From: Mesorhizobium sp. SARCC-RB16n
Lineage (GTDB): Bacteria; Pseudomonadota; Alphaproteobacteria; Rhizobiales; Rhizobiaceae
NCBI RefSeq assembly: GCF_008520305.1
Contig: NZ_ML703279.1
Location: 1 to 64,000, forward strand
Length of the DNA stretch: 64,000 nucleotides
Direction: 5' to 3'
Shown: positions 1 to 64,000 of the stretch, in pieces
Numbering within the stretch: position 1 is the first letter of the stretch
Layout: each line of letters starts with the position of its first letter
Made by a program: the position numbers and the translations under genes
Notes under the pieces: generated by a model
The model's input: the letters and a program-made list of their open reading frames with translations, nothing else
Told to the model about the DNA's origin: nothing
The model's database searches: none

Positions 1-1
1 G

Positions 2-176
2 CCTTACAGCCCCGACTTTAACCCGATCGAGAATCTCCAAGCTGAAGTCGATCCTCAGGAAAGCCGCCGCACGCAACATCCCCGAGCTTTGGGACGCAAT
101 CGGCGACGCCCTGCCACGCTTCACCGCCGAGGAATGCACAAACTACTTCTGCGCCGCAGGATACGAGCCTGAGTGA
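2..176 (+). pseudogene. IS630-family transposase, C-terminal fragment with frameshift
   Basis: The fragment enters from the left edge. Frame 2 reads PYSPDFNPIENL, the classic IS630/Tc1 DDE motif around the second Asp and final Glu. From about position 39 the reading continues in another frame as KLKSILRKAAARN, running to a TGA at 174-176 with the typical ...CAAGYEPE end. Bases have therefore been lost or gained near position 38, just after the catalytic Glu. The 5' part lies outside the window. It is probably inactive, although a fragment cannot exclude a sequencing error. Confidence 0.75.
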
Positions 177-191
177 TCAGATTCTGCTCTA

Positions 192-1033
192 GGCTCCAAA
201 CCCAATCAGGCTGTTGAATGGTTTAAGTTTTTGTGATTCAAGCTTGAAATCAGCGGAGTTTTGGATCATGGCAGCGGACTTTTGGTTGAGCGATCGGCAG
301 TGGACGGCGATCGAGCCGTTGTTGCCGAAGAACCGTGCCGGAGCACACCGGGTTGATGACCGCCGCGTCATCAGTGGGATTGTGCATGTGCTGAAGGTAG
401 GCTGTCGCTGGCGGGACTGCCCATCCACCTATGGCCCGCCGACCACGATCTACAATCGGTTCCATCGTTGGGCCGGGCGCGGCCTGTGGCAGCGTCTGTT
501 TGCAGCCCTTGTCGAGGTCAGTCCAGGCGACATGCAGATGATCGACAGCACAACGGCCAAGGCGCATCGCTCGGCTGCCGGCGGAAAAGGGGGGCGCAGA
601 CGCAGGCGATCGGCCGCTCGCGTGGCGGCAGAACCACCAAGATCCACGCTGTCGTAGACGGTTTTGGACGCCCACTCGCTTTCGAGATCACACCGGGTCA
701 GTTAGGCGATGTCCGCGCCGCAACAGCCCTGATAGGGTCCCTGCCGCCAGCTCTCTTCCTCGCCGCCGATACTGCTTACGACAGCGACGGTTTGCGCCGG
801 TTTCTCGCCGAAAGAGGCACGGTTCCCGTCATTCCAAACAACCCGACGCGCAAACGCACCCATCCGTTCAATCCGACAGCCTATCGCCAGCGCAACATCA
901 TCGAACGCATGTTCTGCAGACTCAAGGATTGGCGCCGTGTAGCAACTCGATACGACAAACTGGCGACCAACTTCACAGCTGCCGTCCTCATCGCAGCAAT
1001 CATAATCTGGTGGGTCTGATTGAGTCTGGAGCC
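192..1033 (+). mobile_element. IS5-family (IS427-group) insertion sequence, apparently complete
   Basis: Imperfect 18-bp terminal inverted repeats are visible: GGCTCCAAACCCAATCAG at 192-209 and its partner CTGATTGAGTCTGGAGCC at 1016-1033, with 16 of 18 positions matching. A TA dinucleotide flanks both ends (190-191 and 1034-1035), as expected for the 2-bp target duplication of this group. The single transposase gene is read through a -1 frameshift. The right end abuts the target duplication of the IS701-family element, so IS701 landed at the very edge of this older insertion. Confidence 0.85.
268..1019 (+). CDS. IS5-family transposase (two frames joined by -1 frameshift)
   Basis: DDE transposase of the IS5 family, IS427 group; it excises and inserts its own element. 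The first frame starts at ATG 268 ([12 protein letters not shown]) and carries the DUF4096-type N-terminal domain and the first catalytic Asp ([13 protein letters not shown]). The second frame carries [13 protein letters not shown] with the second Asp and the C-terminal Glu in [14 protein letters not shown]. The frames meet at 585-594, where an A4 tract runs into a G6 tract. A slip of -1 there joins them, the arrangement known for IS427-group elements. No stop or damage is seen elsewhere, so a functional fusion product is plausible. Confidence 0.85.
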
Positions 1034-1054
1034 TAACACTACTTTGGCAGATCT

Positions 1055-2371
1055 TTAGCGGAGAGGGTTCTGCGGCAGTGGGGACAACGGATTGGGGGCG
1101 GCTGCGCGAGCGCGGTGAGGATGGCTTGCCTGACGGCGGGTAGGCTCGGTTGGGGCGGCGGGCCAAGGATTCTTTTTTCCCCCTCCCGCTTGTTTGAGAC
1201 GGCGAGATTGCAGGAAAGCGTAGGCGATCATCGTCATCAGCGCGTGCCGGTGCAGGCCCGTCCATGAGCGCCCCTCGAAGTGGTCGAGGCCAAGTTCCTC
1301 CTTGAGCTGCTGATGCGCCTGTTCGCAGACCCAGCGCGCCTTGATGGCGCCTGCGATCTGCTTGAGCGGGGTGTCGGCGGGCAAGTTGGAGAGGTAGTAT
1401 TTGCGCTCGCCGGTCGAGCGGTGCTCGCCGATCACCCAGACCTCCTCGCCGGGCAGATGCTGAGCGCCCATGTCGCGGATGCGCTGGGGTGGGCCATCTG
1501 CAACCCGGACACGGACAGCGGCGAAGCGCGCCGAGAGGCGGCCTTTGGTGCCACGCCGCCAACTGACCGCACGCCATGGGGCTGTCTCCAGCATCGCCTG
1601 CGCGGTCATCGACTTCACATCGGGGATATGCCGCTGGCGCGGACGGCCGCGTCCGGCAAGGGGAAAGATCATTGCCACGTCGGCGGGATAGACCTTCTGC
1701 TTGAACGGGATACCGACGGCCCAGGTAAGGCCGCGCTCGGTGAGCGCCTGCCGGAAGGGGGCGCTCAAGCCATATCCGGCATCGGCGAGCACGCAGCCAA
1801 AGCGTAGGCCGGCTGCGCGAGCCCGGTCGATCTCGGCCAGCGCGATTTCGGGCTTGGTCCTGTAGGCACGATGGTCCGCGGGCACACCGGCACGGTCAAG
1901 CCGGGCGGGATCGGAAGTCCAGCTCTCGGGCAGAAACAGCCGCAGCCCCACCATGACCGGCACTTCGCCAGAGGCCAGCGTCAGCGACACCAGCGTCTGG
2001 CAGTTGGCGTTCTTGCCAAGCGCCGAGGCATATTGCGGCGCGACGCCGACCGAGTGGCGCCCCTTCTTGGGGAGCGCGGTGTCGTCCACGATCAGCCACG
2101 CATCGTTCCCGCCAACTTGTCTGTCGGCCTCTGCAAGTAGCACCTTCTCCAGCGGCGCAGCATCCCACACGCCGCTCGCGATGAAGTGGTGCAACTGGTC
2201 ATAATTGACGCCTGCGTCGCGCGCCGCCATCGGTTGGATGCTCTTGCGATCCCCAAGGCCAATCAGCCCGGCAATATAGGCCGGACACATCCGCGCACGC
2301 GTCTTGTGCCTCAACGCCGAGACGAACGGCTCAAGCCACTGCTCCAGATCGACTTGCCAATCCCTGTTCAT
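1055..2371 (-). CDS. IS701-family transposase
   Basis: 438-residue DDE transposase. The catalytic residues are visible as LIVDDTALPKKG (first Asp), CVLADAGYG (second Asp) and HQQLKEELGLDHFEGRSW (Glu within the helix typical of IS701/IS4-like enzymes). The reading frame could open 10 codons earlier at 2401, but the ATG at 2371 begins MNRDWQVDLEQWL, the usual start of this family. The stop lies within the left terminal inverted repeat, as is common in compact IS elements. The frame is intact, but the element's right end has been moved about 2.5 kb away by a nested insertion, so its own mobility is probably impaired or it now moves a larger unit. Confidence 0.9.
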   Translation of the reverse strand: MNRDWQVDLEQWLEPFVSALRHKTRARMCPAYIAGLIGLGDRKSIQPMAARDAGVNYDQLHHFIASGVWDAAPLEKVLLAEADRQVGGNDAWLIVDDTALPKKGRHSVGVAPQYASALGKNANCQTLVSLTLASGEVPVMVGLRLFLPESWTSDPARLDRAGVPADHRAYRTKPEIALAEIDRARAAGLRFGCVLADAGYGLSAPFRQALTERGLTWAVGIPFKQKVYPADVAMIFPLAGRGRPRQRHIPDVKSMTAQAMLETAPWRAVSWRRGTKGRLSARFAAVRVRVADGPPQRIRDMGAQHLPGEEVWVIGEHRSTGERKYYLSNLPADTPLKQIAGAIKARWVCEQAHQQLKEELGLDHFEGRSWTGLHRHALMTMIAYAFLQSRRLKQAGGGKKNPWPAAPTEPTRRQASHPHRARAAAPNPLSPLPQNPLR

Positions 2372-2783
2372 GGCCGGCCCCTCCAACAGCCGACCTCTCA
2401 TGAATCACGCAAAACCGCTCTTGGGAATCTGGAGGCTTCTGTGAGGTCCGCGGGCACGACGGAGCGAGCCGGCTGATTGTCGGACCTCATTGCAAGCCGG
2501 ATTGAGCGAAGCTGCGGGTCGGTTTGGCGCTATGGGGATTGTAGCCCGGAGGAGCGGTGGGGATTGTCTTCGCCAGGCCGATGAACGGCGTTCGCGGTTC
2601 GACCACAGCGATGGACAGCATGGCGGAAGGCAAAAACGTGATGGCGTGAACCGCCAGACAGGTAGCAGTGGCCTCTACCGCTGGGCTGGCTGCTTGCGGC
2701 TTTGTGCGGTGGGACAAAGGTTTGGGTGCCGGCGCGCATGGCGACGGATGCCGAACCAGATGATGTGAACGCACCCGGCGTGA

Positions 2784-3974
2784 TCATGAAGTGTCATTCC
2801 AGAAGGAGCTCGGCGGCGCTTGTCCGCATCGCCAGGTGGCGAGCGTGACCATCGCCCCTCCGCAGCATGGGCAGCGATGCGTCAACACCAGGCGCTCGGC
2901 GGCGACAACGGCGCTTTCGGCACTCGGTTCGAGATTGTTCTGCAACTGGCTGGCCAGCAGTCGGCGGCACAGGCCGAGCCTGGCGGCGCGATGACCGTTG
3001 GCGAGGAAGCCGTAGTGGCGGATGCGGTGGAAGCCGTCGGGCAGCGTGTGCAGGAGGAAGCGGCGGATGAACTCATGGGCATCGAGCGCCATGACCTTCG
3101 TCCTGGCGCCATGACGATAATCCCGCCAGCGGAACGCGACGCGATCGTCGGCCATGCTGACCAGCCGGGAGTTGGCGATGGCGACGCGATGGGTGTAGCG
3201 GCCGAGATAGGCCAGCACCTGTTGCGGCCCGCCGAAGGGCGGCTTGGCATAGACGACCCATTCGAGGCGACGGACTTCAGCGAGCAAGCGGGCGAAGGCA
3301 TCGGGCTTTGCCAGGTGGGCGAGATCGCCGAAGAAGCCCAGCCGGCCCGCATCATGGGCCACTCGCAGTTCCTCCAGGAAGCGGCGGCGAAACAGGCGCG
3401 ACAGCACGCGCACGGGCAAAAAGAAGCCCGGCCTGCACGAGATCCAGCGTGTGCCGTCGGGCGAGACGCCACCGCCCGGCACGATGCAATGCAGGTGGGG
3501 ATGGTAGGTGAGAGTTTGGCCCCAACTGTGCAGCACCACGATGAGGCCGATCTCGGCGCCCAGATGCCTGCGATCGGCGGCGATCGTGCGCAGCGTCTCG
3601 GCCGCCGCCTTGAACAGGATCGTGTAGACTGCTGTCTTGTTCTGGAAGGCGATCGCGGCGACCTCGGCCGGCAGCGTGAACACGACGTGGAAGTAGGGCA
3701 CCGGCAGGAGTTCGGCCTCGCGTGCGGCGAGCCAGTCGCGGCAGGCCTGTCCCTGGCATTTGGGGCAATGCCGGTTGCGGCAGGAATTGTAGGCCACGCG
3801 GATCGCCCCACACGATCGGCAACCCTCGACATGGCCGCCAAGCTCGGCGGTCCGGCACAGTTCGATGGCGCTCATCACACGCCGCTCGACTCGTCCGAGA
3901 TGGCCGTCATGAACCTGCCTATACTCTTCGCCGTGGCGGCGGAAGATATCCGCCACCTCCAGTCCCACCGACAT
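2784..3974 (-). CDS. IS91-family (HUH, Y1-type) transposase
   Basis: 396-residue rolling-circle transposase. An N-terminal zinc-binding segment is visible (CRSCGAI ... CRNRHCPKCQGQ, residues about 50-75). The metal-binding HUH motif appears as HPHLHCIVPGGG near residue 165, and the nucleophile region as YLGRYTHRVAIAN near residue 260. A second Cys-rich knuckle (HRCPCCGG) lies near the C-terminus. Length and order match the Y1 transposases of IS91-like elements that travel with a tyrosine recombinase. The frame is intact. It is transcribed after the recombinase gene in the same direction. Confidence 0.9.
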   Translation of the reverse strand: MSVGLEVADIFRRHGEEYRQVHDGHLGRVERRVMSAIELCRTAELGGHVEGCRSCGAIRVAYNSCRNRHCPKCQGQACRDWLAAREAELLPVPYFHVVFTLPAEVAAIAFQNKTAVYTILFKAAAETLRTIAADRRHLGAEIGLIVVLHSWGQTLTYHPHLHCIVPGGGVSPDGTRWISCRPGFFLPVRVLSRLFRRRFLEELRVAHDAGRLGFFGDLAHLAKPDAFARLLAEVRRLEWVVYAKPPFGGPQQVLAYLGRYTHRVAIANSRLVSMADDRVAFRWRDYRHGARTKVMALDAHEFIRRFLLHTLPDGFHRIRHYGFLANGHRAARLGLCRRLLASQLQNNLEPSAESAVVAAERLVLTHRCPCCGGAMVTLATWRCGQAPPSSFWNDTS

Positions 3975-3986
3975 TGGCGGGGCCGG

Positions 3987-4848
3987 TCAGCCCGGCGGCA
4001 CGACCTCGATGTTCAGCCGGTCGAGCGGGCTTGTCGTGCGCCGGATGAGGCCGTTCGAGACCTTGGTGTAGCGCGCCGTGCTCGACAGGTTGTTGTGGCC
4101 GAGCAGAACCTGGATGATGCGGATGTCGGTGCCGTTCTCCAGAAGATGCGTGGCGAAGCTGTGCCTGAGCGTGTGGACCGTCACCCGCTTGTCGATGCCG
4201 GCGGCCGCACGCGCCGAGCGACAGGCCGAATACAACACCTGCACATCGATAGGGCGATCGGCGCCGCGCCCGGGAAACAACCAGCCCTGCGGCTTCGCCA
4301 GCCGCCAGTAGACCCGCAGGATGCGCAGAAGCTGCGCCGACAGCATCACGGTGCGGTCCTTGCCGCCCTTGCCGTGCTCGACCCGAATGACGCCGCGCTC
4401 GCTATCAATGTCGCCGACCTTTAGGCCGACGGTCTCCGAGGCTCGAAGACCTGCTGCGTAGGCTGTCGTCAGCGCCGTGCGCGTCTTCAGGCTCGGGACC
4501 GCTTCCAGGAACCGGACCACCTCGTCGGCGCTCAACACCACTGGCAGCGTGCGTGGCGAGCGGGCGTAGGCAATGCGCTCAGGGATCTCGGCATGGCCCA
4601 GCGTCACGCCGTAGAAGAACCGCAGTGCGCACACCGTCTGGTTCAGCGCCGGTCCACGAGATCCCGGTCGAGACCAGATGCACCTGGAAGGCGCGCACCT
4701 CCTCAAGGCCAAGGCGGTCAGGGGATCGGCCGAAATGGCGGGAAAACTTCGCCACCGCGTGCACGTATGATCGTTGCGTGGCCGGCGACAGATTGCGGAT
4801 CGTCATGTCTTCGATCATGCGCCGGCGAAGAGGGCTCAACTCGGCCAT
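3987..4848 (-). pseudogene. Tyrosine recombinase/integrase of the IS91-type unit, frameshifted
   Basis: The N-terminal SAM-like core-binding domain begins at ATG 4848 (MAELSPLRRRMIEDMTIRNL). The catalytic domain continues in another frame from about 4660 (PALNQTVCALRFFYG) to the stop at 3987. One extra base near 4657-4660, between GISW and PALNQ, breaks the frame. All catalytic signatures survive downstream: Arg in GLRASE, HTLRHSFATHLLE (HxxR), LLGHNN and the nucleophile in TARYTKVS. Joined, the protein would be about 287 residues, normal for the family. Inactive as read, unless the extra base is a sequencing error. Confidence 0.8.
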
Positions 4849-5048
4849 CTCAGTGCTCCTGTTCCAAGATTGCGCTTCAACAGCCGCAATCCTTCAAAAC
4901 AGAAGCCTCACCTGCAAACCGACCCGCCAAATGCCGCGTCAGCGGCTTCGTTCAATCCTCAAAACGCTCCCAGAACTAAAAATCTGCCAAAGTAGTGCTA
5001 ATCCACGTAAAATGTACGACGGCGAATCGCCGAGCTTTCTCAGTAGGT

Positions 5049-6452
5049 TTAGATTTTCTCGGAATCCCGAACGAGATCATCCATCACCGAGCGGACGGCG
5101 CTTTCAGCGATCGCGACGATCTCTTCCACTTCCGCCTTCGTGGTGATAAGCGGCGGAGAAAAACCCAAGATGTCCCCGTGCGGCATGGCACGAGCGATGA
5201 GCCCGCGGTCGCGGGCCGCCTTGGAGATGCGCGCTCCAACCTTAAGCGTTGGATCGAAACGCTTTCGGTTGTCGCGATCGGCCACGAACTCGATTGCGCC
5301 CATAAGGCCTACTCCGCGCACTTCGCCGACGATCGCCAACTGCGCAAATTTTTCCTTCAACTGCGCCTGGAAGAATGCACCGACATCGCGAGCATTCCCA
5401 GGAAGGTCTTCCTTCTCGACGATGTCGAGGACGGCGTTAGCCGCGGCGGCTCCTATCGGATGACCTGAGTAGGTGTAGCCGTGGGAGAATGCGCCTACCT
5501 TGTCAGCCCCCTCCTCCAAGACCTTGTAGACCTTCTCGCCGACGATTGCCGCCGAGAGCGGAAAATATGCAGACGTCAGTCCCTTCGCGATTGTGATGAG
5601 GTCGGGCTCGATGCCGTAATGCTGTGATCCGAACATGGAGCCTGTGCGGCCGAAACCAGTAATGACTTCATCGGCGATGAGGAGAACATCATGCTTCTTA
5701 AGCACGGCTTGGACCGCTTCCCAGTAGCCGTCCGGCGGAGGCGTGATGCCACCGGTGCCGAGAACCGGCTCGCCGATGAAGGCGCCGACATTATCGGGGC
5801 CGAGGCGTTCGATCAGTTGATCGAGCTCCCCGGCGCGCCGCACCGAAAACTCGCCCTCGGTTTCGCCGGGATGCGCACCCCAGTAGTGATGCGGGACACC
5901 GGTGTGAATGATCTGCGGGAGCGGTAGGTCCATGTGGTCATGATAAAAGCTCATGCCAGTCATCGAGCCGGACACAACGCTGCATCCGTGATACCCGCGC
6001 TCACGCGAGATGATCTTCTTTTTGTTCGGCTTGCCACGCAGGTTGTTATAATACCAGACGAGCTTGGCTTGGGTTTCGTTCGCATCCGAGCCGGACATGC
6101 CATAGAAGACCTTGCTCATTCTGCCGGGTGCCATCCTGACTAGGCGATCGGAAAGCACCGCCAGCTCGTCGGTCGTGTGCGCCGCGTAGGTGTGATAATA
6201 GGCGAGACGATAAGCCTGCCGCGAGATCGCTTCGGCAACTTCGGTACGGCCGTAGCCGACGTTGACACAATAGAGACCAGCGAACGCGTCGATGAATTGA
6301 TTGCCTTCGGCATCCTGGATGCGAATGCCCTTGCCGGTCTCGACGATGGTCGGATCGCCAAGCTTGCCGGTTGCAAAGTCCTTGAGCTGCGTGAAAGGAT
6401 GCAAGACAGAGTTTCTATCCTTTTCGCTAATTTCTTTGATGTTGCTTGTCAT
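5049..6452 (-). CDS. doeD: Class III aminotransferase, probable diaminobutyrate transaminase of ectoine breakdown
   Basis: PLP-dependent omega-aminotransferase of 467 residues. Asp261 (IADEVITGFGRTG) and the Schiff-base Lys290 (TIAKGLTSAYFPLS) are visible, as is the cofactor-binding YHGCS region near 154. The ATG at 6452 is chosen because a GAAAGGA ribosome site precedes it and the N-terminus then fits the family. It follows the semialdehyde dehydrogenase by 13 bp, so the two form an operon. In ectoine-degrading Sinorhizobium and Halomonas the homologous pair (atf/doeD and ssd/doeC) turns diaminobutyrate into aspartate via aspartate semialdehyde. The neighbouring ehu/eut genes support that role; a GABA or beta-alanine aminotransferase cannot be excluded by sequence alone. 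Confidence 0.75.
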   Translation of the reverse strand: MTSNIKEISEKDRNSVLHPFTQLKDFATGKLGDPTIVETGKGIRIQDAEGNQFIDAFAGLYCVNVGYGRTEVAEAISRQAYRLAYYHTYAAHTTDELAVLSDRLVRMAPGRMSKVFYGMSGSDANETQAKLVWYYNNLRGKPNKKKIISRERGYHGCSVVSGSMTGMSFYHDHMDLPLPQIIHTGVPHHYWGAHPGETEGEFSVRRAGELDQLIERLGPDNVGAFIGEPVLGTGGITPPPDGYWEAVQAVLKKHDVLLIADEVITGFGRTGSMFGSQHYGIEPDLITIAKGLTSAYFPLSAAIVGEKVYKVLEEGADKVGAFSHGYTYSGHPIGAAAANAVLDIVEKEDLPGNARDVGAFFQAQLKEKFAQLAIVGEVRGVGLMGAIEFVADRDNRKRFDPTLKVGARISKAARDRGLIARAMPHGDILGFSPPLITTKAEVEEIVAIAESAVRSVMDDLVRDSEKI

Positions 6453-6465
6453 CTGGGCGTTCCTT

Positions 6466-7947
6466 TCAAGCAGCGACATTTCCAAAGCAGATGTATTTGG
6501 ACTCCAGATATTCGGCCAAGCCGTGCCTTGAGCCCTCACGGCCGAGGCCGGACTGTTTCCATCCACCGAAGGGAATGGGCGCGCCTGTGAATTTTGGAGT
6601 GTTGACCGCGACCATGCCATATTCGAGTCCATCAGTAAGCCGCATGGCGCGGTTCAAATCTTTGGTGTAGAGATAGGCCGCAAGGCCCATTTCAGACTTG
6701 TTGGCTCGCGCGAGTACTTCAGTCTCGGTGTCGAATGGCAAAATTGCCGCAACCGGGCCAAAAGTCTCTTCTTTGGCGACCAGCATGTCGTCGGTTACAT
6801 CGGCCAGGACTGTTGGCGTGACGAAGTTGCGGCCAAGGGGGCTATCCTGACCGCCAGCGACAATGCGGGCACCAGCCGAGAGGGCCTGCGCGATCTGCTG
6901 GCGGCATTTTTCGGCCACCGAGGACCGGGTCATCGGACCGATGTCCGTGCCTTCTGCCAGCCCATGACCGACTTTAAGCTTGTTGGTCGCTTCCGCAAAG
7001 GCGTCGAGGAACTGATTATAGCAGCCGCGCTGTACATAAATCCGGTTGGCAGCCAGGCAATCCTGTCCTGATGTTGCAAACTTGGCGCCAATGCAGCCGA
7101 TCACGGCAGTGTTCAAATCAGCATCGTCGAACAGCAGGAAGGGCGCATGCCCCCCGAGTTCCATGGACACCTTTTTGATGGTCTTCGAGGACTGCTCCAG
7201 CAGTATTCGACCGACCTCTGTGGAGCCCGTAAACGAGAAGGCGCGCACATCGGTATGCTCCAGCAACCGCTTGGCAAGCGGCGGAGCCTCTCCAGTGATT
7301 ACCTGAAACACACCAGCTGGGATGCCAACCTGATCGGCAAGACGCGCCAAGGCCAACGCGGAAAGTGGCGTTTCGGGGGCCGGCTTGACGATCATGGTGC
7401 AGCCTGCAGCAAGAGCTGCACCGGCCTTGCGTGTAATCATTGCGGACGGGAAGTTCCACGGCGTTATTGCCACAGTCACGCCAACCGGCTGCATCTGGAC
7501 CGCCAACCTGGCGCTACTCAAATGACTGGGAATTGTCTCGCCATAGGCCCGCTCACCCTCGGCAGCAAACCAGTCCAGAAAGCTCGCCGCATATTCGATT
7601 TCGCCAAGAGCCTCCTTCAGAGGCTTTCCTTGCTCCAACGTCATAATGACGGAGAGATCGTCAGCATTCTCCCGCATCGCGGCGGCCCACCGACGCAGGA
7701 AGACACCGCGCTCTCTGGGCAGGAGCTCACGCCAAGTTTCTAACGCGCGGCTTGCATTCTCCACAGCTCCATCAACTTCGGCGTCGCCACAGGCTGCGAC
7801 TTTGGCAATCAACTCGCCGGTCGCGGGATCCTCTACAGACAGCGTGGCGGCTTTAGAGACCCATGCTCCGTTAAGGTACGCACGATTTTCCAATAGTTCG
7901 GGCCGGCTCAGCGCCTGTACTACGGAATACGCCGCACGGTTCATCAA
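6466..7947 (-). CDS. doeC: NAD(P)-dependent semialdehyde dehydrogenase (succinate/aspartate semialdehyde type)
   Basis: 493-residue aldehyde dehydrogenase of the succinate-semialdehyde (GabD) class. Visible features are ITPWNFPSAM near 161-170, cofactor-binding Lys188 (IVKPAPETP), FTGSTEVG near 239, catalytic Glu263 (SMELGGHAPF) and nucleophile Cys297 (SGQDCLAANR). Full length, no lesions. It is the first gene of a two-gene operon with the aminotransferase and is divergent from the AsnC regulator. The same trio accompanies ehu/eut genes in S. meliloti, where the dehydrogenase is proposed to oxidise aspartate semialdehyde. The alternative is an ordinary GABA-shunt GabD. Confidence 0.78.
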   Translation of the reverse strand: MMNRAAYSVVQALSRPELLENRAYLNGAWVSKAATLSVEDPATGELIAKVAACGDAEVDGAVENASRALETWRELLPRERGVFLRRWAAAMRENADDLSVIMTLEQGKPLKEALGEIEYAASFLDWFAAEGERAYGETIPSHLSSARLAVQMQPVGVTVAITPWNFPSAMITRKAGAALAAGCTMIVKPAPETPLSALALARLADQVGIPAGVFQVITGEAPPLAKRLLEHTDVRAFSFTGSTEVGRILLEQSSKTIKKVSMELGGHAPFLLFDDADLNTAVIGCIGAKFATSGQDCLAANRIYVQRGCYNQFLDAFAEATNKLKVGHGLAEGTDIGPMTRSSVAEKCRQQIAQALSAGARIVAGGQDSPLGRNFVTPTVLADVTDDMLVAKEETFGPVAAILPFDTETEVLARANKSEMGLAAYLYTKDLNRAMRLTDGLEYGMVAVNTPKFTGAPIPFGGWKQSGLGREGSRHGLAEYLESKYICFGNVAA

Positions 7948-7997
7948 CTTACCCTCAGGTGATTTGGAACCCGAGCCTAGACGGCGCGGCGAGCAGA

Positions 7998-8026
7998 TTG
8001 ACAGCTTATAGGTGGGTCTTTATGCA
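7998..8026 (+). promoter_or_regulatory. Sigma-70-type promoter candidate for the asnC-type regulator
   Basis: A perfect -35 hexamer TTGACA (7998-8003) is followed by a 17-bp spacer and TATGCA (8021-8026), a weak -10. It lies about 40 bp upstream of the regulator ATG and inside the 119-bp divergent region, where the AsnC-type protein would be expected to bind to control both directions. Seen by eye only; no transcript start is known. Confidence 0.4.
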
Positions 8027-8066
8027 GCATACCTGCAAAATAGCTTGCCAGCCGCAGGAATTGATT

Positions 8067-8531
8067 ATGGATCTGGATCGTGCAGACGCGGCGCTCCTTG
8101 ACGCCGTTCAGAAAAATAATCGCCTGACCTCTGAGGAACTTGCGGAAAAGGTCGGCTTATCGCCGACAGCGTGTCAGCGACGGCTAAAGCGTCTTCGGGC
8201 CGAGGGCGTGATCGAAGCGGATGTCTCAATCATCTCTCCGAAGGCTGTGGGACGTCCAGTGACGATGATCGTTCTGGTGTCGCTCGAGAGGGAACGGGCG
8301 GACATAGTCGACCGGTTCAAGACGTCCATACGCAATACCCGGGAGGTGATGATTGGTTACTACGTCACGGGGGACGCAGACTTTATGTTGGTTGTCACAG
8401 CCAAGGATATGGAAGAATACGAGCAATTTACCCGGCGTTTCTTTTACGAGAATCATGATATTAAGGGGTTTAAGACGATGGTGGTTATGGATAGGGTCAA
8501 GGCAAGCTTATCAGTACCGATCGAATGGTAA
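8067..8531 (+). CDS. doeX: Lrp/AsnC-family regulator (DoeX/AsnC type)
   Basis: 154-residue Lrp/AsnC transcription factor. An N-terminal winged helix (LTSEELAEKVGLSPTACQRR, residues about 20-39) precedes an alpha-beta RAM effector domain with the typical GDADFMLVVT strand (about 105-114). The ATG at 8067 is preferred over an upstream start at 7959 because AGGAA lies 7 bases before it and the protein then begins MDLDRADAALLDAV, normal for the family. It is divergent from the dehydrogenase/aminotransferase operon and precedes the Ehu importer. AsnC-type regulators accompany ectoine catabolic genes in Sinorhizobium and Halomonas, where a diaminobutyrate derivative is reported as inducer. Control of both flanking units is inferred. 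Confidence 0.8.
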   Translation: MDLDRADAALLDAVQKNNRLTSEELAEKVGLSPTACQRRLKRLRAEGVIEADVSIISPKAVGRPVTMIVLVSLERERADIVDRFKTSIRNTREVMIGYYVTGDADFMLVVTAKDMEEYEQFTRRFFYENHDIKGFKTMVVMDRVKASLSVPIEW

Positions 8532-8870
8532 ATCTGAAAGTTATTGAACTTAGTCACTTTCAGCATCTTGGACGTTTGTATTTCTCCCGGATAACGGGAG
8601 ACTTCGACGCGCCAAGGTTGCGCAAGCTGCGCCTGCAAGTCGCCCGCCAGAGCTTCGACGACGGCCTACACACGTTTTTCCCATGCAGAACTCTGGTTGA
8701 GGAACCCGCTCGCGTTTGATCAATGCGGTGATAATCCTGCGTTCATTCGACGAATTTTGCCCGAATCCTGCGTTCTGGAACTTAAAATGCAGAAAGCTGC
8801 TGCCTCAGCGGATGTACCTTATCGTTGGCGGCAACCTAAGTGGCCGCGGCCAAAGCAAAGGGGAACCGAG
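8532..8870 (+). other. Leader region between the regulator and ehuB, no gene seen
   Basis: 339 bp without a credible reading frame. An inverted arrangement at about 8613-8633 (GCGCAAGCTGCGC-like) could form a small hairpin. The end of the stretch carries AAGGGGA, the ribosome site of ehuB. A promoter for the importer operon is expected here, but none stands out. Confidence 0.4.
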
Positions 8871-9782
8871 ATGATCGAATTCAGTCAACCCACAAGCCCT
8901 GCTGGCGAGCCCCGCCGTACCAAAGGCTCCGTCCGCCTCGCTGCCATGCTCGCAGCGGCTGCGACGAGCCTTGTTCTATCCGCGCAAGTATCGAGTGCGG
9001 TCACTTTCAATGAAGTGAAAACTCGCGGGTACATCACAATCGCCATAGCGAATGAAATTCCCGCCAGCTACACGGATTCCAGTGGGGAGGTGAAGGGATC
9101 AGAGGCCGAGGTGGCGCGGCGTGTCCTTGAGCAGATGGGTATCAAGTCTGAGAACATTCAGTGGGTAGTTACGACTTTTAGTTCCCTGATCCCCGGCCTT
9201 CAGGCCAATCGGTTCGACATGACCGCTGCCGGAATGGCCATTCGTCCTGAGCGATGCCAAAAAGTGATCTACAGCGAGCCGGATTCTTCTTATGGCGAGG
9301 GTTTGCTTGTTGCGAAGGGCAATCCCAAAAACCTTCACTCATATGAAGATGTGGCCAAAGAAGGAACCATTGCCGTGATGGCCGGCGCAGACCAGCTCCA
9401 AATGATGCAAAAGCTCGGTGTTGCTGAGTCCAGGATCGTGACCATTGCGTCCAACGCTGATGCAATCTCGGCCATTGCGACAGGACGGGCCGACGCGTAT
9501 GCCGCAGCTGCCACGACGGCGGCCGATTTAGCCAAGAAAAGCGACAAGGTTGGGCTTGCTCAGCCATTCAAAGACCCGGTCGTTGAGGGGAAGGTTCAGC
9601 GCAGTTGGGGTGCCTTCAGTTTCAACAAGAACTCCACCGACCTGCGTGACAAGTTCAATGAAGCCCTTCAGAAATTCGAAAAAACGGAGGACTTCAAGAA
9701 AATCCTGCTTGAGTACGGCTCGACCGCGGAAGACATCTCTAAAATCCCGGAAAAGACCACCGAGCAGCTGTGCTCCCAGTAA
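8871..9782 (+). CDS. ehuB: Ectoine/hydroxyectoine-type ABC importer, periplasmic binding protein
   Basis: 303-residue family 3 solute-binding protein. A long signal sequence (RRTKGSVRLAAMLAAAATSL region, residues about 16-35) predicts export. The mature part shows the EhuB-like series FSSLIPGLQANRFDMTAAGM, RPERCQKVIYSEP and GNPKNLHSYEDVAKEG, with a closing Cys near the end. ATG 8871 is chosen over an upstream in-frame start because AAGGGGA precedes it. First gene of ehuBCDA. The match to EhuB rather than to a general polar amino-acid binder rests on those motifs and on the eut genes downstream. The ligand is predicted to be ectoine or 5-hydroxyectoine. Confidence 0.8.
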   Translation: MIEFSQPTSPAGEPRRTKGSVRLAAMLAAAATSLVLSAQVSSAVTFNEVKTRGYITIAIANEIPASYTDSSGEVKGSEAEVARRVLEQMGIKSENIQWVVTTFSSLIPGLQANRFDMTAAGMAIRPERCQKVIYSEPDSSYGEGLLVAKGNPKNLHSYEDVAKEGTIAVMAGADQLQMMQKLGVAESRIVTIASNADAISAIATGRADAYAAAATTAADLAKKSDKVGLAQPFKDPVVEGKVQRSWGAFSFNKNSTDLRDKFNEALQKFEKTEDFKKILLEYGSTAEDISKIPEKTTEQLCSQ

Positions 9783-9801
9783 CGCTGGCAGGATAGGAAG
9801 G

Positions 9802-9831
9802 GGGGCGTCCATGCGGTCGCATGGACGCCCC
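9802..9831 (+). terminator. Strong hairpin between ehuB and ehuC
   Basis: GGGGCGTCCATGC (9802-9814) and its exact complement (9819-9831) form a perfect 13-bp stem with the 4-base loop GGTC. No good U-tract follows. Hairpins in this place, between a binding-protein gene and its permease genes, commonly give partial termination or protect the 5' message, so that the binding protein is made in excess. That role is inferred here. Confidence 0.6.
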
Positions 9832-9920
9832 GTATCTTTCTGATACGCTGCACAAGCTTCCGAAAGTACGGCAATCCGCTCGATGGCCGGCCATCGAGCG
9901 TCAGAAACAGCGGGACCTCG

Positions 9921-10592
9921 ATGCATTGGAGCAATTACCTCGAACCACTGGCCCGCGGCGCCTGGGTCACGATCCAATTTACTTTGTACTCGATGTTCTT
10001 TGGGGCAATTTGTTCGTTCGCGTTTGGCATAGGCAAGCTGTCAAAAAACTGGATCCTGAGGGGCATTTCAATAGTCTACATTGAGGTCTTTCGCGGCACC
10101 TCCCTTCTCGTCCAGCTGTTCTGGCTTTTTTTCGCACTGCCAATCGCCGGCGATATGATTGGAATCGACCTACGCCTACCTCCGGTGACCGCTGGCGTGA
10201 TCGCTCTTAGCCTTAACTTAGGTGCCTACGGCGCGGAAGTTGTGCGTGGTGCGATCGAGGCGGTTAGTCCCAGTCAGTACGAGGCGGCAAGGGCCCTCAA
10301 TTTCAGCTCTTTGCAGACACTTTGGCGGATCGCGTTGCCACAGGCAATCCCCGAGATGATGCCGAGTTTTTCTAACCTTGCCATTGGAGCACTGAAGGAT
10401 ACGTCCCTGGTCTCGCTGATTACGCTCACCGATCTCACCTTCGCAGCCGAGCAACTGCGCAATTTCTACCAAGATAGCGCAACCGTCTACACAATGGTTC
10501 TCCTGATGTATTTTGGAATGGCGCTCGTCCTCTCGATGGCAATGCGTCTTCTTGAGCTTTCGGTTACGCGGTGGCGCGGAACAGTGAGGTAG
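9921..10592 (+). CDS. ehuC: Ectoine/hydroxyectoine-type ABC importer permease
   Basis: 223-residue inner-membrane permease of the polar amino-acid (HisM/QM) family. Hydrophobic spans are obvious from residue 13 onward. The cytoplasmic coupling loop that docks with the ATPase reads EAARALNFSSLQTLWRIALP (about 124-143). The phrase VSLITLTDLTFAAEQ near residue 163 resembles EhuC. It begins 138 bp after ehuB, behind a hairpin, and ends 4 bp before ehuD. It would form the transmembrane heterodimer with EhuD. Confidence 0.8.
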   Translation: MHWSNYLEPLARGAWVTIQFTLYSMFFGAICSFAFGIGKLSKNWILRGISIVYIEVFRGTSLLVQLFWLFFALPIAGDMIGIDLRLPPVTAGVIALSLNLGAYGAEVVRGAIEAVSPSQYEAARALNFSSLQTLWRIALPQAIPEMMPSFSNLAIGALKDTSLVSLITLTDLTFAAEQLRNFYQDSATVYTMVLLMYFGMALVLSMAMRLLELSVTRWRGTVR

Positions 10593-10596
10593 ACTG

Positions 10597-11292
10597 ATGC
10601 TTTACGGATTTACGTGGGATACCGGCCACGGGGAGCTGGCCTTCGCTATCTCCATTTTGCCCATTTTGCTAATGGGGCTCATCACCACTTTAGAGGCCGC
10701 TTTTTTGGGGTTCTTTGTCGCCTGCGTATTGGGTATGGGTTTTGCGGTCCTGCGGGGTGCCCGATCGAGGCTGGTCGCCTGGCCGACTGCGGTTGTGATC
10801 GAGTTTATCAGGGACACGCCTCTGATCGCGCAACTGTTTTTCCTGTACTACGTCCTCCCCGATTATGGCATTCTGTTCCCCGCGTTTTTAACCGGGACAC
10901 TTGCACTCGGCATCCAGTATAGCGCCTACATGTCCGAGGTGTACCGGGCCGGGATCCAGGCCGTAGATCGGGGTCAACGTGAAGCGGCAAAGTCGCTCGA
11001 TCTCCCTCCTGCCCGCACGTTTACGCATGTCATCCTCCCACAAGCCATTCCGAGGGTCATTCCTGCGCTTGGTAATTATCTTGTTTCCATCATGAAGGAC
11101 GTTCCCGTGCTTTCTGTGGTCACGGTTATTGAGATGCTGAACGCAGCAAAGATCATTGGCGACCAGACCTTTGATTATCTTGTGCCGCTATCCATGGTAG
11201 GCGGCATCTATCTCATTCTTACGATCGTTGCATCGGCCCTCGTGCGCCTTGTGGACGTCAAGCTTCCCAAAAGAGGAATTTCTTTGAGATGA
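10597..11292 (+). CDS. ehuD: Ectoine/hydroxyectoine-type ABC importer permease
   Basis: 231-residue partner permease. Several membrane spans are visible from residue 15 on, with the coupling loop [20 protein letters not shown] (about 128-147). [20 protein letters not shown] and [16 protein letters not shown] are the kind of segments seen in EhuD. The stop overlaps the ehuA ATG (ATGA at 11289-11292), indicating translational coupling. Together with EhuC it forms the channel of the importer. Confidence 0.8.
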
Positions 11293-12062
11293 GCGATCCG
11301 ATCATCGCGTTCGACAAAGTCAAAAAGGCCTATGGCCATTTCACCGTCATCAATGAACTTAATTTCGAGGTTCAGCGGGGCGAGAAAGTTACGATCATAG
11401 GGCCGTCCGGGTCCGGCAAATCTACTGTCCTGCGGATTTTGATGACACTCGAGGGTATCAATGGCGGGGTGGTGTATGTCGGGGGTGAGCCGCTGTGGCA
11501 CGAGCGGCTGAACGGGTCGATGGTACCTGCCAGTGAAAGGCACTTGCGGAAAATGCGTACCCAATTGGGCATGGTTTTCCAACAATTCAATCTGTTCCCA
11601 CACATGAGTGTGCTGCGAAACCTGACCGAGGCCCCCCGGGTCGTTCTCGGATTGTCGAAGGAAAAGGCGCGTCAGCGCGCCGAAGAGCTGCTTGAGTTGG
11701 TCGGCCTTGTCGACCAGGCACACAAATTCCCGGGTCAGCTGTCCGGCGGCCAGCAGCAGCGGGTGGGAATCGCGCGCGCCCTGGCCATGCGACCTAAAAT
11801 AATGCTGTTCGACGAGCCGACCTCTGCTCTTGATCCCGAGCTGGTTGGCGAAGTGCTCAATGTTATTCGCAAGCTCGCTGCTGAGCACGACCTCACCATG
11901 GTGATGGTTACGCACGAGATGCGGTTTGCGCGAGAGATTTCCGATCGCGTCTGCTTTTTTGACAAAGGGCGAATCCACGAGCAGGGAACGCCCGAACAAC
12001 TGTTCAGCCAGCCCAAAGAACAACGGACCCGAGAGTTTCTGAAGGCGGTTCTTAACGGCTGA
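11289..12062 (+). CDS. ehuA: Ectoine/hydroxyectoine-type ABC importer ATPase
   Basis: 257-residue ATP-binding subunit of a polar amino-acid ABC transporter. Walker A is GPSGSGKS (38-45), the signature is [15 protein letters not shown], Walker B is [13 protein letters not shown], and the switch His lies in VMVTHEM. The insert [20 protein letters not shown] and [12 protein letters not shown] is typical of EhuA rather than GlnQ or HisP. Last gene of ehuBCDA; the distance to the next gene is 369 bp. Confidence 0.82.
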
Positions 12063-12431
12063 ATATGTTCTACGGCGAATGGCAACATCGGACGTTTATG
12101 CCGGTACGCGGTTTCGAGCTGACTACAACGAGCTGAAAGACCGCTGGAGTGGTCGCCAGCAGGGTTATTTGCTCCATAACGTCGGTGGTGACGGGATGCC
12201 CGCGCATAATGCGCGAGCTTTACTGCGCTAACGCCGCTAACGTTTGTCGACCAATGGGACCGTTGTGCTCGACCGGCTCCGAGCGATTCGGCAGCGCAAT
12301 TAGCACCGGCGGAATCCGGCATTTCTGCCCGTCGGCCCGCCGCGATCCTGCGTCTATATGGTGGATTTTGGGGCCCTTTTTCCCGCACCGATGGTAGTTT
12401 GTTCTAACAACTGTGCAACGGGACGGCTTCT
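12063..12431 (+). other. Spacer between ehuA and the M20 amidohydrolase; possible 50-codon remnant
   Basis: No convincing gene. A 50-codon frame at 12079-12231 (MATSDVYAGTRFRADYNELK...) is unlike anything recognised and lacks a good ribosome site. In related loci eutA or eutE sits near ehu/eut genes, so this gap might be the scar of a lost gene, but no residual homology could be seen. Confidence 0.3.
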
Positions 12432-13622
12432 ATGAATTCCGGCATCAATACTCTCCTAACTGACACCGAACGCGAAGCAGTGATCGAACTGCGTCACGCA
12501 ATGCACAGAGAGCCTGAACTGTCGAACAAAGAATGGAACACCCAACAGCGGATCCGTGAGACGCTGGAGCAATTCGGTCTGGTAGGTGCCAACGCGTTTC
12601 ACAGGACAGGTCTCTACGTTGACATTGAGGGGACTGCCTCAGGCCCGAGGCGCTCGATCGCCGTTCGCGGTGATATCGACGCCCTTCCCATCCAAGAGAC
12701 GCGGGACGATCTCCCATTCAGGTCTCGGGTAGAAGGGGTGATGCACGCTTGCGGCCACGACTTGCATGCGTCTATCGCGATGGGCGTTGCGTTGGCATTC
12801 CACCGAATGCGGAACAATTTTGCTGGAAAGGTTCGTATCCTGTTTCAGCCAGCCGAGGAGGCAGAACCGCTTGGCGGGCGCACCGTCGTGGAGGAGAAGC
12901 TGCTTGACGGTTTTGATCGGGCGGTGGGCTTTCACGTTGCGCCTTCGATACCCCGAGGGAACTACGGCGCTCGCGCCGGTGCGGTGACCAAATCGGCCGA
13001 CCAGTTCACATTAGCCGTGAGCGGTAGCGCCGCGCACGGGTCGACGCCTCATGCTGGCGTTGACGCGATCGCGATCGCTGCCGCATTCATCAATGAGGTT
13101 CAGAAGGTCATCTCGCGTGAGATGCCCGCAGATGACAAATCGATCATCACAATAGGGACAATTCACGGCGGAGAGGCGACTAACATAATCTGTCCCTCAG
13201 TTATCATGGAGGGGACGATCAGGACAGCTAACCCGGAACGCCGTTCGCTGCTAGCGCAGCGCGTTCGAGAGATCGGGGAAGGCGTGGCCGCGATGCACCG
13301 AGGCAAAGCCGAATTTATTCTGCGGTCCGGAGAGCCTGCCGTCATCAACGATGCTGAGATGGTCGATCTGTTCCGCTACGCCGTCGTGCAAGCGGCTGGT
13401 CCGGAGGCTTTCACCGAAGGCAAATCGCTGAGCGGCAGCGATGACTTTGGCTTCTATTCCCAGTGCGTCCGGTCCATCTATTTCTGGTTTGGCAGCGGTG
13501 AGCCAGGCAAAGATTCCGGCGTTCACACTCCGACTTTCGCTGTTTCCGATGATGTTCTCATTCCGACGACCGAGCTAGCAATCAATTACTGCTTGGATCT
13601 GCTGAACGGGCGGCCAGCGTGA
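12432..13622 (+). CDS. M20-family metallo-amidohydrolase (hippurate-hydrolase/deacetylase type)
   Basis: 396-residue zinc-dependent aminoacylase/carboxypeptidase-like enzyme. Metal ligands are visible in GVMHACGHDLHASIAMG (about 102-118) and LFQPAEEAEPLGG (about 141-153); a dimerisation domain with GSAAHGSTPHAG follows, and the last His ligand lies in SGVHTPTF. It sits between ehuA and eutB, with a 16-bp gap to eutB, so it belongs to the ectoine-type operon. M20 enzymes of this class remove N-acyl groups from amino acids. Since no eutE/doeB gene is seen, it is a good candidate for N-acetyl-diaminobutyrate deacetylation, an inference. Confidence 0.8.
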   Translation: MNSGINTLLTDTEREAVIELRHAMHREPELSNKEWNTQQRIRETLEQFGLVGANAFHRTGLYVDIEGTASGPRRSIAVRGDIDALPIQETRDDLPFRSRVEGVMHACGHDLHASIAMGVALAFHRMRNNFAGKVRILFQPAEEAEPLGGRTVVEEKLLDGFDRAVGFHVAPSIPRGNYGARAGAVTKSADQFTLAVSGSAAHGSTPHAGVDAIAIAAAFINEVQKVISREMPADDKSIITIGTIHGGEATNIICPSVIMEGTIRTANPERRSLLAQRVREIGEGVAAMHRGKAEFILRSGEPAVINDAEMVDLFRYAVVQAAGPEAFTEGKSLSGSDDFGFYSQCVRSIYFWFGSGEPGKDSGVHTPTFAVSDDVLIPTTELAINYCLDLLNGRPA

Positions 13623-13637
13623 CGAGGAGTCTGCTGG

Positions 13638-14639
13638 GTGAGTGACATGATCGGCGAGGATTTAATCAAGCAGGCGAGCGAGCGTATCGCGCCGCACGTC
13701 ATTCGGACGCCACTTGTCGCGTCGGCGGTGCTTTCGGATCGTTGCGGAACGCAGGTCCACCTGAAACTTGAGCATCACCAACTGACTGGAAGCTTTAAGC
13801 TCCGCGGCGCGGCGAATGCAATTCTTCAGCTCAATCTGATGGAGCGCCAGCGGGGAGTTATCGCAGCCTCCACCGGCAACCATGGCAGGGCACTGTCCTA
13901 TGCAGCGCGGGCGGCTGGTTCTCACGCTACCATCTGCATGTCGCACTTGGTGCCGAAAAATAAGGTTTCTGAGATACGGCGGCTGGGTGCGACCGTGCGT
14001 ATAGTGGGATCGTCCCAAGACGATGCGCAAGAGGACGTGGAACGGTTGGCTGCCGAGGATGGGCTCTGCATTATTCCGCCCTTCGATCATCCCCATATCA
14101 TCGCTGGCCAGGGGACGGTCGGCCTTGAGATCTGCGAGGCAATGCCCAGAATTGCAACGGTGCTTGTTCCTCTTTCTGGCGGCGGTCTGGCCGCCGGTGT
14201 CGCGGCAGCCGTGAAAGCCCTTCGGCCCGCCGCGAAGGTTATTGGGGTCTCGATGGATCGAGGGGCAGCGATGAAGGCGAGCCTTGACGCTGGTCATCCG
14301 GTTCAGGTCAAGGAATTTCGGAGCTTGGCGGACTCCCTTGGCGGCGGAATCGGATTGGCAAACGTTTGGACCTACTCGATGTGCAAGGTCCTTCTCGATG
14401 ATGTCGTGCTCGTTACTGAAACCGAGATCGCGGCCGGCATCCGTCATGCTTACCAGCATGAGGGTGAGGTGGTCGAAGGGGCCGGCGCGGTTGGTATCGC
14501 CGCGCTGCTGTCAGGCAAGATAAGCCGTTTAGACGGTCCTATTGCCATCCTGCTGTCAGGGCGGAACATCGACATGACGCTCCATCGGGAAATTATTAAT
14601 GGCCTGAATGCGTCTAGGGACACCAAATGCGGACCATGA
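13638..14639 (+). CDS. eutB: Hydroxyectoine-utilisation dehydratase EutB-like (fold II PLP, threonine dehydratase family)
   Basis: 333-residue PLP enzyme of the serine/threonine dehydratase family. The Schiff-base Lys is in LTGSFKLRGAANA (about 49-61). The PLP phosphate loop is LVPLSGGGLAAGVAAA near 179, and ASTGNHGRAL near 77 binds the substrate carboxylate. The likely start is GTG 13638, with GAGGAG a few bases upstream; ATG 13647 is possible. In S. meliloti and Ruegeria eutB and eutC are neighbours needed for hydroxyectoine conversion. Here eutC overlaps the end of this gene, which supports the assignment over a biosynthetic IlvA. Confidence 0.78.
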   Translation: MSDMIGEDLIKQASERIAPHVIRTPLVASAVLSDRCGTQVHLKLEHHQLTGSFKLRGAANAILQLNLMERQRGVIAASTGNHGRALSYAARAAGSHATICMSHLVPKNKVSEIRRLGATVRIVGSSQDDAQEDVERLAAEDGLCIIPPFDHPHIIAGQGTVGLEICEAMPRIATVLVPLSGGGLAAGVAAAVKALRPAAKVIGVSMDRGAAMKASLDAGHPVQVKEFRSLADSLGGGIGLANVWTYSMCKVLLDDVVLVTETEIAAGIRHAYQHEGEVVEGAGAVGIAALLSGKISRLDGPIAILLSGRNIDMTLHREIINGLNASRDTKCGP

Positions 14640-15622
14640 AGATACTGACTGAAGTAGAGCTCAGGCGAATCGTCCCGCTCGACCTGGACGCTGTCGAATG
14701 CGTTGAAGACGCTTTTCGAGCGCTGGCGGTCGAAGATGCTGTTAAGATGCCACCCATTTTGCGCCTGGACATCCCCGATAGCAGGGGCGAAGTCGATGTC
14801 AAAACCGCGTACATTCCAGGTTTGAGCGGTTTCGCGATTAAGATCAGTCCAGGTTTCTTTGACAACCCGTCCATGGGACTGCCAAGCACAAACGGTATGA
14901 TGGTTTTGCTTTCCAGTAAGACCGGCTTGGTGCAGGCTCTGCTTCTGGACAATGGGTACTTGACCGACGTGCGGACCGCAGCTGCGGGCGCTGTTGCGGC
15001 AAAACATCTAGCCCAAGAAGATGCCTCAATCGCAACCATCTTCGGTGCTGGCGTCCAGGCCAGACTGCAACTCGAGGCGCTGACTTTGGTCAGACCGATC
15101 CGAGAGGTCCGTATATGGGCGCGTGATCACCGCAAGGCGGCTGCGCTCGCAAAGCAATTGAGTCGGGACCGGGATTTGTCTGTTGTCGCACTTGCCGATC
15201 CCAAGGAGGCAATCTCGGGGGCTCAAATAATTGTGACAACGACGCCGGCACGCCGGCCGATCCTCGACGCTTCTTGGCTTGAGGGTGGGCAACATCTTAC
15301 AGCGATGGGCTCCGACGCGGAGCACAAAAATGAAATCGATCCGATGGCCATCGCGAACGCGGATGTGTATGTCCCGGACAGCCTTAAGCAGACGCGCCGT
15401 CTGGGTGAGCTGCATCATGCCATTGAGGCCGGGCGAATTGCGGGCGACAGAGATTTTCCCGAACTCGGCCAGATCATAGCGGGCAAAATGGGCGGTCGCG
15501 GACGGGTTTCAGATATTACCATCGCGGATCTCACCGGAACCGGCGTGCAGGACACCGCCATCGCCACGCTGGCATTCCGACGTGCGGAACGAAGTGATGT
15601 TGGGACTGAGTTTGAGAGCTAG
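14627..15622 (+). CDS. eutC: EutC-like ornithine cyclodeaminase/mu-crystallin family enzyme
   Basis: 331-residue NAD(P)-binding protein of the ornithine cyclodeaminase/mu-crystallin family. The N-terminal substrate domain contains NGMMVLLSSKTGLVQALLLD (about 89-108), then TDVRTAAAGAVAAKHL. The Rossmann glycine motif is TIFGAGVQARLQLEAL (about 138-153). The gene overlaps eutB, either from ATG 14627 or from ATG 14636, where an ATGA overlap suggests coupling. The eutB-eutC pairing is characteristic of hydroxyectoine utilisation, where EutC is thought to act on the product of EutB. The exact reaction cannot be told from sequence. Confidence 0.78.
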   Translation: MRTMKILTEVELRRIVPLDLDAVECVEDAFRALAVEDAVKMPPILRLDIPDSRGEVDVKTAYIPGLSGFAIKISPGFFDNPSMGLPSTNGMMVLLSSKTGLVQALLLDNGYLTDVRTAAAGAVAAKHLAQEDASIATIFGAGVQARLQLEALTLVRPIREVRIWARDHRKAAALAKQLSRDRDLSVVALADPKEAISGAQIIVTTTPARRPILDASWLEGGQHLTAMGSDAEHKNEIDPMAIANADVYVPDSLKQTRRLGELHHAIEAGRIAGDRDFPELGQIIAGKMGGRGRVSDITIADLTGTGVQDTAIATLAFRRAERSDVGTEFES

Positions 15623-15786
15623 GCCCACAGGCCATCGCGGGTTCAGTCGTCGACACTGCTTCTGTCGCGGTGCCATTCCCCATCAGCCTGCGGGCTGCCG
15701 CAGCCGGGCGGCTAATCGAGGCCAGAGAACGGCCGCCAAAACTAGAGTGCATGGGGACAAGTTAACCAACCACAGGAGCCAGAGAC

Positions 15787-16956
15787 ATGCCGATCGCAAA
15801 AGGACCCCAAGTTTTCCCACGCAGTGAATATCTCAGGCGCCTCGCGGCCGTTAAGACGGAAATGCGCAGGCTCGAAATCGAGGTACTTGTTATAGGTAAC
15901 TCATCGGACATCACCTACCTGACGGGTTATACGGCTAGATCGGGGTATGTGCCCCAGGCGCTTGTGATTTCTTTGAATGAAGAAGAGCCCACATTTCTCT
16001 TGCGGCGTCAGGATGCGCCTGCAGCAGTGCACCAGACCTTCCTTGAGCGCGGAAAAGTCTTCGGGTATCCGGAAACCCTAATCGGCAACCCCGATAGGGA
16101 TGGTTTCGATGCGGTCATCGATTTTCTACACGAATTGGGCGCTGCGGATCGCGGTGTGGGAGTGCAGCTCGGCTATCTCTCTGCCAAATCGGCCAGAAAA
16201 TTCGAGTCCCGCCTGCCAAATGCCCGGATCGTAGATTGCTCGCATTCCGTCGCTTGGATCCGAATGATTAAGTCAGACTTCGAAATAACCTTGATGCGCG
16301 AAGCTGCCGCAATTGCCGACGCGGGAGTTTCGAAAGCTGCGGAAGTGATCCGACCAGGTGTTCGGGAAGCCGATGTTATGGCGGAAGTCGCGGCTCAGCT
16401 TGCTCGCGGAGCAAACGGCAAAGCCGGCACTGACCTTGCATCGATGTACTTCTGCTCTTCCCCACGCACCGGCACATGCCACATTCGTTGGAGCGAAGAC
16501 GTTATCCATCCGGGGTCCCAGATTAATCTTGAAGTGGGAGGTGTGCGTCACGGCTACGTTTCAGCGATAATGCGGACCTTTTCAGTAGGCGCACCGTCCG
16601 ACCGCCTTCGGCGCCTTCATGAGGCCGAGGTAGCGGGCTTGGAAGCGGCACTTGCTACGGTTCGTCCAGGTTCTACCTGCAGCGACGTCGCCAATGCGTT
16701 TTACCGTACGATCGAAAAATCCGGCTTCCATAAGGATTCGCGTTGCGGATACGCCATTGGCATCGACTGGAGCGAGCCGACCGCAAGCCTGAAAGACGGG
16801 GATATGACTGAGCTGAAGCCGAATATGACCTTTCACCTGATGCTTGGGAACTGGATCGAGGAAGATTTCGGTTACGTCATTAGTGAAACTTTCCGGGTTA
16901 CGGATTCTGGCTGCGAGGTTTTGACCAAATCCCCCCGGGAGCTGTTCGAGGTCTAA
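15787..16956 (+). CDS. eutD: EutD/DoeA-like M24-family hydrolase (probable ectoine hydrolase)
   Basis: 389-residue creatinase/prolidase-fold protein. The creatinase N-domain is about 10-150 (ITYLTGYTARSGYVPQ) and the pita-bread domain follows. Where metal-dependent M24 peptidases have DxG and a second Asp before TRT, this protein has NLEVGGVRHGYVSAIMRTFS. It therefore lacks the usual metal ligands, like creatinase and ectoine hydrolase DoeA. FHLMLGNWIEEDFGYVISET near the end matches DoeA-type C-termini. It is preceded by CAGGAG and lies 164 bp after eutC. DoeA opens the ectoine ring to N-acetyl-diaminobutyrate. A second paralog occurs at 22659-23846. Confidence 0.75.
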   Translation: MPIAKGPQVFPRSEYLRRLAAVKTEMRRLEIEVLVIGNSSDITYLTGYTARSGYVPQALVISLNEEEPTFLLRRQDAPAAVHQTFLERGKVFGYPETLIGNPDRDGFDAVIDFLHELGAADRGVGVQLGYLSAKSARKFESRLPNARIVDCSHSVAWIRMIKSDFEITLMREAAAIADAGVSKAAEVIRPGVREADVMAEVAAQLARGANGKAGTDLASMYFCSSPRTGTCHIRWSEDVIHPGSQINLEVGGVRHGYVSAIMRTFSVGAPSDRLRRLHEAEVAGLEAALATVRPGSTCSDVANAFYRTIEKSGFHKDSRCGYAIGIDWSEPTASLKDGDMTELKPNMTFHLMLGNWIEEDFGYVISETFRVTDSGCEVLTKSPRELFEV

Positions 16957-17222
16957 GCAGATCTACGGGATACATACATCCCCGCCCTCGCCGAAATACC
17001 GCAAACTGACAGAACTGAATTTGGTCGGTCCGGCGCTCAACTAAATGGCGATGATATATTAGCGGTGTGCAAAAGACGCTTCCCGCACTGCGTCCCTGCA
17101 AGGTCCTGGCAAATGCGGCAGGTGCTCGTATGCGCCAGTACTAAGGTATGCCGTTCATGCACCCGGCGGACTCGTGCCCATCGCGCCCCACGCCGGCTTC
17201 CTGTATTACCTGAGGACAATTT

Positions 17223-19331
17223 ATGACGGTAGACGACCCCCTTCAGCCGCCACTTCCCCGTACCGAGCCTCGGATCAGGGTCCTTCATGACGAGGTCACG
17301 ATCGATCGGTATGGATGGCTTCGCGACCAGGAGGATCCTGATGTCCGTGCGTATTTGGAAGCGGAAAACAGCTACGCGGATCAGGCAACAGCTCACCTGA
17401 AAGAGCTAAAGGCGCAGCTCATTGCTGAAATCGAAGGACGCATGTCTTGCAACGGCGACTCACCTGGCTTTCAGGTTGGACCTTACGAGTATTTCCAACG
17501 CTGGCAGCACGGTCAAACTCATCCCATTTGGTGGCGGCGCCCAGTAACCGGCGGTGCTGACGAACTCGTTGTTGACCCAAACGCGATCCATGGTAGCCAG
17601 GTTTTTTACAGGCTGGGTGTGTTGGAGCCTAGCGACGACGGGCGCTATGTTGCCTTCAGTTTCGATCTCGTCGGTGACGAGAGCTACGCGCTGATAGTGC
17701 GCGATATGGAGAGCGGCCGCGAGATTTGGCGCGACAAGAGGCGTGTCGTGCATGTTGTCTGGGCCACTGACGGGCACACCCTCTTTTTCGAACGGGAGCG
17801 AACTGGCCCGCGACGGTGCAACCAGATTGTTCGGTTGGACGTCGAAGCTGCCGATTCCAAGGTTGTATTCGAGGAAGTCAATGAGCAGCTCGCGCTACGG
17901 GTGAGACGTTCTGATAGTGGTGCCTGGTTGTTTCTCGACGTATTCAGGACTTGCGATAATTCCGCAGGACCTCAGAAAACGGCAGTAGAGGTGTGGTCTC
18001 TGCCCGCCGACAGGCCGTTGAGCAGTTGGCGCCGGATCGTGAAGCGTGACCTAGGAGTTGAAGTTTTTGCCGAACACTGGCAAAATAGCTTCCTTTTTCG
18101 TGTGGATGACGTCGGGCCGAATTTTCGGCTGGTGCGCGCGCCAATGGACGACCCTTCCCTGTCATGCTGGGAGGAGGTCATTCCGAGCCAATTCGGGGTA
18201 ACACTCGAGCAGATTCACTTGCTGGAAGGTCACCTGATCATATTGGAGCGTGAAGGCCTTCGTCCCCGCCTGGTCTCACTGGACCGGAATGGGCGGATCA
18301 CCACAACAATTGTTCCGGATGAACCGAGTTGCACTCTAGGAATAGGCGTGTCGGCCGGTGGTCACTACTCAGTCCCTCGGCATGCATTCCGAGGATCGAA
18401 GTTAGTCTACTCGATCAGCTCCTTTGTGACGCCACACACTATAGTCAAACACGATCTCGACCGCCACCAATCGACTATCCTGCATCGGACACTCATCCCT
18501 GGCTACGATGGTTGTCGATATGAGGCGAGCGTTGCTATGGCGCAAGCGGAGGACGGGACAAATATCCCAATCTCGCTGGTCGCCCGACGGGACCGCCCGA
18601 CGCCAGGACCAATACTGTTATATGTGTACGGCTGTTACGGAACCTCGATTTGGCCTTCATTCAATGCTGCGCGATTGAGCCTGCTTGATCGTGGTGTGGC
18701 GTTCGGCATAGCGCACGTTCGCGGTGGGGGCGAACTTGGCCGCCCTTGGCGCGAGGCGGCGATGGGCGGCAAAAAGCGGATGACCTATACAGATCTGATC
18801 GATGCAGTCGGTGCCTTGGTTGAGCTTGGGTACGCCTGCCCTGATCGGGTTGTGATTCAGGGACAGAGCGGGGGCGGCGGTACGGTGCTTGCAACTGCTA
18901 CACTACGGCCTGAACTGTTCCGAGCCGTAGTAGCTGAGGTCCCCGTCGCGGACATACTCGACACACAATTAGACTTCTCTTTGCCGTACGCGCTGCTCGA
19001 GACAGCGGAGTACGGAAACCCCCAGAGAGCCGGCGACTATCGCTACTTGCGTACCTACGATCCGTACTACAATCTGAGTCACTCCGTCCGGCTACCTCCT
19101 ACTTATGTCGACACCTCCCTGAATGATGGCCAAGTGCTCTGCTATCAACCGGCCCGCTACGTGGCCCAGCGACGCTCGATTTCCGCTGATCGCGATCCAC
19201 AGCTTATCCTTCGCACGCAATTTGTAGGGGGGCACGGCGGCGCCTCGCATGGAGCTGAAGTAGCTGAGGAACCAGCCTTTCGGATCGCATGGATGCTCGA
19301 TCATCTAACCTGTCTCTGTCGTGAATCATGA
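17223..19331 (+). CDS. S9-family oligopeptidase (prolyl oligopeptidase / oligopeptidase B type)
   Basis: 702-residue serine peptidase. An N-terminal beta-propeller covers about residues 10-420 (starting TEPRIRVLHDEVTIDRYGWL) and an alpha/beta-hydrolase domain covers about 450-702. The catalytic triad is visible: Ser549 in IQGQSGGGG, Asp635 in SLNDGQVLCYQPARYVA, His671 in GGHGGASHG. Length and motif spacing fit oligopeptidase B. The nucleophile context GQSGGG differs slightly from the common G[RG]SAGG. No signal peptide, so cytosolic; it would trim short peptides. It stands alone after the eut genes, with GAGGA upstream of the ATG, and before IS110 debris. Confidence 0.88.
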   Translation: MTVDDPLQPPLPRTEPRIRVLHDEVTIDRYGWLRDQEDPDVRAYLEAENSYADQATAHLKELKAQLIAEIEGRMSCNGDSPGFQVGPYEYFQRWQHGQTHPIWWRRPVTGGADELVVDPNAIHGSQVFYRLGVLEPSDDGRYVAFSFDLVGDESYALIVRDMESGREIWRDKRRVVHVVWATDGHTLFFERERTGPRRCNQIVRLDVEAADSKVVFEEVNEQLALRVRRSDSGAWLFLDVFRTCDNSAGPQKTAVEVWSLPADRPLSSWRRIVKRDLGVEVFAEHWQNSFLFRVDDVGPNFRLVRAPMDDPSLSCWEEVIPSQFGVTLEQIHLLEGHLIILEREGLRPRLVSLDRNGRITTTIVPDEPSCTLGIGVSAGGHYSVPRHAFRGSKLVYSISSFVTPHTIVKHDLDRHQSTILHRTLIPGYDGCRYEASVAMAQAEDGTNIPISLVARRDRPTPGPILLYVYGCYGTSIWPSFNAARLSLLDRGVAFGIAHVRGGGELGRPWREAAMGGKKRMTYTDLIDAVGALVELGYACPDRVVIQGQSGGGGTVLATATLRPELFRAVVAEVPVADILDTQLDFSLPYALLETAEYGNPQRAGDYRYLRTYDPYYNLSHSVRLPPTYVDTSLNDGQVLCYQPARYVAQRRSISADRDPQLILRTQFVGGHGGASHGAEVAEEPAFRIAWMLDHLTCLCRES

Positions 19332-19456
19332 CTGTCAGTCAGCTGCTTCCAAACTTATAGTCTGGAGAGCGTGACCTGATGTGGTGGACGGCCTCCGCTC
19401 CCGGCATCGCAATGTGCCAAAGTGTGGCTGTCGAAAGTCACATGAGGGAGCCGTCC

Positions 19457-20480
19457 ATGGAGAAGATTACCACAATTGGGGTGGATATCGCCAAGCACCT
19501 GTTCCAGGTCCACGGGATCAATGTTGCTGGCGCAACCGTGACCCGCCGTAAGCTGCGCCGCGACGATATCGTTGGATTCTTCGAGGCTTTGCCGCCGTGC
19601 CCGATCGGTATCGAGGCTTGTGCGACAGGACACCACTGGGCTCGGGTTCTAATGGCACTGGGCCACGAGGTTCGGCTGATGCCGGCGTCTTACGTCAAGC
19701 CATAGGTGAAGCGGCAGAAGAATGACGCCACTGATGCAGAGGCGATTTGCGAGGCGGTGACGCGGCCGACGATGCGCTTCGTTCCGGTGAAGAGCGAGGA
19801 GCAACAGAGTGTGCTGATGCTACATCGGGTCCACGAGCTTTTGATCCGGCAGCGGACGATGCTGGTGAACGCCTTGCGGCCACTTGGCCGAGTTCGGCAT
19901 CGTAACGCGACAGGGGATTGCCGGGGTCGGTATGCTGATCGCGTTGATCGACGACGGTGATCCCGATCCCATCCCGCCGCTTGCGCGGTCCGCACTTCTT
20001 CCGCTGATCCAGCAGTTGCGGGAGGTGCACGAGAAGGTCCGTGAGATGGACCGCCAGATTCATGCGTGGCATCGCTCGAATGAGTTGAGCCGACGCCTTG
20101 AGACGATCCCCGGAATAGGCCCGATCACTGCCAGCGCACTCACCGCGACAGTGACAGACGCATCGCTCTTCAAATCCGGCCGACAACTGGCGGCGTGGAT
20201 AGGCCTGGTGCCGCGGCAGAACTCATCGGGTGGCAAGGACCGCCTCGGAAGGATCAGCAAACAAGGCGATCCCTATCTCCGCCGGCTTCTCGTTGTCGGA
20301 GCACACGCAGTGCTTCGTTTCAGCCGCAAGGCCAAAGTTGCACCTACGCGATGGGCCGCCGAGCTTCTGGTGAAGAAGCCGTACAACGTCGTCGCTGTTG
20401 CCTTGGCGAACAAGATGGCACGGATCGTCTGGGCGCTAATGACGACGGGCAGGCGCTTTGAGTATACCGTCGCCCTTTGA
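19457..20480 (+). pseudogene. IS110-family transposase, inactivated
   Basis: DEDD transposase with recognisable landmarks: GVDIAKHLFQVHG near the start, GIEACATGHHWAR, KNDATDAEAICEAVTRP, then the C-terminal transposase_20 part (RLETIPGIGPITASALTATV, SGGKDRLGRISKQGD). Two lesions are visible. A TAG at 19703-19705 replaces the usual Tyr in YVKPYVKRQKND, and about two bases are missing near 19880, shifting PLGRV to the HLAEF frame. Both prevent a full-length product. A second, more decayed IS110 lies at 39203-40180. Confidence 0.85.
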
Positions 20481-20770
20481 AAGATCGCGAGGATGCAGAA
20501 ACTGGTGAGGTGCTGATGGTGTGATGGCGAACGGTCGAGCCGGGATCGGACAAACCCGATCAGTGGGCGCCGCTTGAAAGCGCGTTGACCTGTCTGGGAT
20601 CCGAACGCGGACTACATCAGGGCCAGCGGCAAGAACGCGCCGCAATCAAAGGCCGTATACATGCCTGCACCCGACCAATCGTCAGAAACGCCGAAAACAC
20701 TTGCCACGCGGGGGCCGTCCATACATGCCACTGAACTTTCACCCAGCGGCAATTAGAGGCTCAGCCGTTT

Positions 20771-20932
20771 TGATCCGATACCATACTTTGGACCGCCGGA
20801 AGGTGGAGTTTTCCGGCTGTTGATCCGATACCATACTTTGGACCGCCGGAAGGTGGAGTTTTCCGGCTGTTTGATCCGATACTGATCCGATACCATACTT
20901 TGGACCGCCGGAAGGTGGAGTTTTCCGGCTGT
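20771..20932 (-). repeat. Three perfect tandem copies of a 50-bp IS3-end sequence with internal hairpin
   Basis: The 50-bp unit beginning TGATCCGATACCATACTTTG occurs at 20771-20820, 20821-20870 and 20883-20932 without a mismatch. An 11-bp partial copy (20872-20882) lies between the second and third. Each unit contains GCCGGAA and its complement TTCCGGC around a 9-base loop, a 7-bp GC-rich stem. The block abuts the stop of the IS3 orfB gene (20935), so it is most likely the repeated terminal region of this element. Spacing is too short and too regular for a CRISPR. Confidence 0.85.
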
Positions 20933-20934
20933 TT

Positions 20935-21774
20935 TCACGATGGCGGGCTGGCGGAGCCATCGAGATTGATCAACGAGATCGGAACCTTGTGCCCGATTGC
21001 GCCATGTGGACGCACCTCGTTGTAGTATCTGCGCCAATCCTCCAACTTTTCGGCCGCGTCGGCAAGCGTCAGGAACCAATGGGCGTTCAAACATTCCGCC
21101 CTGAAGCGGCCGTTGAAGGCTTCGATGTAAGCGTTGTCCGTTGGCTTTCCCGGTCGCGAGAAGTCGAGCGTGACGCCCCTGGTGTAGGCCCACAGATCGA
21201 GGTCGCGGGAGACGAACTCCGAGCCTTGATCTACCCGGATAGTCTTCGGATAGCCGATCTTGGGGCAAACCTTTTCCAGTGTCCTGACCACATCCTCGGC
21301 TCGGTAACTGAAGCGCGGGTCGAGCACCGGCACGTAGCGTGAGAACGTATCGACGACCGTCAGGACCCGGATCTTCTTGCCCGTCGCGAGCTGGTCGTGA
21401 ACGAAGTCCATTGCCCACACGTCGTTGGGTTCGACGGCTGGCTGGCGATCGTCTCGCAGCTTCGCCTTCACCCGGCGCTTCGGCGTCTTGTTCCTCAGTT
21501 GAAGGCCCAAGTCCCTGTAAATGCGATAGGTTCGCTTCATGTTGATGTCCCAGCCCTCCCGCGTGAGCATCACGTGCACGCGCCGGTAGCCATAGCGAAC
21601 CCGGTTCGCACAGATGTCTTTGATCCGAGCTTCGATGCCGGCCTGGTCACGGCGGCGGGACTTGTAGTGATAGGTCGAGGTGTCGAACTCCAGAACACGG
21701 CACGCTCGCCGTATCGACACGTTCCAATCAGCACAGGTATCGGCCACCAGCTCGCGTTTGCGACCAGGCCTCAC
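20935..21774 (-). CDS. IS3-family transposase OrfB (IS407-like)
   Basis: 279-residue integrase-core transposase subunit. The HTH_21 segment is near 45-100 (RYGYRRVHVMLTREGW). The catalytic triad reads WAMDFVHD (Asp), IRVDQGSEF (Asp) and TDNAYIEAFNGRFR (Glu). The start overlaps the stop of orfA (21771-21774), the usual arrangement for making an OrfAB fusion by frameshifting. The frame is intact. The product depends on a complete orfA, which appears truncated here. Confidence 0.88.
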   Translation of the reverse strand: MRPGRKRELVADTCADWNVSIRRACRVLEFDTSTYHYKSRRRDQAGIEARIKDICANRVRYGYRRVHVMLTREGWDINMKRTYRIYRDLGLQLRNKTPKRRVKAKLRDDRQPAVEPNDVWAMDFVHDQLATGKKIRVLTVVDTFSRYVPVLDPRFSYRAEDVVRTLEKVCPKIGYPKTIRVDQGSEFVSRDLDLWAYTRGVTLDFSRPGKPTDNAYIEAFNGRFRAECLNAHWFLTLADAAEKLEDWRRYYNEVRPHGAIGHKVPISLINLDGSASPPS

Positions 21775-22022
21775 AGTTTTCGGCGGATCACGTCCTGCAG
21801 CATCTCCTTGTCCAGCGACAGGTCGGCGACCAGCTTCCTGAGCTTGCCGTTCTCGTCCTCCAGCTGCTTCAGCCGCTTCATCTCCGTCGGCAGCAGCCCG
21901 TCATATTTCTTTTTCCAGTTGAAGTAGGTCGCCTGGCTGATCCCGGCCCTCCGGCAGATCTCCGCCATCGTCCTGCGGTGGAGATGAGCCGCGGCTCGAA
22001 GCAGGCTTGACAGATCCCGCAC
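21771..22022 (-). pseudogene. IS3-family transposase OrfA, apparently truncated at the N-terminus
   Basis: The frame contains the HTH_Tnp_1 core AEICRRAGISQATYFNWKKK and the leucine-rich tail EMKRLKQLEDENGKLRKLVA, ending ...LSLDKEMLQDVI. The family normally begins about 20 residues earlier with a basic stretch such as MxKSRFTEEQI; here it is replaced by an unrelated MRDLSSLLRAAAHLH. The left end of the IS3 element is therefore missing, and the junction lies around 21975-22030. Beyond it the reading returns to methylaspartate ammonia-lyase sequence. Confidence 0.65.
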
Positions 22023-22039
22023 TCAAGCGCGACGGTACC

Positions 22040-22377
22040 CGGTTATAGTGGAAGCACTCGAAAACGCGCCCACAGGCCTCAACATAGCGAGACGCATCGA
22101 CCTCGAGAAGCCGTCCCGTTACGACACGCGAGGTTAAATCTGAGATTTGAGCAGTATCGAACAACGGAGCGCGTCCGCCAGCACGCAGAACGGCCGTCAT
22201 ATCGCCCCACACAACAGTGTCGTCTGTAAGCACAAGTCCGACGCTCAGCGACGATGCCGGAACACGTAACGAGGTGAGGCCGGGCGTTGCAGGTTCACCC
22301 GTCCTGGGTAGCTCCGGCCCGGATCGCAGCTTGGTCGTCACAGAAAAATGCACCATTGCCAGGCGCGGGGAGGACAT
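22040..22377 (-). pseudogene. Methylaspartate ammonia-lyase, N-terminal remnant
   Basis: A frame from ATG 22377 reads PATPGLTSLRVPASSLSVGL, then VLTDDTVVWGDMTAVLRAGG, then APLFDTAQISDLTSRVVTG, which resembles the N-terminal domain of methylaspartate ammonia-lyase (TPGF..xRQPGExxSVxLxL, GDCxAVQYSGxGGRxPLF). Only about 110 of the usual 410 residues remain before the frame runs into IS3 sequence. The catalytic enolase-type barrel is gone, so the product cannot be active. The full enzyme deaminates 3-methylaspartate to mesaconate in glutamate fermentation. The assignment is by motif memory, moderately sure. Confidence 0.6.
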
Positions 22378-22658
22378 CTTTGATCTGCACTTCGTTTTGT
22401 TCGATTTATCGGACGACGTCGACGGGCGGGCGCGGTTCGATCCCCTGCCCACCCAATAATGAGCCATCTGGCATGGAGTTCGCCAATACATTGTCCGAGG
22501 TGGTGCCATCGCGTTTCGGCCGGCCTGCCCTCGAACGGCGTTAACCATCTATACAGAACCGGCGGAACGCAATGATAGTCCCGGCGAAACGACGTTTGCC
22601 GCCCCGGAAATAGCATCTCTTTTTGTCGGGGCTGTTGCATAGCGTGAATTGAAGCTCG

Positions 22659-23846
22659 CTACTTGATCACGAGTTGCCTTGGAAATGTTGTGAGGTCTTC
22701 GCGACCGAACTCATTGACAACAAATGACTGGGTGAGAACGATACCTATATCGTCAAGCCATAAACCCGGCATCATATGAAATGCCATACCAGGCTCCAGC
22801 ATCGTACGATCGCTTTCGCGAAGACTTGCAGTTCGTTCACCCCACGTCGGAGGGAATCCTATCCCGATCGAATATCCAATCCTGGAGTCTTTGTGAAACC
22901 CGTGCCGAGCGATCGTTTTTCCCCAGATCTGGGCCACCTCTCCGCATGTAACGCCGGGTCTGACTGCTTCCAACGCTGCCTCGATTCCTTCTGTAACTGC
23001 ATCTGCAAGACGAAGATAAGATTCCGGCGGAGAACCGAGGTACACCGTCCGGCTGATGGGTGCATGATATCGGCGCCTGCAGCCAGACGTTTCGATATTA
23101 ACCGGTGTATCGTGGTCAATGGTGCGGTCTGACCAGGGCGCATGAGGCTCGCCCGTTCGTGATCCAGTCAGGACGTAAGGCGCACTTGAGGGATAAACAC
23201 CGCCGTACTCGGGAGTTCCTGCGATCATCCGACGGTATATCACCGACGTCAAGTCGCACTCACGGATCCCAGCCTGCACCGCCTCGACGGCATCGGCAAT
23301 AATCGCGTTTGATATTTGACCGGCTTCTCGAAGAATGGCTACCTCCGCAGCGCTTTTGCGAATGCGCATCCAGTTGATCAGCAGCTCCGCGTCGAGGAAG
23401 CGATTTGCCGGAAGAGATTCGAGGAGTCGATTATGGATTCGGGCAGTGTAGTAGAACGAGCCTGTCTCAACCCCAATTGCCTTGAGCGTCGGGCAAATCT
23501 CTTTAAGTTCCGCAACGACGAAATCGACAGGATCCTTCTCCGAGGACTGTACGTAGTCATCCGTGTATGGACGGATCGAATCGTCGGACAGGTACGTCAT
23601 TCGCCGGACAGAGACTGCGTCCATAGATCGGCCAATCCAAATTGGCTCGCTAACGTCGCGATGAACGATCATAATCTGAAAGACATAGAACGAATAAGCT
23701 TCGTAGCCCGTCAGATAGCAAATATTGGAGGGTTCGCTTATCAGAAGCGTATCCATTTCTCGCCGTTCCATCTCGGACTTTAGCTTAGCCAAGCGCCCAG
23801 CATATTCCTCCGTTTTGAACAAAATCCCGTCTCCGGTTGGGCTCAT
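22659..23846 (-). CDS. DoeA-like M24-family hydrolase (second ectoine-hydrolase/creatinase-type paralog)
   Basis: 395-residue creatinase-fold protein. The start at ATG 23846 is chosen because AAAGGAAA lies upstream and the protein then begins 10 residues before FKTEEYAGRL; an upstream ATG at 23909 is less likely. The C-terminal half contains RHGFHKDSRIGYSIGIGFPP and FHMMPGLWLDDIGIVLTQSF, typical of DoeA-type enzymes. At the metal-ligand positions it reads NIETSGCRRRYHAPISRTVY, with no DxG or second Asp, so metal independence is likely. It is more DoeA-like than the 15787 copy. Alternative: another cyclic-amide or creatine-like hydrolase. Confidence 0.72.
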   Translation of the reverse strand: MSPTGDGILFKTEEYAGRLAKLKSEMERREMDTLLISEPSNICYLTGYEAYSFYVFQIMIVHRDVSEPIWIGRSMDAVSVRRMTYLSDDSIRPYTDDYVQSSEKDPVDFVVAELKEICPTLKAIGVETGSFYYTARIHNRLLESLPANRFLDAELLINWMRIRKSAAEVAILREAGQISNAIIADAVEAVQAGIRECDLTSVIYRRMIAGTPEYGGVYPSSAPYVLTGSRTGEPHAPWSDRTIDHDTPVNIETSGCRRRYHAPISRTVYLGSPPESYLRLADAVTEGIEAALEAVRPGVTCGEVAQIWGKTIARHGFHKDSRIGYSIGIGFPPTWGERTASLRESDRTMLEPGMAFHMMPGLWLDDIGIVLTQSFVVNEFGREDLTTFPRQLVIK

Positions 23847-24181
23847 TTCGGCTATTTCCTTTGTCAAATGCGAGTGGATACGCAGTATTTCAGCAGGAAT
23901 CACGTCCATCTATCTTCCACACACCAGCAAATCGACTTGTGAGGATAATAAATAGTCCAAGCGGGTTGTTGAGGCAAGTTGCATCTTCTCAACGGATGCC
24001 TAAGCCGCGTTCGCAATAATCCTCGCCAGCGCTCTTGTCCATATCCGAAATGAGGTCACTTCGGACTTCAATGAGTACGCGTGGGTTCTGTCTCTGCTCG
24101 CCATGCAACGGTATAAGTAAAGTTTCCGACATCGACTCCCGTACGGAAATTAAGCGCGGCCTATTACATTGGGGCTACTAC

Positions 24182-25543
24182 TTAGCGAAGGCGCTGTAGC
24201 GTCGAGCTGCTAGTCAGCTTGACTAGGCCAACACCATTCTCGATGGTGATTTCTGTGCCAAATGGCTTCGAGAGCTTCTGTACACGCTGCAGAATGGCGT
24301 TGGCTGACGGCGCAGGGGCGACACGTGGCACGCCTCTGTTGGCCAACCGTTCCGAGTAGCCGAGTTCGACCGGAAAGAGCCTCAATTCGACGAGCCGATT
24401 ATCGTCATATCGACTAACAGCGACAATACTCTGGTAGAATAACGTACTTGGAAACTCTTTCATTGCTTCGACCAGCAAATCGGCGACCGTGTCGACACGA
24501 GGGTCTTTTCCGTGCTCGGCAAAGTAGTCAGCCCCCTCAACCATCTGGAGATTGTCGAAGAAGAAATTCCCTAAGCTATAAAAGATCGGTCGACCCTTGT
24601 AGATCTCTATTCCTCGCAACTGGTGCGGCCCATGCCCGACATATGCGTCAGCCCCGGTATCAATCAGCCTACGTGCTAACGATTGTTCATAATCAGGTGG
24701 CTCCTGGCTCCATTCGCCTGGCTCATGACCATGGTTGCTGACAATTAGGAAGTCAGCGAACTGCTTGCCTTGACGAACGTTTCGGAGGATATCGTTGACA
24801 TCGCTGGAGTTCGGTTCGAAGCTATTTGTAACTTTGTCGCCTATCTTAAACGTCGCTCCAGAGAGGACGACCCGGTTTTCGGCCTCATGGCTCACGGAAT
24901 TGGGCAAAGCATCACGTATCTGCTTCAAGCTTTCGAGCATCTCACGCGGCACTTCGATGCTATGAGCCAGACGAAGAGTGGCAAGTCCTGCTCTGCCTGG
25001 CGCTTCACCCGCCGGATCGCAGGCACGAGACATAGGCGTGAACGTTGCAGCGAATGACACCAATGCCACACGACCGCGCGCGGTCTCCAGATACCGCGCA
25101 GCACCAGCTTGCGCCAAGTTCTCCCCGACACCGGCATAAACAATACCACTCTCGTCGAGCACTCGGCTTGTCTCCCGCATGCCTTCAACGCCCCAGTCGA
25201 ACGTGTGGTTGTTTGCGAAAGACAGGAGATTAAATCCCATTCTTTTCAAATCGTCACCCAGCTCTGGTGGGCCTACATGATAGGAATCACCGTTCACCTG
25301 GGGGCTTCCCTTGAACGTTCGGGTGTCAAAGATGTTCGTCTCTAGGTTGCCGAACGTAGCATCAGCGCTCCGAAGGATTTCGACAACGTCGCCGAAGCCG
25401 CTTTGCTGGTTCTTAGTTGCGGGTCGCCTCATCATGAGGTCGCCGACCGCTACCAAAGTGAAGCCCTCCCCGACGTTTGTCGCTGTAGAGCCGATATCAT
25501 CGAACGTGCTCTCTTGCATCGAATCTGAATCCTCACCGACCAA
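24182..25543 (-). CDS. CapA-family (poly-gamma-glutamate capsule-type) metallophosphatase-like protein
   Basis: 453-residue PGA_cap-domain protein. Conserved blocks are visible in order: LVAVGDLMMRRP near residue 30, FGNLETNIF near 65, LLSFANNHTFDWGVEGM near 105, FLIVSNHGHEP near 270, and AYVGHGPHQLRGIEIYKG near 300. These residues form the metal-binding calcineurin-like fold. No signal peptide or membrane span is evident, unlike capsule-linked CapA, which points to a cytosolic enzyme. ATG 25519 is an alternative start. The neighbours are an M24 hydrolase and an M20 amidohydrolase, so a role in breaking or sensing amide-linked compounds is possible; function unknown. Confidence 0.75.
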   Translation of the reverse strand: MVGEDSDSMQESTFDDIGSTATNVGEGFTLVAVGDLMMRRPATKNQQSGFGDVVEILRSADATFGNLETNIFDTRTFKGSPQVNGDSYHVGPPELGDDLKRMGFNLLSFANNHTFDWGVEGMRETSRVLDESGIVYAGVGENLAQAGAARYLETARGRVALVSFAATFTPMSRACDPAGEAPGRAGLATLRLAHSIEVPREMLESLKQIRDALPNSVSHEAENRVVLSGATFKIGDKVTNSFEPNSSDVNDILRNVRQGKQFADFLIVSNHGHEPGEWSQEPPDYEQSLARRLIDTGADAYVGHGPHQLRGIEIYKGRPIFYSLGNFFFDNLQMVEGADYFAEHGKDPRVDTVADLLVEAMKEFPSTLFYQSIVAVSRYDDNRLVELRLFPVELGYSERLANRGVPRVAPAPSANAILQRVQKLSKPFGTEITIENGVGLVKLTSSSTLQRLR

Positions 25544-25649
25544 TGAAAATTTTTCTGGACTTCAGTTTGCGCGGTGACTGGCTGCTGGTTTGAATGAGGG
25601 CTCACACCTCCGAAAGTGTGGTTGGGAATGAGCCCGGGAGAAACAAGAT

Positions 25650-27086
25650 CTACGTCGCCTTTGCGCGCAGGTCATCGGGCGTGACGTTCGGCGGAATTGG
25701 GCACCGGTATGCGCGGCCGCCCGTCCGCTCTTTTAGTTCCGCTTTAGCTCGGACGATGATTTCGGGGTTGCGCAGGCAATCGGCCGCTGTGGTTGCCATA
25801 GCCTTGGCCGCCAATACCATGCCCTTATGGGCTGCAGGCAAATTACCCTGCGTGACGAGCTGCCAAGTGTGAAATGGCGTGCCAATGGCGAAACAGGCGG
25901 TGTAGCACTGTGCAGTCGGCACGATCCAACTTACGTCGCCCACGTCGGTTGAGCCAAACTCTAGCTTCTCACGGGCGGCCAAAGGGAGTAGCGCATCGTG
26001 GAAAATCTTGTCCTTGAGTGTGACATCGTGTGGCGTAAGGGTCGCCAACACATCTTCGTCCGTCAGAGCCGTCTTTCGAAGACTGCTGGCAAAAGCGTAG
26101 TCGGCCTCGTCAAAACCGGGCGGGCCGAGACGGCACATATTCTCAAACATGGCCTCTTGCAGCGCCATGTTGGGTAGAACGTTCGAACAAGCGCCGATGA
26201 TCTGCATTGTGACGGAAGTCTCAGTCATCAAAGCAGCCCCCTCTGCGATCTTCCTCACTCGTCCTAACACATGCTCAGCATCAGGCAAACTCGGCGAACG
26301 CACTGAATATGTGGATTCCGCGTAGGCTTGTACCACATTGGGTGCCTCGCCGCCGGCGTTGGTAATCGAGTAGTGGACGCGTGCGTCCGACGGCATGTGT
26401 TCCCGCATGTAATTGACGCCAACGTTCATCAGTTCTACCGCGTCTAGTGCACTGCGTCCCAAGTGAGGATCACACGCCGCATGCGCCGCGCGCCCTTTGA
26501 AATGGAAGCGAGCCCCCAGCGCTGCATTCGAGACAGTGTTTAGCACCTCGTTAACCACTGCGGGGTGCCAGCAGAAGGCTGCATCGAGATCATCGAATGC
26601 GCCAGCACGAGCCATGTAGGTCTTGCCCCCGCCGGCCTCTTCCGCCGGGCAGCCGTAATATCGCACCGTCCCTGCGATTGCTTCACCTACGAGCGCTTTC
26701 TTCAACGCCACCGCTGCGAGGGCGGAACCGGCACCGAGAAGATTGTGCCCGCAGCCGTGGCCGGGTGCACCTTTCGTTATGGGCTGGTATTCAGTTACGC
26801 CCGAAACTTGCGCAAGATCGGGAAGGGCGTCGAATTCACCCAAAATACCGATGATTGGACCACCCTTGCCGTATTCCGCGACAAAAGCGGTAGGGATATG
26901 GCCGACATTTTTAGTGATGCGAAAGCCTTCGCGCTCGAGCATAGCGATCTGCTCGGCAACCGAGCGATGCTCCTCGAAAGCTAGTTCTGGCATTGTCCAG
27001 ATACGGTCACTCAAAGCACAGTAATCGGCGGCGTTTGCATTCACGCAGCGGACGATTTCATCAAGGCTGAGAGGGTCATTTCTCAT
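25650..27086 (-). CDS. AbgB-like M20-family amidohydrolase
   Basis: 478-residue zinc amidohydrolase of the AbgB (p-aminobenzoyl-glutamate hydrolase subunit B)/aminoacylase branch. Visible features: LGEFDALPDLAQVSG near 80, GHGCGHNLLGAGSALAAVAL with His and Asn at metal positions near 108-127, YGCPAEEAGGGK near 143, and a dimerisation insert with FKGRAAHAACDP. It lies 57 bp downstream of the dppF stop, on the same strand, so it may be the last gene of the peptide-importer operon. It would cleave an amide or N-acyl amino acid brought in by that transporter. The specific substrate is unknown. Confidence 0.8.
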   Translation of the reverse strand: MRNDPLSLDEIVRCVNANAADYCALSDRIWTMPELAFEEHRSVAEQIAMLEREGFRITKNVGHIPTAFVAEYGKGGPIIGILGEFDALPDLAQVSGVTEYQPITKGAPGHGCGHNLLGAGSALAAVALKKALVGEAIAGTVRYYGCPAEEAGGGKTYMARAGAFDDLDAAFCWHPAVVNEVLNTVSNAALGARFHFKGRAAHAACDPHLGRSALDAVELMNVGVNYMREHMPSDARVHYSITNAGGEAPNVVQAYAESTYSVRSPSLPDAEHVLGRVRKIAEGAALMTETSVTMQIIGACSNVLPNMALQEAMFENMCRLGPPGFDEADYAFASSLRKTALTDEDVLATLTPHDVTLKDKIFHDALLPLAAREKLEFGSTDVGDVSWIVPTAQCYTACFAIGTPFHTWQLVTQGNLPAAHKGMVLAAKAMATTAADCLRNPEIIVRAKAELKERTGGRAYRCPIPPNVTPDDLRAKAT

Positions 27087-27143
27087 AGTTGCATTTACTC
27101 CTTTGAGCGAAGGTCGATCTTCCGTCAGGTGAAGGTCGTGCGG

Positions 27144-28168
27144 CTATCCTGCAGTCAAGGAACGAGTGGCCGTCGCACTCGGCTGTGCCGGAAAATCTGT
27201 GTCTGGAGCGCGCACATGACACGCCACCGCGCGCCCGTCTGCCATCGGAACCAAACGCGGCACATCTATGCGGCAACGATTGACCGCGTGCGGGCAGCGC
27301 GGATGGAACGCGCACCCGCTTGGCGGATTAATGGGGCTCGGCACCTCGCCCTGGACGGGCGCCTCCAGCCGAACCCGCGTGGGATCCGGCACCGGGGCTG
27401 CCGCGATCAGCGCCTCGGTGTAGGGATGGACCGGATTGGCGAAAAGCGCCTCGCACGCGGCGAGCTCGACGATGCGCCCCAGATACATGACCGCGACGCG
27501 ATGGCCGATATGCTCGACGACGCTGAGGTCATGCGAGATGAAGATGAAGGCAATGCCAATCTGCTGCTGGAGATCCAGAAGCAGGTTCAGGATCTGAGCC
27601 TGCACGGAGACGTCGAGGGCTGAGACCGCCTCGTCGGCGATGATCAGCGAAGGATTGAGGGCCAGGGCCCGTGCGATGCCGAGCCGCTGGCGCTGGCCGC
27701 CCGACAGTTCGGACGGGAGCCTGTCCATCATCTGAGGCGACATGCCGACCTTTCGCAGAAGCTCCGCGGCAAGGGCTTTGCGCTGCTTGCGGCTGAGGCG
27801 CTCCCAGTTCTCGACCGGTTCGGTGATGATCTGCCCGGCCGTGAGGCGCGGGTTCAGCGAGGAGTATGGATCCTGGAAGACCATCTGCATCCGCCGGCGC
27901 CAGGCGCGAAGCTCATGGGCTTTAAGAACGGCGATGTCAGTCTCGTCGATCAGCACGCGCCCGCTCGTCGGCTTCACCAGGCGCATCAGGAGCCGTGCGA
28001 CGGTGGACTTGCCGCAGCCGGATTCGCCAACGATGCAAAGCGTCTCGCCAGCCGCGACCGAGAAGGATACATCCGCCACGGCCCGCACCACCGGGATGGT
28101 CTTCTTTAGGAACCCCGCACCGAGCGGATAATGCTTGGTCAAGTTCTCGACTTTCAGCAAAGGACCGC

Positions 28169-28172
<4 letters not shown>
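27144..28172 (-). CDS. Dipeptide/oligopeptide ABC importer ATPase (DppF/OppF type)
   Basis: 342-residue ATPase. Walker A is GESGCGKS (49-56), the signature is [15 protein letters not shown], Walker B is [12 protein letters not shown], and the switch His is in [12 protein letters not shown]. The C-terminal oligo_HPY domain ([22 protein letters not shown] with the Fe-S/Cys cluster) identifies the peptide-transport class. ATG 28172 forms an ATGA overlap with the upstream ATPase gene, which decides the start. It works with the other ATPase in one heterodimeric importer. Confidence 0.9.
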
Positions 28173-29170
<998 letters not shown>

Positions 29171-29177
29171 CTGGATC

Positions 29178-30059
29178 TCATCGCCTCCGTTTTGCACGGG
29201 GGTCGAAGAGGTCGCGCAAGCCGTCCCCAAGAAGGTTGACCGCAAGCACCATGACCGCGAGGCATATCCCCGGAGCGAAAATCGTCATTGGAGCAATGGC
29301 GAGATACAGGCGCGAATTGGCTATCATATTGCCCCAACTGGGGATCTCGGGTGGCACGCCTGCGCCCAGAAAGCTCAGGCCGGCTTCTGTCATAATCGCA
29401 TCCGCGCACACAATCGCGCTCTGCACCATCAGCGCTGGTATGGTGCTCGGCAAGATATGCCGCAACAGCACCTTTGGCAGGCGCGCACCGCCGCAGATGG
29501 CGGCCTCCACGTAAGGACGCTCCCGAACACTCATAACCACCGAACGAACCAGCCGCGTGACGCTTGGCAGCTGGACGATCGTAATGGCGAAGATGAGGAT
29601 ACCGACTCCGGGGCCGGTCAGGGAAATCAGTGCAATAGCAAGCAGAACCGTCGGGATCGACATCAGACCGTCCATGACCCGCATGACGATGCTGTCGAAG
29701 CCGCAGCTGTAGCCGGCGAGGACACCGATCAGAAGAGCGCCCAGAGCCGCACCCGCCGCCGAGGTCAATCCGACGATGAGTGAGATCCGAGCGCCGAATA
29801 CCGCTCGTGCAAAGACGTCACGGCCAAGATTATCGCTTCCGAACCACATCTCGGTGGAAGGTGGCTGGAGCCGTTTGAAAGGATCCATGTTCAGAGGATC
29901 GCCAGCGTAAAGCGGAGCAGCGAGTGCTAGAATGATCATCAGCGCCAGGAGGCCGCCGCCAATCACGACGAGCGGATGTCGCCTTGTGAGACGCGGCAGG
30001 TCAGATATTTGCAGGCGGCCCGTCGAAACGGCTTCAACTGGTGCAGAGAGGAGTGTCAT
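29178..30059 (-). CDS. Dipeptide/oligopeptide ABC importer permease (DppC type)
   Basis: 293-residue inner-membrane permease. The OppC_N hydrophobic segment is at about 30-55 ([20 protein letters not shown]). The conserved [19 protein letters not shown] precedes the BPD_transp_1 domain, with the coupling EAA-like loop [20 protein letters not shown]. The ATG at 30059 sits one base after the TGA of the upstream permease (TGATATG); a TTG at 30086 is a weaker alternative. Forms the channel with the DppB-type partner. Confidence 0.88.
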
Positions 30060-30060
30060 A

Positions 30061-31002
30061 TCAATACCGGATACGAGGATCGACAAGAGTGTATGAAAGA
30101 TCGACCGCCAGATTGATCAAGACGTACAGCCCCGCAACGAGGATGAGCACGCCTTGGATGATGGGGTAATCGCGGTTGTTGATCGCATCGACCACCAAGC
30201 GACCCACGCCAGGTATGTTGAATACCGTTTCCGTGATGACAACGCCGCCAACTAGGCCGGCGAAACTTAAGCCGATTACGGTGAGAATGGGGGCGCCTGC
30301 ATTCTTAAGGGCATGATGGACCAGCATGGAATAGGACGACGCGCCCTTGGCAGCGGCCGTTCGCATATAATCTTCCGACAGGACCTCCAGCATGCTGGCC
30401 CGAGTGATCCGAGCGATGAAAGCTAGGTAGGGAATGCTCAATGTTATCGTTGGCAGAATAAGGTGCATGAGCCATGGCCAGAAGCCACTTTCGATAGGCT
30501 GATATCCTTGGACGGGCAGCCAATGTGTCTTAATCGCGAAAAAATATATGAGAAAAAAACCGACAACAAACACTGGAACGGAGAAACCTAGCGTCGCGAA
30601 TCCAGTCAGGATGCGATCAACAAGGCCGCCAGCCCGCCATGCGGCGAGAATGCCGAAACAAACCCCAACCGTCGCCGACAGGACCATCGTCAGGATCGAT
30701 AGAGAAAGGGTCGGTTCAAGCCGCTGTGAGATCAGTTCGAGGACCGGTCGCCCGGCAAAAATCGAGGTGCCGAAATCGCCGCCGAGTATGTCGCGCACCC
30801 AACGTATGAACTGAACAGGTATCGGATCGTTCAGTCCCATCTGTTGGCGGATCCCGGCGATTACCTCGGCAGTCGCCGACTTGCCGGCGATCATCGCTGC
30901 TGGGTCCCCAGGCGCCAGCCTGAGAAGCAGGAAAACGAAAATTCCGACCATCGCCATCACGGCGACGGTCGAGAACATCCTGCGAACGACGTAGGTGCCC
31001 AT
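30061..31002 (-). CDS. Dipeptide/oligopeptide ABC importer permease (DppB type)
   Basis: 313-residue permease. It begins with the family-typical YVVRRMFSTVAVMAMVGIFV span and FLLLRLAPGDPAAM. Coupling loop: YMRTAAAKGASSYSMLVHHA. Near the end GGVVITETVFNIPGVGRLVV is the DppB/OppB signature. The ATG immediately follows the stop of the binding-protein gene with no spacer, so the two are translated together. Second gene of a five-gene importer operon reading A-B-C-D-F on the minus strand. Confidence 0.9.
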   Translation of the reverse strand: MGTYVVRRMFSTVAVMAMVGIFVFLLLRLAPGDPAAMIAGKSATAEVIAGIRQQMGLNDPIPVQFIRWVRDILGGDFGTSIFAGRPVLELISQRLEPTLSLSILTMVLSATVGVCFGILAAWRAGGLVDRILTGFATLGFSVPVFVVGFFLIYFFAIKTHWLPVQGYQPIESGFWPWLMHLILPTITLSIPYLAFIARITRASMLEVLSEDYMRTAAAKGASSYSMLVHHALKNAGAPILTVIGLSFAGLVGGVVITETVFNIPGVGRLVVDAINNRDYPIIQGVLILVAGLYVLINLAVDLSYTLVDPRIRY

Positions 31003-32607
31003 TTAGCCCGAAACCTTTTGCATGTTCCACATGGGGAGATACGCGGGCATGCCGATAAGGCCGGTGAGAGACATGCGGCGGGCGCTTGGTTGGACATACG
31101 CGCCTAGGTAAACCATGCCAACAATGTCCCAATAGTTTTTTTGCATTTCACGGGCCAGCGCTTTGCGTTCCTCCAGAGTTTTGGCTTCCAGCCACTTGGC
31201 TCGCAGAGACTCGTACTCGTTGCTTGTCGGCCATCCGTACCAACCCTCCTTGCCATTCGCGGCTAGGTCGATATTGGTATGCGGCTGGGTGGTGCTATAA
31301 TTGCTGTGATCCGTAATAAACAGACTCCATCCCCCGTCCTCGACAGGACCCATCTTTGCCCGGCGCTCGACAATCCCGCCCCAGTCGCTCGGCGCCAGTT
31401 CTACATTCGCCCCGATCTTGCGCAATTCGGCCGCTAGTAGCTGCGTTGCATTGCTGGACTCGGCCCAGTCGGTGGGTTGAAGAATGACAATCTTTTCTCC
31501 GGCATATCCAGACTCCTTCAAGAGCCGCTTGGCCGTCTCCGGGTCGCCCCCCTTTTTGAACCATCCCGTATTTTCGTCGTTTGAATAGGGCGTATCGTTT
31601 CCGAACAACGAAGTTATAGTTCGGAAATATTTTGGATTACCGAATGCGGCCTGCAAGAACGCCTCCTGATCGACAAGGTGAAGTATCGCTTGACGCGACT
31701 TCACATTGTCGAATGGTTTCTGGAGGCAGTTCATGCGCAAAAGTAAGATCCGGCCGCCTTTGTCCAAAACTTGCAGTCGAAGATCTGGATTGCTTTCAAT
31801 TATAGGCAGCAGATCGACGGACGGCGACTGAATAAAGTCGATTTCACCAGCCTGCAGCGCCGCGTAAGCAGTCTGCTGATCGGCGATATTCTCCCAGATG
31901 ACGCGATCGACATTCACGACCTTCCCGCCGGCGAAACCGTCGGCGCGGTCCCTTCGTGGGACATATTTTTCATTACGATCGTAGGTGATGCTAGCGCCGG
32001 GCTTGGAGAGCGCTTCATTAAACTTAAAGGGGCCTGAGCCGATGTTCGTGGTCACCTGCTCGGTTGCAGGGCGGTTCGCGTCCTTTTCGCGCATGATGAA
32101 GAGAGGTGGTGCTGAAGCTAAAATTTCGGGGAGAAGTCCTAAAGGCTCCTTTAGAGCGATGGTGAAAGTCCTGTCGTCCTTCTTCGAGATATCTTTGACT
32201 CGCTTCATCATGAGCTGCCCGCCGGACTGCACCTGGGCCCAGCGGCGGATCGAGGCTACACAGTCGGCAGCAGTGACGGCGCTGCCATCGTGCCAGCCGA
32301 GACCATCGCGAAGCTCAAATGTATAGGTCTTCTGGTCGTCGGAGATACCCCACTTCTGGACCATTTGTGGCTGCACCATGAACTTGGAATCGAGTGCAAA
32401 GAGCGTGTCGAAAATCGCCAGGCCGTGGGACTGGGAGGTGTCATCTGTCGTAGAGACTGGATCGAAGGCGCGTAGAAAAGAACCCATCACCATGCGCACC
32501 GTCCGTTCAGCAGAGGCCGCTGTCTGCGCCCGCAAAACGGATGGGATAGATATGGCCGTTCCGGCAGCCACACCCGCCTTAATGAGGTCGCGTCGAGATA
32601 TTGTCAT
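31003..32607 (-). CDS. Peptide-type ABC importer, periplasmic binding protein with Tat signal
   Basis: 534-residue family 5 solute-binding protein (DppA/OppA class). The N-terminus MTISRRDLIKAGVAAGTAIS carries a twin-arginine motif SRRDLIK followed by a short hydrophobic stretch, so export folded through Tat is likely. The lobe signature LGWHDGSAVTAADCVASIRR is near 105. AAGGGG precedes the ATG. It opens the importer operon; immediately upstream lies a decayed homologous binding-protein gene. The ligand could be a peptide, an opine or another compound; family 5 proteins cannot be assigned by sequence alone. Confidence 0.87.
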   Translation of the reverse strand: MTISRRDLIKAGVAAGTAISIPSVLRAQTAASAERTVRMVMGSFLRAFDPVSTTDDTSQSHGLAIFDTLFALDSKFMVQPQMVQKWGISDDQKTYTFELRDGLGWHDGSAVTAADCVASIRRWAQVQSGGQLMMKRVKDISKKDDRTFTIALKEPLGLLPEILASAPPLFIMREKDANRPATEQVTTNIGSGPFKFNEALSKPGASITYDRNEKYVPRRDRADGFAGGKVVNVDRVIWENIADQQTAYAALQAGEIDFIQSPSVDLLPIIESNPDLRLQVLDKGGRILLLRMNCLQKPFDNVKSRQAILHLVDQEAFLQAAFGNPKYFRTITSLFGNDTPYSNDENTGWFKKGGDPETAKRLLKESGYAGEKIVILQPTDWAESSNATQLLAAELRKIGANVELAPSDWGGIVERRAKMGPVEDGGWSLFITDHSNYSTTQPHTNIDLAANGKEGWYGWPTSNEYESLRAKWLEAKTLEERKALAREMQKNYWDIVGMVYLGAYVQPSARRMSLTGLIGMPAYLPMWNMQKVSG

Positions 32608-32619
32608 GCTTCAGTTCCC

Positions 32620-33370
32620 CTTCTTGAGCGAGTCGCGCGATGCCGAGATCGTTTGCCAGCCGAGAGCGTGAATCTAGAATCGTAACCGCCAACATAAGAC
32701 TTGGGTCCATTCCTGCGGTGTTCCGAAATGGGCATTTCACCTGCGGCCCGAATTGAAGTCGCCGATCTGATAGTACTCGGACCCTTGATTGAGATTGCGC
32801 CGCCACACTGTTGGCTCCGTCTGCAAATCCCGAAACTCATGGCGTCCTGTTCCCACAACCTTTTGTAGTCAATGTTGCCTAGCACATAGCCGCTACAACA
32901 CACTCCAGATAGATCATGTTTGCCGTCTTTGGCCGGCAATATAGGAAGTTGATAGTGCTCCAGTAGGTATTGGAAATCGACACTGGGTTCTTTTAGAGAA
33001 ATAATAACGATCCCGGAGCCGTCGAGCCGGATTTCCTCGACAGCTTTGACAACGTCTTTTGCTCCAGACTTGGAACCCGCGCCGCGATGATGGTTTAGGG
33101 AGGCTATCACGTCGCCGGCATTCAAACTCTTGCCGTTGTGGAGCTTGAAGATCCAGGTCTTGGCATCTTTCGAGGGTTCCACGCTCGGCCAACTCACCGA
33201 CGAGATTGCCGTCAGGATCCCCTTTCTTCGGGGTAGCAGCTTCAGCGAGCGCTGCAAAAACGCCCCCCGGACGAGCCGATCGCTATAGCGCCGACGGCCG
33301 CTGCGAACTTGACAAAGCGCCTGTGGCTGAATGCGAAACCCAGCGGCGATAAACCATCCCTTTTGACCAT
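32620..33370 (-). pseudogene. Decayed family 5 solute-binding protein gene
   Basis: An ATG at 33370 with a good AGGAGAAC ribosome site opens MVKRDGLSPLGFAFSHRRFV, a secretion-signal-like start. That frame stops within about 50 codons, and the homology resumes in another frame as WPSVEPSKDAKTWIFKLHNG, then AGDVIASLNHHRGAGSKSGA, then LEHYQLPILPAKDGKHDLSG. Recognisable similarity fades after about 32800. Both a frameshift near 33230 and C-terminal loss are visible. It appears to be the former binding-protein gene of an importer like the intact one directly downstream. Confidence 0.8.
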
Positions 33371-33626
33371 TGTAGTTCTCCTCTGATCGTCTTACTTGCA
33401 GTCGCTTGGTTTCCACCCCGACGCCGGTTGATATGACGCTAGCATGTCAGACCGGGGTAGGAGTCTCGCAAAAAAGTCATCAGGCTAGTGACTTTAATTC
33501 CCGTTTCAAGTCCGGGTTTCCCCGTATAGCCACTTACACTTTAGCTGGAATCCAGCTGCAAGGTCTTCAGGAGCTTCCATTGGACTACGAAACGACAAGC
33601 CAGACTGCCCGCCGAGAGCGGCTCAA

Positions 33627-34305
33627 GTGCATGTAACCCCGCGGAGCGCGCTGTTTCTCGGAGGGCCCGCGATGATTCCTGCGATGGAGTATTGTCGCGC
33701 TCGCGGCTTTGATGGGCGTATGTACGTCGTTAGTCCCCGCCGCAGCGAACTCGGTGGATTGCCATGCTTCTCCAGCGTCGCCAGCTTGCCAGAGATGCCG
33801 GATGTTGCCTATGTGGCCGTTCCTCGCGAAAACGTTCTCATTCGAGAGCTATCTCAGTTCGGCGTGGCGGGCGCGATTGTCAACACGTCCGCCTTCTCTG
33901 AAAATGCAAGGTGGTCAGCGCTCCCAAGGCGACCTGATTCAGGCAGCCGGAGACATGGCCTGTGATCGGTCCCAATTGCCTCCGGGGTGGCTAACTTCGC
34001 CGACCGATCGGTGTTCATGATGGACCATTTCGGCGACCACGGCACGGATGGGGAGTTGCGGTAATCAGCAATGGCGGAGCTTATCTTGCCGATATGGCTG
34101 CTCAGACCGGGCGCTACCTTTGGCCTATTCGTTTGGGCTGGGCAACCAAGCTATAGTCGCGGTCACCGATGTCATGGATGTCGTGCTCGATGACGCCGGA
34201 TGCGGGCCCTCAATCTCTATATCGGTCGTCGTTGCCAAGGGCGGGCGGGTGCCGGGAGCCGTGCCAAACAATCGCATACTGCCTCACTTGCCGGCGACGA
34301 AGTAG
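33627..34305 (+). pseudogene. Decayed ADP-forming acyl-CoA synthetase (CoA-binding domain)
   Basis: The first frame (33627-33965) reads SALFLGGPAMIPAMEYCRAR, GGLPCFSSVASLPEMPDVAY and VAVPRENVLIRELSQFGVAG, the Rossmann CoA-binding domain of NDP-forming acyl-CoA synthetases. Later pieces appear in other frames: IGPNC near 33967, GVAVISNGGAYLADMAAQTG near 34055, then SFGLGNQAIVAVTDVMDVVL near 34126 and LYIGRR near 34212. At least three frameshifts separate them, and the ATP-grasp part is missing. It is clearly non-functional. Confidence 0.75.
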
Positions 34306-34923
34306 GGCTCGGCCCGTCCGAGCAACCCTCGGACGCGCAGTGTAGGGCGAGCCACCTCACCGGCAGAGGCGGACACACGGTCGTGCGATAGAGCGGGTGG
34401 AGTTAGATCTTATGTCCGCTGGTTTTTGGGTCTTGCATTGGTGCCCAGCCTGAGACATTCGAGTTTCACCAACGAAAGGGAGCGTCTGCTCGAAGGCGAG
34501 ATCGCGCCGAAGTTCTTGCGCGCGCAAGGTCGGGAGCGACAACGATCCCGATGGAATGGGCATCACCCAGACCACGGGCATGGCCGAGTGCGAAAGACGC
34601 ACCACGCTCGGCGCCCGACAGGGCCTGTGACAGCACGCTGCGAGCCGCTTTCATCACCGCCGAGCCACACCACTGAGGGCCACGACCCGCAGGACCAAAC
34701 CACAACTGACGTCGCTTGAACATCGCACCTCGCATTTTGAGACGCTCCGATGCCTGCTGCGGTAACAAACATTGCAACAGATCGTTCAATTAAATTTACA
34801 GAATCTTTGCCACGGAAGATCACCGAGAATGGTAATTTCATCGTGTCAGGACCCGGGCACCAGTGGAGTTACGCCTGTTACACCCGGACGCCACTACTGC
34901 ACGCAATGAAGGGTTAATAGCCT
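34306..34923 (+). other. Non-coding stretch upstream of the first ATP-grasp gene
   Basis: About 620 bp with only short, unrelated frames on both strands; none has a recognisable family or a convincing start. The last 30 bases hold GAAGGG, the ribosome site of the ATP-grasp gene. An AT-rich patch at about 34775-34805 might contain its promoter. Confidence 0.4.
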
Positions 34924-36165
34924 ATGCAAAACAAAGCACTGGTCCTGGTTGAAGGCCATATGAGCATTGGTCTCCTATATGTGAAAGTTGCCAAGAATCT
35001 TGGGCTTCATCCAATTGCAATGGCGGCTGATTCAACTCAGTACGACTACCTTGAAGCGGAAGGCGTCGACACAATCCATGTCGATACCAACGACATCGAT
35101 GCGCTCACTCTGGAATGCTCGCGGCTGTCTCAGACTTGGGATATTGCTGGCATTACTGGCTTTACTGGCCTCGATGAGTCTGTCTATGCCAGAATCGGAA
35201 GGCTTTGCCAGCATTTCAAGCTCCCGGGCCCCAACCCAGCGTCGGTTGAGACATGCTGTGACAAGTTCACTCAGCGCCAGTTGCTCGCAGAGGCCGGCGT
35301 TCCAATGCCTGCATTTAGCTTGGCAGCCGATGCTACGGAGGTACAAAGCTCTGCTGCGCAGATCGGTCTACCGGTGGTTCTCAAACCTGCCGTGGGCAGC
35401 GGGAGCAGTGGTGTCCGATTGTGCAGCAATGTCGATGAACTAGGACAACATACCGCCTACCTTTTGGGTAAAGAGTATATGTGGGAGGCTCCCCGGGGGA
35501 TATTAGTCGAAGAGTTCGCACAAGGCCCGCATTATAGCGTGGAGATAATGGGAAATGAAGTTATTGCGATTGGCGCCGCCGACTTCGATTCCCCGCCACA
35601 CTTCGTGTGTCGCGAGTACACCTATCCGGCGCCGCTCAGCGACCAACAGTATGAGCGTATCGCTGACATTTCGCTGAACTGCTTGCGAACTCTCGGCTGC
35701 GGCTGGGGGCCAGCGAACATCGATCTCCGCTGGACCAAGCTTGGCCCGGTCGTCATCGAAGTAAATCCGCGTCTTGCCGGCGGCCCTATTCCTCGATTAG
35801 TTCAGCTCGCTTACGGGATTGATCTCATCAGGGAGCACATCAAGCTGGCCGTTGGTGTCGAATGCAATCTGCGCAAAAGGCATTCGCACACGGCGAGCGC
35901 ACGATGCCTAATCCCCGATCGCGATGGCATCCTCAACTGGATCGGTGGTGACCGCGAGGCGGCCAGTCTGCCAGGTGTGAACTTGGTTAAGTTGGACGTT
36001 AAATCAAATATGACGATCCTCAGGAAAGGTGACTACCGAGACAGCATTGGATGTGTCATAGCCGCATCACCGACCCATGCTCAGACGGCGTCGATGCTTC
36101 AGAGTGCAGTCGACCTACTCCAATGGTCCATTACGCCCGTCCCGAACCCTCCCTATCGAGAGTGA
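34924..36165 (+). CDS. ATP-grasp carboxylate-amine ligase-like protein (copy 1)
   Basis: 413-residue protein with ATP-grasp organisation. An N-terminal preATP-grasp region (ALVLVEGHMSIGLLYVKVAK) comes first. The ATP-binding part holds LPVVLKPAVGSGSSGVRLCS near 160 and an ILVEEFAQGPHYSVEIMG block near 195. The metal-binding loop is PVVIEVNPRLAGGPIPRL near 280. This fits enzymes joining a carboxylate to an amine via acyl phosphate, such as dipeptide or L-amino-acid ligases and PurD/PurK relatives. No partner enzyme adjoins. A paralog of about the same length lies 1.1 kb downstream on the same strand. Substrate unknown. Confidence 0.75.
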   Translation: MQNKALVLVEGHMSIGLLYVKVAKNLGLHPIAMAADSTQYDYLEAEGVDTIHVDTNDIDALTLECSRLSQTWDIAGITGFTGLDESVYARIGRLCQHFKLPGPNPASVETCCDKFTQRQLLAEAGVPMPAFSLAADATEVQSSAAQIGLPVVLKPAVGSGSSGVRLCSNVDELGQHTAYLLGKEYMWEAPRGILVEEFAQGPHYSVEIMGNEVIAIGAADFDSPPHFVCREYTYPAPLSDQQYERIADISLNCLRTLGCGWGPANIDLRWTKLGPVVIEVNPRLAGGPIPRLVQLAYGIDLIREHIKLAVGVECNLRKRHSHTASARCLIPDRDGILNWIGGDREAASLPGVNLVKLDVKSNMTILRKGDYRDSIGCVIAASPTHAQTASMLQSAVDLLQWSITPVPNPPYRE

Positions 36166-37269
36166 ACTCATGTGCCTGCAGCGACGGCCAGCCCGGACAA
36201 AGGGTGATGTCGCTGACATGGGTGTAGTCGAGAGGAGGAGGAGTACGCAGGTTGATGACGAATATTCTCGCAACCGGGACTGCTGCCTTTCTCTGTCTTG
36301 CGCGCGTTAGAACGGAGTCATGCAGAACAACGCAGGAGAAACTGGGGGCCTCGAAGCACATCTGCGGGAGCCGAACTCGCGCGCATGGTGCGGAGGCAGG
36401 GCGGTTTCCTCGCATTCTCTGCGTCGGCATTCCTGATTGAGAGGGCTTGTGCAACGAGCCATCACTAGGCCCGCGTTCTTCGGGAGTCTGGGTCACAAAC
36501 CTGGCTGGCACCAGCCCTATGTGAAGCAACATGTGAAACGTCATGAGAATGACCGACACACGGCTCGGCTTGCCTCGTGCTGCGACAGATATCGTTCGGC
36601 GCGAAGGATAGCCCATACGCGGAAACCAATCCCGAAATGGCGGGAGGACTTCAGCGCCACGAGGCCGCATTTCTCGTTCGGATACCCGACGGCGGCCGTC
36701 TATGCCGACGTTATCACCGCTATAGGCTCCGCCCGCTTCTCTATTCGAAGGCTGCTCGTTCTTTGCCAGTTCACCGCGCCCCGCGAGATTGGCAGCGGCG
36801 TGATCGGACATGCATGCGGATTGGCCGACTCTTTTCAAATGCCGCAAGAATGGCAAAGCTTGAACGACAACGTGCGCCAAGGATTTCGCCTCATTCACCA
36901 ATTCACCGGGCGCAATCGCCTGAGCAGACTACCTTTTGGAAACTTCAAATGTCCGAAACACAACAGCAGTACGTCCGACATTCTACCAATTTGTGCCAAC
37001 TTTTCACTTAACGCGAAGAGACCCAAGTATGACAGCTGGAGTTACGGCCTGTTGAACCGATTTCCGCCTATGGCACGAGATATGCCTCTCTTCAGTAAAC
37101 GCGCGGTCCGCAGTTAACAGAAACGTTCCCGCACCAAGAAAGCGCTGCGCTTCTGCGGCTCCCCGCGCCAGTATGGAATGCCCATATCGCCGACAGCCGG
37201 AGTTCGGCACCACAAAAGGGCAGCTCGAGTCAACCTCAGATCGCGTGCAGCATACAAAGACGGAGCTAA
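36166..37269 (+). other. 1.1-kb spacer between the two ATP-grasp genes, no gene recognised
   Basis: Two long overlapping frames exist (36131-36901 minus and 36437-37117 plus), but neither resembles a known family or has codon-typical composition or a ribosome site. They overlap each other on opposite strands and look accidental. The region may be a decayed gene or regulatory DNA. Confidence 0.4.
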
Positions 37270-38496
37270 ATGACCATGACAAAAAGAAGAGCGTTCATCC
37301 TGATTGAAGGTCACAGGAGCGGCCCGCTATATGCCCAAGCGGCGCAGCGCCTTGGCCTATATCCAATCACTCTGTCCAGTGATCCATCTCGCCACGGCTA
37401 TATTGCGGCCGAAGGGCTTCATGCCATCTGCATCGACACCAGCAACCTTGATGCGCTCATCCATGAATGTTCCCAGCTACATGCGATCCACGGCATAGCG
37501 GGCATTACGGGGGGCCTAGACTCGGTATATCTGACAGTTGCCAAGCTCTGCCGGCATTTCGGCCTACCTGGACCGGCCCCCTTCCCAATTGAGCAATGTT
37601 ACGACAAATTCTCACAACGCCAACTCCTTGCGCAGGCTGGCATACCGGTGCCTGCTCATCGCATTGCAACCAGTGCGGCGGATATAGAAAGCTCTGCTGC
37701 GGAGATCGGCCTGCCGGTGATCCTGAAGCCCGCCGCAGGCAGCGGTAGCTGGGGTGTTCGGTTGTGCCGCAATGTTGATGAGTTAGCCGAGCATACCAAC
37801 CATTTGTTGGAAGGAGGGCATTTATGGCGATCTCCACCAAGGGTACTGGTCGAGGAATTCGCGCAGGGCCCCCAGTATTATTCTGACATAATGGGGAACG
37901 AGGTAATTGAGATTTGCGCGATTGACTTCGGCCCCCTACCGCATTTCGTAGTTCGCCAAGTCATCTGTCCGGCGCTGTTGACCACCGACCAGCATAAGAA
38001 GATCTCCGATCTTTCTCTGGACTGCTTGCGAGCTATCGGACTTGGCTGGGGCCCGGCGAACATTGAGTTCCGGTGGACGAAGCGTGGTCCCGTCGTAATT
38101 GAAGTCAATCCACGTCTTTCCGGCGTGCCTGATCCTCAACTGATTCACTTAGCTTGCGGTGTCGATCTCATAACCGAGCACACTAAGCTCGCCATTGGCC
38201 ATGAATGGAACTTGCGTAAAACTCGTTCCCAAACTGCGGCAGCGCGCATGCTTGTTGCTGATCGTGATGGCGTCCTGAACTGGATTCATGGCGTCGCTAA
38301 CGCGACTGAGTTGCCAGGCATCAAGGAAGTCAAGATTTTCGTTACGCCCAACACTGTGATTGTCAGGAAAGGAGATGATCGAGATTTCATGGGCTATGTC
38401 ATCGCTGCATCGCCCAACCCTGCGCAGAGCGAGGAGATACTTCGGCGCGCAGTCGAGCTCATCGCGTGGTCGATCACACCGGATTCCATCGCTTAG
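37270..38496 (+). CDS. ATP-grasp carboxylate-amine ligase-like protein (copy 2)
   Basis: 408-residue paralog of the 34924 gene, similar along its whole length by eye. Matching blocks: AFILIEGHRSGPLYAQAAQR, GLPVILKPAAGSGSWGVRLC, VLVEEFAQGPQYYSDIMGNE and VVIEVNPRLSGVPDPQLIHL. At the metal loop, copy 1 has RLAGGP and this copy RLSGVP, a change in a usually glycine-rich turn that might alter substrate or activity. Start is ATG 37270 or, six bases later, ATG 37276; GGAG lies upstream of both. No co-transcribed partner. Function unknown. Confidence 0.75.
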   Translation: MTMTKRRAFILIEGHRSGPLYAQAAQRLGLYPITLSSDPSRHGYIAAEGLHAICIDTSNLDALIHECSQLHAIHGIAGITGGLDSVYLTVAKLCRHFGLPGPAPFPIEQCYDKFSQRQLLAQAGIPVPAHRIATSAADIESSAAEIGLPVILKPAAGSGSWGVRLCRNVDELAEHTNHLLEGGHLWRSPPRVLVEEFAQGPQYYSDIMGNEVIEICAIDFGPLPHFVVRQVICPALLTTDQHKKISDLSLDCLRAIGLGWGPANIEFRWTKRGPVVIEVNPRLSGVPDPQLIHLACGVDLITEHTKLAIGHEWNLRKTRSQTAAARMLVADRDGVLNWIHGVANATELPGIKEVKIFVTPNTVIVRKGDDRDFMGYVIAASPNPAQSEEILRRAVELIAWSITPDSIA

Positions 38497-39202
38497 TGTA
38501 TGGTTGACCGCTCATTAGGGGCCTTTGTACTCCGTGTCATAGACTTCCTGATGATTGATTGCGAGAACGCGCTTCACCGGAGGTCATCCGGAAGCGGCCT
38601 GACAGCCCTGCTACGTGCACTTCCTCAGGAACGCCTTCGGCCATCTGCTGAGGAAGGCATGCCGACGATTGACTGCAGGAGTGGCGCTGGCGATACGACC
38701 GCGCGACCTTACTGAAGCCAAGCGACCTAGCCCGATCTTCCGAGTGGGCACCACACAATTCCCGGCACACCGCATGGGCTGAAGAAACCATCGAACACAC
38801 GCTGACCTTCGCCCGCCTGCCCGCGTCAGCTCCATAAGCACCTAAAGTCCACCAGCGTGCTGCCGTGCTGCAGCGCCTCCGCGAGCAAATCAGCGAGCGC
38901 ACCTATGTTGTACGAATTTTCCCATTCAGCGATGGGGTCGCGGGTGCGGTCATGTCTGGACGGCGCCCGCTGATCAAGGGTTAGATTTTCAGCGGTGGGG
39001 TGGTCGTAGGTGCGGTCATCTCCGGCCTTTTGCTGCGGTATTCTGACCCCTGGCCCTGATGGCGTCCGCTGATCCTTGACCTGATCAAGAGAGCGAGCTC
39101 GAAGCTCCACTAAGCTGCAGGCTTTCAGGATCTGTCCTCGTCTGTTCCCGTCACCTCATTGTCACCCACGATTTCAGCCCGCGGCCTTAGCCGATGCGCC
39201 TG
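38497..39202 (+). other. Non-coding stretch with imperfect direct repeats, possible IS end remnant
   Basis: No gene recognised. Two pairs of similar short repeats stand out: GGTCGCGGGTGCGGTCAT at 38936-38953 with GGTCGTAGGTGCGGTCAT at 39002-39019 (16 of 18 identical), and GGCGCCCGCTGATCAAGG at 38962-38979 with GGCGTCCGCTGATCCTTG at 39061-39078. Repeated internal motifs near a terminus are typical of IS21- and IS66-like ends. No transposase of either family is present, so this is only suggestive. Confidence 0.35.
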
Positions 39203-40180
39203 TTACGCCGGTCTTCCGGCATAATGTGTCTCCTCGCGCATGAAAGCGAAGACGATACGGTGAACATGTTGGCGGTCGCCACGGCGACAAGCTTTCATGG
39301 GATTGGTCTCCGTCAGGCGATCCGCCCAATTTCTCAAGCATCGCTGGAACGCTTGCGATGGAACAGAACGGCATGAGCACCGACCACGAGCAGCTTGCGC
39401 AAATATCGGTTACCCATCTTGGAGACGCGTCGCAGCCGTTCCTTTCCGCCTGAAGAGTTTGCCTAGGTGTGAGCCCTGGACCCTCGCCACAAGCGCGGAG
39501 GCAGTAACGGGACCGATGCCAGGAACTCTCATCAGACGGCGCGCCGTTTCATCAGCCTTGGCGAGGGCCAGAATTGCCTGATCGTTCTGTCTGATCTCGT
39601 CATCGAGTTCGCTCAGTTGATGCACCAATGGCAACAGTGCTGAACACACGGTCGCCGGGATCATGTCGTCGTACTGGATGACGAGAGTAGCCAGGGCGCG
39701 TGCGTTGTTCGGTCCCTGGGGGGCGATGATCCCGATTCGACCAGATGGCTGCGAAGGACATTGAGCAGTTGGGTGCGCTGGGCCACCAGAAGTTCGCGCA
39801 CCTTGCGATCCATGAGCTGCCTGGTTCTCAACGGATCGCACCGGGACAAAACGCATTGATGGGCGCGTCACCGCCTCGCAGATGGCTGCTGCATCGGCAG
39901 CATCGTTCTTCTGACGACGCACATAAGCCTTCACATAGGCTGGCGGCATCAGTCGCACGCTGTGGCCGAACTTGATGAGTTCGCGAGCCCAATGATGGGC
40001 CGAGCCGGATGCTTTTAGGCCAATGAAGCAGCATGGCAGGGATTCGAAGAATCTTAGAACATCCTTGCGCCGAAGCGCCCGGGTAGTGACGACGCGGCCT
40101 ACGACATCGACCGCCTGAACCTGGAAGACGTGCTCGGCCAGATCGAGGCCAACGGTAGCAACAGCAGACGAGGCTGTCAT
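39203..40180 (-). pseudogene. IS110-family transposase, multiply frameshifted
   Basis: Starts at ATG 40180 with MTASSAVATVGLDLAEHVFQ (catalytic Asp), then RRQKNDAADAAAICEAVTRP. The frame breaks near 39840, continues elsewhere as DRKVRELLVAQRTQLLNVLR, and returns as ARALATLVIQYDDMIPATVC. After RVPGIGPVTASALVARVQGS a deletion removes the segment before SGGKERLRRVSKMGNRYLRK. The last piece reads HRIVFAFMREETHYAGRPA up to a stop at 39203-39205. At least four lesions are visible. Not the same IS110 type as the 19457 copy. Confidence 0.85.
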
Positions 40181-40757
40181 TGCCGCCTTCCCTCCGCGCA
40201 CGCTGCTGCCGCTCGATGTTTGCCTCTACACGTTGCAGCCCACTATCCCGCATCTGACGCGCTCTTCATTGCACCGCTGAGGGGCAAGGTCACCGGGACC
40301 AGTCAGGCTACCTTTCAACAGGAAGAATTGCGAAGGAACCTGCGGACGGAGGTTGAAGCAGTTCGAGGAGCAGGGACAAGCTTAAAAAGCTGCTTGAGTG
40401 ACCTGTTGCTCGACAGCCGCTTTGCAATCTCAGATGACTAAAGACTATGTTTCGGTGACCCAGTCCATCATGCATGGCCATGCATGGCCAGGGCACTGCG
40501 GGGCGCCGGCTTGACCTTGTCGACCATCGGGCCGAGCCGGCACTCTATCCCGTGCCGTCGACTAGCACGTTTTTAGCTTAGCATGGTCAAAAGACCAAAT
40601 GCTGCGTGCCTGAGCAACACTCGTGTGAAGGTGGTTTGCAGTCAAGACTCCGCCGCTGCTCGGCCCCGCAACCGGCCAGATGCGCGGCGCAGGCGCGGGG
40701 CGATGTTGAAGGCACCACTGGCGAGGTAGCCGCTTCAGGAGGAGATATCGAAGGGCC
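40181..40757 (-). other. Non-coding stretch with a 14-bp palindrome
   Basis: About 580 bp without a recognisable gene. ATGCATGGCC is repeated in tandem at 40471-40490, creating the perfect palindrome GGCCATGCATGGCC at 40477-40490. It is downstream of the GlxA-type regulator and behind the IS110 remnant; no role can be assigned. Confidence 0.35.
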
Positions 40758-41813
40758 TTAACCCAGCCCTCGACCGATCCAGGCGGGCACGGTCAATCGA
40801 AGCTGTTGCGGTGAGACTCCGTGTATGTTCCTGAAGCATTTCGAGAAATGCGAGGAGGATACGAAGCCGCTCGCCATGGCTACGTCGACCAGTGGTAGCC
40901 CGGTGCCTTCGATCAGCCGCTTTGCATGGTCGATCCGGAGACTGAGATAGTGCTTTGCGGGTGTGACACCCACATACGTTCCAAATAGTCGCTCTAGCTG
41001 GCGTCTGGAAACACCAATGCGCTTCGAAATGTCGGACATCGGTATGGGAGACTCCATATTCTCCTCCATGACCCTGATGGCTGCGACGAGGCTCTCGCTC
41101 ACGCCAGCAAAGGCGATGCCTGAGGGGCCCGTCTGACGGTTTGAACCAGAACGCTGCCCGTTTACCGTCGCATGCCTGCACACTTCCTGTGCGATGAAGG
41201 CGCCAGCTTCCGTTGCGATAAGGTCGACCGCGAGGTCGAACGCCGCCAACTCGCCGGCGCAGGTCGAAAATTGCCCATCTTTTACAAAGAGAGAGTCGCG
41301 TATGCGCGGCTGGTTGAAGACTTCGGAAAAAGCAGCGAGGCGCGACCAGTGGATCGTGCAGCGCGTACCTGCCAAAAGGCCGGTCTGCGCAAGCAGCCAT
41401 GTCGCCGTCCCAAAGGCTGATAGCGCAACTCCACGGCGGGCCATCAGGCGCAGAAATCCGTTGAATTGTGGCGTCAGCTGCCGCTCGACCGGTTCGCCCG
41501 AAACAATGGCGAGTTGGCCAGGTCTCCCCTCGTCCACTTGGGAGGCCAGCTCATCTATGTTGACGTCGACTGAGACCGTGAGGCCGTTGGCACCTTCGAC
41601 TGGCCGCGAATCCAACGCCGCAATCCGCCACCTAAACAGCGGCAATTTTGATACGGAGTTGGCGAGGCGGAACGGCTCTAAATAAGCGTGAAGCGCCAGA
41701 TGCGAGAACCCCGGCAGCACCAGAACCACGAGATCAAATGGCCGGTCGCCTATCGCCGAACTCCCCGGCGTGGCCAGCGACCTCATCCCGGCGAGATTAG
41801 CGGGCGCGTTCAT
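40758..41813 (-). CDS. GlxA/GbdR-like AraC-family regulator with DJ-1/PfpI domain
   Basis: 351-residue transcription factor. The N-terminal DJ-1/PfpI (type 1 glutamine amidotransferase-like) domain is about 25-190 (FDLVVLVLPGFSHLALHAYL ... FGTATWLLAQTGLL). A double helix-turn-helix AraC domain is about 240-335 (ISKRIGVSRRQLERLFGTYV, VDVAMASGFVSSSHFSKCFR). ATG 41813 overlaps the stop of the epimerase-like gene (ATGA), which decides the start. This architecture includes GbdR and CdhR, regulators of betaine and carnitine catabolism. Its co-translation with the enzymes upstream supports betaine-responsive control, an inference. Confidence 0.85.
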   Translation of the reverse strand: MNAPANLAGMRSLATPGSSAIGDRPFDLVVLVLPGFSHLALHAYLEPFRLANSVSKLPLFRWRIAALDSRPVEGANGLTVSVDVNIDELASQVDEGRPGQLAIVSGEPVERQLTPQFNGFLRLMARRGVALSAFGTATWLLAQTGLLAGTRCTIHWSRLAAFSEVFNQPRIRDSLFVKDGQFSTCAGELAAFDLAVDLIATEAGAFIAQEVCRHATVNGQRSGSNRQTGPSGIAFAGVSESLVAAIRVMEENMESPIPMSDISKRIGVSRRQLERLFGTYVGVTPAKHYLSLRIDHAKRLIEGTGLPLVDVAMASGFVSSSHFSKCFRNIHGVSPQQLRLTVPAWIGRGLG

Positions 41814-42922
41814 CAAGGCCCGTAAATGGCTATCGGCTTGCCGAACATGCCGGGCTCGGGTTTCACACCGAGCCCTGGCCGTTGCGGCACGGCGATGTGG
41901 CCCTTGTCGATAATGACCGGATTCTTCCCGTCGAAATGGCCATTGATGTATTCTTGGGCGATCCAGGCGCCTTCCATGCGGCTCGGCTCCACTGTCGCCG
42001 CGAGATGAACGCAGGCCGCCGCGATGATGTCGCCGCCCCAAGCATCGTCGCAGCTGTGCGGCAGCGAGCGGACGGTGCAGAGGTCGCGCACCGTCGTCAT
42101 TTTCGTGAGGCCGCCAAGGCGGGTGACCTTGAAGCCGAAGCCGTCGGCGATGCCCAGCGAGATTGCCCTGAGCACCGCGTTTTGGTCCTCCGTGCTCTCG
42201 TCCAGATAGACCGGATGCGTCATGCGGCCCTTCAGTGTCGCGATCTCGTCCATGGTGTTGCAGGGCTGTTCGAAAACGAACGAGATCGCCTGGCAGAGCC
42301 GGTCGAGATGGATCGCGGCGGCCACGGTAAGACCTCTGTTGCCGTCCACGGCGATGCGCGCCTTGTAGCCAACCGCTTCCCAGACCTTGTGAATGACGGC
42401 GACGTCCTCCTCGAGATTACGGCCGCCGATTTTCACCTGGAGCCGTACGTAGCCTGTTTTTACTTTCTCGGTGGCAATGCGGGCGGTTTCTTCCGGCGAA
42501 CCGACGATCAGGGAATAGTAGGCGGGCACGCGGTCCGTAAGCGCACCGCCCAAAAGCGTCGATACCGGTACGCCCAACTTCAGACCAAGCAGGTCGAGAA
42601 AGGCCATGTCGAACGCGGCCTTGGCATAGCCGTGCCCGTTGAGCCGCTCGTCCATCTGTTTCGCGAGACGCCTGATCGAGGCGATCTCCGAGCCGATGAG
42701 CCCCGGCGCGATTTCGGCGATGGCGGCACGCGCGCCGAGCGCGTGATGCGGCTGGTAGACCGGGCCGATCGGGCAGGTTTCGCCCCACCCGACCAAACCG
42801 TTGTTCGCAACTATTTCGACAAGGGTGCTGTCGAGCGTCTCCACGTCGTCGCTCGCCATGCGATAGGCCCCGCCTTTGACGGGCAACTGCGCCGTGTAGA
42901 CGTTGATGCGATCGATGCGCAT
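41813..42922 (-). CDS. Enolase-superfamily enzyme, hydroxyproline-betaine 2-epimerase-like (HpbD) or cis-3-hydroxyproline dehydratase-like
   Basis: 369-residue mandelate racemase/muconate lactonising-type protein. Two acid/base lysines lie at 164 (LQVKIGG) and 265 (FKVTRLGG); metal ligands are Asp193 (AVDGN), Glu218 (FEQPC) and Asp241 (YLDES). GLVGWGETCPIGPVYQPHHA and HSCDDAWGGDIIAAACVHLA closely recall 4R-hydroxyproline betaine 2-epimerase from Pelagibaca. The ATG at 42922 lies two bases after the MttB-family stop; a TTG at 42928 is less likely. Placement between an MttB-like gene and a GbdR-like regulator supports a betaine substrate. Cis-3-hydroxy-L-proline dehydratases are the nearest alternative. 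Confidence 0.75.
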   Translation of the reverse strand: MRIDRINVYTAQLPVKGGAYRMASDDVETLDSTLVEIVANNGLVGWGETCPIGPVYQPHHALGARAAIAEIAPGLIGSEIASIRRLAKQMDERLNGHGYAKAAFDMAFLDLLGLKLGVPVSTLLGGALTDRVPAYYSLIVGSPEETARIATEKVKTGYVRLQVKIGGRNLEEDVAVIHKVWEAVGYKARIAVDGNRGLTVAAAIHLDRLCQAISFVFEQPCNTMDEIATLKGRMTHPVYLDESTEDQNAVLRAISLGIADGFGFKVTRLGGLTKMTTVRDLCTVRSLPHSCDDAWGGDIIAAACVHLAATVEPSRMEGAWIAQEYINGHFDGKNPVIIDKGHIAVPQRPGLGVKPEPGMFGKPIAIYGP

Positions 42923-42924
42923 GC

Positions 42925-44478
42925 TCAATAGTCTTCGTTCAATGCGTCGACCGCGGGAATTTGGCGCGATCGCCGGTCGATATAAGCGCGCAGCTCCTCG
43001 TCTTTGGCGATGTCGAGCGTCGGCTCTTCATAGTCGGCCAGCAGCCGACGGGCATGTTCAAGAGCCCGCTGCTTGATGTCCTTGGAACCATCGGCTTTCC
43101 ACTGTTCGATCGAGTTGTTGTCGAAAAGCTTTGGTATGAAAAACGCGCGTTCGAAATTAGCCTGCGTATGCGGATGGCCTAGGTAGTGCCCGCCCGGGCC
43201 GACGTCACGCACGGCAGCCAGCGCTTCGTCGAAGTCGTCCCACTGAATGCCCTTCGTCATGCGATAGCCCATATCGCACACCTCGGCGTCGACGACGAAC
43301 TTCGCGATCGAGCAATGCATACCAGCTTCGTTCCAGCCCGCAGAATGCCAGATATAATTGGCGCCCGACATCAGCACCGCCATCATGGTCATAGCGCTCT
43401 CATAGCCAGCCTGCGCATCGAAGACCTTCGCGCCGCCGAGTAGGTTCGATGTGCGCCATGGGACGTTGTAGCGTCGCGCCATCTGGCCGATCATGAAGTT
43501 CATCAACGAAATCTCGGGCGTTCCTGCCATCGGCGCGCCTGACTGCATCGATACGGTCGAAAGGTAGTGCCCGTAAATTGCAGGGCAGCCCTTGCGGATC
43601 ACCTGCGTATAGGCGAGCGCGGACAGCGCTTCGGCATTGAGCTGCGCGACAGCGGCCGCCGTAGAGGCCGGCGTGTTCGCGCCGCCGAGAACGAAAGGCG
43701 AGCAAAGTACGGGCTGATTGCGTCGACAGAAAGCTCGCATCGCGCCGAGCATAACCTGATCCCAAACCAGCGGCGAATTGCCGTTGCAATTGCCTGTGGT
43801 GACCGCGTGGGTCTCCAGGAAATCTTTGCCGAAAAGGATCTCGCACATGTCGAGCACATCCTCGGCATTTTTGGGGGAAGTGGTCATGCCCATGAAGATC
43901 TTATCGGAGTGCTTCATTGACGAATAAGTAATGTGCAGGTGCCGATGCGCAACGACGAGATCCATCGGTTCGACGATATGATGCGCCGATGAATGTAGCG
44001 CCGGCATCATGTGGGCCAGCTTATGGAAGGTGCCGAGGTCGGCGATGGTCGGCCCGCGCCTGACATCATCGAGGTCACGCATGTAGGGCGCGCCGGTCAT
44101 CGGCACGAAAATCGAATTCGGTCCGCCGAGCTTGACGTTCTTTGCCGGGTCGCGCGCGAAATACTCGATGTTGGGAGGGATGGTCTTGATAAGGTCCATG
44201 ACCAGCCCGCGGTCGAGGTAGACGCGGTCGCCGGCACGCACGTCGGCGCCGGCCCTTTTCCAGTCCTCGATCGCGATCGGATCGCGAAACACCACGCCCA
44301 CATCTTCGAGGATCGCAAGAGAAGCCTCGTGGATCCGCTCGACCTGCTCGGCATCCATTGGCTCGACGACCGGCAGGCCGCGTTTCAGCGTCGGCAGCAT
44401 GTCGATCTTCGGCGTCATGCGGATCGTCCGCCGTGCGTCCCGCCCCCCTCTACGAGAAGCTTGCATTTGAGCAGTCAT
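42925..44478 (-). CDS. MttB-family (non-pyrrolysine) methyltransferase-like protein
   Basis: 517-residue protein of the trimethylamine methyltransferase (MttB) superfamily: ERIHEASLAILEDVGVVFRD near 45-64, FVPMTGAPYMRDLDDVRRGP, MTTSPKNAEDVLDMCEILFG, and the C-terminal FFIPKLFDNNSIEQWKADGS. The gene reads through without an internal TAG, so no pyrrolysine is used. ATG 44478 has an ideal GGAGG. Studied non-Pyl homologues demethylate glycine betaine, proline betaine or carnitine onto a corrinoid protein. No corrinoid protein or reactivase is seen in the window. Coupled with the epimerase-like gene. Confidence 0.82.
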   Translation of the reverse strand: MTAQMQASRRGGRDARRTIRMTPKIDMLPTLKRGLPVVEPMDAEQVERIHEASLAILEDVGVVFRDPIAIEDWKRAGADVRAGDRVYLDRGLVMDLIKTIPPNIEYFARDPAKNVKLGGPNSIFVPMTGAPYMRDLDDVRRGPTIADLGTFHKLAHMMPALHSSAHHIVEPMDLVVAHRHLHITYSSMKHSDKIFMGMTTSPKNAEDVLDMCEILFGKDFLETHAVTTGNCNGNSPLVWDQVMLGAMRAFCRRNQPVLCSPFVLGGANTPASTAAAVAQLNAEALSALAYTQVIRKGCPAIYGHYLSTVSMQSGAPMAGTPEISLMNFMIGQMARRYNVPWRTSNLLGGAKVFDAQAGYESAMTMMAVLMSGANYIWHSAGWNEAGMHCSIAKFVVDAEVCDMGYRMTKGIQWDDFDEALAAVRDVGPGGHYLGHPHTQANFERAFFIPKLFDNNSIEQWKADGSKDIKQRALEHARRLLADYEEPTLDIAKDEELRAYIDRRSRQIPAVDALNEDY

Positions 44479-44850
44479 ATCGGCCTCCAAAGATTGCGGC
44501 TCAAATCTGAGCCGCTTGGCACTATTGCCGCCCGCAGCGGCTTTGACCAAATGCAAAAGTCTCACGCGGCTGTTGACTAAAGCGCCGGTCACGAGATGTT
44601 GGCGCGTGCTGAATGGAGCGAGCACACCCGGGTTCACGCACCGAACGCCGTAGTCAGTAAGCCGAAGGAGCTTCGGCCCAATAAGCCTGGTCGGCGTTGC
44701 TGACGAGGTCCCGGGCGTTGGATACGACATTGGGCGATGAGCCAGCCCCGACTGCAGCGGATGTTTAAGCAACCGCCAGACTGTGCTCCGCGAAACGTGC
44801 CCAGAAATAGCGTGTGCCGTGTATGCTGCGGTCGCTCGTCAGATGTCGGC
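44479..44850 (-). other. Spacer upstream of the MttB-family gene, no gene seen
   Basis: About 370 bp between the monooxygenase stop and the MttB-family ATG. The MttB frame remains open upstream, but these codons are not family-like. A promoter for the MttB/epimerase/regulator operon is expected here; none is obvious. Confidence 0.4.
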
Positions 44851-46524
44851 TTAGGCGTTCACCTGGCGTCGTTCCACACACGGTGATTGCGTGCCAATGC
44901 TGAAGCCCCTGTAGCCATCGACAGCAACTTCGTCACATATCTGTTGATAGGTCGGCAAACCACCGACGTACGGCATGAACACAGCCGGCTTTCCTGGGAT
45001 GTTTACGCCCAGGTACCAAGATTTTGCCTGGGTATACAACGTTCCTTCGGCGACTTTCCTGACCTGTTCCATCCACTGTTCTTCAGCTGACTGAGTTGCC
45101 TCTATGTACCGGCCGTCCACCTCTATCAGGTGAGCAATGCACCTAGCTATCCATTGAACATTGTCTTCAATCGCCACGATCACGTTGGTCAGAACTGAAG
45201 GGCTCCCAGGTCCTGTTACGATAAACAGGTTTGGGAAGCCGGCGCTCATCAAACCAAGGAACGTATTCGGCCCATCCCGCCATTTTTCCTTCAGGGTGAG
45301 TCCCTGCCGGCCGACAATATCGATTTTGCTGAGCGCCCCAGTCATGGCATCAAAACCGGTCGCCAGCACCAAACAGTCCAGCTCGTAAAAATCAGAGCCC
45401 GCTGCAACTCCCTCGGGCGTTACTTCGCTGATCGGGTTGGTCCGAAGGTCGACGAGGGTGACGTTTTCGCGATTGAAGGTCTCGAAATATCTTGTATCAG
45501 CACATATTCGCTTCGCCCCGATCGGGTGATCGACCGGCGTCAGCAGCTCAGCTACTGAGGGATCTTTAACAACTTCGCGGATCCTTTCGCGAACGAATTC
45601 AGCAGCGGTCCTGTTTGACTCGGCATTCTTCAGCAAGTCCGCAAATGCCGCCGTAAATCCGGTTCCTCCCGCAGCCCAACGCCTCTGGTATTCTTGGACC
45701 CGCTCTTCCGCAGGGACGGCCAATGCAGATTTATCACCAAGGTCGCATAAGATGCCTGCTGGCATCGAACGTGCCTTCTCACGCCGTTCAGAATAGGATC
45801 TTTTCCAGGAATTCTCGTACTCGGCGTCCATCGGCTTGTTTCGTGCCGGAATACTGAAATTTGGCGTACGCTGAAACACGTACAAGTGCTTAGCTTGGGC
45901 GGCGAGTTCGGGTATCACCTGTATACCCGACGAGCCGGTGCCGAGGACGCCAACTTTCTTGCCAGACAAACTGACCGCCTCATGGGGCCAGTTGCCCGTG
46001 TGGTAGATGCGGCCGTCGAAGGTGTCGAGCCCGGGGATCTTAGGTGTCTGGGCAGCCGAGAGACACCCGGTGGCCATCACGCACCACTTGGCTTGATACT
46101 GCGTGCCCTGATCAGTCGAGACCAACCATCGGCTCTCTTCCTCCTGAAACGCGGCCCGTGTCACTCGAGTGTTGAATTTTATATCAGGAAGCAAATCGAA
46201 CTTCTTCGCCACGTAGTTCGCATAGGCCAGGATCTCCGGTTGCGACGCATAGCGCTCGGTCCAGTGCCACTCTTGCTGAAGCTCCTCCGAAAACGAGTAG
46301 GAGTACTGCATGCTTTCAACGTCGCAGCGCGCGCCCGGATAGCGGTTCCAGAACCACGTTCCGCCTACTCCCGAGGCGCTCTCAATCACTACTGCGGTCA
46401 GGCCCATGTTGCGTGCAAGATACAACATGTACATGCCAGCAAACCCAGCGCCCACGATGACCACATCACAGGACCTGGCCACCTCGCCGTCGACGCGGCC
46501 ATCCAAGACATCGGTATGCTGCAC
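44851..46524 (-). CDS. Flavin-containing monooxygenase of the Baeyer-Villiger (cyclohexanone monooxygenase) type
   Basis: 557 residues from a GTG at 46524. The N-terminal FAD site is CDVVIVGAGFAGMYMLYLAR near 20-39. The Baeyer-Villiger fingerprint FxGxxxHxxxW is present as FDGRIYHTGNW near 165. The NADPH-binding loop is KVGVLGTGSSGIQVIPELAA near 185. The frame is open far upstream to 46737, but the GTG follows AAGGAAG by 6 bases and gives the family's usual N-terminus. It sits between the MttB/epimerase operon and the divergent ProX gene. The enzyme would oxygenate a ketone or heteroatom; the substrate is unknown. Confidence 0.82.
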   Translation of the reverse strand: MQHTDVLDGRVDGEVARSCDVVIVGAGFAGMYMLYLARNMGLTAVVIESASGVGGTWFWNRYPGARCDVESMQYSYSFSEELQQEWHWTERYASQPEILAYANYVAKKFDLLPDIKFNTRVTRAAFQEEESRWLVSTDQGTQYQAKWCVMATGCLSAAQTPKIPGLDTFDGRIYHTGNWPHEAVSLSGKKVGVLGTGSSGIQVIPELAAQAKHLYVFQRTPNFSIPARNKPMDAEYENSWKRSYSERREKARSMPAGILCDLGDKSALAVPAEERVQEYQRRWAAGGTGFTAAFADLLKNAESNRTAAEFVRERIREVVKDPSVAELLTPVDHPIGAKRICADTRYFETFNRENVTLVDLRTNPISEVTPEGVAAGSDFYELDCLVLATGFDAMTGALSKIDIVGRQGLTLKEKWRDGPNTFLGLMSAGFPNLFIVTGPGSPSVLTNVIVAIEDNVQWIARCIAHLIEVDGRYIEATQSAEEQWMEQVRKVAEGTLYTQAKSWYLGVNIPGKPAVFMPYVGGLPTYQQICDEVAVDGYRGFSIGTQSPCVERRQVNA

Positions 46525-46870
46525 GAGCTGCTTCCTTTGCAAGTTTTCGGCTGAGTAGGCGTCTCTAAGCTGCCAAAAAAAACTGCGATGCGCACGCACC
46601 AAAAAACTCAACCGCCCCATACGTTTTTTTCCGGACCGCTTTTGGAAACGGAGTGCTAAGAGGGTGTTCAGGGAACGGCTTCTCAGACTTGATCGAGCGG
46701 CTCCGCTGAAACGCGCCTCCCGTGCTGTTCGAGACATGATCTCGCCCGTGGACGTCAGAATTTAAACGAGAGCGAGCGTCCAGCCGGGTCGCATGGAGGC
46801 GGTACGGAGTATTGATATCGGACCGGGTCCGACGAGAGAGCCAATAAAATCACAAAGGGAGAATAGGCCA
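46525..46870. other. Divergent intergenic region between the monooxygenase and proX
   Basis: About 345 bp separating two divergent genes. The ProX ribosome site (GGGAGAA) lies at its right end. A T-rich patch near 46567-46575 (TGCCAAAAAAAACTG) is notable. No reading frame of its own is credible. Likely holds promoters for both directions. Confidence 0.4.
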
Positions 46871-47839
46871 ATGAAGTCGCTGTTTCGTTCCATCCTGCTA
46901 AGTTCTGTTTTGTGCTCACCGACGGCCTTTGCTGGCGAAAAAGTGATACCGGCGTGGGACGGCATCACAGAAAACCTCATGCAGACTTATATCGTGGATG
47001 AGGGCTTGCGCCAGCTGGGATACGATGTGGCAGATCCCATCCAGCTCCAGATCCAACTGGCTTATGTTGCGATGGCAAAAGGAGATGCGACATTTTTTGC
47101 AGCCTACGCGGAGCCGATCCACGACCAGTACCTGAAGGAAAACGGCGGGGAAGCCGTTCTGACCCGGCTTGGGCATATTTCGGCGGATAACATCCAGGGT
47201 TATCTGATTGACAAGAAAACAGCGGATGCAACTGGTATCAAGTATATCGAGGATCTGAAGGACCCGGCGAAGGCGAAGCTGTTTGACATCGACGGCAACG
47301 GCAAGGCTGATCTTTATGGATGCGAGCCTGGGTGGGGGTGTGAGGTTATCATCGAGCACCACCTCGACGCCTATGGATTGCGTGACACCGTTGAGGAGAA
47401 GCAAGGTGGATATTTCGCCATTATTCCCGATGCGATCGAACGCATCAAGGAAGGCAAGCCGACGCTTTACTACACCTGGACCCCGCTATGGGTCTCCAGC
47501 ATTCTGCAGCCCGGGAAAGACGTTGTTTTTCTGAACGTCAAGAAGACCGATCTGCCCGCCGGCCAGACCAGCACGGAAATACCCGGTCTGGGCAATCTTG
47601 GTTTCCCGATGATCCAGCAGCGGATTGTGGCGGCGACGTCATTTGTCAAAGGCAACCCCTCGGCCAAGAAACTGTTTGAGCTCGTTGCGATTCCGATCGA
47701 AGACCTGAATGCGGAAGACCTGCGGATCTACAAAGGCGAGAACTCCAATGACCAGATCAAACAGCGCGCCCAAGAATGGATTTCCCAGAACAAGGCGAAA
47801 TGGGATGGTTGGATCGCTCAGGCGAAAGCTGCACATTAG
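46871..47839 (+). CDS. proX: ProX-type glycine betaine/quaternary amine ABC importer, binding protein
   Basis: 322-residue OpuAC-domain binding protein. An N-terminal signal peptide (MKSLFRSILLSSVLCSPTAF) is visible. LYGCEPGWGCEVIIEHHLDA near 150 is typical of ProX-type proteins, and YYTWTPLWVSSILQPGKDVV holds aromatic residues of the kind that cage quaternary ammonium groups. The start is taken at ATG 46871, not the upstream frame opening at 46793, because it gives the signal sequence and has GGGAGAA upstream. The matching ATPase and permease lie at 49638-51638 on the opposite strand, separated by two SDR genes. Confidence 0.87.
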   Translation: MKSLFRSILLSSVLCSPTAFAGEKVIPAWDGITENLMQTYIVDEGLRQLGYDVADPIQLQIQLAYVAMAKGDATFFAAYAEPIHDQYLKENGGEAVLTRLGHISADNIQGYLIDKKTADATGIKYIEDLKDPAKAKLFDIDGNGKADLYGCEPGWGCEVIIEHHLDAYGLRDTVEEKQGGYFAIIPDAIERIKEGKPTLYYTWTPLWVSSILQPGKDVVFLNVKKTDLPAGQTSTEIPGLGNLGFPMIQQRIVAATSFVKGNPSAKKLFELVAIPIEDLNAEDLRIYKGENSNDQIKQRAQEWISQNKAKWDGWIAQAKAAH

Positions 47840-47867
47840 CTGACAGCCGACCCGCAGGAGAGTTCAA

Positions 47868-48617
47868 TTGATTGAAAACAGCCTTCGAGACCAAGTGGTC
47901 ATATTGACGGGCGCTGCCGGTGGGATCGGCAGCGCTATCGCTCGGACGTTTCATCGGTTGGGCGCGCGCATATTGCTGGCTGACTATGATGAACAGGGCG
48001 TATCGAGCCTAGCGTCATCGCTGGATCCTACAGGCGAGCGGGTGATATCCGTCGCCTATGACGCAAGTAAGCCGGCGGATGCTGACGCTGCGGTGTCGAC
48101 ATGCGTCGCCCGTTTCGGCCACATCGACCACCTCGTTCCGGCAGCAGCAATTTTCGAAGATCAACCATTCGCCACTATGACAGACGCACAGTGGCGCAGA
48201 ACGATGTCGGTAAACCTCGATGGAGTATTCTACATCTGCAGGCGATCAATTCCTCACATCAGGCCTGGGGGAACAATCGTAACCATTGCGTCATCTGCTG
48301 CTCATGAGGGCTGCTCGCCCCAGCATGTTCATTACGGGGCTTCGAAAGGGGGAGTGCTGGCATTCACCAAATCTCTGGCGAGGGAGCTTTCACCGAACAT
48401 ACGGGTAAATACAGTATCTCCCGGGACCATCGACACTCCGATGGTGGCGGACCTTCTGAGGCAAAAGGGCGACAAATTCCTGTCTATTACGCCGGCGGGT
48501 CGCTTCGGTACCGGCGAAGAAGTAGGCGATGCGGTGGCATTCCTGTGTAGCAACGCTTCGAGCTATATTATGGGGCAGACCATTCACGTGAACGGCGGAT
48601 CATATATGGGAGGCTGA
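47868..48617 (+). CDS. Short-chain dehydrogenase/reductase (after proX)
   Basis: 249-residue classical SDR. NAD(P)-binding TGAAGGIGSAIA (about 14-25), catalytic Ser in ITIASSAAHEGC context, and Tyr/Lys in HYGASKGGVLAFT (YxxxK) are visible; the C-terminal MGQTIHVNGGSYMGG is typical. The start is TTG 47868 with AGGAG seven bases upstream; no in-frame ATG fits. It lies 28 bp behind proX, so it is co-transcribed. It probably oxidises a hydroxyl group of the imported compound or of a degradation product; a carnitine- or hydroxyproline-betaine-related alcohol is conceivable. Confidence 0.83.
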   Translation: MIENSLRDQVVILTGAAGGIGSAIARTFHRLGARILLADYDEQGVSSLASSLDPTGERVISVAYDASKPADADAAVSTCVARFGHIDHLVPAAAIFEDQPFATMTDAQWRRTMSVNLDGVFYICRRSIPHIRPGGTIVTIASSAAHEGCSPQHVHYGASKGGVLAFTKSLARELSPNIRVNTVSPGTIDTPMVADLLRQKGDKFLSITPAGRFGTGEEVGDAVAFLCSNASSYIMGQTIHVNGGSYMGG

Positions 48618-48700
48618 GGCCCCAGGCCCGTTGTCGTGCTCATCGGCAATGCGAATTCCTCATAGAACTCTGCTCCCCCCTTGACGACGGCCGGGCCCCC

Positions 48701-49465
48701 CTACCAACAGGTGTAGCCGCCATCCACCAACAGTATGGTCCCCGTCATGTAGCTTGACGCATCGCTCGCCAGGAATTGCACTGCGGACGCGATTTCCTCA
48801 GGCTCTGCGAAGCGACCCATCGGGGTCTGATTAGACCATGCGGTGATCACCTCTTTCGGATACTTGTCAGTCATGTCAGATCGCACAAAGCCAGGGGCAA
48901 CTGCGTTGACGCGAACGCCCGATCTTGCCCACTCGCACGCAAGTGTCTTGGTCACCATGTTCACGCCAGCCTTGCTCGCGTTGTAGGCTGTGACCACGGA
49001 TTGTTGACGGGTAACGATCTCGCCGCACATGGAACTGATGTTCACGATAGCTCCAGAACCACGTTCCGCCATTAGCGAACCGAACGTGCGGCTGCAGTAG
49101 AACACGCCGTCCAGGTTGACTGAGAGGACCGTCCGCCAGTCCTCGTCGGTGGTATCACGGGTTGGGGCGGCGCGAGACACGCCAGCATTGTTGACCAGTA
49201 TATCAGGGCAATCGACAATTCTGCCGGCGAGTTCGCGCACTGCCTTTGCGTCAGTGACGTCGAGTTGATGGACCTGCGGTTTGACGGGGAACCGTTGGGC
49301 CGCTTGCGGGAGACGGGACTCATCGGCGTCACTAAGAATGATATTGGCGCCGGCTCGTTGCAAGGTAAGGGCGATCTGCAAACCGATGCCGCGCCCGCCG
49401 CCGGTTATCAAAGCCGTTTTCCCGGTTAGATCGAATTTGCTATGAGAGGGCTCCGTAGCCGGCAT
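48701..49465 (-). CDS. Short-chain dehydrogenase/reductase (convergent to the proX operon)
   Basis: 254-residue classical SDR. Cofactor loop TGGGRGIGLQIA (about 21-32), NNAG motif in ILVNNAGVSRAAP, active-site Ser in VNISSMCG and Tyr/Lys in AYNASKAGVNMVTK. The C-terminus reads MTGTILLVDGGYTCW. It ends 83 bp from the convergent SDR gene and lies 172 bp downstream of the ProV gene on the same strand, so it may be the last gene of the proW-proV unit. Substrate unknown; fits polyol, 3-hydroxy acid or sugar-type dehydrogenases. Confidence 0.83.
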   Translation of the reverse strand: MPATEPSHSKFDLTGKTALITGGGRGIGLQIALTLQRAGANIILSDADESRLPQAAQRFPVKPQVHQLDVTDAKAVRELAGRIVDCPDILVNNAGVSRAAPTRDTTDEDWRTVLSVNLDGVFYCSRTFGSLMAERGSGAIVNISSMCGEIVTRQQSVVTAYNASKAGVNMVTKTLACEWARSGVRVNAVAPGFVRSDMTDKYPKEVITAWSNQTPMGRFAEPEEIASAVQFLASDASSYMTGTILLVDGGYTCW

Positions 49466-49637
49466 TGCTTGCTCCTGCGTTCGTGGGGGACTCGATCATT
49501 GGATCTGCAAAGAAGAGCTCTCGGCCCGTCGGTCTCGGCGAGGACCTTTGATGGAGGTTTGACATTCGATCTAATCGAAAGTCTCAGCGTGAGTTGGCCT
49601 CCCGACGATCGCGGACTTTCAAACCTCGACGTTACCC

Positions 49638-50666
49638 TCAGCCTCGAATGCCAAGCAGAAGGTCACGACGGGAAATCATTCCCACCGGTCGATTGTCGTC
49701 CATAACCGTTATGTCTCCACTATGATGGGTGGCCAACTCGATGACGGCACCGATCTTGTCGGTAGCTGCTACAGTGGCCCCATTGTGATGCGCCATGGTC
49801 GAACAATCGGCGATAGGCCTCATGATCTTTCGAGCGGTCACAAGCTCAAGCCTTGAAATGCCCTTCACGAAATCCGCCACATACTCGTCCGCGGGCTCGG
49901 TGACAATTTCCTCCGGAGTGCCAACCTGGACGAACCGGCCATCTTTCATGATTGCGATATGAGTGCCGAGCCTGATCGCTTCATCGAGGTCATGAGTGAT
50001 GAAGACGGTCGTCTTTCTGACGACTTTCGAAAGTTCAAGGAATTGCTGCTGAAGCTGTCGACGGATCAACGGATCGAGGGCAGAAAACGGCTCGTCCATC
50101 AAAAGTATCTCTGGATCGGCCGCCATGGCCCGAGCCAACCCGACACGCTGTTTCATGCCGCCTGACAACTCATCCGGGAACCGCGTACCCCACTCTTCCA
50201 GGCCTACGAGCTTCAGCTTCTCCTTTGCCGTATCCATGCGCTGAGCCTTACCGACGCCACGCAGTTCCAAGCTCAGGGCCACGTTGTCCTGAACGCTGCG
50301 GTGGGGCAACAGCGCCATATTCTGAAATACCATCCCTACGCTCGTTGAGCGAAGGGCTCGCAGTTGAGAGTTGCTCAAGGCACCTACATTGCGGCCTGCG
50401 ACAATGATCTCGCCGTCGGTGGGCTCCACCAAACGGTTGATGTGTCTTATCAGGGTCGACTTGCCCGATCCGGACAGACCCATAATGCAAAAAATTTCGC
50501 CCTCACGGACTGAGAAGGAGACGTCGGCAACTGCGGTGACCGCTCCGTACTGCTTCAACACATCGGACTTGGAAAGGCCTTGCTCCCGAATGGCGTGAAG
50601 CGCTTGCTTCGCCTTATTTCCGAAGATTTTCCAGATACCGGAACACTGAACGACGGGATTGGTCAT
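49638..50666 (-). CDS. proV: ProV-type glycine betaine/quaternary amine importer ATPase
   Basis: 342-residue ATPase. Walker A is GLSGSGKS, the signature is LSGGMKQRVGLARAM, Walker B is ILLMDEPFSALDP, and the switch His is in FITHDLDEA. The N-terminal extension KAKQALHAIREQGLSKSDVL is characteristic of ProV/OpuAA. A short C-terminal CBS-like part (IGAVIELATHHSGDITVMDD) may sense ionic strength. It follows the permease gene by 9 bp. Together with ProW and ProX it would import a betaine. Confidence 0.9.
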   Translation of the reverse strand: MTNPVVQCSGIWKIFGNKAKQALHAIREQGLSKSDVLKQYGAVTAVADVSFSVREGEIFCIMGLSGSGKSTLIRHINRLVEPTDGEIIVAGRNVGALSNSQLRALRSTSVGMVFQNMALLPHRSVQDNVALSLELRGVGKAQRMDTAKEKLKLVGLEEWGTRFPDELSGGMKQRVGLARAMAADPEILLMDEPFSALDPLIRRQLQQQFLELSKVVRKTTVFITHDLDEAIRLGTHIAIMKDGRFVQVGTPEEIVTEPADEYVADFVKGISRLELVTARKIMRPIADCSTMAHHNGATVAATDKIGAVIELATHHSGDITVMDDNRPVGMISRRDLLLGIRG

Positions 50667-50675
50667 TGGAAACCT

Positions 50676-51638
50676 TTACCTCCGATCCAGTCGCCGGGCG
50701 TTCACTCGGGATGGCCGAAAGAGTCGGATGGCATGTTGAAGTGCCGCAGCTGGGCCGTGTTCCCAGATCTCCCCTGGACGCTTTCGAGGCTGGGCGAGCG
50801 CTTGTGTAATCCGATCCAGAATGATCGCCAACGCGACGATACCGAGGCCTCCAATGCTGGCAAGCCCAACATCGAGACGGCCAATGCCACGAAGCACCAT
50901 TTGGCCGAGTCCGCCCACCGCGATCATTGAGGCGATCACCACCATCGAAAGGGACATCATCAGTGTCTGATTGACGCCTGCCATGATGGTCGGCAGCGCC
51001 AGAGGCAGTTGAGCTTTCCATAGCAATTGACGATCAGTGGCGCCAAAAGCGCGCATGGCTTCATTGACCTCTTCTGATACCTGACGGATGCCCAAATAGG
51101 TTAAGCGGATAACCGGAGCGACTGCGAAGATTACGGTAACGATGACGCCCGGCACGTTACCAATGCCGAAAAGCATGACAACGGGAACGAGATACACGAA
51201 AGCCGGGATTGTTTGCATGCCGTCAAGAATCGGCCTGAGAATCGCGTACAACAACTCTGATCTGGTCGACAGAATCCCCAGAGGAATGCCGATGGCCACC
51301 GAAAAGATCAGTGCAGTGAGCACGATCGACAGTGTCGTCATGGTTTCCGGCCACACCCCGATAAAGCCTACAAACAGGAGAATGGCCACCAGCGCGGCCG
51401 CCAGCCGCCAACTTGCGAGTTGCCAAGTCAGCAGCATGACGACCAAAATGACCAAGGTCGGCGGAACCGTCGTCATGAAATTGGTGAGCGACTGCAAGAC
51501 TGTGTCGAACGGCGCCTTAACTGTTTGGAAGAACGGTCGATAGTTCTCGACCATCCAACCCAACCCCTCGCTTACCCATGAAGCGAGCGGCAGCTTCCCG
51601 CAATCAAACGGATTCAACAGGCCACAGCCGTTCATCAT
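50676..51638 (-). CDS. proW: ProW-type glycine betaine/quaternary amine importer permease
   Basis: 320-residue inner-membrane permease. The N-terminal soluble stretch (about 1-55) is followed by five or six membrane spans beginning TLVILVVMLLTWQLASWRLA. The coupling loop is EVNEAMRAFGATDRQLLWKA near 190, and GVNQTLMMSLSMVVIASMIA follows, both strongly ProW-like. Upstream of proV in a two-gene operon. The genes for permease plus ATPase and the binding protein are transcribed towards each other from the two sides of the SDR pair. Confidence 0.9.
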   Translation of the reverse strand: MMNGCGLLNPFDCGKLPLASWVSEGLGWMVENYRPFFQTVKAPFDTVLQSLTNFMTTVPPTLVILVVMLLTWQLASWRLAAALVAILLFVGFIGVWPETMTTLSIVLTALIFSVAIGIPLGILSTRSELLYAILRPILDGMQTIPAFVYLVPVVMLFGIGNVPGVIVTVIFAVAPVIRLTYLGIRQVSEEVNEAMRAFGATDRQLLWKAQLPLALPTIMAGVNQTLMMSLSMVVIASMIAVGGLGQMVLRGIGRLDVGLASIGGLGIVALAIILDRITQALAQPRKRPGEIWEHGPAAALQHAIRLFRPSRVNARRLDRR

Positions 51639-52043
51639 AGTTCCCCGTTTAGCTCGTCAGCGGTTCACTCTCAAAACTACCACGAGTTCCCCGCAAGAAG
51701 AGGCGTAAAAAAGTAGTGTGACGGATGACTTTATTTCGGCGATCGCTCGTTCTGCGGCAAACAAACGGTTCAACTTAGTGGGGGCCGAGCTTTCAATCCT
51801 AAATCCGGAGGGTAGCGCCCGATCATTGCACGCGGCTGACTCGGTGTGATGATGTCGTCGAGATCGTTTGTCGCTCGATGACCGGCGCCGAGGCACTGGC
51901 CAGCGATGCGCTTAGAGTTGCGTCTATCAAGGTAAGGGTTGAGCGGCAGCTCAGCGATCTTCCTCTCACAATGGTCGATAAAAGCGCGAAAAGCGACGAA
52001 GTGTGGCACCCGCAACGCCAGCGGTTGGCCGGCCTTGGCTTTT
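51639..52043. other. Spacer between proW and an SDR gene, no gene seen
   Basis: About 400 bp; short frames on both strands lack ribosome sites and families. The proW promoter should lie here, but nothing stands out. Confidence 0.4.
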
Positions 52044-52808
52044 TCACCTTACAGGCAGCGGAAGCTTCTTGGTACGGCCGCCATCGATGACGAACGTCTG
52101 GCCGGTGACGAATGCGCTTTCTTCAGAGGCCAGCCAGACAGCAAGACTGCCGATATCTCTCGGTTCCCCTAGGCGCCCGACCGGATGCATCAGAAGGAGT
52201 TCCCTCCGGAAGGAGTCGTTATCTGGCATGCTGTCGATGTACACTTCACTGAGGTCGGACATGATCCAGCCTGGGGCAATGGCATTGCAGCGGATCCCTT
52301 CGTGCCCATGGTCCACGGCGATCGCTGCCGTGAAGCCGTGAATGCCGGCTTTCGATGTCGAATATGCAGGATGACCCGGATTGGACGCCAGCCCTTCGAT
52401 CGAACCTATATTGACAATGCTTCCGCCACCCCGCTGCCGCAGATGAGGCAGCGCAGCCTTCGTCAACAGGAATGGGGCTTTCAGATTGATGTCCATCATC
52501 TGATCCCAGTCCGCTTCGGTCATTTGGTCGACGGTTTTCTCGAACATGATGCCGGCGTTGTTGACGAGGACGTCCAAGCCGCCGAGCCGTTCCGCGATGG
52601 TATCCACGGCGGCAGCAATTTCCCGGCCGTTCGCGAGATCGGCTTTCACGTAAATGACGCGATGATCGAGCATCGCCTCAGGAGGCGCGTTCCTCTGCAC
52701 AATGACGACCTGTGCCCCTTCTTCCGCAAAGCGCTCCGTGATGCCCGCGCCGATGCCGCGCCCGCCGCCGGTTATGATGGCGATCTTGCCCCTCAGTCTG
52801 TCAGCCAT
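52044..52808 (-). CDS. Short-chain dehydrogenase/reductase (paralog of the 60921 gene)
   Basis: 254-residue SDR from ATG 52808 (MADRLRGKIAIITGGGRGIG). Cofactor loop TGGGRGIGAGIT, NNAG in VLVNNAGIMFEK, Ser in IVNIGSIEGLASNPGHPAYS and Tyr/Lys in YSTSKAGIHGFT. The C-terminus VTGQTFVIDGGRTKKLPLPV nearly repeats that of the 60921 protein. Divergent from the LysR gene at 53259, the usual arrangement of a regulator with its target. The upstream GTG/ATG at 52817 is possible. Probable target of that LysR. Confidence 0.85.
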   Translation of the reverse strand: MADRLRGKIAIITGGGRGIGAGITERFAEEGAQVVIVQRNAPPEAMLDHRVIYVKADLANGREIAAAVDTIAERLGGLDVLVNNAGIMFEKTVDQMTEADWDQMMDINLKAPFLLTKAALPHLRQRGGGSIVNIGSIEGLASNPGHPAYSTSKAGIHGFTAAIAVDHGHEGIRCNAIAPGWIMSDLSEVYIDSMPDNDSFRRELLLMHPVGRLGEPRDIGSLAVWLASEESAFVTGQTFVIDGGRTKKLPLPVR

Positions 52809-53258
52809 GGTGATCATGCCCGCGTAAATGACTGGCGCATGGCGGCGTCCAGTCGCGGGGGGAAAGCACTCGGCTGAAAAATGCGCGAGATATGTCGGGC
52901 CACGTCTCGCGAGACAGCAGATTTCTTCGTGGTGCCAGTCATAAGCTTGAACTATTTCCTGAACGGACGGTCCCGATCATACTCTCCGAAAGTTGGAAGA
53001 AGACCAGTGGCTCGGCCCTGCAAAAGACTCATCCCCTTGTTGAGTTGCAGGGCGCGCAGATTGGCCCAACGTTACGGCGACGGATACTAATTGAATGGCG
53101 TCGCAGATCAGCAAGGCTGGTTCGTCGCGTTGCTATAAATTAGTCGGGAAATGGTTGTATAGAAGCCGTCACCGGCTGCAAAGGTTTTCTGACGCCCCGA
53201 GCATCTCTTGCTCAAAGGCTTCCGCCGCGCAATCATCCAGCCGTTTGGGGATCTTGAG
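52809..53258. other. Divergent intergenic region between SDR and LysR genes
   Basis: 450 bp between divergent genes, where LysR-type operators (T-N11-A) are expected. ACTGGCGCATGGCGGCGTCCAGT at 52831-52853 holds ACTGG and CCAGT at its ends, a partial dyad that could be such a site. No gene is credible in it. Confidence 0.4.
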
Positions 53259-54170
53259 ATGGTTCGCCGCTATTACGACCTGCCGTCACTGACCGCCCTG
53301 GCGGTCTTCGAGGCGTCCGCCAGGCATTTGTCGTTCAAACTGGCGGCTGCGGAACTAAACGTCACACCTGGTGCCGTCAGCAGGCAGATCAAAGCCATTG
53401 AGGAGGAGATCGGGGTTCCCCTGTTCGTGCGGCTTGGGACCGGCGTGATGCTTACCAGCGCAGGCGAAGATCTCTATGCAGTGCTGGCAAGTGGCTTTTC
53501 CAAGGCATCCGAGGTTGTCAGAACCGTTAAGCGTGGCGATCGATCTAAGAATGTAACTGTCGCCTGTTCAGATGCATTTGCATCAATGTGGTTGATACCG
53601 CGCATGCCCGAATTCTGGACTCGGTTTCCCGATATTGCGGTCGACCATCTCATCTCTGACAATGCCCGAGACTACCGGCGCGCCGAAGTAGAGCTGCGCA
53701 TCAGGTATGGGTTTGGTTCATGGCCCGACGAAACCACCGAAACGCTTTTCGACGACCTCATCTATCCCGTTTGTGGCCCCGGCTTCGCACAGGTGCACAG
53801 AGACGCCACGGCCGAATCCTTGCCCGAGCTCCCGCTATTGCACGTCAATTGGGTCGATCCTGACTGGGCCGACTGGGACGAGGTGCTACGACGGGCAGGA
53901 ATTCCTCACGGAGCACCGCGTGGTCGCAGGTTCGGCAAGTTCTTCGTGACGTTGCAGGCTGCCCAAGCCGATCAAGGCGTGGCCGTTGGCTGGCATCGAC
54001 TGGTCCATCCGCTGATAGAAGAGGGCAAGCTGGTCAGGATTACCGATCTCGAATTACCTGCCCCGGGAGGATATCATCTTACCTGGAACGACAATCGGAC
54101 CTTGTCGCCTGCGGCCGAACTGTTTCGGAAATGGTTGAGAGAGGCCGCAGCCGAGGAACGGACCACTTGA
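53259..54170 (+). CDS. LysR-family regulator (GcvA-like)
   Basis: 303-residue LTTR. The winged helix-turn-helix is at about 10-65 (LTALAVFEASARHLSFKLAA, LNVTPGAVSRQIKAIEEEIG). A periplasmic-binding-protein-like effector domain follows (VTVACSDAFASMWLIPRMPE onward). The ATG at 53259 gives the family-typical MVRRYYDLPSLTAL; an upstream ATG at 53208 adds 17 non-family residues. It is divergent from the SDR at 52044 and ends 4 bp from the converging FAD oxidoreductase gene. A truncated paralog lies at 62328-62694. It probably regulates the SDR or the flanking catabolic operon. Confidence 0.87.
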   Translation: MVRRYYDLPSLTALAVFEASARHLSFKLAAAELNVTPGAVSRQIKAIEEEIGVPLFVRLGTGVMLTSAGEDLYAVLASGFSKASEVVRTVKRGDRSKNVTVACSDAFASMWLIPRMPEFWTRFPDIAVDHLISDNARDYRRAEVELRIRYGFGSWPDETTETLFDDLIYPVCGPGFAQVHRDATAESLPELPLLHVNWVDPDWADWDEVLRRAGIPHGAPRGRRFGKFFVTLQAAQADQGVAVGWHRLVHPLIEEGKLVRITDLELPAPGGYHLTWNDNRTLSPAAELFRKWLREAAAEERTT

Positions 54171-54174
54171 CGGG

Positions 54175-55497
54175 CTAGAGCTCGCGGCCAGCGCGCTTCT
54201 GCATCGCCCAAAGCTTCAGCGGCGCTCCGATCGACATAAGTGGTTCCGGATAGAGCCGAGCTGGAGCGGGCTCGTTCAGGGCGTCCGCGACCATCGCTTC
54301 GTTGCTGCCGGCGGCGAGGTCGGCAGCTAGCATCCCGTACAGCGTGCCCTGCACCGTTCCCAGCCCGTTGCAGCACCCGGCAACGAATACCCTCTCCTCA
54401 ACCTCGCCAAATGCCGGCGCGGAATTGAGAGAAAGACATAAAAGGCCTCCCCATCGAAACTCCATGGGTATTTCGCCCAGCATCGGGAAGCGCACCTGGA
54501 ACGACCGATCGTGCGCCGCGCCGATTCGATTGATCTGCTTTTTACTCGTCGACATATCGGGATTGTAAGTGAAGGTGTTGCGGACGACGATGCGGTCGCC
54601 GATGCGCCGGATGGTCGATCCCATCGGGTCAGCCGGGATCAAGCCCCAATGCGGATCGCCGCCCAGGTCCGCCTGTTCGCTCTTGGAAAGCGGCCTCGTC
54701 ATGCTGGCAAAGGTAAAGACATGCAGCAGACGCTTCTTGAAGAGGCCGAAGCTTTCGAGATGGCCGTTGACTGTCAGGATCAGCCGCGGTGCGGTGATCT
54801 CGCCCTCGGCTGTTTTCACAATATGCAGCTTGCCGGTCTGCACCGACGTGACCGCAGAGTCTTCGAATATCTGCACCCGACCCGACAAGCCCTCGGCGAG
54901 CCCTCTAATGAAGCCGGCCGGTTGCGCCATCACCGTCCCCGGCGTGAAAGTGCCACCAACGAAGAAGTCACTTCCCGTGACTTTCTTCAGCTGCGGTCGG
55001 TCGAGCCGCTCGAACGGCTCGCCAATTCGGGCCAGGTGATTTTCGAACTCGCGCAGAACGGCAAGCCCGTGATCGGTGGCAGCTCCGTGGAACTTGCCAG
55101 CCCGGACGAAGAACGGCTGCAAGTCGTATTCATCCGCAGCCGAGGCCGAGAACTCGATAGCGGCGCGGTTCATGCGGATGCGCTTGCGGTCATGGTCCTG
55201 GCTTCCACCGTAATTCTCGCCAGCTAATTCGTGCGGCAAATCGATCATGAAACCGGAGTTTCGTCCCGCCGCACCCCAGCCAACACGCTGGGCGTCGACC
55301 ACGACGATGCGATCTTCCGGAACCAATTGTGTGAGGCGCCGCGCGGCCGCGAGGCCGGCGAAGCCGGCCCCGATGATGACCCAGTCGGCTTCATGGCGGC
55401 CGCGCAGCACCTCATGCGCCTTGGGAGGCGGTAGAATTCCGTACCAGCCTGACATGTTGATGTCGGCAGGCGTTCTTAGTGCCTGATGCACGCTCAT
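54175..55497 (-). CDS. FAD-dependent amine/amino-acid oxidoreductase (DAO family, PuuB-like)
   Basis: 440-residue D-amino-acid-oxidase-fold protein. FAD-binding ADWVIIGAGFAGLAAARRLT near 37-56, then VGWGAAGRNSGFMIDLPHEL near 73, which is typical of PuuB-like and N-methyl amino-acid oxidoreductases. The C-terminal GCCNGLGTVQGTLYGMLAAD binds the flavin. It is the third gene of a DapA-ALDH-oxidoreductase operon, 8 bp after the dehydrogenase. In the setting of a betaine locus it could oxidise an N-methyl-proline or D-hydroxyproline to the pyrroline; a polyamine-type substrate is the alternative. Confidence 0.82.
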   Translation of the reverse strand: MSVHQALRTPADINMSGWYGILPPPKAHEVLRGRHEADWVIIGAGFAGLAAARRLTQLVPEDRIVVVDAQRVGWGAAGRNSGFMIDLPHELAGENYGGSQDHDRKRIRMNRAAIEFSASAADEYDLQPFFVRAGKFHGAATDHGLAVLREFENHLARIGEPFERLDRPQLKKVTGSDFFVGGTFTPGTVMAQPAGFIRGLAEGLSGRVQIFEDSAVTSVQTGKLHIVKTAEGEITAPRLILTVNGHLESFGLFKKRLLHVFTFASMTRPLSKSEQADLGGDPHWGLIPADPMGSTIRRIGDRIVVRNTFTYNPDMSTSKKQINRIGAAHDRSFQVRFPMLGEIPMEFRWGGLLCLSLNSAPAFGEVEERVFVAGCCNGLGTVQGTLYGMLAADLAAGSNEAMVADALNEPAPARLYPEPLMSIGAPLKLWAMQKRAGREL

Positions 55498-55505
55498 GGC
55501 TTGGC

Positions 55506-57032
55506 CTAGTCGATGGCGCGCGAGACCTTCGGGTCGGAAATGTCCGCCCAGATGGTCTTGACTTCGGTGTACTGGTCGTGGGCGTGGAGCGACTTGTCGC
55601 GTCCGCCGAAGCCAGAAAGCTTGAAGCCGCCGAACGGGGTCGAGATGTCCCCTTCGCCGTAGCAGTTGATGGTCACCGTGCCGGCGCGGATGTCGCGCGC
55701 GATGCGATGTGCCTTGCCGAGATTGGCGGTGAAGATTGAGGCGGCAAGCCCATATTGCGTATCGTTGGCGACCCGAACGGCCTCGTCGGCGTTGGCAACC
55801 TTGATGACCGACAGCACCGGTCCAAAGATCTCCTCGCGCGCGATCGTCATTTCCGGTGTGACATCGTCGAACACGGTCGGTTCGATGAAATAACCCTTGC
55901 CGTGTTTGTGCGCATTGCCGCCCGCTACAACTTTGGCGCCTTCCGCGCGGCCCTTCTTGATGTAGCCCATGATGCGGTCGAACTGTTCCTTAGACACGAT
56001 GGCGCCGAGCCGGTTGCTCGGATCCAGCGGCTCGCCCAACGGCCATTCGGTAAGCTTGTGCAAAACCGTTTCGACCAGGCGATCTTTAATCCTCTCGTGC
56101 GCGATCAGGCGCGAATTGGACGAGCAGTTCTCGCCCATGTTCCAGAAGATGGCCTGGGTCACATGCTGAGCGACAACGTCGAGGTTCTCGGCGTCGTCGA
56201 GCACGATGCACGGGTTCTTGCCGCCGCATTCTAGCACGATGCGCTTCAGGTTGGATTTGGCGGAATACTCCAGGAATTTCCGGCCGACATCGGTTGACCC
56301 GGTGAAGGCGACCATGTCGATGTCCGCATGCATGCCGAGCGCCTTGCCGGTGATCTCGCCTGGACCGGTGACGATCTGCAGAACACCCGGCGGCAAACCG
56401 GATTCATACGCCAACTCGGCAATGCGCAGCGTCGACATATTGGTCTGCTCGGCCGGCTTGACAACGACGGAGTTGCCGGTTGCGAGCGCCGGGCCGATCT
56501 TCCAGGCCAGCATCAAGATCGGAAAATTCCAGGGCAGAACGCATGCGACCACGCCAAGCGGCTGGCGCACGATCAGCGACACGACATCGTCGCCTGAAGG
56601 CGAAGTCTGACCGTATACCTTGTCGGCGGCCTCTGCATGCCATTCCAGGCAGTGCAGCGCCTCGGGGATGTCTATGGTTTCGACGTCGTAGATCGGCTTG
56701 CCGCTTTCGAGCGTCTCGAGCACGGCGAGCTCATGGGCATTGCACTCCATCAACTTGACGAGCCGCCGCAGCACCCGCTTACGCTCGCTTGGATGCGCCC
56801 GCGACCAAACGCCCGATTCAAACGCCAGCCGTGCCTTCTCGACAGCGAGATCCACGTCGGCCTGACCGCATAATGCTATCCGCGCGATGACCTGCCCCGT
56901 CGCAGGATTGATTGTCTCGAAAGTCTCCCCGGATTGGGCCGCCCGCGCCTTGCCGTCGATCACCGCGTTGGTTGGCAGGGGCAGGCTGTCTGCCAGGTTC
57001 TGGTACTCATCACGCGTTAATAGCGATGACAT
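55506..57032 (-). CDS. NAD-dependent aldehyde dehydrogenase (PuuC-like / 2-oxoglutarate-semialdehyde type)
   Basis: 508-residue aldehyde dehydrogenase. Visible: LPWNFPILML (about 166-175), VVKPAEQTNMSTLR near 190, FTGSTDVG near 243, catalytic Glu268 (LECGGKNP) and Cys303 (GENCSSNSRL). ATG 57032 overlaps the DapA-family gene by 23 bp in another frame, so the two are tightly coupled. Sequence style is PuuC-like. In the hydroxyproline pathway the semialdehyde made by the DapA-family deaminase is oxidised to 2-oxoglutarate by an ALDH; the operon order suggests that role. Confidence 0.82.
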   Translation of the reverse strand: MSSLLTRDEYQNLADSLPLPTNAVIDGKARAAQSGETFETINPATGQVIARIALCGQADVDLAVEKARLAFESGVWSRAHPSERKRVLRRLVKLMECNAHELAVLETLESGKPIYDVETIDIPEALHCLEWHAEAADKVYGQTSPSGDDVVSLIVRQPLGVVACVLPWNFPILMLAWKIGPALATGNSVVVKPAEQTNMSTLRIAELAYESGLPPGVLQIVTGPGEITGKALGMHADIDMVAFTGSTDVGRKFLEYSAKSNLKRIVLECGGKNPCIVLDDAENLDVVAQHVTQAIFWNMGENCSSNSRLIAHERIKDRLVETVLHKLTEWPLGEPLDPSNRLGAIVSKEQFDRIMGYIKKGRAEGAKVVAGGNAHKHGKGYFIEPTVFDDVTPEMTIAREEIFGPVLSVIKVANADEAVRVANDTQYGLAASIFTANLGKAHRIARDIRAGTVTINCYGEGDISTPFGGFKLSGFGGRDKSLHAHDQYTEVKTIWADISDPKVSRAID

Positions 57033-57954
57033 TTTCGGCAGCCTTCTTCTGGGGTTTCGCGGTGATAGAGGCAATGACTGCCTTGAGCGTGCGGATCGTC
57101 GTCTCGAGTTCCCGCTTGTGCTGTTCGTCGAGCTCCCGCATCGGCCGGCGCACGGGACCGGCCGGCAAGCCGGCGAGCTCGCAGCCGAACTTGATGCTCT
57201 GCACAAACTTGCCGCCCTGTTCGAGAAGGCGCATCAGCGGCAGCAGCGCCGACATGATCCTACGTCCCCTGGTGAAATCCTTCTCGATGACGCAGGCCTC
57301 ATAAAGCGCGATGTGCTCGGCCGGCAGGCAGTTGCCGGCGCCGCAGACCCAGCCCTTGGCGCCCCAGGCGAAGAACTCGAGGGCCTGGTCATCCATACCG
57401 CAGAACAGATCGATATGCGGATAGTCGCGCGCCAGGGCATGCAGCTGATTCATGCTGCCGCTGGATTCCTTGATGGCGCAGAAATTGCTGCTCCGGCCGA
57501 CCCGGTCCAGGAACTCGAGGTCCATCATAGTGCCGGTGCGGCCGGGATAATTGTACAGCATCACCGGTAGGTTGGCGGCCTTGTCGATCGCCAGCGCATG
57601 ATTGGCCAGTTCGAGCTGCGTGGGGACGGCGTAGTACGGCGCGCCGATCAGTATGCCGTTATACTTCAGGTCCTTGGCGACCAGCGCATATTCGATGCAG
57701 TCTTCGGTCCGGATGGCGCCAACGCCGGCGATCAGCGGCACCTTGCCCTTAACCATGGTCTTGGCAAGCTTGAGCAGACCGACGCGTTCGTCCCTCGATT
57801 GGGCATAGTACTCGCCGGTCGTGCCTCCGACGATGATGCCGTGTACCCCCGACGAAACCAGATGCTCGACCATCACGCACAAACCGTCGCGGTCGATCGA
57901 TCCGTCAGAGTGAAACGGCGTGGTGACGGGCGGAATAATGCCTTTGAAGGACAT
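57010..57954 (-). CDS. DapA-family lyase/deaminase (candidate pyrroline-4-hydroxy-2-carboxylate deaminase)
   Basis: 314-residue DapA/NAL-superfamily barrel. GGTTGE (43-48) binds the substrate carboxylate, Tyr134 lies in LYNYPGRTG, and the Schiff-base Lys162 in AIKESSG. The first gene of its operon, it starts at ATG 57954 with GGAG upstream, not at the open frame 58113. The C-terminus CELAGLPAGPVRRPMRELDE resembles catabolic family members rather than the lysine-biosynthetic enzyme. With the following ALDH and FAD oxidoreductase it would fit hydroxyproline breakdown; a KDG-type dehydratase/aldolase is an alternative. Confidence 0.8.
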   Translation of the reverse strand: MSFKGIIPPVTTPFHSDGSIDRDGLCVMVEHLVSSGVHGIIVGGTTGEYYAQSRDERVGLLKLAKTMVKGKVPLIAGVGAIRTEDCIEYALVAKDLKYNGILIGAPYYAVPTQLELANHALAIDKAANLPVMLYNYPGRTGTMMDLEFLDRVGRSSNFCAIKESSGSMNQLHALARDYPHIDLFCGMDDQALEFFAWGAKGWVCGAGNCLPAEHIALYEACVIEKDFTRGRRIMSALLPLMRLLEQGGKFVQSIKFGCELAGLPAGPVRRPMRELDEQHKRELETTIRTLKAVIASITAKPQKKAAENVIAINA

Positions 57955-58465
57955 CTGCCTAGCTCCAGATCTGGCTACAGGCTCGTTGTTATATGTAAGT
58001 CGACGAGCGTGAGCAGCCGAAATAAAATCACTTGGCAAGTTACTGTTTTGCAGCACCGACGGTGCCATCCAAGATTCGCGACATGCGTGGTACCGAGAGC
58101 GAGTAGCAACCATCTGCCCGATCCCGACTCAGGAATGTGGCGGCTCGTTATTCCGGCTGTCGTCGGGTCCGCTCGTCCGGAAGCGGCGTATGGGGTATAT
58201 TCGCTGTTTAGTCCGGCAAGTAAGGGGGTCACCGGCCAACAACAACGCACCCGCCGTGATCAGAGTAACATGGCTGATGGTCCGGTTCCCGCTAACGCGA
58301 AAGCATCGCTTCGATCTCGACCAGACGGAAGTGAACGGCCGTCTGGTTTGCCCGAGTTATTCCAGAAATCTTTTTGGCGTCCTCCTCAGCACCCCCGCGC
58401 CGGTAAAGGGATAGCACGTCCGTTCCGCCTCTTTTGCTCCATCGTACTCAGAGTGTTCGAAGATA
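57955..58465 (-). other. Spacer upstream of the DapA operon, no gene seen
   Basis: About 510 bp between the E1 beta stop and the DapA-family ATG. Long frames crossing it are shadows of neighbouring genes. The DapA operon promoter should lie at its left end; nothing distinct is seen. Confidence 0.4.
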
Positions 58466-59467
58466 TCAGAGCAGCCGCCGTACGGCGGCTGCGATGTCAT
58501 CCTTCGTCGGGAAGAAACCCTTCTCGAGGGCTGGGCTGAACGGGACGTGAATGTCCGGAGCGCTCAGGCGCAGGATCGGTCTCCTCAATAGATCGAAAGC
58601 CTCTTCTGCCATCACTGCGGCGATTTCACTTCCGACGTTACAGACGCGGTGCCCGTTCTCGACGATCACAAGGCGACCGGTCTTCGCGACAGACATCTTA
58701 ACGGCCTCATGATCGAGCGGCTTCAACGTACGTGGATCGATCACTTCGACCGAAACGCCTTCCTCGGTGAGCGCGTCGACAGCTTCGATCGTTGGCCGAA
58801 TCGCGCCGGCAATAGCGACAAGGGTTACGTCCCTTCCCTCGCGCTTCACATCCGCTTTGCCAATCGGGATTACACGGTCCGGATCTGTGGGCACATCGCC
58901 CTCGAGCGACCACAGGCGAGCGTCTTCGAAGACGAGTACAGGATCGCCGTCACGAATGGCCGACTTCATAAGGCCCTTGATGTCGGCGGCGCTGGTCGGG
59001 CTGATGATCTTGAGGCCCGGCACATTCATGAAAAGCGGATAGGGCCGATCGGCATGCTGCGCGGCCATAGACCCCGCCGAGTACATGAAGCAACGAAACA
59101 CGATGGGAATGTCGATCTGGCCCCCGGTCATAAACCGCAATTTCGAGGCCTGATTGATGATCTGATCCGAGGCGAGATAGACGAAGCTGGCAGTTGAGAG
59201 GTCTACGATGGGTCGCAATCCGCTGATGGCAGCCCCGATTGCGAGGCCGGTGAAACCGCCTTCTGAAATCGGCATGTTCCAAACCCGCCTCTTACCGAAC
59301 CGCTCAAAAAGTTTACCGCGGCCGTAGATGGAGACGTCCTCTCCCATCAAGATGACGCGCTCATCACGATCCATTTCCTCTATCTGCGCTTGCACGATTG
59401 CTTCGACATAGGTCATCTGAATATCGGTCCCGTGCGGCGCGGCGTGTTTCTGTGCATCGGTATGCAT
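58466..59467 (-). CDS. 2-Oxoacid/acetoin-type dehydrogenase E1, beta subunit
   Basis: 333-residue transketolase-pyrimidine-domain protein of the pyruvate/acetoin dehydrogenase E1 beta class. VILMGEDVSIYGRGKLFERF near 39, PISEGGFTGLAIGAAISGLR near 66 (with the activating Glu), FVYLASDQIINQASKLRFMT near 95, and the C-terminal VEVIDPRTLKPLDHEAVKMS and GRLVIVENGHR. It follows the alpha gene by 43 bp on the same strand and would form the TPP-binding heterotetramer. No E2 acyltransferase or E3 gene is seen in the window, so the oxidised substrate and acyl acceptor are unclear. Confidence 0.88.
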   Translation of the reverse strand: MHTDAQKHAAPHGTDIQMTYVEAIVQAQIEEMDRDERVILMGEDVSIYGRGKLFERFGKRRVWNMPISEGGFTGLAIGAAISGLRPIVDLSTASFVYLASDQIINQASKLRFMTGGQIDIPIVFRCFMYSAGSMAAQHADRPYPLFMNVPGLKIISPTSAADIKGLMKSAIRDGDPVLVFEDARLWSLEGDVPTDPDRVIPIGKADVKREGRDVTLVAIAGAIRPTIEAVDALTEEGVSVEVIDPRTLKPLDHEAVKMSVAKTGRLVIVENGHRVCNVGSEIAAVMAEEAFDLLRRPILRLSAPDIHVPFSPALEKGFFPTKDDIAAAVRRLL

Positions 59468-59510
59468 GTCGACTAATTCCTTTTCAGTCTAACAACGAAG
59501 CTGGAAGGCT

Positions 59511-60488
59511 TTAAATCGGCGTGTTGAACATATAGTCTGAAAACGTTTCTGTCTCGGGCATGGGGCTATTCAAAGCAAATTTTACAGCCTTCTTGATATG
59601 TTCTGTGACCTCCTCTTCGATTTCTCTTAAAGTCTTTTCACTTACGCCTTCTTCGAGGAGGACAGCTCGATACAGCAAGATCGGATCCCGGTCGCGTTTG
59701 TGAGCTTCGATTTCTGCAACGGATCGATAAGGCTGCCCGGGAACCAGCAAACCATAGTTGTGCTCATCGAACCGATAGGTGTTAGCTACTATGAGAATAG
59801 GCCCCTCGCCCGCGCGTGCTCGCGCGACGGCCTGTGCTGTAGCTTCAAAGACGGCGGTCACGTCCTGCCCGTCAATCGTTACTCCTGGCATGCCGTAACC
59901 CGCCGCCCGCAGCGCGATGTCCGGCTGCGCGTGGCTTTGCTCCACCGAAGTCACGATTGCATAGCCGTTGTTCTCGCAGAGATATATGGCCGGAAGCTTC
60001 CAAAGCGATGCCATGTTGAGACTCTCATGGAAGGTGCCCTCGTTCACTGCTCCATCACCGAAGAAGCAAAGGGTAACCTGATCGACGCCTCGCACGCTGG
60101 CACTGAACGCGCACCCTGTAGCAAGGGGAATGCCTCCGCCGACGATGCCCGATTCGCTGATAATCCCGACTGAATTGTCTGCAAAGTGCATGGAACCGCC
60201 GCGGCCTTTGCAAATGCCGCCCTGCTTTCCCATCAGTTCGGCCATGAGTGCGTCCAGACGCGCACCTTTCCCGATTGGATGGCCGTGCGAACGATGCGTT
60301 CCGGTCATGGCGTCATCGTCCCGAAGGGCGAGACATGCCCCTACGATAGCGGCTTCCTGCCCCACGCTCGAGTGGAAGAAACCAGGGATCTTGTTACGAC
60401 TGAATTGGCGCATAGCCTCTTCTTCGAAGCGTCTGATGCGAAGCATCCGCCGGTAAGCCTCTAGTTGCTGATCACCGTTCATCTGCAT
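59511..60488 (-). CDS. 2-Oxoacid/acetoin-type dehydrogenase E1, alpha subunit
   Basis: 325-residue TPP-dependent subunit. The TPP motif runs from GDGAVNEGTFHE (144-155) to CENNGYA (171-177). GFFHSSVGQEAAIVGACLAL and GTHRSHGHPIGKGA, plus GGSMHFADNSVGIISESGIV, are typical of the acetoin/pyruvate E1 alpha family. ATG 60488 is chosen: AAGGAACG lies just upstream, while the open frame to 60587 is not family-like. It would decarboxylate a 2-oxoacid (or cleave an acetoin-like compound) with the beta subunit. Confidence 0.88.
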   Translation of the reverse strand: MQMNGDQQLEAYRRMLRIRRFEEEAMRQFSRNKIPGFFHSSVGQEAAIVGACLALRDDDAMTGTHRSHGHPIGKGARLDALMAELMGKQGGICKGRGGSMHFADNSVGIISESGIVGGGIPLATGCAFSASVRGVDQVTLCFFGDGAVNEGTFHESLNMASLWKLPAIYLCENNGYAIVTSVEQSHAQPDIALRAAGYGMPGVTIDGQDVTAVFEATAQAVARARAGEGPILIVANTYRFDEHNYGLLVPGQPYRSVAEIEAHKRDRDPILLYRAVLLEEGVSEKTLREIEEEVTEHIKKAVKFALNSPMPETETFSDYMFNTPI

Positions 60489-60920
60489 GATCCAACGTTC
60501 CTTCAAGATGCAGTAAAAGACGCAGTCTCGCTTGGGACTATTCGGGAAACCCCGACCGGTATGGCGGGGCATAAAGGCTGTGTCCAATCTCGTGCCATCT
60601 GCTGCTAGGCGTTATCGGCAGTTCGCCATCAGAAGGACCCCCTCTGTTCGATGCGGATCAAGCGGGCCTTCCATGCTGATGGCGCCGGAGGGACATCCAG
60701 TGCATTCACCCACTTTCAAAGCCAACGGACCAGACCTGTTTCGACGCGGCTTGGACAAGCGGTTGATCTGTCCTTCCTAGCTTTTGGGTAGCTCTTCTCG
60801 GTTGGACAGAGTGCGCAAATCGGCGGTTCGGGGCAAATGACGGTTGGATCGGTGCGCGATGCGCGCTTGCCATGGGGTTCAATCCCACCGGTCCAAGTTC
60901 CTTTGGAAGACAAATTGCGT
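60489..60920 (-). other. Spacer between the E1 alpha gene and an SDR gene
   Basis: About 430 bp with short frames only; none recognised. Probably the promoter region of the E1 pair, which reads away to the left. Confidence 0.4.
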
Positions 60921-61649
60921 TCATGGAAGACTTAGCTTAGCAGTGCGACCACCATCCACTACGAAGATTTGGCCGGTGACGAACGCAGCCTCATCGGAGG
61001 CTATCCAGGCGACCATAGCCGCGACTTCCTCAACCCGGCCGGTTCGACCCAGCGGGTGAATGGCACCAAGCCGCCCCCGCGCCCTCTCGGACAAAGCGGC
61101 GACAAAATTAGTGTTGAGCTCCGTATCAATCCAGCCAGGAGCCACGCCGTTACAACGAACCCCTTCTGGCCCACCATCCACCGCCACTGCGCGCGTCAGA
61201 CCATGCAACCCTGCCTTCGAGGCACAATAGGCCGCGTGCCCAGGGTTGGACGCCAGCCCCTCTATCGAACCTATGTTGACAATAGCGCCGCGGGTTCTGC
61301 AAAGATGAGGCATAGCGCGACGGATCAGCAGGAAAGGAGCATCAAGGTTGAGGGCCATTGTGCGTCGCCACTCATCCAGCCCGATCTCATCTACTTTCGC
61401 CTCAACCATGCGACCCGCGTTGTTCACGAGAATGTCAAGGCGGCCGGCCTGTTGAACGACATTGTCAATGATCAGGGCTGGAACGTCGGGGTCGCAAAGG
61501 TCCGCTACAATCGTTTCTATACGGTCAGCCTCGTCAAGTTGAACCGAAAAGACCCGGGCTCCCTCGCCGGCAAGCCTGCCGGCGATTGCCGCCCCAATGC
61601 CGCTGCTGGCGCCGGTCACTAGCGCGACTTTCCCGGCGAAGCGGGTCAT
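60921..61649 (-). CDS. Short-chain dehydrogenase/reductase (paralog of the 52044 gene)
   Basis: 242-residue classical SDR. Cofactor loop TGASSGIGAAIA (about 13-24), NNAG in ILVNNAGRMVEAK, Ser in IVNIGSIEGLASNPGHAAYC and Tyr/Lys in YCASKAGLHGLT. The end VTGQIFVVDGGRTAKLSLP almost repeats the 52044 protein, and IVNIGSIEGLASNPGH is identical in both. ATG 61649 overlaps the stop of a 54-codon ORF upstream (ATGA), suggesting coupling. Followed by the E1 genes on the same strand after 430 bp. Substrate unknown. Confidence 0.85.
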   Translation of the reverse strand: MTRFAGKVALVTGASSGIGAAIAGRLAGEGARVFSVQLDEADRIETIVADLCDPDVPALIIDNVVQQAGRLDILVNNAGRMVEAKVDEIGLDEWRRTMALNLDAPFLLIRRAMPHLCRTRGAIVNIGSIEGLASNPGHAAYCASKAGLHGLTRAVAVDGGPEGVRCNGVAPGWIDTELNTNFVAALSERARGRLGAIHPLGRTGRVEEVAAMVAWIASDEAAFVTGQIFVVDGGRTAKLSLP

Positions 61650-61810
61650 GCGACCGCCTTTCCGCCATTCACCTCAACAGGCGCGTCGCACATGTAATGG
61701 GCGGCAGCGCGACTGCTGCCTTGCGCGGCGAAGACGACTTCGCCCTGAGCGACCTGAAGATGCAGAATTGCGATTCTACCCCACAAAACGGAAAAGATCC
61801 TCTTGTCCAT
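61646..61810 (-). CDS. Small coupled ORF of unknown function (54 aa), possibly a remnant
   Basis: 54 codons from ATG 61810, reading MDKRIFSVLWGRIAILHLQV and ending APVEVNGGKAVA, with its TGA overlapping the SDR ATG. AGAAGG lies a few bases upstream of the ATG. The C-terminal part (HYMCDAPVEVNGGKAV) has the look of a real protein, but no family was recognised. It may be a leader ORF that couples translation to the SDR or the tail of a larger lost gene; a longer in-frame start at 61885 exists. Confidence 0.4.
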   Translation of the reverse strand: MDKRIFSVLWGRIAILHLQVAQGEVVFAAQGSSRAAAHYMCDAPVEVNGGKAVA

Positions 61811-62327
61811 TAACCTTCTCTCTGGCCAAGTGCTTGGCAAAACGCGGAGCGATTTTCCGACTTGTCCGGCAGCGCCTTGCCTCACTACAAGGAAGGCTCA
61901 AGAATCGTGCCAACTGAGCAGAGCCAGCAGTAGAACAATATCTCGCACAATAACCGAGGCCTAAGTGGGAATGACCGGCGCCGACTCCGAGGGCCACAGT
62001 GTTAGGGTTTCGACAAAGTTGACAATTTGTGTCACGGTCCGACCGTTCCGGTAGGGTGCTGAGGATTCTGCAAATTCGCTGAGCGGGGACGGTCATGAGT
62101 CTGGTGAATTCAACGTCACCTGATTCTCGCAAAGGAACGCCACCAGTTTACACTGCATTACCTGTATTTTGCCCCAACGTTGCACTTTGTTTATAGACTG
62201 CAACACCTTCGCTTTGGCTGCCACTTGCGTTTAGAGTCCCACACGTGGACTTTCCTGAAGATTTCTACGAGCCACGAATGAGGACCAATCTCGATCTAGC
62301 GCGCTTGACACTGCTACACTTGCCGCC
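61811..62327 (-). other. Intergenic stretch left of the decayed LysR gene
   Basis: About 520 bp. A long minus-strand frame (61776-62132) overlaps it but shows no family and no ribosome site. The missing effector domain of the LysR remnant is not found here. Confidence 0.4.
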
Positions 62328-62694
62328 TCAGACTTGGGTTGTCGACGAGAGGTCATCGGCATCGGCGCGCGTGAAAGCATCCGAGCAGGCAATCGCAACA
62401 ATTTTTACAGCGACCGCCTCGCTCCAGCCTGCTGACGACTTCGGACGCTCTCGACAAGGTGCTAGCGAGTGCCTGGTAAAGGTCTTCGCCAGGTCCAGTG
62501 AGCGTGACGCCCGTCGCGAGCCTTGCAACGAGTGGAACTCCGAGTTCCTCCTCAATAGCTTTGATCTGCCGGCCCACGGCGCCAGGCGTGACATTGAGCT
62601 CGGACGCCGCAAGTTTGAACGACAGATGCCGCGCCAATGCCTCGAACGCAGCAAGTGCGGTCGGAGATGGGAGATTGTAATATGGGTGGCCCAT
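62328..62694 (-). pseudogene. LysR-family regulator, N-terminal remnant
   Basis: From ATG 62694 the frame reads MGHPYYNLPSPTALAAFEAL and LNVTPGAVGRQIKAIEEELG, the DNA-binding domain of a GcvA-like LysR factor, nearly parallel to the intact protein at 53259. After SRASEVVSRLERGGRCKN the frame shifts. The matching VAIACSDAF then appears in the other frame, and homology ends at about 62350. About 110 of 300 residues remain; the effector domain is lost. It cannot work as a normal regulator, although a free DNA-binding domain could in principle be made. Confidence 0.85.
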
Positions 62695-63728
62695 GAAATA
62701 CTCTGTCAGACCAGTTGCTACAGGCAGCAGCTTGGTAAGAGACGCCTCCGCCAGCCGTGTTGTAATATTCGAAGCTTGCCAATCACCCGCTGATCTCAGT
62801 GAGCACAGCGGAAGCCTGACTGCTAGGATTGCGAAGCAAATTGCATGCCGGATTGACTACTATTTGCATTACACCGTTCGCCACGAACGGCCGGTCCGGC
62901 TTGGACAGCGTTTGTCTGGTCCCAACGCATTTGTCCAACTCCGGCCAGACAGCGCAAATGCTGCAGTTTCGAAGCACTTTGACCTGAACTTGCGGAACAG
63001 GAACTACTTTAAACTAGCTAGTTGTCTCGACCCCCGAACACCATCGATCTGAAAGCCATCTTCTGGGACAGGAAGTTCCCCATTGCCATCAGCCCTTGCT
63101 CCGGTGAGTCGATTGCTGCGGCATTCCATTCGGGTGGGCCTTCCCCGAGAATCTGAACGAAAAGTCCAGCAGGTTGAGCTCACCATAGGCGCGGCGTGAC
63201 GTGATCGGCGCCAGGCACATGGAGTAGTGTGTCGAACTATTTGCCCGCCTTGATGGGCCGGTTGGCAAGCTGGTAGGTTGAGGACGAACCGAGATTGCTC
63301 GCCTCGCCCTGCAGGCCTGCGGCAGTTTTCGGCTCCTCGAGCAGGCGGGATTGCTTTGGGCGAGCCTTTTAAGACGAGCTGCCCATCTCCCCTTCTACAG
63401 GGCTGCCTCGGGAAGGTACGGGTGAGTCAAACTGCCAGGATAGGCAGTTTTCCCGAACAGCCCTCACGATTCCGGGAGACGGGCTGCCGTTGTGGCACGC
63501 CGGCGACGTTGCGTATTTGCGTGTCAAACGACGCAGGTGTCGGGTCTGCGACAGGACTGTTTAGCGGCGTTCCTACTTTCTTCAGCCAAATCGTTGAAAG
63601 CAATTGAAAAATGTTTTCTTCGCCTCCTTCGGCCAATTGGCACGAGCTTTGAAGCTCTCGTAGTGGAGGCGCAGCAGGCGCCGATGGGCCGCCACATTCC
63701 ATATTTGTCGCTATACGGAGGAAATACC
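62695..63728. other. 1-kb stretch with no recognisable gene
   Basis: Several short frames on both strands (for example 62783-62977 minus, 63278-63607 plus) resemble nothing known and lack ribosome sites. The right end holds ACGGAGG, the ribosome site of the methyltransferase gene. Likely eroded DNA. Confidence 0.45.
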
Positions 63729-64000
63729 ATGCAAACCAAGGACCAACGCACCGCGCTGGAGCAAGCCGCACGAAAGCGCATCAAGGACTCTCATGCCCTC
63801 GACGGAGACGCCGGCCGCTTGGCGGAGTTCTATCGCGGATGGGCCAGTGCCTACGAGCTGGAGGTTGGCCGCGACGAATACTGCGGACCCGTGATCGTGG
63901 CGGAATTGGCGGGTGCCGTGCAGACGGCATATTTGGCCAGGGAGCGACCAGCCATCCCAATCCTGGACGCTGGCAGCGGAACAGGCCTCGTTGGCGTGCA
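63729..64000 (+). CDS. SAM-dependent methyltransferase, N-terminal part (runs off the window)
   Basis: ATG 63729 is preceded by GGAGG at ideal spacing. 90 residues are readable: LAEFYRGWASAYELEVGRDE near 30-50 and the SAM-binding motif I as IPILDAGSGTGLVGV near 76-90. This is a class I Rossmann methyltransferase; the YxxWAxxYE.. pre-motif resembles WBSCR27/METTL27-like and UbiE-type small-molecule methyltransferases. Its substrate cannot be inferred from the visible part. It continues past position 64000. Confidence 0.75.
   Translation, partial: MQTKDQRTALEQAARKRIKDSHALDGDAGRLAEFYRGWASAYELEVGRDEYCGPVIVAELAGAVQTAYLARERPAIPILDAGSGTGLVGV

Follow-up and report, generated by a model that had tools for sequence, protein, structure and literature searches.

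A dispersed, putatively co-regulated gene set, probably for 4-hydroxyproline betaine catabolism, with a predicted MttB-type demethylation step in Mesorhizobium sp. SARCC-RB16n

Mesorhizobium sp. SARCC-RB16n carries the gene of an MttB-type methyltransferase next to that of a betaine epimerase, which raises the question whether a soil rhizobium demethylates hydroxyproline betaine, a plant compound, by corrinoid-dependent methyl transfer in place of an oxygen-dependent Rieske-type demethylase. The stretch analyzed, here called the window, comprises 64,000 nucleotides of contig NZ_ML703279.1 (positions 1 to 64,000). All genes named by the first-pass annotation, i.e., those of the HpbD-like epimerase, MttB, the GbdR-like regulator, the importer ProXWV and the DapA, aldehyde dehydrogenase (ALDH) and FAD oxidoreductase enzymes, were found in it:

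40758..41813, minus strand: GbdR-like regulator of the AraC/GlxA family, 351 aa
41813..42928, minus strand: HpbD-like (hydroxy)proline betaine epimerase, starting with ATG at 42922 or TTG at 42928
42925..44478, minus strand: MttB-family (non-pyrrolysine) quaternary amine:corrinoid methyltransferase, 517 aa
44552..44582, minus strand: motif B, conserved promoter element preceding mttB
46793..47839, plus strand: ProX betaine-binding protein (NF008334, 381.8 bits, cut-off 215)
49638..50666, minus strand: ProV ATPase (subfamily model TIGR01186, 345.8 bits, cut-off 326.6; 58% to ProV of the Rhodobacter sphaeroides cluster)
50676..51638, minus strand: ProW permease (NF008196, 400.1 bits, below the equivalog cut-off of 439; 52% to ProW of the R. 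sphaeroides cluster)
51707..51738, plus strand: motif A, palindromic operator-like site preceding proW
52044..52817, minus strand: SDR oxidoreductase (SDR3), 53% to SDRb of the R. sphaeroides cluster
53019..53044, minus strand: second copy of motif B, upstream of SDR3
53208..54170, plus strand: GcvA-like LysR regulator, at least 70% identical in 12 of 80 loci
54175..55497, minus strand: FAD-dependent oxidoreductase of the DAO family, glycine oxidase/sarcosine oxidase fold
55506..57032, minus strand: PuuC-like aldehyde dehydrogenase (PF00171)
57010..57954, minus strand: DapA-superfamily enzyme, deaminase candidate (PF00701; 63% to DapA of the R. sphaeroides cluster)
58018..58049, minus strand: copy of motif A upstream of dapA
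60921..61649, minus strand: SDR oxidoreductase, 65% to R. sphaeroides SDRb, at least 55% in 27 of 80 loci

The genes of MttB, HpbD and the GbdR-like regulator had been described as translationally coupled, and their ends do abut or overlap: the MttB stop codon (42925-42927) overlaps the TTG of HpbD by two bases or lies two bases before its ATG, and the HpbD stop shares one base (41813) with the ATG of the regulator. The regulator reaches 217.6 bits with NF052371 (cut-off 480) and is classified as GbdR-like only. PF06253 covers the whole MttB protein (705.3 bits, model positions 1-500 of 500), and as the frame is open, with no internal stop or in-frame TAG, MttB is read without a pyrrolysine codon. 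A conserved GGAG...ATG and the promoter block place its start at 44478, and a longer TTG frame was rejected on these grounds. No Rfam match at gathering scores was obtained in the window, and control by a catalogued riboswitch was therefore discarded.

The epimerase belongs to the enolase superfamily and its best PDB matches are 4e8g/4izg/4j1o and 2pmq/4h2h, which we take to be HpbD structures (454 bits for 4e8g, 401 for 2pmq and 399 for 4h2h, followed by 4mgg with 231). Identity to the annotated hpbD of Paracoccus pantotrophus is 55%, and a query with the Pelagibaca bermudensis epimerase gave no match above 70% identity in the 394 genomes of the searched family. The HpbD signature is complete (K166, K267, D195, E220, D243, D294, W322), presumably comprising two catalytic lysines, the metal ligands and Asp294 and Trp322 for binding the quaternary nitrogen. 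D294 and W322 are also kept in the aligned HpbDs of at least 50% identity, and in eight paralogues of 31-35% identity Q or E replaces D294 and L or S replaces W322. The best NCBIfam model, NF043002 for cis-3-hydroxy-L-proline dehydratase, scores 262.1 bits, below its equivalog cut-off of 500; by this score and the residue signature, an enzyme acting as 3-hydroxyproline dehydratase only was rejected.

The DapA-ALDH-FAD oxidoreductase operon had been regarded as being of the hydroxyproline-degrading kind. This holds for the superfamilies and for their layout, as the DAO, DHDPS (DapA) and ALDH superfamily enzymes of the 4-hydroxyproline triad lie head to tail, and it does not hold for curated names of the hydroxyproline pathway, none of which was reached. 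The ALDH scores 385.1 bits with the α-ketoglutaric semialdehyde dehydrogenase model NF042993 (cut-off 770), and its best model, PuuC (NF007352), likewise remains under its cut-off (531 versus 850 bits). Glycine oxidase, sarcosine oxidase, D-arginine dehydrogenase and L-proline dehydrogenase all match the fold predicted for the FAD oxidoreductase, which therefore fits N-demethylation as well as ring oxidation. A tRNA-Val called by ARAGORN at 55414-55493 lies inside the frame of this enzyme and was rejected. In Rhizobium ruizarguesonis, the triad is found about 6 kb from an HpbA gene, and relatives of HpbA are present in 18 of 19 genomes.

The window's set is interrupted by a BVMO and two SDR genes for which no match was found in the 80 loci closest by MttB, at 40% and 60% identity, and a GntR gene present in 50 of 81 loci has no homologue in the window. 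A second SDR gene at 52942 is reduced to its first codons, and the SDR at 60921..61649 is the window's nearest relative of the SDRb found near HpbD in other genomes. Two promoter motifs link the separated operons. Motif A scores 47.4 upstream of proW (PWM; maximum of 12.7 across 15 shuffled windows) and 43.9 upstream of dapA, pairing dapA with proWV, while motif B, whose 26-base core at 44552-44577 scores 40.9 (maximum of 19.0 across 15 shuffled windows), has its second copy (PWM 32.3) upstream of SDR3 and pairs mttB with the SDR operon. Motif B is found upstream of mttB in all 13 loci L001-L013 and in L084, and it precedes the same SDR operon in L001, L005, L007 and L008. No single motif stands before all four window operons; in four relatives both motifs lie upstream of mttB. 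The set appears dispersed but co-regulated.

An MttB-type methyltransferase would require a corrinoid partner, and queries with MtgC, MtgD, RamA, proline racemase and GntR gave no match in the window (tblastn, E 1e-3). The proposed search for corrinoid and reactivase genes was carried out in relatives, where an MtgC-type corrinoid protein and a RamA-type domain were found in all 25 tested genomes with this MttB; judging from these, MtgC, MtgD and RamA are probably also encoded in the window's own genome. Among 150 genomes of the order, 65 encode the MttB superfamily, 67 MtgC and 63 both (Fisher p about 1e-34, with kinship ignored). MtgC, DUF1638, a MetF-like piece, a pterin-binding protein and RamA are encoded close together in M. 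caraganae, and two Aminobacter plasmids carry a corrinoid gene between MttB and HpbD. The "cobalamin-dependent protein" of plasmid MesoLj131c2 was rejected as partner, since it matches the C-terminus of methylmalonyl-CoA mutase. The lack of a neighbouring corrinoid gene, part of what would be new according to the first-pass annotation, is not new in itself, as a shared corrinoid protein encoded elsewhere was already described for MtpB/MtqC of Eubacterium limosum (excerpted text of PMC8604678) and, with glycine betaine as substrate, for aerobic Ruegeria (PMC12478193). In aerobic Ruegeria, glycine betaine demethylation requires MtgC and MtgD, as tested with mtgC and mtgD mutants, and the MtgB candidates are based on proteomics and homology (PNAS 2025, PMC12478193).

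These features are best explained by a dispersed, co-regulated catabolic set that probably serves 4-hydroxyproline betaine, and possibly proline betaine, with demethylation by MttB. Of the MttB-based betaine pathway proposed earlier, the recurring epimerase, non-pyrrolysine MttB, importer, triad and shared motifs stand, and we infer its substrate, activities, individual reactions and co-regulation from sequence. ProXWV would import the betaine, and HpbD would epimerize trans-4-hydroxy-L-proline betaine to cis-4-hydroxy-D-proline betaine. MttB may then transfer one N-methyl group to the Co(I) form of an MtgC-type corrinoid protein, shared and encoded at another site of the genome, from which MtgD would hand the methyl group to tetrahydrofolate, with RamA rescuing oxidized cobalt. 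Removal of the second methyl group might fall to an HpbA/StcD-type flavoenzyme encoded elsewhere or to the local FAD oxidoreductase, and the FAD oxidoreductase, the DapA-like deaminase and the aldehyde dehydrogenase would convert cis-4-hydroxy-D-proline to 2-oxoglutarate.

The alternative that survives best, albeit as an unlikely one, is that MttB acts on proline betaine (stachydrine), that HpbD racemizes proline betaine and that the triad serves free or imported 4-hydroxyproline within the same regulon. HpbD is reportedly active on both hydroxyproline betaine and proline betaine. In Agrobacterium, the triad adjoins a betaine ABC transporter and a 4-hydroxyproline epimerase, with no MttB within the 19 kb viewed, and proline betaine is the substrate of a characterized MttB homologue, MtpB (excerpted text of PMC8604678). 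However, 54 of the 80 closest loci of this MttB clade have all three triad genes nearby, against none of 20 loci of other MttB members, which speaks against this alternative.

It is rather improbable that the substrate of this MttB clade is a different quaternary amine, such as glycine betaine, carnitine or an aromatic betaine, and that HpbD and the triad are its neighbours for other reasons. Ruegeria and other marine bacteria possess up to seven PF06253 genes with mostly unknown substrates (excerpted text of PMC12478193). HpbD above thresholds is missing in 49 of the 80 loci (including L002, with a short piece), and neither HpbD nor any triad gene is seen in ten, several of which are short contigs; L049 and L074, however, have their full length. 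Against this, the window MttB falls in a separate, supported clade (support 100/99), HpbD lies near it in 31 of the 80 loci and directly downstream in 25 (26 counting the short piece in L002), and HpbD is also found beside the Aminobacter plasmid MttB, a sister clade with its own corrinoid gene.

A Rieske-type demethylase, which the first-pass annotation had not seen, is not detected in the window, as queries with two Rieske proteins and a Rieske reductase gave no match (tblastn, E 1e-3); queries with two HpbA/OYE-type flavoenzymes gave none either. The Rieske search in relatives gave a divided result: counted at 48% identity or more to the Paracoccus hpb Rieske, an Stc2-type Rieske accompanies this MttB in 22 of 38 genomes, adjoining the cluster in six loci (L002, L009, L011, L021, L043, L128), and none at that level is found in the other 16, so that Rieske and MttB are not mutually exclusive. 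That such a Rieske elsewhere in the genome is the real demethylase, with MttB a minor or vestigial partner, is very improbable, since seven of these 16 genomes have HpbD and MttB in one stretch and MttB is kept at 74-95% identity over at least 491 residues across the 80 loci. As a prediction, the MttB route is well supported by the conserved gene set, by MtgC in all tested relatives and by the genomes with no Rieske at that level.

Other Alphaproteobacteria and some gammaproteobacterial MAGs show this arrangement too, so that it is not due to chance, and the whole set is present on a plasmid of R. sphaeroides 2.4.1. This strain is a model for betaine use. Ten of the 150 genomes of the order encode HpbD, and each of the ten also has some MttB and MtgC; only four contain this MttB clade, and the best MttB matches are 53-54% in three and 42-43% in three. 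Of 18 HpbD loci in the Ruegeria atlantica family, six are without MttB in the examined stretch. With somewhat less than even chances, the clade, to which no paper assigns a substrate in the titles and abstract openings covered by the literature search, may constitute a major aerobic cobalamin-dependent hydroxyproline betaine demethylase in Alphaproteobacteria, using the methionine-making MtgC/MtgD core and replacing the Rieske enzyme in a considerable proportion of the genomes with HpbD, and it may act in R. sphaeroides 2.4.1. If so, one of many orphan aerobic MttB homologues would gain a substrate, aerobes could demethylate proline-type betaines without oxygen chemistry, and rhizobial betaine use would be tied to cobalamin and methionine metabolism.

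Among the known systems, the Paracoccus hpb pathway likewise has a betaine ABC importer and an HpbD-type epimerase whose active-site signature is that of the window's enzyme, whereas the P. pantotrophus locus has a Rieske and its reductase beside HpbD and no MttB, and the window has MttB and no Rieske. MtgBCD of aerobic Ruegeria pomeroyi resembles the system by a PF06253 enzyme, an MtgC-type corrinoid protein, DUF1638, MtgD and RamA encoded apart (here in relatives); it differs in that the window MttB is linked to HpbD and the triad, while that study concerns glycine betaine and left the substrates of other homologues open (PMC12478193). The comparison with SPO2108/SPO2134 of R. pomeroyi is by description. 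This also applies to E. limosum MtpB, a proline betaine:MtqC methyltransferase, which is likewise a non-pyrrolysine MttB homologue acting on a proline-type betaine and relying on a shared corrinoid protein encoded elsewhere but belongs to an anaerobic acetogen, with no epimerase or triad described in the excerpted text (PMC8604678). The 4-hydroxyproline degradation pathway (4HypE, DAAO, DHDPS, ALDH), as given in the excerpted text of PMC4113996, has the same three downstream superfamilies, whereas the epimerase of the window is an enolase-superfamily betaine epimerase and its ALDH is PuuC-like. The framework is thus already published, and the linkage of MttB to HpbD and a hydroxyproline-type triad is a variant of it.

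The gene cluster around the MttB homologue is most likely one system, predicted from its sequence to take up a hydroxyproline- or proline-type betaine, epimerise it, demethylate it by a corrinoid-dependent reaction and break it down. This reading draws together the findings on the epimerase, conservation, related clusters, corrinoid partner, Rieske enzymes and motifs. The FAD oxidoreductase, whose fold is that of glycine/sarcosine oxidase, may oxidise the ring or the N-methyl group. The following features of the window are referred to:

1055-4712, 20935-21774, 39410-40201: transposase/integrase genes surrounding the clusters (DDE, IS91-like, phage-integrase type, rve, IS110)
5049-16956: cluster for ectoine/5-hydroxyectoine uptake and breakdown
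33470-33501: third motif A site, perfect palindrome core AAAGTCA-N9-TGACTTT
34924-38496: two consecutive ATP-grasp L-amino-acid-ligase-like genes
42925-44478, minus strand: MttB (ATG at 44478)
52942: SDR gene reduced to its first codons, ahead of SDR3 (full-length there in the related locus L007)
54175-57954: DapA, ALDH and DAO-family FAD oxidoreductase, consecutive (the triad)
58466-60587: 2-oxoacid dehydrogenase E1 alpha and beta, adjoining the dapA operon

On the minus strand the genes for MttB, the HpbD-like epimerase and the GbdR-like regulator stand in that order, neighbours overlapping or being separated by no more than 2 bases, in agreement with the translational coupling claimed in the first-pass annotation. 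The ProXWV importer and DapA-ALDH-FAD oxidoreductase group that it placed beside them were likewise found, with ProX, ProV and ProW, a BVMO and SDRs lying between the MttB group and the triad. By its MttB, which shares 94-95% identity with the proteins of M. loti UFLA 01-765 and Mesorhizobium sp. ORS3324, the window stands close to Mesorhizobium. Pfam scans of part of the window's frames named no E2/E3 of a 2-oxoacid dehydrogenase. In the ectoine cluster EhuB, EhuA, EutB and EutC exceed the NCBIfam cut-offs, and genes for M20 and M24 proteins (the latter DoeA-like, below cut-off), an aminotransferase and an aldehyde dehydrogenase are also present. As a whole the window resembles an island for osmolyte use.

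A genome scan confirmed at least 580 MttB relatives, and the best 80 loci were kept, a sample that leans to near kin. Among these best 80, at the thresholds applied, DapA was found in 57, ALDH in 58 and FADox in 59, the whole triad in 54 and at least one triad gene in 61, while HpbD was found in 31 and directly downstream of MttB in 25 (26 counting a short piece in L002). Neither HpbD nor triad genes were found in ten of the 80; several of these are short contigs, but not L049 and L074. The triad was absent from all 20 control loci of other MttB members (42-54% identity, all from one order, three stretches cut short), of which L171 has DapA and FADox relatives at 28-32% only. An MttB tree of 71 rows (the window, 35 drawn randomly from 96 of at least 74% identity, and all 35 lower rows, a few being the same gene from overlapping loci) set off the window's clade, including four rows at 72-73%, by one branch with support 100/99. 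It is adjoined by the long-branched row L171 and an Aminobacter-type clade, and the placement of five long rows is uncertain. On pSymA of Sinorhizobium meliloti AK57 (L187, 2590-15600) the whole cluster is matched, with MttB, ALDH, FADox and GbdR in two pieces each, as if broken.

The case in which the epimerase-like protein acts solely as a cis-3-hydroxyproline dehydratase, named in the first-pass annotation as a refuting one, is disfavoured by the residue pattern. In the PDB ranking 4e8g, 2pmq and 4h2h stand far ahead of the remainder. The alignment held 46 rows (the window twice), i.e., 41 HpbD-family frames from the 80 loci and the window, plus annotated plasmid copies. K166, K267, D294 and W322 are present in the window epimerase and in the other aligned rows of at least 50% identity (the fragment L035 spans none of these positions), and in eight paralogues at 31-35% identity Q or E replaces D294 and L or S replaces W322. 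Two HpbD relatives at 77% identity contain one in-frame TGA each (G094 C34:228497-229603, in L148; G161 C1:1229071-1230177, in L147).

The suggested search for corrinoid protein and reactivase genes, run in relatives, was positive: an MtgC-like protein, 80-96% identical to that of Aminobacter, and a RACo/RamA C-terminal domain each occur in 25 of 25 genomes with the window's MttB clade, drawn from the best 80 of at least 580 loci. Across 150 genomes of the order, the MttB superfamily (E 1e-3) was found in 65, MtgC (E 1e-60) in 67 and both in 63 (Fisher p ~1e-34, kinship not corrected); the window's clade (at least 75% identity) is present in eight, all with MtgC. HpbD (E 1e-80) was found in ten, all with some MttB and MtgC: the window's clade occurs in G001, G062, G069 and G086 (away from the HpbD contig in G062); in G094 and G161 HpbD has a sister-clade MttB nearby; the best MttB of G130 is a 54% one on a different contig; and G063, G138 and G169 have MttB at 42-43% only.

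A Rieske-type demethylase was searched for with the Paracoccus Rieske protein, which matches the Stc2 structure 3vca at 794 bits. The proposed check came out divided in 38 relatives with the window's clade: a match of at least 48% identity is present in 22 and was not found at that level in 16. Some of these 16 have 33-38% matches, G001 a 41% partial one, and seven (G001, G025, G228, G247, G283, G367, G374) carry HpbD and MttB in one stretch. HpbA relatives (E 1e-100), candidates for the second demethylation, were found in 18 of 19 genomes, with only 45-50% identity in G025, G247 and G367.

Aligning five mttB upstream regions revealed the motif B block CTTTAGTCAACNNNNGCGTGAGACTTTTGCA. With at most 3 mismatches, it stands ahead of mttB in L001-L013 and L084, and ahead of the SDR operon in the window, L001, L005, L007 and L008. 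The palindromic motif A precedes dapA in the window, L003, L006, L010 and L084, proW in the window, L012 and L013, and mttB in L001, L004, L007 and L008, with further sites at L002 15188, L003 13845, L012 12818 and L084 5294. No single motif lies ahead of all four operons within the window; the putative link of the mttB/SDR pair to the dapA/proW pair comes from four relatives, which have both motifs before mttB. With matrices built from non-window sites (11 of the 14 found for motif A and 12 distinct ones for motif B, three weak ones being dropped), the window sites scored 47.4, 43.9 and 28.8 (motif A) and 40.9 and 32.3 (motif B), against best scores of 12.7 and 19.0 in 15 Markov-shuffled windows; as the motifs were first spotted with the window included, these scores check strength and are not a blind discovery. 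The motif A core was not found in the scanned R. sphaeroides, Leisingera, Agrobacterium and other non-Mesorhizobium loci, a weak site in L012 excepted. Downstream of the third motif A site lie a fragment of a solute-binding protein and the genes for an oligopeptide ABC transporter; hence the predicted regulon may include peptide import.

Related clusters were found in several genomes. Plasmid pB of R. sphaeroides 2.4.1 contiguously encodes MttB, HpbD, two SDRs, FADox, ALDH, DapA, GntR, ProVWX and a GlxA/GbdR-type regulator, with identities to the window from 34% (GbdR) to 77% (MttB). Two Aminobacter plasmids carry MttB, a substrate-binding protein, a corrinoid protein, HpbD (72%) and an OYE-type flavoenzyme; the one MttB compared is 52% identical to the window's and falls in a sister clade, and the one corrinoid protein scanned scores 219 bits against the MtgC model NF047996, below the cut-off of 370. 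Among 295 genomes of the Ruegeria atlantica family, HpbD (E 1e-80) was found in 17 at 18 places, with this MttB clade in the fetched stretch at 12 and not at six (four stretches end at contig ends). The triad adjoins a betaine ABC transporter both in Agrobacterium CFBP5877, together with a 4-hydroxyproline epimerase, and in Rhizobium ruizarguesonis (HpbA gene ~6 kb away); in Paracoccus denitrificans it lies next to a LysR gene and a betaine transporter. In contrast, Paracoccus pantotrophus has HpbD with a Rieske protein, reductase and HpbA, and no MttB within 29 kb.

For Mesorhizobium alhagi, one report describes a salt-induced mttB, not equated with the window's, as dispensable for salt resistance (PMC4302635). 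A stretch of ~10 kb in M. caraganae encodes MtgC, DUF1638, a MetF-like piece, a pterin-binding protein and RamA, together the component set of the aerobic glycine betaine route of Mausz et al., where, in the sections available, mtgC and mtgD mutants were tested and MtgB candidates were not (PMC12478193). The first-pass annotation held that an MttB-based route without a nearby corrinoid protein would be new; as far as the accessible parts of these papers go, corrinoid-dependent betaine demethylation has published precedents in the Ruegeria glycine betaine route (PMC12478193) and in MtpB with MtqC (PMC8604678), so the predicted system would be a further form of an already known type.
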